DNA from: Acidobacteriota bacterium
GTDB taxonomy: Bacteria > Acidobacteriota > Terriglobia > Acidiferrales > UBA7541
Direction of reading: 5' to 3'
DNA length: 37,258 bases
NCBI GenBank assembly: GCA_013287135.1
Contig: JABDEK010000036.1
Coordinates: forward strand, 1-37,258
The translations under genes were made by a program, and so were the position numbers. Every line of letters begins with the position of its first letter. Within the stretch, counting starts at the first letter, position 1. Of the stretch, positions 1 through 37,258 are shown piece by piece. A model generated the notes under the pieces. The model saw only the letters and a list, made by a program, of their open reading frames with translations, ran no database searches and was not told where the DNA came from.

Positions 1-1
1 G

Positions 2-1246
2 TTGCTACTGCTGACGCCGCTGATCTGGAGCCTGCCCACTACCTTTATGATTGGCGAGCTTTCGGCGGCGCTTCCAGCGGAGGGCGGTTTTTATGCTTGG
101 GTTCGGCGCGGTCTTGGGAATTTCTGGGGATTTCAAGAAGCATGGCTCTCGCTGGTCGCCAGCATCTTTGATATGGCGATCTATCCCACCTTATTCGTCG
201 CATATCTTTCCAGACTGATTCCCTGGTTCGGCGTGGGGCATCGCGGCGTAATGGTTGGCTTGGGCGTTGTGACCGTTTGCGCGCTGATGAATATTGCGGG
301 AATTCGCGTGGTGGCGACGACTTCCCTCTGGCTGTTCTTTCTGCTCTCGGCCCCATTCGCGCTGATTATTCTGATCGCGCCGACGAAAATGGGAGCGCTC
401 TCGGGTGTGACGACCGCCCCGACGACTTCAACGGTGGGTCTCATCGGCGGGCTGCTGATTTGCATGTGGAACTACATGGGGTGGGACAACGCTTCCACCA
501 TTGCGACGGAAGTGAAGCGACCCCAGAGAACGTATCCGCGAGCGATGCTGGTTGCGGTCGCAGTGGTTTCGCTGAGTTATGTGTTGCCGTTTGCGGCTAT
601 GTGGCTGACCGGCGTGCCGTCATCCGCGTTTGAGACGGGATCGTGGGCTGACCTCGCAGGAATGATGGGCGGGTTGGTAGGCGGGCCGTTGGTGGCGCGT
701 GGGTTCCGCGTGGCCCTTGTGCTGGGCGGAATGATGAGCGCTTTCGGAATGTTCAATGCGCTGGTGATGAGCTACTCGCGCCTGCCTCTGGCTATGTCGC
801 AGGACGGGATGCTGCCGGCGGTATTTCAAAAGCTGCATCCGAAGACGCGCGCGCCGTGGGTGGCGATCGTGGTTTGCGCGGCTGGCTGGGCCATGTGTCT
901 GGGCTTGGGATTCGAACGGCTCGTGACCATAGACATTTTATTGTACGGGATGAGCCTGACGCTTGAGTTCGTGGCGCTGGTGGCGCTGCGCATCAAGGAG
1001 CCGAATCTACGCCGGCCGTTCAAAGTTCCGGGCGGTCTGCCGGGCGCGATATTATTAGGAGTGTGTCCCGTGTTGCTGCTGGGCTTCGCCATGGTTCACG
1101 GCGAATCCGAACATATTTTCGGCATGAACGGGCTTGCCTTTGGATTCCTTTTGATTATCGGCGGATTCTTGGCCTATTGGGGAAGTGCCGCGGTGAAGAA
1201 AGACGGCTGGGTCGCCACCGCCATCAAGCAGCGCAAAGCCGCTTAG
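2..1246 (+). CDS. APC-superfamily amino acid permease, 5' end cut by window
   Basis: An inner-membrane transporter of the amino acid-polyamine-organocation superfamily, probably importing or exchanging amino acids. The visible 414 residues consist almost entirely of hydrophobic segments, about ten to eleven likely helices. Near the start is a loop with ELSAALPAEGGFYAWVRRG, which matches the conserved TM2 region (E..s..P..GG.Y.W) of the family. A later MWNYMGWDNASTIATEVKRP stretch matches the TM6-loop region where substrate selectivity is set. Full-length members have about 440-480 residues, so roughly the first helix lies left of the window and the TTG at position 2 is unlikely to be the true start. 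The substrate cannot be told from sequence. The gene is followed after 82 bases by a GMC oxidoreductase on the same strand. Confidence 0.9.
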   Translation: MLLLTPLIWSLPTTFMIGELSAALPAEGGFYAWVRRGLGNFWGFQEAWLSLVASIFDMAIYPTLFVAYLSRLIPWFGVGHRGVMVGLGVVTVCALMNIAGIRVVATTSLWLFFLLSAPFALIILIAPTKMGALSGVTTAPTTSTVGLIGGLLICMWNYMGWDNASTIATEVKRPQRTYPRAMLVAVAVVSLSYVLPFAAMWLTGVPSSAFETGSWADLAGMMGGLVGGPLVARGFRVALVLGGMMSAFGMFNALVMSYSRLPLAMSQDGMLPAVFQKLHPKTRAPWVAIVVCAAGWAMCLGLGFERLVTIDILLYGMSLTLEFVALVALRIKEPNLRRPFKVPGGLPGAILLGVCPVLLLGFAMVHGESEHIFGMNGLAFGFLLIIGGFLAYWGSAAVKKDGWVATAIKQRKAA

Positions 1247-1328
1247 CGTTTATCTCACCGCGAACTCACGGCTTCCCTGTAAGTTATTGCTGCGGATTTT
1301 CTCCTAATCATTTAACCTCGCCGCAGGC

Positions 1329-2915
1329 GTGACGAACCACACAAAAAGCTACGATTACATCATCGTTGGTGCGGGGTCGGCCGGCTGCGTTCTGGCGGCT
1401 CGCCTGACAGAGGATAAGCACGTGCGCGTCCTCTTACTCGAGGCCGGCGCGCCTACAATACCTAGAGAATCGCGGATACCGGCCGCTTTTTCAAAATTAT
1501 ACAAAACTGCCGTGGACTGGAATTATTCCACCGAGTCTGAACCACATTTGCATGGGCGCCGGCTGTATTGGCCACGCGGGAAAATGCTGGGTGGGTCGAG
1601 TGCGATCAACGCCATGATTTATATGCGCGGAAATGCGCTTGATTACGATTACTGGAAAAGCCTGGGCAATCCAGGCTGGGGATTTTTGGACGTTCTTCCC
1701 TATTTTAAAAAGTCCGAAAATCAAGCGCGAGGCGCATCTGCGTATCACGGTGTCGGCGGTCCGCTGAACGTGATGGATTTGCGATATGTAAACACTCTGA
1801 CCCGCACATTCTTATCTGCCGCAGGGGAGCTTGGAATTCTGCCCAACCCGGACTTCAACGCGGAGAACCAGGACGGCGCTGGTCTGTACCAAGTCACGCA
1901 GCGGAATGGCAAGCGTCACGGCGCGGCCGATGCCTATCTCCATTCGGCGCGTAAGCGCGCAAACCTATCTGTGATGACGGGCGCACACGCGACGCAAGTG
2001 TTGATTGAAAAAAGGCGAGCGGTGGGGGTGGCCTATATTCGCGCGGGCGTTTCGGAACAAGCGCGCGCTGATGGCGAGACAATTCTTTCGGGCGGTACTA
2101 TCAATTCGCCGCAACTGTTGCTCCTCTCAGGAATCGGCCCGGCGGATGAAATAAAAAAGGTGGGAGTACAACCGGCTCACGACCTGCCCGGTGTGGGCAA
2201 AAACCTTCAAGATCATGTGATGGTTTCGGTCGGCTATCTTTGTACCAAACCGGTAACGCTCGCCAGCGCCGAGTCAGTGCCGAATCTTTTGAAGTATTTT
2301 CTGTTCAAGCGCGGACCGCTCGTATCGAATGTGGCGGAAGCGGGAATATTTCTGCGCACCAGAAGCGAGCTTGTTGAGCCGGACCTGCAAGTGTTGTTCG
2401 GTCCAGCCTATTACGTCAATCACGGGCTCTCGCCTCGAAAGGAACATTGCTTTGGCTTTGGGCCCACGCTAGTTACGCCGGAAAGCCGAGGAGAAATTTC
2501 TCTGCGTTCGACGAATCCGCTGGAGTCGCCGGCAATTCGCGCGAACTATCTTTCCACGGAAGCCGATATGCAGGTCGTCGTCCACGGGGTTCGGCTTTCG
2601 CGGCAGCTCGCGCACTCAAAAGCATTTGAAGCTTATCGCGGCGACGAGCTACATCCCGGACCAAATGCGCAGACCGACGCTGAAATCGCAGAATTCGTCC
2701 GGCGAGAAGCGGAGACGCTTTACCATCCAGTGGGAACTTGCCGAATGGGAAATAATTCGATGGCGGTGGTGGATGCGCGGCTGCGCCTTCGCGGAATCGA
2801 AAAATTGCGGGTGGTTGACGCTTCTATCATGCCGCGTATTGTTGCGGGAAACACGAATGCTCCGACAATCATGATTGCGGAGAAAGCTGCGGACATGATT
2901 CGAGAGGATGCTTAA
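1329..2915 (+). CDS. GMC-family FAD oxidoreductase (choline dehydrogenase-like)
   Basis: A flavin enzyme of the glucose-methanol-choline family that oxidises an alcohol to an aldehyde. The N-terminus carries the FAD dinucleotide-binding motif GAGSAG at residues 14-19. GMC signature 1 is visible as [14 protein letters not shown] near residue 90, and signature 2 as [15 protein letters not shown] near residue 255. The C-terminus has [10 protein letters not shown], whose His is the catalytic base, followed by the conserved [19 protein letters not shown]. The length of 528 residues is normal. The start is GTG at 1329, which puts the FAD motif at the usual distance from the N-terminus; the ribosome binding site is weak. 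Whether the substrate is choline, another polyol or an aryl alcohol cannot be decided. The gene overlaps the following amidase gene by 8 bases. Confidence 0.92.
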
Positions 2916-3849
2916 TCGTCAGCGAATTCCCTTCTTGGCGACTGGACATTTCTTCATTTCTGCTATTCTCTTTCCCGTGCGAAATTCATTTCTATTCGTG
3001 GCAATGATTCCCCTGGCGAGCGCTTTTGTTCTAACCGCAACACCGCGGTCGATTACGAGGAGTTTGCAAGCTGGCGCGCCGTCTTTACCACAACAAGGAC
3101 AGCCAGCAACAAACGTACCGCCGCAACAAGCTGCTCCGCCTCCGGGCGTGCCCCCGCAAGTGGCTCAACAGCCGCCAGTTCACACCGGGCCGGTGATCGT
3201 AATCGATCCCGCCCACGGCGGAACCGATACCGGAGCCCGCGGACAGAGCGGAGTGATCGAAAAAGACTTGGTTCTGCTCATGGCGCGAATCACTCGATAT
3301 GCGCTGGAACGCGAGGGCTTTCGCGTGGTGATGACACGGAACGATGATTCCAATCCGTCGTATGACGACCGCGCGGCCATCGCCAATGCTTATCGCGACG
3401 TGATTTTTATCAGTTTTCATATTTCTTCAACGGGAACGCCGAATACGGCCTGGGCATATTTCTACCAATTCTCTCAAACGCCGCCAAACGCTAGCGCAAT
3501 AACTGCAAATGCAAACACGCTTCCTATCACGCCGCCAAGAACAACAAGCCTGTTGGGGTGGGAGGAAGCACAGCGTCCTTTTACGGCTGCCAGCCATCAT
3601 TTGGCAGATATTTTGCAGGCGGATTTGACGCTGCGGTTTTCAGGATCGCCCGCGGCTGCTTCTGGAGTAGCGGTTCGAGGATTGCGTTCGGTGGCGGGCC
3701 CAGCGGTGGCCATTGAACTTTCTAACGTAGCGGTTTCGGATGCAAATCAACTTGTCGCGATGGCCGCGCCGGTGGCGACTGCGGTGGTGCACAGCATCAC
3801 CGCGACGCGACCCCCCGGCGGGCAATCGGGAATCCCAGGAACAAGATAA
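2908..3849 (+). CDS. N-acetylmuramoyl-L-alanine amidase (Amidase_3), exported
   Basis: A zinc peptidoglycan amidase that cuts the bond between N-acetylmuramic acid and L-alanine, acting outside the cytoplasmic membrane. The catalytic domain begins at [15 protein letters not shown] (zinc His), followed by [11 protein letters not shown] (zinc Glu), FISFHIS (second zinc His) and AVAIEL near the C-terminus (catalytic Glu), so the expected set is complete. The usual SxHxNA motif reads SFHIS here. A Pro/Gln-rich linker precedes the domain. The start at ATG 2908 overlaps the GMC gene. An in-frame GTG at 2977 would give a more typical signal peptide ([19 protein letters not shown]), so it is a real alternative start. 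The stop overlaps the next ATG (TAATG), pointing to translational coupling with the GerMN protein. Confidence 0.88.
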
Positions 3850-4487
3850 TGCCCCGCAATCTGAAAATCACTTTGGCGATTCTGAGCGTGGCTGTGCTGA
3901 TCGGTTTGATCAGTTTGCGCAGCTTGCATCGGCGAATCACGGGGCTGAAGGAAAACCCTACCAGCGAAGAGCAAGCAAGGCGCGAACTTCTGGCAACGAC
4001 GACTTCAGCGCCGACAGACGCGAGAACCCAGGCAAGAATTTTCTGGGCGGCGGGGCCGGATAGAATTGCGCCGGTCCAGGTAGCCTTGGCACTTTCAGCC
4101 GATCCAGTGAAACGCGGCAAGCAAGTGTTGAACGAACTTATCACCGACGCACCGGCCGCAGACCAGCGCACGCTTCCGGCCGACGCGGTTGTGCTTGGCT
4201 TTTACATACTTCCGGACGGAACCGCCATTGCAGATTTTTCCGAAGCGCTAGCTTCCGAGATGCCGTCGGGAATATTGAGCGAGCAAATGGCCGTCGATTC
4301 GATCAAGAGCACGCTGGAGAATAATGTGCCGGGGCTCAGTCGGCTGAAAATATTGATTCACGGACAGGAAGTGGAAACGTTGGCGGGACATGTGGACCTC
4401 ACGGGGTTCTTCGATCTAAATCCTCTGAGTGCGCAAACTCCGAGCGCGCCTGCGGGAAATCCCACGCCGAGCGGGACGAAAAAGTAA
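3849..4487 (+). CDS. GerMN-domain exported protein
   Basis: A 212-residue protein with one N-terminal hydrophobic segment (residues 7-24, LAILSVAVLIGLISLRSL) that should act as a membrane anchor or signal. It is followed by a GerMN domain. Diagnostic parts are the DPVKRGKQVLNELI helix, the VLGFYILPDGTAIADFSEAL core (compare the family's g..y.D.s..l) and the final EQMAVDSIKSTLENNVPGLSRLKILIHGQEVETLAGHVDL. The domain was named from GerM of Bacillus, where it is linked to spore germination and peptidoglycan. It is widespread in non-sporulating Gram-negatives next to cell-wall amidases, as seen here, so a cell-envelope role is the likely inference. Translation is coupled to the amidase through a TAATG overlap. 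Confidence 0.85.
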   Translation: MPRNLKITLAILSVAVLIGLISLRSLHRRITGLKENPTSEEQARRELLATTTSAPTDARTQARIFWAAGPDRIAPVQVALALSADPVKRGKQVLNELITDAPAADQRTLPADAVVLGFYILPDGTAIADFSEALASEMPSGILSEQMAVDSIKSTLENNVPGLSRLKILIHGQEVETLAGHVDLTGFFDLNPLSAQTPSAPAGNPTPSGTKK

Positions 4488-4512
4488 CCAGCCTTTTCAC
4501 TTTTAGCATGTG

Positions 4513-4541
4513 TTGACACCTGCGCCGGTAGTGGTCACACT
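4513..4541 (+). promoter_or_regulatory. Candidate sigma-70 promoter for rph
   Basis: The -35 box TTGACA (4513-4518) is a perfect match. It is followed 17 bases later by CACACT (4536-4541), a weak -10 box. The site lies in the 105-base gap before RNase PH, the only sizeable gap in the amidase-to-rdgB run, which suggests that rph and rdgB have their own promoter. The strength is uncertain because of the poor -10 box. Confidence 0.4.
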
Positions 4542-4592
4542 TAACACCGAAGATTTAGCACGCCAGTTTTAAATCGAGGAAGGAGTTTTATC

Positions 4593-5330
4593 TTGCGAGC
4601 AGACGGACGCGCGGCCGATCAACTGCGGCCAGTGAAAATTACCCCGGACTTTATCCCTCATGCAGAAGGTAGCGCGCTGATTGAAGCAGGACAGACACGC
4701 GTAATCGTCACCGCCACGCTGGAAGATGGGGTGCCATCATTTTTGAAAGGTTCGGGCAAAGGCTGGGTAACCGGCGAATACGGGATGCTGCCGCGCTCGA
4801 CTGAGAATCGCACACCGCGCGAATCGAGCCGGGGGCGCCAATCCGGGCGAACACTGGAAATTCAACGCATGATCGGACGAACGCTGCGCGCGGTGACGGA
4901 TTTGAAAGCGCTGGGCGAGCGAACAGTTTGGATTGATTGCGACGTGATTCAAGCCGACGGCGGCACACGTACGGCCTCCGTAACGGGAGCGTTTGTGGCG
5001 CTGGCGCTGTCACTCGAGCGAATGGTTGCTGGCGGAATGCTGCGAAAGGTCCCGTTGATCGACTCGCTGGCGGCTATCAGTGTGGGGATCGTGAAGGATG
5101 AATTGCTGCTCGATCTCGCTTATGAAGAAGATTCGCGGGCGCAAGTGGACATGAACGTGGTGATGACCGGCAGCGGAGAGTTTGTTGAAGTGCAGGCGAG
5201 CGCGGAGGGGCGGCCCTACACTCAGCGCGAGCTGGAATTGCTGCTCGCGTTGGCGGCGGGTGGAATTCGCAAGCTTACGCAGGCGCAGCACGAATTGTTG
5301 CACATGAATTTTTTGAGTCACGCGCGGTAA
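4593..5330 (+). CDS. rph: Ribonuclease PH
   Basis: A phosphorolytic 3'-to-5' exoribonuclease that trims the 3' extensions of tRNA precursors, working as a hexamer in the cytoplasm. The 245 residues match the family along their whole length. Visible are the MRADGR start, [16 protein letters not shown], the conserved [15 protein letters not shown] loop, [17 protein letters not shown] with the RNA-contacting arginines, and the [21 protein letters not shown] phosphate-site region. The start codon is TTG at 4593, supported by a strong GAGGAAGGAG ribosome binding site seven bases upstream and by the family's N-terminus. The gene is followed after 27 bases by the nucleotide pyrophosphatase gene. This rph-rdgB neighbourhood is found in many bacteria, and some species even fuse the two. 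Confidence 0.97.
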
Positions 5331-5357
5331 CAGCGCCGATGCGGAGTATCGCGCGAT

Positions 5358-5945
5358 ATGAAACTGCTTTTGGCGTCCTCTAATCCTGGCAAGCTGCGGG
5401 AATATCGCGAGCTTGCCGGCGAATCCGGAATCGAGCTCGCGGGCCTACAAAATTCCGCTGAGATCGAAGAGTTTGAAGAAACCGCTTCGACCTTCGCGGA
5501 GAATGCCGGCGGAAAAGCGCAGCACTACAGCCGATTCACAGACGAATGCGTTTTGGCGGACGATTCGGGGTTGGTGGTTCCGGCGCTGGGCGGGGCGCCG
5601 GGAGTACGGTCTGCGCGTTACGCTGGGGTGAATGCCACGGATCAGGATCGCATCGACAAGCTACTGCGCGAAATGAAAGATAAGAAGGGTGACGAGCGGT
5701 ACGCGAAATTCGTTTGCGTTACGGCTATTGCGAAGCAGGGGCGCGTGCTCGCGGTGACTTCTGCTTCCGCGCAAGGCGTAGTGACAGAAGCGCCGCGCGG
5801 CGCAAATGGATTTGGGTACGACCCGATTTTCTTGTTCCCCGAACTCGCTCGGACCTATGCAGAGCTTACCAACCAGGAGAAAAATCTTTATAGTCACCGG
5901 GGGAAAGCCTTTAGAAGTATGCTTGGGGTCCTGGCTATCCGATAG
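5358..5945 (+). CDS. rdgB: XTP/dITP pyrophosphatase (HAM1 family)
   Basis: A house-cleaning enzyme that hydrolyses non-canonical XTP, dITP and ITP to monophosphates so that they are not built into nucleic acids. The 195 residues have the normal family length. Key features are the substrate-binding SSNPGKLREY near the N-terminus, FAENAGGKAQHY, the metal and catalytic ADDSGL segment followed by GAPGVRSARYAG, the GFGYDPIF base-recognition motif, and the C-terminal SHRGKAFR. It lies directly after rph and is probably co-transcribed with it. I see nothing unusual in the sequence. Confidence 0.96.
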   Translation: MKLLLASSNPGKLREYRELAGESGIELAGLQNSAEIEEFEETASTFAENAGGKAQHYSRFTDECVLADDSGLVVPALGGAPGVRSARYAGVNATDQDRIDKLLREMKDKKGDERYAKFVCVTAIAKQGRVLAVTSASAQGVVTEAPRGANGFGYDPIFLFPELARTYAELTNQEKNLYSHRGKAFRSMLGVLAIR

Positions 5946-6052
5946 TTGCTACTTTTGGGTGGCTGACAGCGTCTAATGCTGGTGCGACCCTCCAGGCTCT
6001 GGGCTACTGCAGCCTAGCGCTACAAAGGCTCGCATTACTTCCTGGGTGAATA

Positions 6053-7420
6053 ATGGCGACTCCGCGCACCGCGATTGTTCTACAACCATCACTGCTTGCA
6101 AGGTTAGACGAAGCACGCGCGCGCACGGATAGTCTTTTTGATCTTCTACCTCCGAATTCTTTTTACGACCGGCCCATCCCTGAGAGACATCGACTGATTT
6201 TTTATTTGGGGCATCTGGAGGCCTTTGACCGGAACCTGCTGAGCGGTGCGCTGGGATTGCAATCGCAAGATACAACGCTGGACAAACTTTTCGCGTTTGG
6301 AATCGATCCGGTGGATGGCGGATTGCCGACAGACGTCCCGAGCGATTGGCCGAACATTGGCGTGGTGGAAAGATACAAGCGTGATGTGCGCGAAAAACTG
6401 GATTCAAAATTGCGCGACCGCAACGGCGTTAGTTCGCCGGAACCGGCGCTGCTGGATGGAACATTACTACAAGTTGCAATCGAACATCGGCTGATGCATG
6501 CCGAGACTCTGGCTTACCTGTTACACAATTTGCCGGTTGACAGAAAAACGCCGCAGCCTGTGCCGTCGGCGGATACCAGTCCGTCGCCGGAACGACGGCA
6601 AGCGCTGATCCCTACGGGAAGCGCTACGCTCGGGCAAGCGAAAGGCGCGGATGGAGCATTCGGATGGGATAACGAGTTTGGGACGGAGGAAATTTCCGTA
6701 CCCAGTTTCTCGATTGATGTTTTCCCGGTGACGAATGGCGAGTACTTGCAGTTTGTCCAGTCCGGTGGATACCAAGATTCAAAACATTGGACGCCGGAAG
6801 ATTGGGATTGGAAAACTCAACAGAGACTTGAACATCCATTTTTCTGGTCGCGCAAGGCTGATTCGAATTGCTCGAGTGCTTCCGCGTCTGATCCTTCTAC
6901 GCAATGGAACTATCGCGCGATGTTTGGAACCATGCCGCTGCCGGAATCCTGGCCCGTTTACGTGAGCCACGCAGAAGCTTCGGCTTTTGCGCGCTGGTCC
7001 GGCAAGAAATTGCCGACGGAAGCGCAGTGGCATCGCGCCGCCTACGGTACGCCGGAGGGCGGCGAGCGAATGTACCCGTGGGGCGACGCGCAGCCCGAAA
7101 GCCATCATGGAAACTTTCATCATCAGCGCTGGGACCCAACTCCAGTGGATGCGCATTCCGCGGGCGCTAGCGCGTTTGGCGTTTTTGATCTTCTGGGCAA
7201 TGGCTGGGAATGGACATCCACTCTGTTCGGCCCGCTCAATGGCTTCGAACCCTTTCCGTTTTATCGCGGGTACTCCGCGGATTTTTTTGACGGCAAACAT
7301 TTCGTGATGAAGGGCGGCTCGGCGCGCACGGACGCTTGTATGGTCCGCCGATCGTTCCGAAATTGGTTTCAACCGCATTATCCGTACGCATACGCTACGT
7401 TCCGTTGTGTGGAGGAATAG
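6053..7420 (+). CDS. egtB: Ergothioneine biosynthesis iron sulfoxide synthase EgtB
   Basis: A non-haem iron enzyme that joins a sulfur donor to the imidazole C2 of hercynine (N-alpha-trimethylhistidine), making the sulfoxide precursor of ergothioneine. The N-terminal DinB-like domain supplies the three-His iron site: His54 in YLGHLEAF, and His145 and His149 in EHRLMHAET. The C-terminal FGE-sulfatase-like domain is visible from IPTGSATLG through FPVTNGEYL, WSGKKLPTEAQW, the GNGWEWTST motif and the terminal GGSARTDACMVRRSFRNW. The length of 455 residues is typical. No egtA, egtC or egtE homologue is in view. EgtB from the acidobacterium Chloracidobacterium thermophilum is known to use cysteine directly, so the same is likely here, though that is inference. 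The egtD gene begins 3 bases after the stop. Confidence 0.94.
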   Translation: MATPRTAIVLQPSLLARLDEARARTDSLFDLLPPNSFYDRPIPERHRLIFYLGHLEAFDRNLLSGALGLQSQDTTLDKLFAFGIDPVDGGLPTDVPSDWPNIGVVERYKRDVREKLDSKLRDRNGVSSPEPALLDGTLLQVAIEHRLMHAETLAYLLHNLPVDRKTPQPVPSADTSPSPERRQALIPTGSATLGQAKGADGAFGWDNEFGTEEISVPSFSIDVFPVTNGEYLQFVQSGGYQDSKHWTPEDWDWKTQQRLEHPFFWSRKADSNCSSASASDPSTQWNYRAMFGTMPLPESWPVYVSHAEASAFARWSGKKLPTEAQWHRAAYGTPEGGERMYPWGDAQPESHHGNFHHQRWDPTPVDAHSAGASAFGVFDLLGNGWEWTSTLFGPLNGFEPFPFYRGYSADFFDGKHFVMKGGSARTDACMVRRSFRNWFQPHYPYAYATFRCVEE

Positions 7421-7422
7421 AA

Positions 7423-8415
7423 ATGGCAACCGCTCCGCGAATGGCCCCTTCAACTTCAACCGTAACCAACCAGGCATTGGCTGAATTTTCGTCAGATGTA
7501 ATCGTCGGACTCGGGCAGCCGGGGCAGAAGGAGCTACCTTCGAAATATTTGTATGATGAAGTGGGTTCTGCGCTCTTCGATGTAATTTGTTTGCTGCCGG
7601 AATACGGATTGAGCCGGGCCGGGATGCGTTCTCTGAAGCGGTATGCTCCCGACATCATCGATTGCCTCAATGGACCATTCGTGGTGGCAGAGTTGGGGAG
7701 CGGCAGCGGACAAAAGACGCGGTTTTTGTTGGAAGCGCTTTCGCGACGCCAGCGCGTGAACTATTACCCGATCGATATTTCAGGCAGCGCGCTACACCGT
7801 TGCCAGCAAGAACTCAGTGAGATGGACCGCGTTAGCATTGTCGGATTCGAACGCGCGTATTTGGACGGCTTGCAGGAAGTAGCGGCACGGCGGCGCGAGG
7901 GCGAGTATCTTTTGGTTCTCTTCCTCGGCAGCACGATTGGAAATTTCGATCGGCCCGCCGGCGACCAGTTTCTTCGCGAAGTGCGCAAGATTCTAGTTCC
8001 CGGGGATGCGCTGTTGCTGGCTACCGACCTGGAAAAACCGATTCCGCAATTGCTAGCGGCATATGACGACGCCGCTGGCGTCACCGCGGCATTTAACAAG
8101 AATCTCCTTGCACGCATCAATCGTGAGCTGGATGGCAACTTCGATCTCTCGCACATCCAGCATATCGTGCGATACGACGAAGCAGAGCGCCGGGTCGAGA
8201 TGCATCTCCGTTCGACGAAATGGCAGCGCGTAACGTTGCGCAGGGCTCGGTTCAGCTTTCTCTTGCGCGACGGCGAAACGATCTGGACGGAAAGCTCGCA
8301 TAAATATAATCCGCAGGAAGTTCCGCAAATGGGCGAACGTACTGGTTATCGCTGTGCCGGGCAATGGTTTGATACAGAGTGGCCGTTCGCACAGAACCTT
8401 TTCTTCGCAGTGTAA
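7423..8415 (+). CDS. egtD: L-histidine N(alpha)-methyltransferase EgtD
   Basis: A SAM-dependent enzyme that trimethylates histidine to hercynine, the first step of ergothioneine synthesis. The start ATG at 7423 is preceded by a perfect GGAGG at 7411-7415 and gives 330 residues, the normal family length. An in-frame start further upstream would run into egtB and is unlikely. Family landmarks are LPSKYLYDEVGSALFD, the SAM-binding VAELGSGSGQKTRFLLEA, YYPIDISGSAL, LVLFLGSTIGNFDR, LLLATDLEKP and the C-terminal ESSHKYNPQEVPQM. Although it acts before EgtB in the pathway, it is second in the operon. The 3' end overlaps the DUF427 gene by 37 bases. Confidence 0.95.
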   Translation: MATAPRMAPSTSTVTNQALAEFSSDVIVGLGQPGQKELPSKYLYDEVGSALFDVICLLPEYGLSRAGMRSLKRYAPDIIDCLNGPFVVAELGSGSGQKTRFLLEALSRRQRVNYYPIDISGSALHRCQQELSEMDRVSIVGFERAYLDGLQEVAARRREGEYLLVLFLGSTIGNFDRPAGDQFLREVRKILVPGDALLLATDLEKPIPQLLAAYDDAAGVTAAFNKNLLARINRELDGNFDLSHIQHIVRYDEAERRVEMHLRSTKWQRVTLRRARFSFLLRDGETIWTESSHKYNPQEVPQMGERTGYRCAGQWFDTEWPFAQNLFFAV

Positions 8416-8714
8416 GTCTCTGGGGAATTGATGCCAAAGCCTCTTGGGACGGAGCTGTTCTGGCGGAGAGCAATCAAACGATAGCTCTGGAAGGAAATCA
8501 ATATTCCGCGCCGGATTCGATCAAGGGGGAATATCGGAAGCCGAGCGATACGCACACCGTTTGTCCTTGGAAAGGAACCGCCAGTATTGAAGATGTGGTA
8601 GTGAATGGAAAGCGCAACGCCGATGCTGCCTGGTACTACCCCGCGCCAAGTCCCGCCGCCAAAGAAATTAAAGACTATGTAGGTTTCTGGAATGGAGTGC
8701 AGGTGGAAGCTTAG
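8379..8714 (+). CDS. DUF427 family protein
   Basis: A small conserved protein of unknown biochemical role. The whole DUF427 signature is visible: SWDGAVLAESNQTIALEG, DSIKGEYRKPSDTHTVCPWKG, NADAAWYYPAPSPAAKEIKDYVGFW and the terminal GVQVE. The only plausible start codon in frame is GTG at 8379, inside the 3' end of egtD. This adds about 17 residues before the position where family members normally begin. The overlap suggests translation coupled to EgtD. Placement after egtBD suggests co-expression with ergothioneine synthesis, but no functional link can be claimed from sequence. Confidence 0.85.
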   Translation: MAVRTEPFLRSVSLWGIDAKASWDGAVLAESNQTIALEGNQYSAPDSIKGEYRKPSDTHTVCPWKGTASIEDVVVNGKRNADAAWYYPAPSPAAKEIKDYVGFWNGVQVEA

Positions 8715-8741
8715 CCTGTCCATGATATAGTTTTTCGCCGG

Positions 8742-9485
8742 ATGCCGAAAAAGCCGAAAACAATTGCGAAGAAAAAGGCCGCGGCGGAACGAGGCGCGGG
8801 GAAAGCTACGTCCGCCAAAGTCCCGGGACGCGGCAGCGGAATGCGCGGCACCAATCCGGAGCGCGTTCGCGTGATTTTAAAGAAACTCGACGAAGCGTAT
8901 CCGGATGTGACTTGCGCTCTTACACATGAAAACCCTTTTCAGCTGCTGATTTCGACCATTCTTTCGGCGCAATGCACAGACGTGCGGGTGAATCAGGTGA
9001 CCGAGACGCTTTACAAGAAATATCCGAGCGCGAAAGCCTTCGCCTATGCAAATCCTGCAGAATTGGAACAAGATATCCGACCGACCGGTTTTTTTCGCAA
9101 CAAGACAAAATCGATCATGGGCGCGAGCGAGCAGATTGTTGAAGAGCTGCAGGGCGAAGTGCCGAAAACGATGGAAGAACTGCTAAAGCTGCCGGGAGTG
9201 GCGCGCAAAACCGCGAATGTGGTGCTCGGCACCGCGTTTGGGATTGCCTCCGGAGTAGTGGTTGATACGCACGTGCTGCGCGTGTCGCGGCGGCTTGATT
9301 TGACGAAAAATGTGGATCCCAAAAAAGTGGAGCAAGATTTGATGAAGGTGATTCCGCGCGAAAAATGGATTCTGTTTTCCCACCAGTTGATTTGGCATGG
9401 ACGAAGAGTGTGCCAGGCGCGCAGACCCAAGTGCCTGGAGTGCAACCTCGAGCAGATCTGCTACTCAAAAGACAAAACTGTTTGA
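8742..9485 (+). CDS. nth: Endonuclease III (DNA glycosylase/AP lyase)
   Basis: A base-excision-repair enzyme that removes oxidised pyrimidines and nicks at the abasic site. The helix-hairpin-helix LPGVARKTA contains catalytic Lys156, and the following VVVDTHVLR contains Asp175. The C-terminal iron-sulfur loop has the classic spacing C-x6-C-x2-C-x5-C at Cys224, 231, 234 and 240. Compared with E. coli Nth (211 residues) it has a basic N-terminal tail of about 35 residues (MPKKPKTIAKKKAAAERG), common in this phylum and probably disordered or DNA-binding. The start is ATG at 8742. It converges on the oxyR-like gene. Confidence 0.96.
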   Translation: MPKKPKTIAKKKAAAERGAGKATSAKVPGRGSGMRGTNPERVRVILKKLDEAYPDVTCALTHENPFQLLISTILSAQCTDVRVNQVTETLYKKYPSAKAFAYANPAELEQDIRPTGFFRNKTKSIMGASEQIVEELQGEVPKTMEELLKLPGVARKTANVVLGTAFGIASGVVVDTHVLRVSRRLDLTKNVDPKKVEQDLMKVIPREKWILFSHQLIWHGRRVCQARRPKCLECNLEQICYSKDKTV

Positions 9486-9549
9486 GCCATTCTACCTAGA
9501 AATCCGAGCGTTAATGGAACTGCTCTAGTTGTTCTTCTGAGTTTCGAGG

Positions 9550-10443
9550 CTAAGACTGCGCGCTACTTTGTTTGTGCATTTGCTTCAGGTGATCGATCAG
9601 CGCCCGCTGGCTTCGGGTGGAAAAATGATTTCTTCGCTGCACCAAGCCGACCTTACGGCAAGCATGGTCATCGTCGACGCGGATGAATTTGCATCCTTTG
9701 CGCTTCTCCACAGCCATAGCCGGGACAATGGAAACGCCCATGCCTGCCGACACCATGGCCAAAATGCCGGAGAACTGGCCACTCTCAAATACGATGCTGG
9801 GATCCAGATTGGATCGCTGACAAGCTGAAATCGCATTCTCGCGAAAGCAGTGACCCTCCCTTAACAAGAGGAACGGTTCATTTTTGATTTCGCGGAGCCG
9901 AATGCGCCCGCGTTTAGCAAGACGATGCTTCGCCGGCAACACTACGTAGAGAAACTCCTGAAATAATTCCTCGCAAACGAGTTCTTCTCCACGAACGGGC
10001 AGAGCCAACAACGCCATGTCTATCCGACCGTCGTGCAAGCGCTCCAGGAGAATTGGAGTTATCTCCTCGAAGACGCTGACCTGTACGGTGGGATGCTGGC
10101 GGGCAAAGCTGGTGAGCAACGCGGGAAGGAAATACGGCGCTATGGTGGGAATGGCGCCCACCACAATTTTTCCTTTTTCAGCGCCCGCCATTTCCTGAAT
10201 CTCGGTTCGCGCTTCGCCGATCTGCCGGAGGATGGCTTCTGCTTTCGGCAAAAAAGCCGTTCCAAATTGAGTGAGCTTGGCGTTGCGTGGAAAACGTTCA
10301 AACAGTTTGGCTCCGAGCTCGTCTTCCAGTTTCAGAATCTGTTGCGAGAGAGACGGCTGAGTGACGTGTTCGGATGCGGCCGCGCGCGTGAAATTTCCCG
10401 TGCGTGCGACCGCTCGAAAATAGCGCAGTTGATGAAGTTCCAT
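9550..10443 (-). CDS. oxyR: OxyR-like LysR-family peroxide sensor and regulator
   Basis: A LysR-type regulator of 297 residues. The N-terminal winged helix-turn-helix is MELHQLRYFRAVARTGNFTRAAASEHVTQPSLSQQI, followed by a periplasmic-binding-protein-like sensor domain. The key observation is EGHCFRENAISAC: two cysteines at residues 199 and 208, with the same spacing and the same numbers as the peroxide-sensing disulfide pair of E. coli OxyR (GHC...C, Cys199 and Cys208). That makes OxyR function far more likely than a generic LysR role. The gene is divergent from a thioferritin gene, and the 116-base gap between them contains an OxyR-type binding site. Autoregulation and peroxide induction of the neighbour are inferred. 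Confidence 0.88.
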   Translation of the reverse strand: MELHQLRYFRAVARTGNFTRAAASEHVTQPSLSQQILKLEDELGAKLFERFPRNAKLTQFGTAFLPKAEAILRQIGEARTEIQEMAGAEKGKIVVGAIPTIAPYFLPALLTSFARQHPTVQVSVFEEITPILLERLHDGRIDMALLALPVRGEELVCEELFQEFLYVVLPAKHRLAKRGRIRLREIKNEPFLLLREGHCFRENAISACQRSNLDPSIVFESGQFSGILAMVSAGMGVSIVPAMAVEKRKGCKFIRVDDDHACRKVGLVQRRNHFSTRSQRALIDHLKQMHKQSSAQS

Positions 10444-10476
10444 AATTTTGTCCGTCTGCGTTCCCGATTAACTTCG

Positions 10477-10513
10477 CTACGTTTTCCCTATGAATACCAT
10501 AGTATCTATATAT
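10477..10513. promoter_or_regulatory. Candidate OxyR binding site in the divergent promoter region
   Basis: The E. coli OxyR consensus is four tetramers, ATAG-n7-CTAT-n7-ATAG-n7-CTAT. In this register the sequence gives CTAC (10477), CTAT (10488), ATAG (10499) and ATAT (10510), which is 13 of 16 consensus positions; the middle two tetramers are perfect. The inner part CTATG-n5-CATAG is a perfect inverted repeat. A further tetramer ATGG at 10521 continues the same 11-base periodicity. The site lies between the oxyR-like gene (start 10443) and the thioferritin gene (start 10560), so one bound tetramer could control both. Confidence 0.65.
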
Positions 10514-10559
10514 TAGACCTATGGCTGCGCCGCTCCTAGCATCGTGGCAGGAGGCCTAA

Positions 10560-11171
10560 ATGGCACAAAACGAACCAGTGAAAGCAGGAGACGTAACGCG
10601 GCGCGTCGGTGTGGAAGTAATTCAAGCGCGCGGCGTGGATGTTGAAAAGCTGATCAAAATGCTGGTAGCGAATGCCGCAGCCGAGTTTGCCAGCACCTAC
10701 TATTACTACACCATCCTAAGAATGCATCTGGCAGGTTACGAAGATTACAAGGAAATCTGCGAAGATGCGCGTTTGGAAGACCGGGCGCACTGGGAGCTGA
10801 TCGTCCCCCGGATTTACGAGTTGGGAGGAAATCTTCCTAACGACCTGAAGGAATTTCACGACCAGGCCGGTTGTAAAGCAGCGAAACTACCCGATCCGCC
10901 GACAGCAGTTAACATTCTGACTTTGCTTCTGGAGTCCGAACGTTGCGCAATTCGGAGCTGGAGCGCGGTATGCGATATGACGTTTGGAAAAGATCCCAGA
11001 ACGTATGATATGGCTGCCCGCATTTTGAATGAGGAAATCGAGCACGAAGCCTGGTTCATCGAGTTGCTGGCGCATGAACGCGACGGGAAATCGATTCCCT
11101 CCGGACATTTCCGCCGCGGCGAACCGGGCGAAGCGCCTTACAGCAAGAACCGCGGTTTCTATAATCCATAG
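10560..11171 (+). CDS. Dps-like thioferritin (DPSL), ferritin-like domain
   Basis: A ferritin-like four-helix protein of the DPSL (thioferritin) group, known from archaea such as Sulfolobus and Pyrococcus and from some bacteria. It forms 12-subunit cages that store iron and consume peroxide. The signature runs [16 protein letters not shown] (Glu42 region), [24 protein letters not shown] (Glu73, His77), [13 protein letters not shown], and [14 protein letters not shown] (Glu158/159, His162), giving a complete di-iron site. The group-specific cysteines are present: Cys105 in DQAGCK, and Cys129 and Cys138 in [12 protein letters not shown]. The C-terminal [14 protein letters not shown] is also typical. 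The AGGAGG at 10549-10554 supports ATG 10560. The OxyR-like neighbour and the binding site upstream fit peroxide induction. Confidence 0.92.
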
Positions 11172-11192
11172 ACTCTTTTTCGGTGAGACAAG

Positions 11193-11232
11193 ATTATCGC
11201 GCGGCGTGATTTTCCTCGCGCCGCGCAATAAT
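11193..11232. other. Strong intergenic hairpin between thioferritin and ferredoxin genes
   Basis: Two 14-base arms (11193-11206 and 11219-11232) pair at 13 of 14 positions around a 12-base loop. The inner eight pairs, GCGCGGCG with CGCCGCGC, are all G-C. There is no T-run after it, so it is not a classic intrinsic terminator. It could stop or attenuate read-through from the thioferritin gene, or stabilise its mRNA 3' end. Confidence 0.6.
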
Positions 11233-11264
11233 CGCAACAAAATCCAAGCAACTTCTCAGGACAG

Positions 11265-11604
11265 GTGAGCCACGTCTTACACCGTCACGCTTGAAACGCC
11301 ACAGGGCGAGAAATCCATCCGCGTGGAACCAAATCAAATCATATGGGACGCCGCCAGCGCTCAAGGCATTGCGTTACCTGCAATCTGCCATCAGGGACGC
11401 TGCTTAACATGCGCAGGACGAATTATCGGCCAAGGGAAAGTAGACAACAGCCGCGCCGATTCTTATTTTCCTGCAGACGCCAAGGCCGGATTCGCGCTGC
11501 TGTGCACAGCAGTGGCATGCAGCGACATACGTATTCGCACAAATCAAGAAGATGAAATGAGAAAACATCGGCTGGCTTTAGGGCTACCTGCACCCTACGC
11601 CTAG
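11265..11604 (+). CDS. [2Fe-2S] plant-type ferredoxin, start codon region irregular
   Basis: A small electron carrier with a plant-type [2Fe-2S] cluster. The cluster loop reads AICHQGRCLTCAG (C-x4-C-x2-C), with the fourth ligand in FALLCTAVACSD. The domain's first strand SYTVTLETPQGEKSIRV is encoded from 11269 onward but has no start codon in its own frame; a stop precedes it at 11266. Removing the single A at 11268 would join GTG 11265 to this frame and give a complete ferredoxin with a ribosome binding site (AGGACAGG). As written, the first legal start is GTG 11323, which would remove the first beta hairpin. Either a base was gained here or a shortened protein is made. It may be linked in function to the iron-storing neighbour. 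Confidence 0.75.
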
Positions 11605-11678
11605 AAACTAGCGAATCACGATTAGCGAGCAGGACTACGTAAATACTACATTTCAAGGTCTCCTACCGCAACAAAGGT

Positions 11679-12101
11679 TTAATCGGGCTTCTTTGAGTCA
11701 GCCCATCGTTCGCCCACGGCCTTTTCTTGAGCGGATATCTCGACCCGCTCGCGTTTCACGTCGAGGCGAATCCTCGCAAAAAAACTCATATAAACGTTGG
11801 CGACCCAAACCAGCGCGAAACCAGCGATTAGATACCCACGCCAATCGGTGAATAACAATTTGAAGCGCGTGACAATCAAGAAAAAGGCTGTGACCCAGTG
11901 GCTGAAGCAGTATTCACATGTAAAGAGGTAGAAAAACTTCCGCCGTAGAAGCGTGCGACATTCTTTGCTGTTTCTTTCGCACCAGTGCCGAGCTTCGCTA
12001 AATACTTCTTCATGTGTGATGGTCCAGGCAACGGACGCGATGGGGATCGCCAGGATGAATAGCCAGAACAATTGTGCCGACAGCGCCATTGCTGCTCCCA
12101 A
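11679..12101 (-). CDS. Small membrane protein of unknown function
   Basis: A 140-residue protein with about three hydrophobic segments: residues 8-28 (AQLFWLFILAIPIASVAWTI), about 55-80 (FFYLFTCEYCFSHWVTAFFLIV) and about 88-108 (YLIAGFALVWVANVYMSFFA), followed by a charged cytoplasmic-looking tail. The CEYCFSHW motif in the second segment resembles the C-x2-C-x-x-W pattern of DUF1360-type membrane proteins, but this is only a resemblance. A second possible start is Met5. No neighbour gives a clear clue, since the gene converges on the ferredoxin and is about 300 bases from the SH3 gene. Confidence 0.65.
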   Translation of the reverse strand: MGAAMALSAQLFWLFILAIPIASVAWTITHEEVFSEARHWCERNSKECRTLLRRKFFYLFTCEYCFSHWVTAFFLIVTRFKLLFTDWRGYLIAGFALVWVANVYMSFFARIRLDVKRERVEISAQEKAVGERWADSKKPD

Positions 12102-12399
12102 ACTATAGATAGATTATGAGTCATCTGCGCGCCGCAAAACTTTGTGAGATTGTGGCACAAGAATAATTACGAGAATCTAAGGACTTCGCTGTATTGCTCG
12201 CGATTGGGATACGGGCACCCTGGTGCACTGAATCGGAGTGTGTGGCCATGTCCGTCATTCTCGCCCCCTGAGCACTGCCGCAGCACAGTTTGGGTTATGC
12301 GACTCATGAAGCAAGGCCCGAACCAGTCGAGACAAAGGGCATTCCTGGGACTGCAGGTCGTTAACTTTTGGTGGGCCACATCGAGAAGGGCGGACGACG
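12102..12399. other. Intergenic region without recognised gene
   Basis: About 298 bases between two minus-strand genes. It should hold the promoter of the small membrane protein and the end of the SH3-protein transcript. The longest open frame here (plus strand, from 12144) runs into the antisense of the SH3 gene and has no recognisable protein content. Confidence 0.5.
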
Positions 12400-13776
12400 C
12401 TAGGACTTTGCGGAATCCCGGAAAGATTCGGGAGGGTCGAGAGACGCCGCCTTCCAGAAGGAGGCCTCCGACATCGATCCGTCCTGGAGGGCTTTCAGGT
12501 CTTCCATCGTAGCGGCGATTTGCCCGCCGTCTGCGGAATCAAAGACGACTACAACTCCGGCTACTTTTTGATCGGACGAGGCCGATTCTTTGTAAGCTTT
12601 GAGCAAAAGATATTTCGCGAACTTTCGTTTCTCGGCAGGACTGGATGAAGCTTCCTGTGCGGGCTCAACCCAAACTACTCTCACTGTTTTTCCTTGCAGC
12701 GGATCCCATTTGCCGCGGAAGGTGTTCGTTTCTTCTCGCGTAACCTTGAAAAGATCGGCATTTGCGGGCGACGCAGCGGCGGCGGCTTTCGTCCCGCCGG
12801 AGCCGCCGTAACTCGAAGGCAATTCTACTTGGGAGCGGCGCATCCAGCCTCGAGACGCGCCGGAAATCTCCACATGTACCCAGGCGCCCTCAAGACCAAT
12901 AATCTGAAACTCGTCTTCTTCATCCGCGGTAAACAAGACTTGAGCGCCTTCTTCCGGCTTCGAGAAGATCGAAACTCCCGGCTTTTTGACGATTATCAAA
13001 TCTACGGGGCGCACCTGATTCTGTTGAATCTGTTCCAGCCCTTTTATATCAGCGCTAATCTGGCGCGCTCTTTCTTCCGCGATTGCGCGGCGAGCTTGAA
13101 TGGACTCCAGACTTTCTCCAACCGGCGCCGCTGTGGGCGGGCTGGCGGTGCGACCGCGTAGCGCCGGGGGAGCGTTCCTGTTTGACGATGATTCGCCAGC
13201 GGCTGACGCGGGTGAATTGTTAGCCGCCGGTTGGGGAGTTGCCGGGGCAGCAGCGGTGGCCGGCGTTTTCGAGCCGGGCGGGCTCGCTGCTGGGGGCGTG
13301 TACAACGGGCCGGCTGGCGGGACGCGAATAGTGGAGCCTGGAGCATGCGGAGAGGCCTTGTGCGCTAAGGCGTCTTCGATGCGGTCGAGCAAGTCGGTCT
13401 CGACGTGGCCGTTGGAAGTGAGTTCACGATAACCGGAGCGCGCCGATTCCGGGTCCGTGTACCAAGCCGTTATTTTCGAGGTCACTTGGACTTTGGCGCC
13501 ACCGTTGGCCGAAGGGAGTACTTGAAGTGTGCAAACGTAGTAGCCGCGTTCGTAACCCTTGAGGGGTTGGTCGCCCACATCGACAAAACCTTCCAGGATG
13601 GGGAGACGTCCGCTGGACGAAGACTTTAGTTCATCGACTACTTGCTGCACATCTGAGAGCGGATTCGAGAAGGTCCGTTCAACAGGTTTCGCCTGCGCAG
13701 AAGCGGCGGCGGTGACTAAGAGGATGGCGAGGAACAACTGCGGGATAAAAATTGCGAATCCGGAAATTTTCTTCAC
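12400..13776 (-). CDS. Exported SH3-domain protein with Pro/Ala-rich linker
   Basis: A 458-residue exported protein. The GTG at 13776 is chosen as start because it overlaps the TGA of the upstream gene (GTGA) and begins a clean signal peptide, MKKISGFAIFIPQLFLAILLVTAAASAQA. An ATG 33 bases upstream is less likely. Residues roughly 30-150 form a globular N-terminal domain, followed by a low-complexity linker rich in Ala, Pro and Ser (about 150-220). Next comes a bacterial SH3-like domain (IIVKKPGVSIFSKPEEGAQVLF...AWVHVEISGASRGWMRRSQVEL) and a C-terminal domain of about 120 residues that I do not recognise. SH3 domains of this type often bind peptidoglycan or proteins in the envelope. It is translationally coupled to another SH3 protein, so the two probably work together. 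Confidence 0.75.
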   Translation of the reverse strand: MKKISGFAIFIPQLFLAILLVTAAASAQAKPVERTFSNPLSDVQQVVDELKSSSSGRLPILEGFVDVGDQPLKGYERGYYVCTLQVLPSANGGAKVQVTSKITAWYTDPESARSGYRELTSNGHVETDLLDRIEDALAHKASPHAPGSTIRVPPAGPLYTPPAASPPGSKTPATAAAPATPQPAANNSPASAAGESSSNRNAPPALRGRTASPPTAAPVGESLESIQARRAIAEERARQISADIKGLEQIQQNQVRPVDLIIVKKPGVSIFSKPEEGAQVLFTADEEDEFQIIGLEGAWVHVEISGASRGWMRRSQVELPSSYGGSGGTKAAAAASPANADLFKVTREETNTFRGKWDPLQGKTVRVVWVEPAQEASSSPAEKRKFAKYLLLKAYKESASSDQKVAGVVVVFDSADGGQIAATMEDLKALQDGSMSEASFWKAASLDPPESFRDSAKS

Positions 13777-14648
13777 GGTAAAGGCTCTACCTGGTCTTGC
13801 CGCAGCCATCCGCGCTGTCCTTGGTCAGTTTCTACGCCGTACCAATACGGCGTGATGATCTCGATGACCACCTCGGTGCCTTCCGTAAGGGATTGGAGTT
13901 TAGCAGCGCGTTGGAACGGAGCGGCTTTGAGTTCGGTATTTGGATTTTTGACTTTCACCTCGACATCGTGGCGGAGTTGATGCGCGCGAGCTTGCAAGTC
14001 TCGCAGGGAAGCTTCCGCTGAGTTCAGACGGGCGAGTTCCTGGTCGCGCACTTTTGCTGCGGCGCGCGCTTCGTCGTCCTTCTGTCTTTGTTTTACAAGT
14101 TCAGCGGTTTGTTGTTCTTCCTTGTGAATCTGAAGCAGGTGCGCATTGATTTCAGCGAATTCGCTGGTTTCCACGGTAGTGTCGGAGGGATGTACCTTGT
14201 GCATTGCGTCTTCAACAAACACCGCGTCAATCTGCAAGTGCGTTCGATTGGCCGAAACGGCTTGGACCACGTAGCGGACGGTGATAGTGCCCATATCGTT
14301 AGGGTTCTTGAAGTGTTTCGGGGAAAGCGCCCCGCGGCGAATCTTGTAGAAAACGTGGCCAGGGCCTTGCCAGGCTCCATAATATGCAGAGGATGTGGCG
14401 GATTCGGCTTCTGTTAGGTTGTCCTCACGGGCATATACCGAGGTGCCGTGAATCATCTGATCTTCAACGACATCCTGGACCGCTCTGATGACATCTTCTT
14501 CTGTCGCTTTTAAATCAATCGCAAACCCTTCCAACTCAGGCGATTTCTGGATGGCAAAAAGCGAAGGATTCGCTTGCGTCATAAGCGGCGCTAAAAGAGC
14601 GAACAAACACAAGACGCGCCAGTAACGGTGTTGTGGCGATTGAGTCAT
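13773..14648 (-). CDS. Exported protein with coiled coil and C-terminal SH3 domain
   Basis: A 291-residue protein starting at ATG 14648, supported by GGAAG upstream and by a signal peptide (MTQSPQHRYWRVLCLFALLAPLMTQANP). The reading frame stays open far upstream, but that part (to 15065) does not look like protein. Residues about 30-180 form a globular domain (FAIDLKATEEDVIRAVQDVV, YGAWQGPGHVFYKIRRGALS, MGTITVRYVVQAVSANRTHL). A charged coiled coil follows at about 185-245 (QQTAELVKQRQKDDEARAAAKVRDQELARLN), and then a C-terminal SH3-like domain ending GWLRQDQVEPLP. The TGA stop overlaps the GTG start of the next gene, which also carries an SH3 domain. The function is unknown and the location is probably periplasmic. 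Confidence 0.72.
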   Translation of the reverse strand: MTQSPQHRYWRVLCLFALLAPLMTQANPSLFAIQKSPELEGFAIDLKATEEDVIRAVQDVVEDQMIHGTSVYAREDNLTEAESATSSAYYGAWQGPGHVFYKIRRGALSPKHFKNPNDMGTITVRYVVQAVSANRTHLQIDAVFVEDAMHKVHPSDTTVETSEFAEINAHLLQIHKEEQQTAELVKQRQKDDEARAAAKVRDQELARLNSAEASLRDLQARAHQLRHDVEVKVKNPNTELKAAPFQRAAKLQSLTEGTEVVIEIITPYWYGVETDQGQRGWLRQDQVEPLP

Positions 14649-15164
14649 TGGATCTTCCAATTTATTTTTCCGTCGGCTTGGCGCAACATCACCACTGCCG
14701 TCGAAATTCCGCGAACGCCCTGGCATCCTATCGCTGTTTCCTCCGTTCCGCGCTATTGTATCTGAAAGTTTGTGCAAATGAGCCGCGACGATTGGACTGG
14801 CTTTCAACGCATAACTTGAATCGGTAGGCGTTCGGGTGAATAGTCCATGGCCCGATGAGGTAAAATTAAGGCAGGAATCACGTGGAATCGCGCGGATAAA
14901 CGAGTGCTGAATCCAGTGGTTGAGCAGGAGATCGTGGCGGATGCCTGACGGCGAAGATAGTTTGCCCGCCTGGACTCTCGAGGACGAAGCGTATCTTCGC
15001 AAGCTTGTAGAGCACGCGACATAGGCGAGTGCGAGCCGGTAGTACCGAAAACGCAACAAACTCAACGAAGTTTAGTTTCCAGGACTCCTGCATATCCGAG
15101 CTGTAACTTTTTCAATATCGTTACAAGGATTTGGGAACGGCTATGTCAAATTCGCCGGAGGATT
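14649..15164. other. Intergenic region with one tiny ORF candidate
   Basis: About 516 bases between the SH3-protein pair and the GGDEF/EAL gene, both on the minus strand. It should hold the promoter of the SH3 pair. On the plus strand, ATG 14941 to the TAG at 15022-15024 encodes a 27-residue peptide (MPDGEDSLPAWTLEDEAYLR plus seven residues). Its composition is protein-like and a GGAG lies upstream, but it may be chance. Nothing else is recognised. Confidence 0.4.
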
Positions 15165-17285
15165 TCATCTCAAAGTGTCGACGAGACTTTTTTCCACTAG
15201 GCCCGCTCTAAGTAGCTCTGCGAATTGCGTCGGCGGTACTGGGCGGCTGAAATAGTATCCCTGAGCCTCCTCGCATTGATGAGCCTTAAGGAAATCCAGC
15301 TCTTGTTGAGTTTCCACGCCTTCGGCAACTACTCTCAGCTTAAGGCTTCGTCCCATGCCGATCATGGCCGTCACGATAGTGGTCTCATCGGGAGTTGTGG
15401 TGATCTGTCGAATGAAAGATTGGTCGATCTTAATGGCGTCGATCGAGAACTTTCGAAGATAGCTCAGACTGGAATAGCCGGTGCCGAAATCATCCACAGC
15501 AAGCTGAATCCCCTTCGCTCGCAAAGCGTTCAGAATGGATTTCGTGGATTCAGCGTGTTTCATGAGCACGCTTTCAGTCAACTCCAGTTCCAGATACCTT
15601 GGATCCAAAAGGGTCTCGTCTAAAATCTTGAAAACACCGTCCAGAAAACGATCGTCTCTGAACTCCATTGCGGAGATATTTACCGCAATAGTAGCCAGGG
15701 GCAGTTTTGCGTCGATCCAGGCCCGCGCTTGCTTGCATGCCTGACGGAGCACCCAATTGCCAATCGGAAGAATCAGCCCGCAGTCTTCTGCAACGGGGAT
15801 AAAACGTGCGGGAGAGATCGGTCCTTGCGTTGGATGGGTCCAACGTAACAAGGCTTCCGCGCCGCTAATCCGGCCGCTCTTAAGATTTATCTTGGGCTGG
15901 TAGTGCACCGAGAATTCATTGCGCTGTAACGCGGTGCGCAAACTTTCTTCTATAGATTGTCGTTCCACGGCGCGAACATTCATCGCCGGTTTAAAGAACT
16001 GATAGCTCTGGCGCCCGTTCTCCTTGGCCTGATACATGGCGGTATCCGCGTTCTTGATCAACGTCTCGGAATCCATACCGTCGTCCGGGTACACGCTTAC
16101 GCCGATACTCGCTGTCACATGCAGATCGTGTACTTCTACCGAGTGAGCCTTCGCCACGGCCTGCAGCATTCTTCTCGCACTGATGGCGGCGTCTTCCGAT
16201 CGTTCCATTTCTGAAAGCAAAACCACAAATTCATCACCGCCCTGCCTGCTTACCGTATCCCCGCCGCGTACGCAATTTACCAGCCGCTTGGAGATGGATT
16301 GAAGAAGTCTGTCACCAACCGCGTGTCCCAATGAGTCATTAATGTGCTTAAAGCCATCCAGGTCTAAGAAGAGGACAGCCACTTTTTTTAGGTGGCGCGG
16401 GGCCGCGGCGATGGCCTGCCGTACGCGGTCGCTGAAGAGCATCCGATTTGGCAACCCCGTCAGAAAGTCGTGTTGTGCCAAATGGGCCATCTGCAATTCC
16501 ATGGCACGCGTCACGCTTACGTCGCGAAAAACGATGACCGCGCCGGTAGCCTTTCCTTCGCGGTCATGGATTGCAGCCACGGAGTCTTCGATTGGAATCT
16601 CAAATCCATCGCGGCGTATGAGGACGCTGTTTGGCGGCAAATGCAGAGATGTTTTTTGCACCATCTCTATTTCCATCGGATTCGAAATCGCCTCCCGGGT
16701 TATAGCGTCCACGATCCGAAGAATTTCGGGCATAGGATGTCCAAGCGCTTCTGATAAGGTCCACCCCGTCATTTTTTCCGCCACAAAATTGAGGAAGCTG
16801 ATATTTCCGGAAATGTCTGTGCAGGCTACCGCGTCGCCGATACTATTGAGCGTGACTTGGGCGCGCTCCTGCTCGACGAATAACTCTTCCTCCATTGCTT
16901 TTCGCTCGACGGCATGGCGCAACGATCGCAAAAGGGAGCGGGCGTCGATTTGACCTTTGACCAGATAATCCTGCGCGCCGTCTTGCAGGGCCTTCGTCGC
17001 GAGCGACTCGTCGTCCAAACTGGTCAGTACTACTAGGGGCGTGCGTGGCGCGGCTTTGCGAGCGCGCCGTACTGCGTCTAGGCCCTGGACATCAGGCAAT
17101 CCCAGGTCGAGCAATATGATGTCGACCTGATTAACCGTCAAATGTTTCTCGGCATCGCTCATACATTCCACATGTGTAAACTCTGTTCTATGCTCGTTTT
17201 GCTCGTTGAACATTTCGCGTATCAGACGCGCATCCCCGGGGTTATCTTCAACTACCAGAAGCATTTTGATCGATTTATCACTCAT
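15165..17285 (-). CDS. Receiver-PAS-GGDEF-EAL cyclic-di-GMP signalling protein
   Basis: A 706-residue cytoplasmic response regulator whose output is cyclic-di-GMP turnover. The order is: receiver domain (residues 8-125, phospho-acceptor Asp60 in LLDLGLPD), PAS domain (about 140-260), GGDEF diguanylate cyclase domain (about 265-430) and EAL phosphodiesterase domain (about 445-695). The active-site GGDEF is at 349-353, and the inhibitory I-site RGGD is at 340-343, exactly five residues before it. The phosphodiesterase keeps EAL (477-479), NISAMEF, ELELTES, DDFGTG (598-603), KIDQSFI and AEGVET. Both activities therefore look intact, and which dominates cannot be told. It overlaps the preceding receiver gene by 8 bases and belongs to a histidine kinase operon. 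Confidence 0.94.
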   Translation of the reverse strand: MSDKSIKMLLVVEDNPGDARLIREMFNEQNEHRTEFTHVECMSDAEKHLTVNQVDIILLDLGLPDVQGLDAVRRARKAAPRTPLVVLTSLDDESLATKALQDGAQDYLVKGQIDARSLLRSLRHAVERKAMEEELFVEQERAQVTLNSIGDAVACTDISGNISFLNFVAEKMTGWTLSEALGHPMPEILRIVDAITREAISNPMEIEMVQKTSLHLPPNSVLIRRDGFEIPIEDSVAAIHDREGKATGAVIVFRDVSVTRAMELQMAHLAQHDFLTGLPNRMLFSDRVRQAIAAAPRHLKKVAVLFLDLDGFKHINDSLGHAVGDRLLQSISKRLVNCVRGGDTVSRQGGDEFVVLLSEMERSEDAAISARRMLQAVAKAHSVEVHDLHVTASIGVSVYPDDGMDSETLIKNADTAMYQAKENGRQSYQFFKPAMNVRAVERQSIEESLRTALQRNEFSVHYQPKINLKSGRISGAEALLRWTHPTQGPISPARFIPVAEDCGLILPIGNWVLRQACKQARAWIDAKLPLATIAVNISAMEFRDDRFLDGVFKILDETLLDPRYLELELTESVLMKHAESTKSILNALRAKGIQLAVDDFGTGYSSLSYLRKFSIDAIKIDQSFIRQITTTPDETTIVTAMIGMGRSLKLRVVAEGVETQQELDFLKAHQCEEAQGYYFSRPVPPTQFAELLRAGLVEKSLVDTLR

Positions 17286-17718
17286 TCGCTTTGCCTCTGG
17301 TCGGCAACTTAACTTTTGTCAGCCAGAAATCGTTAATGCTCCTCACTAGGCTCTCGAACGCATCAAATTGCACGGGCTTGTTAAGATAGCAGTTCGCTTG
17401 TAGTTGATAGCTTTTCACAATGTCGACTTCCGCTTCGGAGGTGGTTAGGATAATCGTGGGGATAGTTTTCAGACTATCATCTCCCTTGACGCAAGCTAGA
17501 ACCTCTCGGCCATCCATCTTGGGGAGGTTTAGATCTAGCAACATAAGATCCGGACGAGGCGCCAGGGTGTGCACACCCTGGCGCCTCAGAAAAATCATGG
17601 CCTCAACGCCATCCGAGGCGATGTGCAAATGGACTGACCTATTGATATCTCGGAAAGCTTCCTGCGTCAGTCGTACATCACCCGGGCTGTCTTCAACTAA
17701 GAGAACCTCTATCGGCAT
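17278..17718 (-). CDS. Single-domain response regulator, Rcp1/CheY type
   Basis: A 146-residue stand-alone receiver of the Rcp1 type, usually partnered with phytochrome-like kinases. Visible features are the acidic pocket LLVEDSPGDVRL, the phospho-acceptor Asp in DLMLLDLNLPKMDGREVL, the conserved Thr in PTIILTTSEAEVD and Lys in CYLNKPVQFDAF. There is no output domain, so it probably shuttles phosphate or binds partners. It lies 36 bases after the histidine kinase, with GAGAAGGAAA as ribosome binding site, and its end overlaps the GGDEF/EAL gene. An unusual 32-base perfect palindrome lies inside the coding region (listed separately). Confidence 0.93.
   Translation of the reverse strand: MPIEVLLVEDSPGDVRLTQEAFRDINRSVHLHIASDGVEAMIFLRRQGVHTLAPRPDLMLLDLNLPKMDGREVLACVKGDDSLKTIPTIILTTSEAEVDIVKSYQLQANCYLNKPVQFDAFESLVRSINDFWLTKVKLPTRGKANE
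17556..17587. repeat. Perfect 32-base palindrome inside a response-regulator gene
   Basis: The two 16-base halves (17556-17571 and 17572-17587) are exact reverse complements, centred on GTGCAC; the outer arms are GAGGCGCCAGGG and CCCTGGCGCCTC. The palindrome lies wholly within coding sequence, over residues LRRQGVHTLAPR of the receiver. The encoded residues fit the family, so the protein is not disturbed. Confidence 0.9.
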
Positions 17719-17754
17719 GCCATTTCCTTCTCAGCTTTTGTAATCTATTCGTTC

Positions 17755-19278
17755 TTACTTAGTCCCTGCCAAGGCAAACCGAAAGGTAGAACCGTGCCCA
17801 GGTTGCGATTCGACCGTGATGCTGCCACCGTGCCGCTCGATAATCTTCTTGCAGATGGCCAATCCTACGCCGGTGCCAGCGAACTCTTCCCGCTTGTGCA
17901 GCCGCTGGAAGATACCAAAAATCTTTTCGAAGTACTGCGAGTCAATTCCCAGTCCGTTATCTCGTATCGAGAATACCCATTTACTCTCGTCATTCTTGGA
18001 CACGGAAATGTGCACTCGGGGAATTCCGGGACCTTGATACTTGATCGCATTGCCCACGAGGTTTTGAAAAAGATGAACCAGTTGCATCTCGTCCGCTAGG
18101 ACCGTGGGAAGTCGATCGTGAGTCACTATCGCGCCACTTTCTGCGACGGCGCCACGCAAATTTATAAGAGCCTGTTCTAATGCTTCTTCACTAGAAGTAT
18201 CGAGCAAATCCATCGGCTTGGTCCCGACGCGCGAATAGGCCAGCAGATCATTGATCAATCGCTGCATGCGACTTGCTCCGTCCATCGCAAAGGAGATAAA
18301 TTCATCAGCGTCGGAGTCCAGCCTTCCCGTGTACCGTTTGGAAAGGAGCTGGGTGTAACTTGCCACCATTCGAAGCGGCTCCTGCAAATCGTGAGAGGCA
18401 ATGTAGGCGAATTGCTCCAATTCCTCGTTCGAGCGATTTAATTCCTCCACCTTCTGCAGAAGATGCGCTTCGGCCTTTTTGCGCTTGGTAATGTCACGGA
18501 CGGCGGCCGTCACAAGGATGCCCTCGGCGCTTTCCAGCGGGCTCAGCATGATCTCGATGGGAAAGTGGCTTCCATTCTTCCGCCGCCCAGTGAGTTCAAT
18601 CCCCGTACCAATCTGCTGAGCCAGCGCGTCTTCTGCGGATCGAAGAGCGTCTGCTAGTAGCCGCTCCGCGAATCCTTCGGGGATGATGTTCTTGACCTGC
18701 TGGCCGACCAACTCATCACGGTGATATCCGAACTGTTTCTCCGCTTGGACATTTAGCAGCACTATTTCCCCGCGTTGGTTCACCACCACCATGGCATCCG
18801 GCGCCGCCTCCAACAGCCCCCGGTACTTGCCCTCCATCTGCGCCAAGTGCTTTTCCGCGTCCCTGCGTACGCTGATGTTGCGGATCGCCGCGGTCACGAG
18901 AATTCCCTCGCTACTCTCCAGCGGGCTCAACATGATCTCAATGGGAAATTCAGTTCCGTCCCTCCGCCGTCCAGTGAGTTCAATCCCCGTTCCGATCTGC
19001 TGCGCTAACGCGTCTTCCACTGATCGCAGACCGTCTGCGCGCAGTCGTTCGGCGAAGCCTTCCGGAATGATATTCTTCACCTTTTGTCCAATCAGTTCGT
19101 CGCGACGATATCCGAATTGTTTCTCTGCCTGAACATTGAGCAGCACGATTTCTCCCCCCTGGTTCACTACTACCATGGCATCCGGTGCCGCCTCCAATAG
19201 CCCCCGGTATTTCCCCTCCATCTGCGCCAGATTTTTTTCCGCAGCGTTGCGCACACTAATGTCTTGCATCGTTGCCAT
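17755..19278 (-). CDS. PAS-PAS sensor histidine kinase (HisKA/HATPase), phytochrome-like
   Basis: A 507-residue kinase without membrane segments, so probably cytoplasmic. Two PAS domains (about 23-140 and 151-270) are almost identical to each other. A HisKA domain follows with His296 in YIASHDLQEPLR. The HATPase domain has the N box (FQNLVGNAIKYQ), G1 (DNGLGID), the F-box region (FEKIFGIFQRL) and G2 (GTGVGLAI). This HisKA/HATPase type resembles cyanobacterial phytochrome kinases, which pair with Rcp1-like receivers as found directly downstream. The ATG at 19278 starts with MATMQDISVRNAAEKN, which looks like the tail of a further PAS unit. The frame stays open upstream by only 16 codons (ESSQLLLHSTKGILI), so the protein may be an N-terminally shortened descendant. 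AAGGA lies just upstream. Confidence 0.92.
   Translation of the reverse strand: MATMQDISVRNAAEKNLAQMEGKYRGLLEAAPDAMVVVNQGGEIVLLNVQAEKQFGYRRDELIGQKVKNIIPEGFAERLRADGLRSVEDALAQQIGTGIELTGRRRDGTEFPIEIMLSPLESSEGILVTAAIRNISVRRDAEKHLAQMEGKYRGLLEAAPDAMVVVNQRGEIVLLNVQAEKQFGYHRDELVGQQVKNIIPEGFAERLLADALRSAEDALAQQIGTGIELTGRRKNGSHFPIEIMLSPLESAEGILVTAAVRDITKRKKAEAHLLQKVEELNRSNEELEQFAYIASHDLQEPLRMVASYTQLLSKRYTGRLDSDADEFISFAMDGASRMQRLINDLLAYSRVGTKPMDLLDTSSEEALEQALINLRGAVAESGAIVTHDRLPTVLADEMQLVHLFQNLVGNAIKYQGPGIPRVHISVSKNDESKWVFSIRDNGLGIDSQYFEKIFGIFQRLHKREEFAGTGVGLAICKKIIERHGGSITVESQPGHGSTFRFALAGTK
18445..19212 (-). repeat. Tandem duplication of a 384-base PAS unit
   Basis: The two PAS domains of the histidine kinase are encoded by adjacent units of exactly 384 bases (19212-18829 and 18828-18445), beginning at the two KYRGLLEAAPDAMVVVNQ segments. 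DNA identity is high along the unit, which indicates a fairly recent in-frame duplication. The 10-codon stretch before the first unit resembles the end of another unit. Confidence 0.85.
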
Positions 19279-19802
19279 GATCAGGATTCCTTTGGTGCTG
19301 TGCAGCAGAAGTTGGCTGGATTCTCAAGAAACGAAGTCGATCGCGCTTGATGTCTTTCGCCGAATAAGATTCTGCAGTGATCGCGGGTTGGAGCCACAAC
19401 GAGTAAAGTCAAAATGTCAGACCCGAACGCGAGTTGTAACATACGATTCAGCTTCGACTCGGTCTTTATCATTTTTCTAGAGGCTTTCAGGACAACTACT
19501 AATTCTGTCATCGCCATACAAAACAAAATTTACAAAATCGCACATAGGCTCTCTGAATAAATAGAGAACGTTAAGACTGTGAATGTTTTGTTCGGACACG
19601 ACCTAGAGGACTGAAATTGGGCCTGCAGGCGCGTACCGATTTTTTGGAAGGGAGCTCAAGCTTATACGAGGCTTATCTCTAAGAACAAACTCCATTCGCG
19701 AGGGGGTGTCGTATAAACCATGAGTTCGAGTCCGCAGCTCGTATGTGGGTTCTTTCGCCAGCATTAAACGAAGTTACTGACGAATTGGGTGTTTAGCTCC
19801 CG
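19279..19802. other. Region upstream of the kinase operon, no confident gene
   Basis: About 524 bases between two minus-strand genes. It should contain the promoter of the kinase-receiver-GGDEF operon. An 81-codon minus-strand frame (19526-19281, TGA three bases before the kinase ATG) could be a small gene or leader. Its product matches nothing I know, and its last part is an alternative frame of the PAS-like remnant preceding the kinase. A tRNA-like string near 19722 does not fold into a tRNA. Confidence 0.4.
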
Positions 19803-20432
19803 TCACTTTTGAGCGCGACCAGAAGCAATGGCCCTTCTGGGCCTTAGCAGGATTGAGGCGGCCAGTGCGGCAGTTTTGTGATCCTTGGTCCAAGGCGGAC
19901 CGATGGAAGTTCCTAGTGTCGAGATTCTTCGCTGTGTAGATCGACTCGCTTGTTTTCCGAATGCCGTCTGAAGCCTTTCGTCCAGTTCTCTCTCTTTAAT
20001 TGTGGCAGCAGAAATCTTTAACCGTCCACACGCTCTTATAACAGAGTTGCGAAAGAATTCACCCTCGGCCCTATGAAGGAGCGGGTGAGATGCCAGTATT
20101 TTCGAAAGCGGCGGCAGGGGGCGGCCTGACGCCGAAAGCACTGCAGCACCTATGATGTGATATAAGCGTTTTTCGAGGTCGCGAACTATTTCATCGAGAG
20201 CCGCTAAAGCCAAGCGCTCCGAAGCGATTGTACAATTTGCCAGATGCTTTTCCGAATCCGGGAGTGCCAAGGTCGCGGCATAGTGATAGGGCTGCTTCGT
20301 CCCAGGGATTCTCGGATCCATCGTGACGATGTGCCTCCGGTCAACTACTTCCAGCGAGCCTTCTGTGGAGGAAACAGCCACGATGACGCCCCAACCTGAA
20401 TGCATTCGCACACCAAGCGCTACACGCTTCAT
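19803..20432 (-). CDS. Conserved hypothetical protein, possible RNase H-like fold
   Basis: A 209-residue protein that I cannot assign to a named family, although it resembles uncharacterised acidobacterial proteins. It begins with a predicted beta hairpin (MKRVALGVRMHSGWGVIVAVS), has a central conserved-looking block (AAVLSASGRPLPPLSKILASHPLLHRAEGEFFR) and ends with GPPWTKDHKTAALAASILL. The first strand and the final Asp-rich helix are arranged as in RuvC/RNase H-like proteins, but the usual first Asp is replaced (ALGVR). A catalytic role is therefore doubtful and the fold is inferred. AGAAGG precedes the ATG at 20432. The gene starts 55 bases from the first tRNA-Pro fragment, so its promoter sits at the island boundary. 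Confidence 0.65.
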   Translation of the reverse strand: MKRVALGVRMHSGWGVIVAVSSTEGSLEVVDRRHIVTMDPRIPGTKQPYHYAATLALPDSEKHLANCTIASERLALAALDEIVRDLEKRLYHIIGAAVLSASGRPLPPLSKILASHPLLHRAEGEFFRNSVIRACGRLKISAATIKERELDERLQTAFGKQASRSTQRRISTLGTSIGPPWTKDHKTAALAASILLRPRRAIASGRAQK

Positions 20433-20487
20433 GGTTAGGCCTTCTCAATGATTCCTTGCGTTATCGGCAATGAATCTGGTTGAAAGA

Positions 20488-20537
20488 TGGTCGGGGCGTG
20501 GAGATTTGAACTCCAGACCTCCCACTCCCAAGTTCAG
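20488..20537 (-). repeat. tRNA-Pro 3' fragment A (attachment-site remnant)
   Basis: Reading on the minus strand, it carries the anticodon-loop core CTTGGGA, the T arm (TGGAG TTCAAAT CTCCA), the acceptor strand CGCCCCG, A and CCA of the intact tRNA-Pro at 36711. The first 35 bases from the CCA end (20488-20522) are identical to the intact gene. The anticodon stem is then altered and the 5' half is absent. Confidence 0.85.
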
Positions 20538-20552
20538 GCGTATCATCCCTGG

Positions 20553-20676
20553 GAAGTCCTTCCTTTTCAATCTTTGTTTTGAAAACAAATGAGTTAGAAA
20601 AATATTTGGTAGCGGCAGGACGAGACGAAATGTGGCTCCGCACGCATGGAGTCCCCTGAATTTTCACCAGAGCGAA
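20553..20676. repeat. 124-base island-end repeat, copy 1
   Basis: It matches 34773-34896 over exactly 124 bases without gaps, about 85% identical by eye. Both copies lie just right of a tRNA-Pro fragment and contain GAAGTCCTTCCTTTTCAA at the left and a GTCCCCTGAATTTT-like motif near the right end. It is probably the conserved end sequence of a related family of integrating elements. Confidence 0.85.
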
Positions 20677-21052
20677 GAAGATGCGAAGTGACTCGCAAGT
20701 CCAAATCCATTCTCGAATCCCAGCCCGTTTGCGTCGGCAACGCCGACTGCAAGCAGAGCCGTCCGCAATCTGCGGAAAAGCACTGCGGGCCGAAATTCGT
20801 GCTCATCACAGAAATGCAGGACCGCCACAATTCCGATTCCGGAGTCCCCTGGCGTCACAGAGGGCTGGGTATTCTCTACATCCCGAGATCACGACCTGCG
20901 TGCTCCATCGAACTTTTCACGGCACCGAAAATTTGGAAATCGCATTCGCAATGCCATAAATCAGCTCTCTCGCATGACAACATCGGCCTATCGCGCGTGG
21001 GAAGCGTGGCGTTCCGCTGAGCGGTGATAAAGGAGTTCGCCGTAGATTGCGC

Positions 21053-21823
21053 TCATCGTCCCAAAACCCTCTTGCGGATGTCGGGCCAAAACTCCTTCGC
21101 TACATTGAAGAACGCGTCCAGGGCGATCTGTTGTCCCCACTTATCTGCTGTATTTCCAAACGACCGATTGGCCGCCGGATAATAGGCGTTGGAAATGCCC
21201 GCCGCCACCGCATTGCCCGCGAGCTCCGACGTGTTGAAGTGGTTGCGGCCATCATCGCCACGGGTTATGAACTCGCGGCTCAAGGCGTATCCGGTTCGCC
21301 TCCAAAACCCGCCGTTTCCTCTCACGAAATAGCGGGGGTCCTGATGGAGCGCGGCCGGAAACAGTCCCTCGCTCATAATGTTACCGATGGCTTGATCGGC
21401 GAATGCCCCTCCATAATATTTTCCGAACCCTTGTGCGCCTTGACCGAAGGAAGCGTATTGACGCTGCGCCATCCCTAACCCGGCAAATACACCTGCCACC
21501 AGAAAAGCCGAGGGATCAAAAGAATCGTCGAATGCAACTTTCATCTTTGCGCTTCGAGTCAACGGAAGGATTGTTGTCGTATTCTCGTCCGAGCGGTAGT
21601 TGGGTATCACCCAGAAAATGTGATTCTTGCTCGGTTCGTGTTGCGGTCCATTCTGCTCAGGATTTGACTGAGGAGTTTGGGATTGAGCCGGCTGAGGTGC
21701 ATCCGGCAGAGGTGACATTTCTTGACCCTGCGCAGAAATTGATCCAACAAGAAAACCAAGGCCGACCAACAGATGGCAAGTCGCTTTCAGGAAGGAACGT
21801 AACACTAGGCTATGCACTATCAA
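21053..21823 (-). CDS. Exported protein of unknown function, acidobacterial type
   Basis: A 256-residue protein with a signal peptide ending near SISAQGQE, then a Pro/Gln-rich stretch (PLPDAPQPAQSQTPQSNPEQ) and a globular part beginning at FWVIPNYRS. That part continues with small-residue-rich and aromatic segments: FDPSAFLVAGVFAGLGMAQ, GKYYGGAFADQAIGNIMSEGLFPAALHQDPRYF and WGQQIALDAFFNVAKEFWPDI. Proteins with PNYR and ALHQDPRYF blocks are frequent in Acidobacteria but uncharacterised. Location in the periplasm or outer membrane is likely. It is the first gene of module 1 and is divergent from the beta-barrel pseudogene. Confidence 0.75.
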   Translation of the reverse strand: MIVHSLVLRSFLKATCHLLVGLGFLVGSISAQGQEMSPLPDAPQPAQSQTPQSNPEQNGPQHEPSKNHIFWVIPNYRSDENTTTILPLTRSAKMKVAFDDSFDPSAFLVAGVFAGLGMAQRQYASFGQGAQGFGKYYGGAFADQAIGNIMSEGLFPAALHQDPRYFVRGNGGFWRRTGYALSREFITRGDDGRNHFNTSELAGNAVAAGISNAYYPAANRSFGNTADKWGQQIALDAFFNVAKEFWPDIRKRVLGR

Positions 21824-22089
21824 TCTGATGCATGGTCAGCCCCAGTCACAATTCAGATGAACAAGTTGTCATCTCTAGGATGTCTCAGCGTCATTCTCAA
21901 CTGCTAATGTTCCATCGAAGCTTCCGAACGAATCGTTAGAGGATCTAATCGGTCAATGAGATATCAACGTCGCGTGGCAGTGGTCTCGGACGGGAGAACA
22001 GGCCGGGTTTCATTTTCCTTTACTTCACCATGGCCTAAAATCGCGGCCTCTTCGAGCCGCCCGCTCGAAGTTGTAGGTACTCCGGAAGT

Positions 22090-22669
22090 GTGGCGATCTT
22101 GAGCGGTGCGCTTCGTGTTTTGTTCCGGTGCGGTCCAGGACGCGGCTGCTTTCTCGTGTTGGCACTTCTGACTGTCGTTTTGTCTGCAACTTCTACGCGC
22201 GCTCAAGACAACTATGAAATCCAAGTTTACGGATCGGAATTGGTGGACCCCGGCCACACCAGGGTCGGGCTGCACAGTAATTTCACGATTGATGGCTCAA
22301 AAACGATTATCAATGGTGTTTATCTGAACGTGGACCAAAAGGTCGGTGGATGGTATTGGTCCCTGAACCCAACGCTGGACCGCTCCTTCCATGGAGAGAG
22401 CGTCAACCAAGGGGTCGTCTTCTCACCCAATTTCAAATTCAGCTACGACTTCAGTCCCAAGATCGCCGCGGGCCTCGAGTATTACGGGTCGGTCGGCCCG
22501 GTCACGGGATTCGACGCCGTCGCACAGCAGCAGCACCAGATTTTCCCCGCGATTTGATTTGAATATCGCGCCGCAGTGGGAAATCAATTTCGGCTTGGGC
22601 GTGGGTCTCACGAAGGCCACAGATCACCTCATTGCGAAAATGATCCTTGGGTATCGACTTAATTTCTAA
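22090..22669 (+). pseudogene. Outer-membrane beta-barrel-like protein, frameshifted
   Basis: An exported protein with signal peptide (RGCFLVLALLTVVLSATSTRAQ) and alternating strand-like segments (NYEIQVYGSELV, TRVGLHSNFTID, GGWYWSLNPTLDRSF, FSPNFKFSYDFSPKIAAGLEYYGSVG). The frame ends at 22557 with QIFPAI and a stop, but the next frame continues with DLNIAPQWEINFGLGVGLTK and GYRLNF up to 22669. Deleting one T in the run at 22553-22555 restores the full protein. Compared with homologues as I remember them, a stretch of perhaps 80 residues also seems missing after INGVYLN; that is from memory and unverified. The cytochrome gene follows after 20 bases. Confidence 0.75.
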
Positions 22670-22689
22670 TCCAGGAAAGGAAACGAGCA

Positions 22690-23256
22690 ATGGTGAAGGG
22701 ACTCGTGATCGGTTTTTTGCTGGCGGTAGTGATTTTGGCCGGTGCGGTTTTCGGCTATTTGGCCTCGGGTATGGTGCCTGTTGCTACTGCCGACCCACCA
22801 ATGCCATTTGAGAAAAAACTTGCCAACATGGCTCTGAACGCGCATATCGAGAAGCAACACGTTGTGCAATCTCCTGTTGCTGCCGACGAACCCGCTTTCC
22901 TTGCTGGTGCGGGAGTGTACAAAGAGCACTGCGCGGTCTGTCACGGAGTGCCAGGCCAGCCCCCCACCGACTACTCCGCGACGATGTTTCCGATGCCGCC
23001 TCAACTCTTTCGAGGGCATGGTGTGACCGATGACCCAGCGTTCGAGAGTTATTGGAAGGCGGCTAATGGTATCCGGCTGTCCGGGATGCCCGCGTTCAAG
23101 ACGAAGCTAACGGACACGCAATTGTGGCAGGTCAGTCAATTAGTCGCGCACGCGAACGATTTGCCCGAATCCGTGAAGAAAGCGCTTGCCCCTGACGTTC
23201 CGCCATCAGCAACTCCACAGACTCCGACGGCGACCGGTGAATCGAGCAAGAAGTAA
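22690..23256 (+). CDS. Membrane-anchored monohaem c-type cytochrome
   Basis: An electron carrier of 188 residues with an N-terminal transmembrane anchor (residues 4-27, GLVIGFLLAVVILAGAVFGYLA) and a periplasmic cytochrome c domain. The haem motif CAVCH is at residues 81-85, and the probable distal ligand is Met133 in LSGMPAF, followed by the typical TDTQLWQVSQLVAHANDLP helix. The tail is rich in Pro, Thr and Ser. AGGAAAGGAAA precedes the ATG at 22690. It lies 20 bases after the broken beta-barrel gene, so the two were probably one transcript. Its redox partner is unknown. Confidence 0.9.
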   Translation: MVKGLVIGFLLAVVILAGAVFGYLASGMVPVATADPPMPFEKKLANMALNAHIEKQHVVQSPVAADEPAFLAGAGVYKEHCAVCHGVPGQPPTDYSATMFPMPPQLFRGHGVTDDPAFESYWKAANGIRLSGMPAFKTKLTDTQLWQVSQLVAHANDLPESVKKALAPDVPPSATPQTPTATGESSKK

Positions 23257-23494
23257 TCAACCATAGGAAAAAACAAGGAGACCGTGAGAATTTACTGTAT
23301 AGCCCCGACAACGGGGTCACGCGGAATTTTATGCCGCATCTTTGGATGTTTCTCCTGCAGTCATTGACTTCGTGAAGAGCTTGCGTCGGCGAATGTTGTG
23401 CAAGCGAGGTTCAAACAGGTGGTTTTGGGTAGGACGGTTTGGATGGGCGATGGCGACCTTCCTCACACAATCTGAGCACACATGCTTCCCGCTC

Positions 23495-24028
23495 TTACTT
23501 CTTGGCGGTCGGCGGCAACACACCGTTCAGACGCAGATACATTGCGGTTTCGGCGTAGTGGTCGGCCCAAGCACCGGCCAGGACCAGGCTGATCCAGGCT
23601 CGCGTAACTTGTTTTCCGCCGAATCCTTCCGTGGTTTCCTCTAGTTTCGAATCGTCCATTTTCGCCAGCGCGTCGGAGCAGAAATCGAATGAGGCCTTGA
23701 GCGCTACGATGAGCTTGTCTTTCGAGTCTGTGTCTTTTACTTCCTCGACCTTGGGAGCAGCGACGGCGGCCGCCTTGCCGCACAGCAGATTATTCGTTTC
23801 GGCCATGTGGACAACGAGACGGCCGAAGGTCATCTGGTCGGAGCTGGGCTTGTAACTGAATTTTTCGGCGGGCATGGCTTCGACGGCTGCGACGGTGTTT
23901 TTCTGCCGGCCGGCCAGAATGTCTCTCAGGGCGGTACTTACCGGGTTCTTTGATTGCGCGCACGTTGTTTGTGCAATCGCTGACGCGGCGAGGAACAGCA
24001 AGGCATGGATCACGAAAGTTCTCTTCAT
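23495..24028 (-). CDS. Exported DinB-superfamily protein
   Basis: A 177-residue protein with a clear signal peptide (MKRTFVIHALLFLAASAIAQTTCAQ) and a DinB/YfiT-like four-helix domain. Metal-binding His residues are likely in RLVVHMAETNNLL and in WADHYAETAMYLRLNG, matching two of the three positions of the DinB triad. Exported DinB proteins are abundant in Acidobacteria, and their substrates are not known. DinB enzymes are often thiol-dependent transferases, but that role in the periplasm is untested. The gene sits alone on the minus strand between the cytochrome and the ADOP permease. Confidence 0.85.
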   Translation of the reverse strand: MKRTFVIHALLFLAASAIAQTTCAQSKNPVSTALRDILAGRQKNTVAAVEAMPAEKFSYKPSSDQMTFGRLVVHMAETNNLLCGKAAAVAAPKVEEVKDTDSKDKLIVALKASFDFCSDALAKMDDSKLEETTEGFGGKQVTRAWISLVLAGAWADHYAETAMYLRLNGVLPPTAKK

Positions 24029-24207
24029 TTTGTCCTCATTTCAGTTTGGATTTCAGCTTGCATTTTGGCATTGTATGTCAGATTTGGGGGTATATAGCCT
24101 TCGGCAAGACGCAGTCCGTACCGCAAATCCTGCAATACCGTGGTCATCGCCCCCCCCTTGAGTGGCTAATGTTGAATCGCAATATTCAGAGTCCGAAGCC
24201 TATGTCC

Positions 24208-26916
24208 TCAACTCTCGCGCAGGGCAATCATTGGGTCCACCTTGGTCGCGCGCCGGGCTGGAAGGTAGCTGGCTAGAACGGCAACGGCAAACAAAAGCAG
24301 AGGCACGATCAGAAACACAGCCGGATCATGCGGGCGCACGCCGTAAAGCAAACTGCCCAGCAACGACGCAGTGGATGCAGAAACGACCATGCCAGCCACA
24401 ATTCCGAGGCCCGCCAGCACTATACCCTTTTGCAAGAACAGCTTCAGGACGCCGCCTCGCCCGGCCCCCAAGGCCATGCGAATACCGATCTCGCGCGATC
24501 TTTGGCTGACCATGTAGGCCAGCAAGCCATAAATTCCGATGGAGGCCAGAAGCACCGCCAGTCCGGCGAATCCGCCCACCAGGTCGGCAGAAAAACGGCG
24601 TGAAGCCAGTGACCGATCAAGGATGTCATTCATAGAGACAACATTGAACACGGGTAAGCCGGGATCAATGCTCTGGATTTCATGCCGAATCTGTGGTTCG
24701 AGCAGGGTCGCGGGCAGAGACGTCCGCAACACCACGCTCACTTGCTTGCTGGGGTCTTGATAGACCGAAACGTAGATGTGGGGAACGCCATCGATGTCGA
24801 GACCGTCATTCTTGATATCCTTAATAATACCCGCGACGGTCGTCCATGGCTCCATAGGGTCTTGACCGAACCGCATTCGGCGGCCCAGCGGATCGCGGGT
24901 TGGCCAATACTTACGAGCCGTGCTTTCATCAATGATGGCCACCGGCTGTTTGCCGTCTTCATCGCCCTCGGTGAATGAGCGGCCGCGTAGGAGCGTCGCC
25001 TGCAACACCTTAAAATAATCGGGGCTTATCCGAATTCTCTCGGCGCGCAGATCCTGCGAGGACTCGACCGGTCTATCTTCAATCGCGAAGCCTTCGATCT
25101 CTAAGCCACCGACCGCGTTGGGGTTGCTATTGGTGGTCGGTAGAGATGAGGTGATTGCGGCGAGTTCTACTCCCGGAATTGCCTTCATGCGCCGCAGCAA
25201 CTCACGATCAAAGGTGGCCTTACCAGGAATACCGAGATACGGATCCGTCTTCGGATCGTTGGGAACTCCTAGCCACGTGTTTGCCGTGACAACTTGAGTT
25301 GGATTAAAGCCTGGATTTTCCTGCAACAGATCCCGCAGCGTACGCAGCAGCAAGCCGGCTCCCACCATCAGTATGACGGCAAATGCCAGTTCAGAGACGA
25401 TTAGGACATCCCGCAATCGGCCGGTCTTAGTGCTGTAGCCGGACCCGCGACCGCCTTCACGAATGGCCGAGGAGAGAGCGCCTTTTGCCGAAAGAAGCGC
25501 TGGAGCAAGTCCAAACACTAAGCCGGCAAGAATGGAAATCAGCAGAGCGAAGGCCAGCACCACCCAGTCGATTCGTACTTCGCTGAGCCGGGGAACGTTC
25601 GATGGCACAAAGCGCAGAATGAATCCTAAAGTACCAACCGCGGTTGCGATTCCCGCGGCACCGCCGATGAGCGACAGCAGCATGGACTCGGTCAGCATCT
25701 GGCGCACCATCCGGCCGCGGCTCGCCCCCAGCGCTAACCGCACCGCCATCTCTTGTTGTCGCCCCGAAGCGCGCGCCAAGAGGAGATTGGCAATGTTCAA
25801 CGATACGATGAAAACGATCAGGATTACCGCACCCAGTAACACCAGCAGCATGGGCCGAACATTGCCTACCAAAGTTTCTTGCAATGGTTGAATCTCAATT
25901 GTCCATTGCGCCTGCGGCGGATAATCGGTGGGAAAGTCGTGGCGTAATTGGGCAGCCATGGCAGTGAGCCGCGCCTGAGCTTGCTTCAGTGTCAGGCCAG
26001 GCTTAAGTCGTCCGATTCCAGATACTAAATCCCGGTTACCACGTATTGGCGGGGGAAAGGGATCTGCGCTGAATCCGCAGGCGCCAAAGACTTCCACGTC
26101 GCCGGAAGTCGTCGGTCCAGGATGGCGAAATCCGCGTGGCAGAACCCCAATAATTGTAGCGGGATCACCGTCGAGCCGGATGGTACGGCCGAGAACATTC
26201 GGATCGGCGCCATAGGCACGGCGCCACAGGCCATCGCTGATCACGGCCAGGGGAGCGAAACCGGGCGCGAAGTCCTGCGGACCAAACAACCGTCCGATTT
26301 GCGGGGTCACGCCCAGCATGGAAAAGTAGCTAAAACTGCCATTGACCGCCTCGAGACGCTCGGGCTGTTTGGCGCCGGTCAAATTCTCGGTACCCTCAAA
26401 GATCGGGGTCACATCTTCAAATACACCCGCTCGCGTCTGCAGGTCATCCAGTTCGGGCTTGGAAAAGCTAACGTCCCGCAATCCTACGCCGGGCTCGTTA
26501 AAGAAGATTCGTACCAAACGATCCGGATCGCTATAGGGCAGAGAATGCAACAACACCGCATTCACGATGCTGAAAATTGCCGTGTTGGCTCCCACGCCGA
26601 GAGCCAGAGTCAAAATCGCAACCGCGGTGAAACCTGGATTCTTGCGCAACAATCTCAATCCATGACGCATGTCCGAACCTAGTTCACCCCACCAGCGCAC
26701 GCCCACAGATGCCCGCACGGCATCTTTGTGAGACTCGATTCCGCCGAACTCAATCCTCGCCTGTCGCATCGCTTCTTGCTGGGAAAGGCCTTTGCGAACC
26801 AGGTCCGCTGCGCGGCTCTCAATGTGGAAACGCACTTCCGTTTCCATTTCACTTTCAAGCCGCTGTCCCTTGACCATCCACTTCCACCAAGAAAGGAATC
26901 GAGTCAGAAGATTCAT
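24208..26916 (-). CDS. ADOP-type (acidobacterial duplicated orphan permease) MacB/FtsX permease
   Basis: A large inner-membrane permease of the MacB/FtsX class, without an attached ATPase, of the type called ADOP. ATG 26916 is chosen because it overlaps the PadR stop (ATGA); a longer reading from 26973 is less likely. The N-terminal prefix domain (ESEMETEVRFHIESRAADLV...ARIEFGG) leads to RHGLRLLRKNPGFTAVAILTLALGVGANTAIFSIVNAVLL with TM1. Next come a large periplasmic domain (about 130-350), an FtsX block with helices near 375-490, then a second copy of the same layout (TM near 515, periplasmic domain, FtsX block about 775-895). Some relatives export lipids, peptides or drugs, but the substrate here is unknown. 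No ATPase gene is nearby. Confidence 0.92.
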   Translation of the reverse strand: MNLLTRFLSWWKWMVKGQRLESEMETEVRFHIESRAADLVRKGLSQQEAMRQARIEFGGIESHKDAVRASVGVRWWGELGSDMRHGLRLLRKNPGFTAVAILTLALGVGANTAIFSIVNAVLLHSLPYSDPDRLVRIFFNEPGVGLRDVSFSKPELDDLQTRAGVFEDVTPIFEGTENLTGAKQPERLEAVNGSFSYFSMLGVTPQIGRLFGPQDFAPGFAPLAVISDGLWRRAYGADPNVLGRTIRLDGDPATIIGVLPRGFRHPGPTTSGDVEVFGACGFSADPFPPPIRGNRDLVSGIGRLKPGLTLKQAQARLTAMAAQLRHDFPTDYPPQAQWTIEIQPLQETLVGNVRPMLLVLLGAVILIVFIVSLNIANLLLARASGRQQEMAVRLALGASRGRMVRQMLTESMLLSLIGGAAGIATAVGTLGFILRFVPSNVPRLSEVRIDWVVLAFALLISILAGLVFGLAPALLSAKGALSSAIREGGRGSGYSTKTGRLRDVLIVSELAFAVILMVGAGLLLRTLRDLLQENPGFNPTQVVTANTWLGVPNDPKTDPYLGIPGKATFDRELLRRMKAIPGVELAAITSSLPTTNSNPNAVGGLEIEGFAIEDRPVESSQDLRAERIRISPDYFKVLQATLLRGRSFTEGDEDGKQPVAIIDESTARKYWPTRDPLGRRMRFGQDPMEPWTTVAGIIKDIKNDGLDIDGVPHIYVSVYQDPSKQVSVVLRTSLPATLLEPQIRHEIQSIDPGLPVFNVVSMNDILDRSLASRRFSADLVGGFAGLAVLLASIGIYGLLAYMVSQRSREIGIRMALGAGRGGVLKLFLQKGIVLAGLGIVAGMVVSASTASLLGSLLYGVRPHDPAVFLIVPLLLFAVAVLASYLPARRATKVDPMIALRES

Positions 26917-27254
26917 ATCTGCTCCGAGGTGGTGCGCAGGATACTGGCGATCAACGATGCCATGCGGTTCCACTTTTCGGTTTCCGAATGGAGCTGGCGC
27001 CGCCCGGCTGCAGTCAGGCTGTAGAACTTCGCCTTGCGTTTGTTATCCGATTCCCCCCACTCGCTGGCGATCCAACCCTGATGTTCCAGCCGATAGAGCG
27101 CCGGATATAACGAGCCTTGCTGGATCTCCAGTTGTTCGCCAGAGATCTGCTGAATGCGCAGCAAAACCCCGTAGCCGTGCAGCGGGCCAAGCGAGACAGC
27201 TTTGAGGATCAGCATGTCCAGCGTGCCCTGCAGCAAATCAATTTGTTTGCCCAC
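26913..27254 (-). CDS. PadR-family transcriptional repressor
   Basis: A 113-residue winged-helix regulator if begun at GTG 27254, which has GGAGAGG just upstream and matches the usual family N-terminus (MGKQIDLLQGTLDMLILKAVS). An ATG at 27296 would add 14 unusual residues and would place the start inside the operator. The domain reads LGPLHGYGVLLRIQQISG, LEIQQGSLYPALYRLEHQGWI, KRKAKFYSLTAAGRRQL and a C-terminal dimerisation helix. The stop overlaps the ADOP start (ATGA), the usual coupling of these two genes in Acidobacteria. It probably represses its own operon through the inverted repeat at 27272-27300. Confidence 0.93.
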   Translation of the reverse strand: MGKQIDLLQGTLDMLILKAVSLGPLHGYGVLLRIQQISGEQLEIQQGSLYPALYRLEHQGWIASEWGESDNKRKAKFYSLTAAGRRQLHSETEKWNRMASLIASILRTTSEQI

Positions 27255-27271
27255 GACCTCTCCTTGTTTGT

Positions 27272-27300
27272 CTAGGAGAGGTTTAACAAAACTCACCTAG
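27272..27300. promoter_or_regulatory. Candidate PadR operator (inverted repeat)
   Basis: CTAGGAGAG (27272-27280) and CTCACCTAG (27292-27300) are inverted copies matching at 8 of 9 positions, with an 11-base spacer. A second, overlapping inverted pair, CCTCTCCT with AGGAGAGG, spans about 27257-27281, and an AAGGAGAG lies further upstream. The cluster sits just upstream of padR, where the promoter must be. Confidence 0.6.
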
Positions 27301-27339
27301 ATAGTCAAGGAGAGAGTATTTTTGCGAAAAGATTCCCCC

Positions 27340-27434
27340 GATCCGGAGGGTACGGCCGAGAACATTCGGATCGGCGCCATAGGCACGGCGCCACAGGTCA
27401 TCGCTGATCACGGCCTCTGGAGCGAAACCCGGCG
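27340..27434 (-). pseudogene. Fragment of an ADOP permease gene
   Basis: About 95 bases nearly identical to the interior of the ADOP gene (about 26174-26268), in the same orientation, with only a few differences. It begins about 85 bases upstream of the padR start and ends next to unrelated DNA. It is a leftover from a second ADOP copy or a recombination scar. No function is expected. Confidence 0.85.
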
Positions 27435-27460
27435 AGCCCAAACTTATGTGGACGTCAGTC

Positions 27461-27486
27461 TGACTGTAGTGAAAATTGTAGTGACC
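27461..27486. repeat. 26-base repeat with two TCACTACA units, copy 1 (inverted)
   Basis: On the minus strand this reads GGTCACTACAA, three bases, TCACTACAGT and matches 34639-34664 at 21 of 26 positions in opposite orientation. Each copy lies 45-100 bases left of a tRNA-Pro fragment. It may be an arm-type integrase site or a trace of a lost integrase gene end. Confidence 0.6.
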
Positions 27487-27587
27487 GTCCGAGCAAGTGC
27501 ATCCATTCAGCTACAATCAGCCGCAGTTCCGATTTTGCGCTAAGTCCTGATGTTTGAGGCGTTCTGTATGTAACTGATTGAAGGAAA

Positions 27588-27638
27588 TGGTCGGGGCGTG
27601 GAGATTCGAACTCCAGACCTCCTGCGCCCAAGGCAGGC
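27588..27638 (-). repeat. tRNA-Pro 3' fragment B (attachment-site remnant)
   Basis: It matches the intact tRNA-Pro from its CCA end through the T arm, variable loop and whole anticodon arm (GCCTGCCTTGGGCGCAGG), with one difference in the T loop. The D arm and 5' acceptor strand are absent. It marks the junction between modules 1 and 2. Confidence 0.88.
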
Positions 27639-27754
27639 TCCTTACTTCCGGTAAGCAATTCATTTTCAATCACTCAATAGAAAAATTGCGACTTAGCTCC
27701 AGATTGAGAATTGCGTAGGCAGCCTGGCCCGATTGTTGGATCGGCCTCTTAGCG

Positions 27755-27804
27755 TGACTTTCCTAACGTACCAACCGGTATGTACGTTAATCATCCGAAA
27801 GTCA
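27755..27804. promoter_or_regulatory. Nested palindromes resembling a TetR-type operator, no regulator nearby
   Basis: An inner 24-base palindrome at 27765-27788 has perfect AACGTAC/GTACGTT arms and a central ACCGGT, symmetrical at 20 of 24 positions. It is enclosed by a perfect outer inverted repeat, TGACTTTC (27755-27762) with GAAAGTCA (27797-27804). The inner form resembles operators of TetR-family repressors. No TetR gene is in the window. The site lies about 270 bases upstream of the HAF-repeat gene. Confidence 0.55.
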
Positions 27805-28072
27805 ATAACAATTTGAGCGGTTTGACTTTGGGCTTCTGCCGTTCTCGAATTTCATAACCTCGCGCGGTTGTGCATGAAAAGTTGGAGAAACCTTCGCTCG
27901 AGCCGTTTTGGGATGGTCCAAGAATTTTGTTAGCCCGCCCCTCATTTTCACGCTCTCAAGTGTTGGGCCCGTTGTGTCACGTAATCGTCGTGAACCTGGA
28001 ATACCACCTGCTCCGTATTTCTCGCCCAGCCATCTCAGCACGAAAACTTTGCTCGGACAAAAAGGAGAAGAT
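27805..28072. other. Region upstream of the HAF gene, no gene seen
   Basis: About 268 bases of non-coding sequence between the nested palindrome and the HAF-repeat gene. The HAF frame is open back to 27908, but residues before ATG 28073 do not resemble the family. The ribosome binding site AAGGAG (28062-28067) supports the later start. Confidence 0.5.
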
Positions 28073-29371
28073 ATGAGCGCACTAAGACGGTTGCGAAATT
28101 TCTGGATGCCGTGGGTTGCGATGATTGTTCTGGGTTGCTTCAGTGACGCGGCCGCTCAGACGAGCTACAAAATTACCGATTTGGGCATTAACAACAGCAA
28201 AGACAACTTCAGCATGGCCATGGGCCTCAATAATCAGGGCTGGACGGAGAACATGGATGGGACCGTGAACCCTCCAGAGACTAGCCTGTTTACGACAGTT
28301 GCAAGGGGCCGCGCGGTGATAAGCATCTACGGATTCAACATCGACCTGGGCACGCTTGGAAAACCCGGCGCCAACAGTTGGATCAACTGGGGCGGGATCA
28401 ATGACTTCGGGGAAGCCGTTGGTCAGTCCGAAACAGCTGAACTAGATCCGAACGGCGAAGACATTTGCGGCTTCGGCACACACCTTATTTGCGTTCCGTT
28501 TCTTTGGCGATTCGGCCAAATGAGCGCTCTTCCGACGCTCGGCGGAAATAATGGGCAGGCCAGCGCCATCAATAACCGGGGAGAAGTCGTCGGATATGCC
28601 GAAAACGGTCCCGTGGACTCCACATGCCCAGCCGGCACAACCAACAATCGGATTACGTTGCCGGCGTTGTGGGAAAGAGGGAGCGCCGAAGCTCTTCCTC
28701 TGGTGGGTAACGATCCAGACGGTGTCGCATTCGGGATTAACGATCGAGGCCAAGCCGTAGGCTACTCGGGAAGCTGCACTGCAGCGATTCACGCAGTAAT
28801 GTGGAAAGACAAGACTGCCTTCGTGCTTCAGGATCTCGGAGGTACAGGTTCTAATTTCGGCTACGCCATTAACAACCGCGGCCAAATCGCCGGGCAAATC
28901 GGCACTGCTGACGGCACAACTTTCTATGCCGCGGCTTGGCTGAACGGCGCCGACGGCGCAGTCACAAGCCTTGGCGTTCTGCCGGGAGATTTTGCCGCCT
29001 TTGCCACCGGCATCAACGACCGGGGCCAAGTGGTGGGAAACAACTTTGACTCCAGTTTCAACTGGTCCCACGGCTTCATCTGGCAGGATGGTGTGATGAC
29101 CGACCTTAACACGCTGATTTCCGCGGATTCCAACCTGTTCATAATCTCGGCTAGCAATATCAATGATAGCGGACAAATCTCGGGCATGGGAACGGTGCAA
29201 AGCGGGCCCCATAAGGGCGACATTCACGCCTATCTTTTGACACCCGAAAAGGGACGCATGGAGGGCGCCTCGATGGCAGATTTCGCACGTACGCACCCGC
29301 AATCCGTTTTGTCCGCGAATGCTTGCAACCACTCTTTGCAGAAATTGGGACCCGGCCGATTCCAGCGTTAG
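28073..29371 (+). CDS. Exported HAF-repeat protein
   Basis: A 432-residue secreted protein with signal peptide (MSALRRLRNFWMPWVAMIVLGCFSDAAAQ) followed by repeats of the HAF type. Repeat cores are visible as AINNRGEVVGYAEN, GINDRGQAVGYSG, AINNRGQIAGQIG, GINDRGQVVGNNF and NINDSGQISGMG, with YKITDLGIN and LQDLGGTG elements between them. Such repeats build a beta-propeller-like structure in proteins of unknown role, common in Acidobacteria and some plant-associated bacteria. ATG 28073 with AAGGAG seven bases before it is preferred over an in-frame start at 27908. The gene ends 75 bases before an integrase remnant, and its last 30 residues are unlike the repeats. Confidence 0.88.
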   Translation: MSALRRLRNFWMPWVAMIVLGCFSDAAAQTSYKITDLGINNSKDNFSMAMGLNNQGWTENMDGTVNPPETSLFTTVARGRAVISIYGFNIDLGTLGKPGANSWINWGGINDFGEAVGQSETAELDPNGEDICGFGTHLICVPFLWRFGQMSALPTLGGNNGQASAINNRGEVVGYAENGPVDSTCPAGTTNNRITLPALWERGSAEALPLVGNDPDGVAFGINDRGQAVGYSGSCTAAIHAVMWKDKTAFVLQDLGGTGSNFGYAINNRGQIAGQIGTADGTTFYAAAWLNGADGAVTSLGVLPGDFAAFATGINDRGQVVGNNFDSSFNWSHGFIWQDGVMTDLNTLISADSNLFIISASNINDSGQISGMGTVQSGPHKGDIHAYLLTPEKGRMEGASMADFARTHPQSVLSANACNHSLQKLGPGRFQR

Positions 29372-29445
29372 CGGGCATTTTCGGAGCTTCCGCGCCGTCT
29401 ATTCAAGGCATACGCTGCGCGAGGCACAAGGGCGGATGATGTACG

Positions 29446-29625
29446 GGAATTCTGGGTCACGCAAATATCGACGTGACCCAGAATGTTTACGGCAAAAACT
29501 GCTGGGAAGAACGAGGGGATGCGGTCACCCGAGCTGTCGAAGCAATGACCAATACCGCTCAAAATGCCGAGAAAGAAGAGAATCAGCCTGAATCAGCCCC
29601 AGCAGGGGCTAGAATTACAAGTTGA
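29446..29625 (+). pseudogene. C-terminal remnant of a tyrosine recombinase (phage-type integrase)
   Basis: The frame ending at TGA 29623-29625 encodes GILGHANIDVTQNVYGKNCW and then EERGDAVTRAVEAM. LGHANI..T...Y is the C-terminal signature of tyrosine recombinases, containing the nucleophile Tyr and the conserved LGH of the R-H-R-Y set. A related sequence may continue upstream in another frame (ADDVR just before 29446), suggesting a frameshift, but the rest of the catalytic domain is gone. This is the only integrase trace in the island and probably belonged to the element now represented by module 2. Confidence 0.85.
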
Positions 29626-29631
29626 AGCCCG

Positions 29632-29871
29632 GTGGTGATGGCGTTTCGCAAGAAGATGGCCAGCGGGGAAGTCCAGCAACGATACCGTCGTCGTGGACCA
29701 ATCGTGGAGTTTTGTCACGCGTGGATCAAGAGCAAGCTGGGACTGCGGCAGTTCCATGTGCGGGGTCTGAAGAAAGTGCACATGGAAATGTTGTGGGCTT
29801 GCCTGACCTACAACCTGCAGTTTTGGATCCGTCTCACAAAGCTAAGCACAACACCATCCGTTACCTGAGAG
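29632..29871 (+). mobile_element. IS transposase C-terminal remnant (DDE family, IS1182-like)
   Basis: The 78-residue frame contains KKMASGEVQQRYRRRGPIVE, then FCHAWIKSKLGLRQFHVRGL and KVHMEMLWACLTYNLQFWIRL. This is the typical C-terminus of DDE transposases of the IS1182/IS5-like type, including the catalytic Glu region (VEFCHAWIK). The N-terminal two thirds are missing and I see no terminal inverted repeats. It starts 7 bases after the integrase scrap, so a deletion may have joined the two remnants. Confidence 0.82.
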
Positions 29872-30035
29872 AGTAAGAGAACATCGGTGAGGATCGAGAC
29901 ACTCGCCAGTAACAAGTCCCAAATTAAATAAACTCACGCCCAATCTTCAATTGTTTGAGGTTTTTTCACAGCTTCCAGGGCTGGACTCTACTTGGTCCGG
30001 TTTGGGCGTTAGACTTAGCAGGTTCTCTCTCTTCG

Positions 30036-30064
30036 TTGACTTGCCTTTAGACGCAGCCTAAGAT
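30036..30064 (+). promoter_or_regulatory. Candidate sigma-70 promoter for the kinase-TPR gene
   Basis: TTGACT (30036-30041), a 17-base spacer and TAAGAT (30059-30064) form a good sigma-70 promoter. It lies 28 bases before the ATG at 30092, with GAGGAAG as ribosome binding site between them. No other promoter of this quality is visible upstream. Confidence 0.6.
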
Positions 30065-30091
30065 TTCCGCGCAGAGGAAGTTCCCTCCCAA

Positions 30092-32290
30092 ATGATCGGC
30101 AAGATACTTGGCCATTACCGCATCGTCGAGAAGATCGGCGCTGGTGGCATGGGCGAAGTGTACCGTGCACGCGATGAGCAGCTCGACCGTGATGTAGCGC
30201 TAAAAGTCCTGCCGGCCGGCACGCTCGGCGACGACGCTGCTCGAAAACAGTTCCGCAAAGAAGCTCTGGCTCTCGCAAAACTGAACTATCCCAACATTGA
30301 AACCATTTTCGAATTCGGTTCGCAGGATGGCGTGGATTTTCTGGCCATGGAGCTGATTCCCGGGCAGCCGCTTGGCGAAAAACTGAAAGACGGGCCGCTC
30401 GAGCAGCAGGAAATCGTCCGGCTCGCGACGCAGCTCGCGGACGGATTGACGGCGGCGCACGAGCAGAGCGTCATCCATCGCGATCTGAAGCCTGCCAATC
30501 TTTTCGTCACACCGGACGGGCGTCTGAAGATCCTCGATTTCGGCTTGGCGAGGCTGGTGCATCCGGAACTTGCCGGAGATGTGACGCGAAGCATCACGAT
30601 GGAAACAGGGACGGTGTCGGGCACCGTGCCTTACATGCCGCCGGAACAGTTGCGCGGATTGCCGGCCGATGCACGCAGCGATATCTATGCAGCCGGCGCG
30701 GTGCTGTATGAGATGGCCACGGGGCAAAGGCCGTTCCCGCAAAAGCAGAGCGCGGAATTAATGGGCGCAATTCTGCATCAGGCGCCGCCGGCACCAAGTT
30801 CGGTGAACCCGCATGTCTCGCCCGGGCTTGAATCCGTAATCGGCAAGATGCTCGAAAAAGATCCGGGGCAACGCTATCAATCGGCGCGCGAATTGCGGAT
30901 CGCCCTAGAGACCATTTCGAACGCCGGCGTGGCGTCCGGCCGGGTAGCAGCAACTTCCGTTGCGACTCAAGAATCCGGTCGCGCGCCGATCACTGTAGTG
31001 GAACGACCCAGAAGACGCTGGAGGATCGCAGCGCCGCTCATGCTCTTTGCCGTCGCGGCGGCCGCTTTCGCTGGGTGGCTCTTCTATGCGCGACACGCGC
31101 ACGCATTGGGCGCGGCCGACACGGTGGTGCTGGCGGATTTTTCGAACTCGACGGGTGACCCTGTATTCGATGACACGCTGAAACAGGCGCTCTCGGTGCA
31201 ACTCGCGCAGTCGCCATTTCTGAACGTCCTGGCGGATCGCAAGGTGAACTCGACGCTGAAACTGATGGACAAGAAGCCCGGCGAGCCTCTTACCGGCGAA
31301 ACGGCGCGGGAATTGTGCGTGCGCTCGGGCAGTAAAGCGGTGCTGCAGGGCTCGATCGCCAGCCTGGGAAGCGAGTATGTAATCGGGTTGAAGGCGGTGA
31401 ACTGTACCAGCGGCGATGTGCTGGCCCAGGAACTCGTGCAGGCCGCGAGCAAGGAACAGGTTTTGAAGGCGATGGGCGGGGCCACAACAAAATTTCGGCA
31501 GACTCTCGGCGAGTCGCTGAGCACGGTGCAGAAATACGACACGCCACTCAACCAGGCCACCACCCCTTCGTTGGACGCTCTGAAAGCCTTCACACAAGGG
31601 AAGACAATTCGCAATACGAAAGGCGATGCCGAATCGATTCCGTTTTTCAAGCATGCCATCGAACTCGATCCCAACTTCGCGATGGCCTACACGGCGCTGG
31701 GCGTCTCGTACTCCAACCTCGACGAACACGGCGCCGCGAGCGAATATCTGAGCAAGGCCTACGAATTGCGCGGCCGCGTGAGCGAGCGCGAACAATTTGC
31801 CATCGGTGGCCTGTACCACGATTACGTTACCGGGGACAGGCAGAAGGCCAACGACACTTATGCGTTGTGGGAGCAGACCTATCCGCGAGAGCTATCGCCA
31901 CACGTCAACATCGGCGTGAACTACAGCTTGATGGGGCAGCAGCAGAAATTTTTGGCCGAGGGCCTGGAATGCCTGCGCCTGGATCCTGCATTCAGCGGTT
32001 GTTACGCCAATCTCATGAACAATTATATTTTTATGTATCGGCTGCAGGATGCCAAGGCCACTTACGATCAGGCAGTCGCCCGCAAGATAGATGTGCCGTT
32101 CCTGCATGAGCTCAGATTCAAGCTCGCTTTCCTCGAAGACGACAACGCAGAAATACAGCGACAGATCGCCTGGGCCGCCGACAAACCGGGCGAGCAGGAA
32201 TATTTTCTGAACCAACAGGCAGTTCCACGGCGAACTACAGAACGCGCGTGCATTGATCCAACGCGCAGTGGAACTCGCCCGGCAGGGTGA
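30092..32290 (+). CDS. Ser/Thr protein kinase with TPR sensor region, 5' part of a frameshifted gene
   Basis: A eukaryote-like (PknB-type) kinase. The catalytic domain (residues 1-275) is complete: glycine loop GAGGMGEVY, Lys38 in VALKVL, Glu57, HRDLKPANL with Asp131, DFGLA with Asp149, and the PPEQLRG activation-segment end. A transmembrane helix (about 313-332, IAAPLMLFAVAAAAFAGWLFYA) separates it from an extracytoplasmic part with a FlgO-like or TolB-like region (VVLADFSNSTGDPVFDDTL) and tetratricopeptide repeats from about residue 510. Near 32218-32222 the frame shifts: after EYFLNQQ it runs into a nonsense tail ending at 32290, while the TPRs continue in the next frame. One extra or two missing bases explain this. 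The kinase itself should still be made. Confidence 0.9.
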   Translation: MIGKILGHYRIVEKIGAGGMGEVYRARDEQLDRDVALKVLPAGTLGDDAARKQFRKEALALAKLNYPNIETIFEFGSQDGVDFLAMELIPGQPLGEKLKDGPLEQQEIVRLATQLADGLTAAHEQSVIHRDLKPANLFVTPDGRLKILDFGLARLVHPELAGDVTRSITMETGTVSGTVPYMPPEQLRGLPADARSDIYAAGAVLYEMATGQRPFPQKQSAELMGAILHQAPPAPSSVNPHVSPGLESVIGKMLEKDPGQRYQSARELRIALETISNAGVASGRVAATSVATQESGRAPITVVERPRRRWRIAAPLMLFAVAAAAFAGWLFYARHAHALGAADTVVLADFSNSTGDPVFDDTLKQALSVQLAQSPFLNVLADRKVNSTLKLMDKKPGEPLTGETARELCVRSGSKAVLQGSIASLGSEYVIGLKAVNCTSGDVLAQELVQAASKEQVLKAMGGATTKFRQTLGESLSTVQKYDTPLNQATTPSLDALKAFTQGKTIRNTKGDAESIPFFKHAIELDPNFAMAYTALGVSYSNLDEHGAASEYLSKAYELRGRVSEREQFAIGGLYHDYVTGDRQKANDTYALWEQTYPRELSPHVNIGVNYSLMGQQQKFLAEGLECLRLDPAFSGCYANLMNNYIFMYRLQDAKATYDQAVARKIDVPFLHELRFKLAFLEDDNAEIQRQIAWAADKPGEQEYFLNQQAVPRRTTERACIDPTRSGTRPAG

Positions 32291-32912
32291 CCTGAAGCAA
32301 GACGCAGCGGACTACGAAGTTGGGCTGGCGTGGTCAGAAGCCGAGCTTGGGAACTTTGAGGTGGCTCGACAGCAGGTTGCCACTGCTCTCACCATGTCCA
32401 CAGACCGTGATCTCCAGGTGCAGGCAGCTGTGGTTCTGGCTCGGGCCGGAGACGAGACGCAGGCCCAAAAGATTGCCGACGACCTGGCCAAGAGATTCCC
32501 GTCCGATACTCTGGTCAATTTTATTTGGCTGCCCACCATTCGCGCGGCCATCGAAATTGGCCGCAAAAATCCTGCGAAAGCGGTTGAGTATCTTCAGACC
32601 GCGCTCCCATACGATCTGAGCTTTCTCGTCGAGCTTTATCCTGCCTATCTGCGCGGAGTCGCATATCTAAAGTTGCAACGCGGGAGCGAACCCGCCGCCG
32701 AGTTTCAAAAGCTTTTCGACCATCGCGGGCTGGTGGGGTATCAGCAGCAAGGTGCGCTGGCGCATTTGGGGATTGCGCGAGCGTACGTGCTGCAAGGCGA
32801 CAAAGCTAAAGCGCGGGCCGCCTACAATGACTTCTTCGCGCTTTGGAAAAACGCCGACCCCGACATACCTATCCTAATCGCAGCAAAGTATGAATACGCA
32901 AAGCTTCAATAA
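32253..32912 (+). CDS. TPR region, 3' part of the frameshifted kinase gene
   Basis: This frame continues the tetratricopeptide repeats of the kinase gene after the shift at about 32220. In-frame sequence FHGELQNARALIQRAVELAR begins at about 32222, before the nominal TTG at 32253. It encodes further TPR pairs: ALIQRAVELARQGDLKQDAA, VGLAWSEAELGNFEVARQQV, AVVLARAGDETQAQKIADDL and AHLGIARAYVLQGDKAKARA. There is no ribosome binding site or signal at its start, so it is unlikely to be an independent gene. If the shift is real, the sensor part of the kinase is cut short. Confidence 0.85.
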   Translation: MIQRAVELARQGDLKQDAADYEVGLAWSEAELGNFEVARQQVATALTMSTDRDLQVQAAVVLARAGDETQAQKIADDLAKRFPSDTLVNFIWLPTIRAAIEIGRKNPAKAVEYLQTALPYDLSFLVELYPAYLRGVAYLKLQRGSEPAAEFQKLFDHRGLVGYQQQGALAHLGIARAYVLQGDKAKARAAYNDFFALWKNADPDIPILIAAKYEYAKLQ

Positions 32913-33123
32913 TCACACGCATTTCACGAGTCCATTAGATTGACGGCGATTTGTCCCCGCTAATCCGCCCTAGTGCCATCTGGTAAGTCGTTTACCAGGT
33001 GTTGCGGATAAATCCTGCCTGCAAGAGCGATCCGGACGCTGGAATGCTTCGAAAGACTTCCATAAGTAGCCCCGATAGGCGGGAGGGTTTATCCTAGTTG
33101 CCGGTTGCGCAGGGAGTCTTTGT

Positions 33124-34429
33124 ATGTCGAGAAAACTCGCGGGCCTCGCGGCCTTTTTTATTCTTAGCCTCCTCGCTCGCGGGGTGGGCCCAAACGGACA
33201 ATGGCGACGCGTTGAAACTGCTCGACGAGGTCGCGAAACACTATGCGGATGCCAACAGCTATCACATCGAGTCCATCCGCGAATCGCGGATCTCCTCTGA
33301 GCTCCACTCTTCTTGGCAGAAGGAGATGCTGAGGGCTGAGCAGGCACCGGGAAACCGTTACCGCTTCGAAGGGCGATCCGCTTCAGGCTCCGGAATCGTG
33401 CTCTCGGACGGCATCACCGAATGGAATCTACACCGCAGCTATGACCAATACACCAAAAGGCCGCCAGGGAACTATGGCCACCCGTTTCCGAAGAGGCCAA
33501 CCGCCCAGGATGAAGAGCCAGAGCAAGAAGCCTTTTTCTTGCAGACGAACCTCGCGACGGCGGGTGATTTCGCCAAGTCAGCGCACTTCCTACCAGAAGA
33601 AACAATCTCGGTAGAAGATCATCGCGTCGCGTGCGTGGTTGTGACCTTTGGCCCGGAGGACCTGCGACAGCCCTTTCCATCTGCTAGTACAAGTCAGACC
33701 TTCTGGATCGACAAGGTGCACCGGATCATCGTAAAGTCGCTGCGCGTAAGCGACGGCAATAGGCTGTTCGACCCGGCGCGCCCGCCCGTACACCCAATTT
33801 CTGTCCACAGCGAAGAATTGACTGTCTATCCCGTGGTGAAGCTGAACGAGCCCATTCCAGATATCGATTTTGCCTTTACTCCACCCGAAAATGCTTCCGT
33901 TGTGGAGGAGTTTCCCTCGCCTTATGGCGTCAGTACGGCGGCTGACTCCGACTCCGCAACGGTCCTGCCCAAGCAGCCCGACATGATCGGCAAGATGGAG
34001 CCAGCACTTACGTTGCATGCGGCGGACAACAGCTCGTTGCAACTGGGCGGTCTGCGCGGACATCCTGTATTGATCGACCTTTGGGCGACATGGTGCGCTC
34101 CATGCTTGGAGGAGATGCCGCTGATCGATCACATATTTCGGAAGACACGAGACACGGGACTCGTCGTGCTGGGATTGGATTACGACCGGGACCCGAAGAC
34201 CGCCGCGGACTTCCTGAAACGAAAGAACTACGGCTGGGCAGACTACCATGACGACTTGAAGCGACCTGAATTCCCCCACAATGGAATTCCACTGATTGTG
34301 CTGATCGATGCGGAGGGGAAGATCGTTTACTACAACAATGGGGCATACGACGATCCTGGTCTGGTGTCGGCGGTCAGGAGACTAGGTCCGGCTTTTGCCA
34401 CAGCGCTGGGTAATGATTTCAAGCAATAG
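33124..34429 (+). CDS. Exported TlpA-like thioredoxin-fold protein, frameshift in signal peptide
   Basis: A protein of about 435 residues with a long N-terminal domain (ALKLLDEVAKHYADANSYHI onward, resembling outer-membrane lipoprotein-carrier or DUF2092-like folds) and a C-terminal thioredoxin domain. The redox motif is WATWCAPC in LIDLWATWCAPCLEEMPLID, and the cis-proline is in NGIPLIVLIDAEGKI. ATG 33124 with GGAG upstream begins a proper signal peptide (MSRKLAGLAAFF), but the main frame is reached only if one T is removed from the six at 33154-33159; it then continues as LFLASSLAGWAQTDN. Without that, translation would need a poor start near 33098. The likely role is thiol-disulfide exchange or resistance in the periplasm. 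Confidence 0.82.
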
Positions 34430-34638
34430 CGGGGACCAAGAATTCTCCAGCTCGTGGATCGCACTACTCAGTCGTGTCAGCCACGCGCTAAGTCCCGATA
34501 AGTCCGGGTTCTAGGACTCCACTGATTTGCGCGTTGATCAGGACTTACTAAGCCCGCGGAGCCGACATGCAGAGCGCCGCTAAAATGGGATGCTCAAAGA
34601 TTGTAGTGCTGATAAGGACTGGCGGACGGAAGTCAGCA

Positions 34639-34664
34639 GGTCACTACAAAAGTCACTACAGTGG
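34639..34664. repeat. 26-base repeat with two TCACTACA units, copy 2
   Basis: It reads GGTCACTACAA, three bases, TCACTACAGT on the plus strand and matches the complement of 27461-27486 at 21 of 26 positions. It lies 45 bases left of tRNA-Pro fragment C. Confidence 0.6.
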
Positions 34665-34708
34665 AGCGAGTGCAATGACGGACGCCGCCGCTAAGTTATT
34701 GAGGGGAT

Positions 34709-34752
34709 TGGTCGGGGCGTGGAGATTCGAATTCCAGACCTCCTGCGCCCAA
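34709..34752 (-). repeat. tRNA-Pro 3' fragment C (attachment-site remnant)
   Basis: It matches the tRNA-Pro 3' half from CCA through the T arm (two differences) to the anticodon loop CTTGGGC; the match then weakens (AGCCAGCC instead of AGGCAGGC). The 5' half is absent. It marks the junction between modules 2 and 3. Confidence 0.85.
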
Positions 34753-34772
34753 GCCAGCCGGGCTACCTTTTA

Positions 34773-34896
34773 GAAGTCCTTCCTTTTCAACCTTAGTTTT
34801 GAAAATAAACGAATTAGAAAAATATTTGGTAGTGGCACGATGTACGGAAATGTGGCTGCGCATGCATCGAGTCCCCCGAATTTTCCCCATAGCGAA
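34773..34896. repeat. 124-base island-end repeat, copy 2
   Basis: A gap-free partner of 20553-20676, about 85% identical by eye, also placed just right of a tRNA-Pro fragment. It includes GAAGTCCTTCC at the left and GTCCCCCGAATTTTCCCC near the right end. Confidence 0.85.
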
Positions 34897-34982
34897 CAAA
34901 GAGCGAAAGCAACAACGCTCGTGTCAAAACATCGAATCTGCCTGCACTATTAATTCTGTCCCCATTGGGGTAGAATAAGTGA

Positions 34983-35597
34983 ATGAACACTACAGAATAT
35001 ACTCCGGCGCAGGCTTCGGCTGTTGCGAATCTGTCGCTTCCCGCCGTTCATAAGCTCATCGAACGTCGGCTCATTCGGCCGCGACGACTCCGCACTGGCC
35101 GCTCCGTCCAACGGATGCTCAGTCGCGAGCAAGTGTTGTATCTCCGCCTCGAAGCGGAGGGTGTGAGACTCCTGCCGCTCGCCGCTCGCCGAGCAATCGC
35201 CAAGGAAATTGAAGAGTCTCCCGAAGTTGACGCTGTATTTCTTACGGAGGGTTCAGCAGTGGTAATTCAAGTGAAGTCAGTGCGGCTAGAACTCGACTTG
35301 GACCTAAAGAAACTTGAGCGTGCCGAGGAAATGATTATTTCCGACGCTGAGACCATGCGCGGTGTGCCTGTTTATCGTGGCACACGCATTCCAGTCGAAC
35401 TTATTGCCGATATGTTGAGCCAAGGAGCGACCCTGAACGAAATCCTAGAGGGATACCCAGCTCTGGATCGCGAGAAGGTCGAGCTCGCTCCGCTTTACGT
35501 CCAAGCTTTTCCGCGCCGCGGCCGTCCGGTTTCTCGCCCCTGGAAAAAACGAAAGCCGATTCGTGCAACGCGGCATCGTCAAGCCCATGCGGAGTGA
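34983..35597 (+). CDS. DUF433 antitoxin with MerR-like N-terminal domain
   Basis: A 204-residue probable antitoxin. The N-terminal part (YTPAQASAVANLSLPAVHKLIERRLIRP) looks like a helix-turn-helix of the MerR/excisionase type for DNA binding. The C-terminal part is a DUF433 domain: AETMRGVPVYRGTRIPVELIADMLSQ, then GATLNEILEGYPALDREKVE. DUF433 proteins are typically paired with DUF5615 PIN-like toxins, and the next gene is exactly that, starting within the antitoxin stop (GTGA). ATG 34983 follows directly after repeat DNA. Binding to its own promoter is expected from the family. Confidence 0.9.
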   Translation: MNTTEYTPAQASAVANLSLPAVHKLIERRLIRPRRLRTGRSVQRMLSREQVLYLRLEAEGVRLLPLAARRAIAKEIEESPEVDAVFLTEGSAVVIQVKSVRLELDLDLKKLERAEEMIISDAETMRGVPVYRGTRIPVELIADMLSQGATLNEILEGYPALDREKVELAPLYVQAFPRRGRPVSRPWKKRKPIRATRHRQAHAE

Positions 35598-36004
35598 CAG
35601 TGAAGCTTTTGATCGATGAATGCCTACACACATCCTTGGTTGAATTAGCGCATGCGGCGGGTCACGTGGCGGATCATGTTAATTATCTCGGTCTCGGCAG
35701 TTCGAAAGACTGGCAACTCATGGCGACAATCCGCGCACAGGACTACACGTTTGTAACGAACAACCGCTCCGACTTTCTTGTTTTACATGGGCAGGAAGCG
35801 CTGCACGCGGGAGTCATCATTATTGTTCCCAATGTCACGCCCGTTCGTCAGCGAGAACTCTTCACTGCGGCGCTCAAACATATCGGCACGCGGGATTTGA
35901 CGAATACTGGTCGATGCATTGCCGCCGCATCTGTTCGAAGCATTGATCGCATGCTTGCTGGAAAACCAAGGGCACCGAACCGTTTTGACGGTGCGATCAA
36001 ATGA
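35594..36004 (+). CDS. DUF5615 PIN-like toxin, C-terminus altered
   Basis: A small PIN-fold (Mut7-C/VapC-like) protein, the probable RNase toxin of the pair. It shows KLLIDECLHTSLVELAHAAGH with the first acidic residues, then YLGLGSSKDWQLMATIRAQDYTFVTNNRSDF and HAGVIIIVPNV. GTG 35594 overlaps the antitoxin stop; a second GTG at 35600 would give VKLLIDE and is equally possible. The family part ends near RDLTNT (about 35909). The last 30 residues (GRCIAAASVRSIDRM and on) are an out-of-frame reading of the Mrr-like gene that overlaps here. The native C-terminus therefore seems to have been replaced at a junction, and activity may be affected. Confidence 0.88.
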   Translation: MTVKLLIDECLHTSLVELAHAAGHVADHVNYLGLGSSKDWQLMATIRAQDYTFVTNNRSDFLVLHGQEALHAGVIIIVPNVTPVRQRELFTAALKHIGTRDLTNTGRCIAAASVRSIDRMLAGKPRAPNRFDGAIK

Positions 36005-36366
36005 CCACGGCGCTGATGTTCTCTCATTCCACGATGGAGAAGTATGGATAGTCCAGGTAAAGCACACTTCCCGGGACATAGTGGTCGGAAGCATCGCGAT
36101 GTCGGATCTTATGGCTGCACGAATGAGCTATTCCACTCCGCTATCGTATTCCGTTCGCCTGATGGCAGTTACAAACGGGAATTTTTCCAATGAAACGCAA
36201 AAAGGAAGCTTCGCAGCACGGAATTCAGCTTCTGGATCGGCGCGAGCTAATGTCGAAGCTCAAGGCTAGTTTTCTTACTATGGGGCGCGTCTACACGCGC
36301 GAAGTTGACCGCTGCAAGTCCTTCGATGAAGGAATTAAAGCTGCAAAGCGTTGGTTTCAGGCCTAA
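35919..36366 (+). pseudogene. Mrr-type restriction endonuclease domain, truncated and frameshifted
   Basis: A nuclease domain of the Mrr_cat (type IV restriction) family. From about 35919 the frame reads LPPHLFEALIACLLENQGHR, then SNDHGADVLSFHDGEVWIVQVKHT, which includes the D...QxK catalytic core. The match continues to LMAVTNGNFSNETQ, where the frame runs off into a tail ending at 36269. Dropping one A from the five at 36199-36203 brings back EASQHGIQLLDRRELMSKL and continues to TAA 36364-36366. No proper start is visible: the only candidate is TTG 35919, inside the toxin gene, so the N-terminus is probably lost. The domain may once have been part of a defence gene. Confidence 0.75.
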
Positions 36367-36383
36367 GAAGCGCCGAAGAACTG

Positions 36384-36641
36384 ATGTTCATATGCACTCC
36401 TATGAAAGGCGGCGAGAAGTGGGATATCAAGCTCACGATAGCGATGATCGTTGACAACCGCTCGTCTCCTACGTCGCAGACGCTGCCATGCATGCACTCA
36501 TTTGAGGGAACGGTCCGCCGATGCCCACTGAACTATCTCGGAGTGAAGCTAGAGAACTATCGAGCCGTGAAGATGCAGGAAGCAGTAGTGAAAATGCAGG
36601 AAGAACAGCAAGAAGCAGAAAAGCTGGGGATGTTGCAGTAG
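36384..36641 (+). CDS. Small hypothetical protein, doubtful
   Basis: An 85-residue frame from ATG 36384 (an in-frame TTG at 36351 is also open). The C-terminal 30 residues form a charged, Glu/Lys/Gln-rich helix (VKMQEAVVKMQEEQQEAEKL), and the N-terminal part has no recognised domain. It lies between the Mrr remnant and the island-end repeat. It could be a true small gene of module 3 or a chance frame, and no function can be given. Confidence 0.35.
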   Translation: MFICTPMKGGEKWDIKLTIAMIVDNRSSPTSQTLPCMHSFEGTVRRCPLNYLGVKLENYRAVKMQEAVVKMQEEQQEAEKLGMLQ

Positions 36642-36642
36642 G

Positions 36643-36667
36643 GTCCCCTGAATTTCCCCCATAGTGA
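36643..36667. repeat. Island-end motif, third copy
   Basis: GTCCCCTGAATTTCCCCC followed by ATAGTGA resembles the right part of the 124-base repeats (20651 and 34871). Here it lies left of the intact tRNA-Pro. It is followed by GGAAGGACTT, the inverted form of the AAGTCCTTCC found in the other copies, so the two ends of the element may carry inverted copies of this short motif. Confidence 0.6.
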
Positions 36668-36710
36668 GGGGAAGGACTTTTTAGAGATGCCTGTAACTCG
36701 CAGAAAAGAT

Positions 36711-36787
36711 TGGTCGGGGCGTGGAGATTTGAACTCCAGACCTCCTGCGCCCAAGGCAGGCGCGCTACCAGGCTGCGCTACGCCCCG
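36711..36787 (-). tRNA. tRNA-Pro (anticodon TGG)
   Basis: A complete 77-base tRNA on the minus strand with encoded CCA. The acceptor stem CGGGGCG pairs with CGCCCCG, discriminator A. The D arm contains AGCGCAGCCTGGTAGCGC. The anticodon arm is CCTGC-CTTGGGC-GCAGG, giving anticodon TGG, which reads proline CCA and, with modification, other CCN codons. The T arm is TGGAG-TTCAAAT-CTCCA. Three partial copies of its 3' half lie to the left, showing that this gene serves as an integration hot spot; the intact copy has been kept at the right end. Confidence 0.97.
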
Positions 36788-37050
36788 ACATGAAGTGCGA
36801 GATTCATTCTAAAGCACTTTCCAACTTTACTCCTAATCCGTCCCATACTTTTTACCCCCGTGGAGTGAACCCCTAAAGTGAGACAGTTCATGATGCACAT
36901 CTTGCGGAATTAACGATTACTTCCGGCTTTGTTCTAGCACGTCAACCGGGAGCAACCGCGATCAATTCCTACAAGTCGACTTTGCGAGATCAATCTGTCT
37001 GAGATCCGCAAAGACGCATATGCAAGTCAGACCGGCTACCCCGCCTACGC
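36788..37050. promoter_or_regulatory. tRNA-Pro upstream region with a -10 candidate
   Basis: On the minus strand a TAGAAT (36811-36806) lies 18 bases before the tRNA 5' end, a good -10 box. No convincing -35 is seen 17 bases further up. The rest of the 263 bases, up to the SnoaL-like gene, shows nothing recognisable. Confidence 0.35.
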
Positions 37051-37258
37051 TTAGCGATGGGAGAACGCTGAGGACGGGCTCTGCTCAGAGTCTGCTTCGC
37101 TTCCTCCGAGGTCCATCCGTTCGATTAGACCGTCTGCGATGGTATAAGCATGCCAGACCTCACTGTCTGAAAGCACATCGCCACCAAGGCTCTTCACAAG
37201 CTGATGGACTCGGACATCGATCTTGCCCGCTCCACGGTCGATCACCTCAATCGGTTCG
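37051..37258 (-). CDS. SnoaL/NTF2-like protein, 5' end cut by window
   Basis: The C-terminal 68 residues of a protein whose frame stays open to the right edge (EPIEVIDRGAGKIDVRVHQL onward). The segment GGDVLSDSEVWHAYTIADGLIERMDLG resembles the last strands of SnoaL-like or ketosteroid-isomerase-like domains, in which '.h.ytf.dGki.rm' is typical. The internal ATG near 37245 is probably not the start. Such proteins have many roles, so no substrate is proposed. It lies outside the island on the far side of the tRNA-Pro and so marks the core chromosome again. Confidence 0.5.
   Translation of the reverse strand, partial: EPIEVIDRGAGKIDVRVHQLVKSLGGDVLSDSEVWHAYTIADGLIERMDLGGSEADSEQSPSSAFSHR

Follow-up and report, generated by a model that had tools for sequence, protein, structure and literature searches.

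A proline tRNA gene of an Acidobacteriota bacterium as a probable two-sided docking site for integrative conjugative elements

Transfer RNA genes are classic landing sites for genomic islands, and usually the incoming element restores the 3′ half of the gene while the host promoter is kept. Integrase subfamilies with a preferred sublocation in tRNA genes, including the anticodon loop, were reportedly distinguished by Williams in 2002, and conjugative elements in Acidithiobacillus are said, in work by Castillo and colleagues from 2018, to recombine at the anticodon stem-loop; the elements described here share the anticodon-loop sublocation with the former and the anticodon stem-loop as recombination segment with the latter. 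In the Islander survey an island comprises an intact tRNA gene with a displaced fragment in the same orientation, and an anticodon-centered crossover is among the site classes (PMC4383910). Among 3919 islands, Table 1 of that survey lists 125 tandems with two or more members and 4 with at least three, and 159 islands have 5′ fragments as against 3760 with 3′ fragments (PMC4383910). Attachment at the tRNA 5′ half, with the element providing what lies upstream of the restored tRNA, characterizes pTN3-like archaeal elements, whose description presents the 5′ situation as seldom met in bacteria (PMC8371274). The window analyzed here, a stretch of 37,258 nucleotides from a soil bacterium, contains a tRNA-Pro(UGG) gene that very probably is docked by integrative conjugative elements from both sides, with serial insertions at the 3′ side and an int5-type element at the 5′ side.

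A single tRNA gene was found in the window with ARAGORN, and three displaced portions were identified by BLAST:
36711..36787, minus strand: intact tRNA-Pro(UGG), anticodon TGG
20488..20540, minus strand: displaced tRNA-Pro 3′ half no. 1, with the most decayed core (91%)
27588..27638, minus strand: displaced tRNA-Pro 3′ half no. 2 (98%)
34709..34767, minus strand: displaced tRNA-Pro 3′ half no. 3 (92%)

The 27-base 3′ end of the tRNA was matched at exactly 20488, 27588, 34709 and 36711, on a single strand, with 0, 1, 2 and 0 mismatches, respectively. The chance expectation was 0.00, as 100 dinucleotide shuffles produced no such match. All three 3′ halves are downstream of the tRNA gene at 36711 and share its orientation, as noted in a preliminary description of the locus, and the spacings of 7100, 7121 and 2002 bases given there are correct. 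That description had the fragments run from the CCA end and include the T arm, which holds, but each continues further, to the anticodon loop (GCGCCCAAG on the plus strand), which is the boundary common to all. The 3′ halves record three insertions at this loop, one after another.

The segments between the halves, designated elements 1 to 3 from left to right, carry recognizable ends and cargo:
20546..20690, unstranded: family-A attachment arm of element 1, recurring beside 3′ halves in relatives
27640..27683, unstranded: attachment arm of family B belonging to element 2; the same arm stands beside the 3′ half of G004 (86% over 44 nt)
34619..34675, plus strand: scrap of intB, C-terminal 19 aa (tblastn 84%, E 2e-4 against G004 intB)
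34629..34708, unstranded: family-B end closing element 2 on the right, matched at 84-85% by the ends beside intB in G004 and G017
34773..34907, unstranded: family-A attachment arm of element 3, 84% to 20553-20687, with the same arm at 3′ halves of relatives
34983..36004, plus strand: cargo of element 3, encoding a DUF433 protein and a DUF5615 PIN-like protein (Pfam)
35919..36269, plus strand: element 3 cargo, Mrr_cat nuclease domain, a remnant resembling the ZorD C-terminus (PF04471 E 1e-10; PADLOC ZorD E 2e-13)
36543..36638, plus strand: scrap of intA, C-terminal 32 aa (tblastn 81%, E 5e-11 against G064 intA)
36631..36710, unstranded: family-A end closing element 3 on the right, matched at 97.5% over 80 nt by the G064 intA end and at 87.5% by that of contig C85 of the source assembly (G000)

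Judging from their ends, the elements belong to two integrase families, A and B. Element 3 has family-A ends on both sides and element 2 has family-B ends on both sides, whereas element 1 is provisionally assigned to family A by its left arm, the one end that could be typed; its right end matched no integrase end in a set of 19 flanks. Where one integrase scrap had been reported, there are two tails, each beside an att site: 19 aa of family B at half no. 3 and 32 aa of family A at the intact tRNA, the latter just 58% identical (E 0.025) to the C85 intA. No integrase was recognized in element 1, and no conjugation genes were recognized in elements 1, 2 or 3, which do not combine type IV secretion with an integrase as an integrative conjugative element should. 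The intact tRNA with displaced same-orientation fragments on the proper side conforms to the Islander definition of a tRNA island, although the integrase ORF inside or overlapping each island, which Islander also demands, was recognized in none of the three elements. By a further criterion added here, element ends should recur at the same tRNA in independent genomes, and they do so. The DUF433 and DUF5615 PIN-like pair of element 3 is presumed, by precedent, to be toxin-antitoxin-like. Matches of a kinase at 30092 to PD-T4-6 (PADLOC) were taken as generic kinase similarity. The near equality of the first two spacings had been considered curious in view of the differing gene contents; the numbers stand, but the equality looks coincidental because element 1 has a family-A arm and element 2 has family-B ends, and no meaning in it was found. 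A single integration with internal duplications was rejected, as element 2 ends in family B and element 3 in family A.

Fuller versions of these elements occur in the same assembly and in relatives. On C85 a family-A element whose integrase is intact occupies a second, intact tRNA-Pro. Its proteins include VirB4-, VirB6-, VirB8-, CagX/VirB9-, TrbI/VirB10-, VirB11- and VirD4-like products together with the integrase beside the tRNA, so that type IV secretion and integrase are combined here; the two relaxase candidates checked, of 378 and 363 aa, matched nothing in Pfam or NCBIfam. The portrayal as a fossil site is incomplete: elements 1 to 3 retain at most integrase tails, but C85 has this fuller element. 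Beside tRNA-Pro 3′ halves, T3-armA occurs in 12 of the 89 family genomes, in at least 15 places altogether, and armA without a recognizable 3′ half in G035, G066 and G110 may reflect decay or other sites. Relatives of intA (E up to 1e-60) were present in six of the 89 genomes, four with 76-100% identity and two with 41%. A convergent tRNA-Pro adjoins intA in three of the four closer relatives, and no tRNA was found in the examined locus of the fourth, G014.

Occupation of one tRNA-Pro from both sides is seen in G064, and type IV secretion genes were seen beside int5 in G064 and G085. A single tRNA-Pro of G064 lies between two sister elements in the mirror order intA element, tRNA, int5 element; a displaced 3′ half is on C88 and a displaced 5′ half on C104, both identical to the corresponding halves of the intact gene. 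In G085, nth is followed by a displaced 5′ half and, 93 kb on, by int5, the intact tRNA and D. An element supplying the 5′ half was recognized by a distal displaced 5′ half together with int5 at the tRNA 5′ end, an arrangement that is on one contig in G085 and spread across contigs in G064. The 5′ half in G054 (L063) was dropped as evidence as the contig ends there.

Among the 80 loci listed for int5 relatives, the integrase is co-directional with the tRNA in 42, where the element supplies the 5′ half, and convergent with it in 23, where the 3′ half is supplied; 15 loci have no tRNA. The family therefore departs from the usual 3′-half pattern in 42 of the 65 tRNA-adjacent loci listed. In the co-directional state the tRNA follows int5 at about 100 bp. 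Four changes of polarity were found on the int5 tree, the fewest changes of tRNA isotype and anticodon on the 40-row tree were 15, and an AU test rejected the 3′ type as a single clade (p = 0.0004). Integrases 83-88% identical to a tRNA-Pro 5′-type integrase occupy tRNA-Ala with 3′ polarity. Judged from sequence relationships, int5 evidently flips polarity within a short evolutionary distance. The int5 arm abuts either complete 5′ halves or 3′ halves, and had no match in 12 of the 25 genomes searched. In G004 (= G114) the int5 gene found is at tRNA-Ala with 3′ polarity, and the junctions of the arm found there carry 5′ halves of tRNA-Pro; in G117, G123 and G129, whose tested int5 is of the 3′ type, no more than 17-20 nt of a tRNA, in 5′ polarity, come after the arm. 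The 5′ half is incomplete at 12 distinct arm5 junctions, all of them ambiguous, and ten of these have just 15-23 nt around the anticodon stem-loop. Direct joining of arm5 to armA, as expected from old half-site recombination, was not found at the arm copies retrieved for G000 and five related genomes.

The 5′ side of the tRNA in the window has one feature of this kind:
36788..36860, unstranded: int5-type element end forming the upstream/promoter region of the tRNA, with a 59-nt match within 36802-36860

In the 19-flank set, 36802-36860 matches the int5 element ends of G085 (E 7e-20) and G064 (E 9e-19) with 90% identity across 59 nt, and an insertion-sequence-like end from about 36861 cuts off the int5-type end. 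The tRNA looks docked on this side too, and both halves apparently are element-supplied, the 3′ half by family A and the 5′ half with the promoter region by the int5 type. Serial integration at the tRNA 3′ end, proposed in the preliminary description, is borne out by the arms that recur at halves in relatives and by the integrase tails in place, but as an account of the locus is incomplete on the 5′ side. Of the arrangement seen in G085, just the near end is present in the window, which lies on contig C36. Tandem accretion of islands at the 3′ end only, with the 5′ similarity due to a conserved native promoter, is decidedly unlikely. The three 3′ halves by themselves require no more than this, and the upstream regions of G001 and G025 match the window in promoter-like blocks of 47 and 19 nt. 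However, the segment that resembles the int5-adjacent ends of G064 and G085 matched neither the unoccupied 5′-side flank of G019, which is of the same genus, nor the flanks of G023, G029 and G033, even with E up to 1 allowed, and C143, a separate contig of G000, carries a displaced 5′ half with an int5 arm that may belong to this tRNA. That the fragments are tRNA pseudogenes from local duplication without an integrase is scarcely credible: three copies in one orientation on one contig could arise in this way, yet each copy ends at the anticodon loop and is followed by an arm common to independent genomes, and integrase tails adjoin half no. 3 and the intact gene. Moreover, the fragments are not pseudogenes present in all relatives, the outcome that the preliminary description had named as contrary to its proposal, as no unpaired 3′ halves were found in, for example, the draft genomes of G001, G006 and G019, relatives that possess the tRNA.

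The left part of the window contains host genes and the junction with the island:
8742..9485, plus strand: nth, endonuclease III-like host gene (PF00730), upstream of tRNA-Pro in relatives by synteny
15165..19278, minus strand: host flank with EAL/GGDEF regulator, response regulator and PAS histidine kinase, which adjoin the tRNA 5′ half in G004
19725..20487, unstranded: unexplained junction where, in comparison with G004 and G019, host flank homology stops at ~19724, followed by a gene at 19803-20432 (minus strand) and half no. 1

Empty sites had been predicted to join the sequence left of 20488 to the tRNA at 36711. The prediction fails, as this sequence lies upstream of the tRNA in G004, and the histidine kinase adjoins the tRNA 5′ end in G019. 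By gene order it is identified as the upstream flank of the host, and the island would be inverted relative to the flank or the contig would be chimeric. Simple integrase action between the halves on C36, which are in direct orientation, would not invert the island. In a chimera the assembler would have attached the island at 20 kb to an unrelated host segment (1-19724), and islands of several strains perhaps merged. The orientation of the host flank to the tRNA, wrong by comparison with G004 and G019, fits such an origin, as does the N run just past the window end in C36, which at 37642 bases is longer than the window. In addition, the source assembly is a MAG that is 79% complete but has two complete tRNA-Pro(UGG) genes, so that strains may be mixed. 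Nevertheless, the halves, at about 50 bp, are short for an assembly repeat, the ends of elements 2 and 3 pair by family as true neighbors should, and the flank gives way to the island ~760 bp away from the closest tRNA half, with no repeat found there. A chimeric contig is considered somewhat unlikely.

Under two-sided docking, the preferred reading, three elements would have entered the 3′ side of the tRNA in succession, presumably element 1 (family A), then element 2 (family B), then element 3 (family A), recombining at the anticodon loop, with the enzyme at each junction presumed from the ends. Each would have brought its own 3′ half, restored the gene and displaced the previous 3′ half, leaving those at 20488, 27588 and 34709, and the elements would since have been reduced to ends and cargo with at most an integrase tail. 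An int5-type element carrying a 5′ half would supply the present upstream region. It is likely that int5 reads the anticodon stem-loop as a near-symmetric core, docking in either polarity because of this near symmetry and repeatedly switching tRNA half and tRNA; sister conjugative elements could therefore sandwich one tRNA gene and provide both halves and the promoter region. The host halves would be displaced outermost, where a single recombination between their cores could excise the double island with a complete tRNA and restore the host gene. Thus, the region upstream of a proline tRNA gene can be taken over by mobile DNA, a functional tRNA gene can consist of two mobile elements facing each other, and the old idea of the anticodon stem-loop as a symmetric recombinase core becomes directly testable. 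Surveys for 3′ fragments only, or that demand an integrase per module, would miss much of the window.

Docking at either half by one integrase family was not met among the literature titles and abstract openings listed, and absence from print is not claimed. As in the islands of the Islander account, an intact tRNA is accompanied by same-orientation displaced fragments with an anticodon-centered crossover. Unlike those islands, the tRNA in the window appears occupied from both sides, elements 1 to 3 keep at most integrase tails, and the int5 family uses both tRNA halves (42 versus 23 of the 65 tRNA-adjacent loci listed). The int5 site resembles that of pTN3-like elements (PMC8371274) in being the tRNA 5′ half with an element-supplied upstream region, a likeness in site geometry alone. 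By contrast, int5 elements are bacterial, have type IV secretion genes and also use 3′ halves, and the tRNA follows the integrase co-directionally by about 100 bp. Whereas the description of pTN3-like elements has the 5′ situation as seldom met in bacteria, the 5′ half is the majority state of the int5 subfamily.

The window covers most of contig C36 (37642 bases) of a 4.38 Mb MAG in 194 contigs that is 79% complete, and contains one intact proline tRNA gene and three displaced 3' halves:

36711-36787, minus strand: intact tRNA-Pro(TGG), identified by ARAGORN
20488, same strand: displaced tRNA-Pro 3' half, frag1
27588, same strand: displaced tRNA-Pro 3' half, frag2
34709, same strand: displaced tRNA-Pro 3' half, frag3

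The three fragments in the orientation of the gene, as put forward in the preliminary description, were confirmed: each repeats the 27-base 3' end of the tRNA with 0-2 mismatches, and none would be expected by chance. Alignments of the window and relatives showed that each 3' half starts at the CCA end and extends to the anticodon loop, beyond which the sequence changes. This boundary reads GCGCCCAAG on the plus strand and is mutated in frag1.

Three elements (el1, el2 and el3, the last nearest the tRNA) are stacked on the 3' side of the gene. One conserved attachment arm, armA (84% identity), lies to the right of both frag1 and frag3, and frag2 adjoins a distinct arm, armB, which also adjoins the 3' half in relative G004 (86% over 44 nt). 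Counting rows that cover the query from positions 1-5 to at least 150, armA follows a tRNA-Pro 3' half at no fewer than 15 places, two of them in the window, in 12 of 89 family genomes; it also occurs with decayed halves (contig C147 of the window's own assembly, G000, and G072) and with no recognizable 3' half (G035, G066 and G110). The element ends left of the tRNA likewise sort into types. The right end of el3 shares 97.5% identity over 80 nt with the end carrying the integrase intA in G064, and 87.5% with the intA end on contig C85. That of el2 resembles the intB ends found in G004 and in G017 (84-85% identity), and that of el1 had no match among the left-of-tRNA ends compared. Two integrase tails are present, the last 32 residues of intA (36543-36638) and the last 19 of intB (34619-34675), so that the earlier mention of a single integrase scrap was not borne out. 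Taken together, the arms, right-end types and integrase tails point to a stack of el1 (family A, judged by one end), el2 (family B) and el3 (family A). The best-preserved end is that of el3, adjoining the tRNA, and frag1 has the most decayed core; the order of entry probably followed position.

Other features were noted within the stack. A 24-nt inverted pair at the right ends of el1 and el2 (27463-27486 and 34639-34662), each copy comprising two GTCACTACA-like units, may represent arm-type sites. A 96-bp part of a MacB-like permease gene at the el1 end is duplicated (93%; 26172-26267 and 27339-27434). A Ser/Thr kinase with TPRs (30092-32290) is followed by an overlapping TPR frame (32253-32912), and the pair resembles a single gene broken by a frameshift.

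A fuller family A relative is carried on C85 of the same assembly, where a tRNA-Pro(TGG) that is 95% identical lies 68 bp from a 361-aa tyrosine integrase. VirB4-, VirB6-, VirB8-, CagX/VirB9-, TrbI/VirB10-, VirB11- and VirD4-like proteins are also encoded on this contig, which stops short of the far end of the element; no relaxase was identified, and two candidate proteins gave no match. The assembly thus has two complete tRNA-Pro(UGG) genes (L046:10212-10288 on C85 and the window copy), which points either to mixed strains or to the rebuilding of a second gene on one of the displaced halves.

Displaced 5' halves were found upstream of the tRNA in G004, G021 and G030 and on C143 of the window's own genome; one more, in G054, was set aside because it lies at a contig end. 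The retained halves adjoin a single arm family, arm5, which accompanies a complete tRNA-Pro 5' half in at least nine of 89 genomes (G000, G004, G021, G030, G064, G069, G085, G100 and G108, the arm of the last being mostly masked) when the best 22 arm loci were classified. Several relatives share host flanks, with nth upstream and gene D downstream of the tRNA. The 5' side is free in G019, in which the HK gene immediately adjoins the tRNA 5' end. In G021 the 3' side is free (D is 136 bp from the tRNA) and the 5' side is occupied, in the order D, intact tRNA, 8 kb, 5' half, nth; directly beyond nth is a tRNA-Arg(ACG) with another integrase (L054:17056-18399), placing two integration sites within 2 kb. 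Both sides are occupied in G030, by remnants of int5 and a 480-aa integrase, intC. The order in G085 is nth, 5' half, 93 kb, int5 integrase, intact tRNA, D, and type IV secretion genes accompany int5. Two sister elements face each other across one tRNA on C58 of G064 (virB6-virB8-traG-virB11-rep-intA, tRNA, int5-rep-virB11-traG-virB8-virB6, with the left virB11 in two pieces): their rep genes are 79% identical but the integrases only 23%, and the displaced halves of this genome (3' on C88, 5' on C104) are identical to those of the intact gene. Repeats resembling TGTGCACGAAC occur in tandem close to the two ends of int5-type elements (G064, L112:9896-9918, and arm5 at several loci) and are possible arm-type integrase binding sites.

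Positions 36802-36860 of the window share 90% identity with the end of the int5 element in G085 and G064; no remnant of the int5 gene was found in the window. The likeness suggests that the 5' half of the window tRNA and its upstream region came from an int5-type element; a family A element appears to have given the 3' half. An IS-like end (GAGTGAACCCCTA...) follows at 36861-36982 and starts at an equal distance from the tRNA in G004 (L052 near 10033); similar sequences are present on C165, C38 and C149 of the window's genome.

The left flank of the window, with nth and the genes for EAL, RR and HK (15165-19278), is collinear with the tRNA-upstream flank of G004. Homology stops at about 19724, followed by an unplaced gene (19803-20432) and then frag1. 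As the 3' end of frag1 points toward this host upstream flank, the island is inverted relative to the flank, which may reflect either a real inversion or a chimeric contig. The expectation that an empty site would join the sequence left of 20488 to the tRNA is contradicted, since that flank lies upstream of the tRNA in G004 and, for HK, in G019. At L126:4537-6538 of G004, gene D is inverted beside an arm5 that carries part of a tRNA-Pro 5' half, which suggests that this genome, too, has undergone inversions around the locus. The HK gene, which has two PAS stretches, contains a 300-nt direct repeat (74%; 18447-18746 and 18831-19130).

A search of genome contigs with int5 recovered at least 80 loci, several from some genomes and, as far as record titles tell, all acidobacterial. 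Among the 80 listed, the tRNA is co-directional at 42, with its 5' end adjoining the integrase, and convergent at 23, with the 3' end adjoining; 12 lack a tRNA despite sufficient room and three end too early. Co-directional versus convergent counts were 27 versus 7 for tRNA-Pro(TGG), 4 versus 5 for Ala(TGC) and 5 versus 4 for Val(CAC), besides others. To enter the tree, a locus had to have a tRNA and 230 or more aligned residues; 40 loci qualified (24 five-prime and 16 three-prime), and the remaining 40 were left out as lacking a tRNA or being too short. At least four polarity changes are needed on this tree, compared to a mean of 12.7 and a minimum of eight in 200 shuffles, and at least 15 changes of isotype or anticodon. 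A single clade of 3' types was rejected by the AU test (p 0.0004). The integrases at L138 and L140 (88% and 83% identical to the int5 query) adjoin tRNA-Ala with 3' polarity and group with tRNA-Pro 5' types. The clade has good support; one of its inner branches has weak support (83/41).

The arms, at the opposite end of the element, gave an independent view of polarity. Among 45 rows of arm5 junctions, including three duplicates, 33 lead into an antisense 5' half, seven into a sense 3' half and five into neither; 18 distinct 5'-half junctions are complete to tRNA base 1. A further 3' case is found on C38 of the window's assembly, where the arm adjoins the 3' half of a tRNA-Ala(TGC); another copy of the arm, 4.9 kb away, retains the core only (L240:6148-6261 and 11085-11159). 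The two element ends were compared for 26 of the 65 tRNA-adjacent loci (19 three-prime and seven five-prime, in 25 genomes). An arm match was obtained in 13 genomes and none in 12; a complete half adjoins an arm in 10 of the 13, and nine of these 10 have a half that agrees in polarity and isotype with the int5-adjacent tRNA, the exception being G114 (judged by coordinates to be the same as G004). G133 has additional halves of both polarities, and in G117, G123 and G129 an arm with only 17-20 nt of half has 5' polarity while their int5 is of the 3' type. An opposite-facing second integrase lies at most 400 bp from the other tRNA end at four of 58 loci with room.

The junction structures and the adjacency of integrase and tRNA are direct observations. 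Anticodon stem-loops resemble integrase core sites, as noted in section 18 of PMC8371274, and the anticodon stem may provide the inverted core sites to which the integrase binds, and the loop the overlap. Whichever the polarity, the attP half sits between integrase gene and core, and the gaps are similar (65-111 bp at 39 of the 40 tree loci and 188 bp at one). With this arrangement, a switch of polarity would need only the capture of the opposite tRNA half by attP. In that case the outermost halves would stay usable, and recombination between them is predicted to excise the double island, with the host gene restored.

The Islander study records 3760 islands with 3' fragments, 159 with 5' fragments and only four tandems of three or more (PMC4383910); by these counts the three-deep stack belongs to a known type of arrangement but is rare at this depth. 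In the arrays it describes every member has its own integrase, whereas el2 and el3 of the window keep tails only. Use of the tRNA 5' half is described for pTN3-like archaeal elements, with a similar case said to be seldom met in bacteria (PMC8371274). We judge the present system to be new in degree, in that elements dock on both sides of one tRNA gene and with either of its halves.
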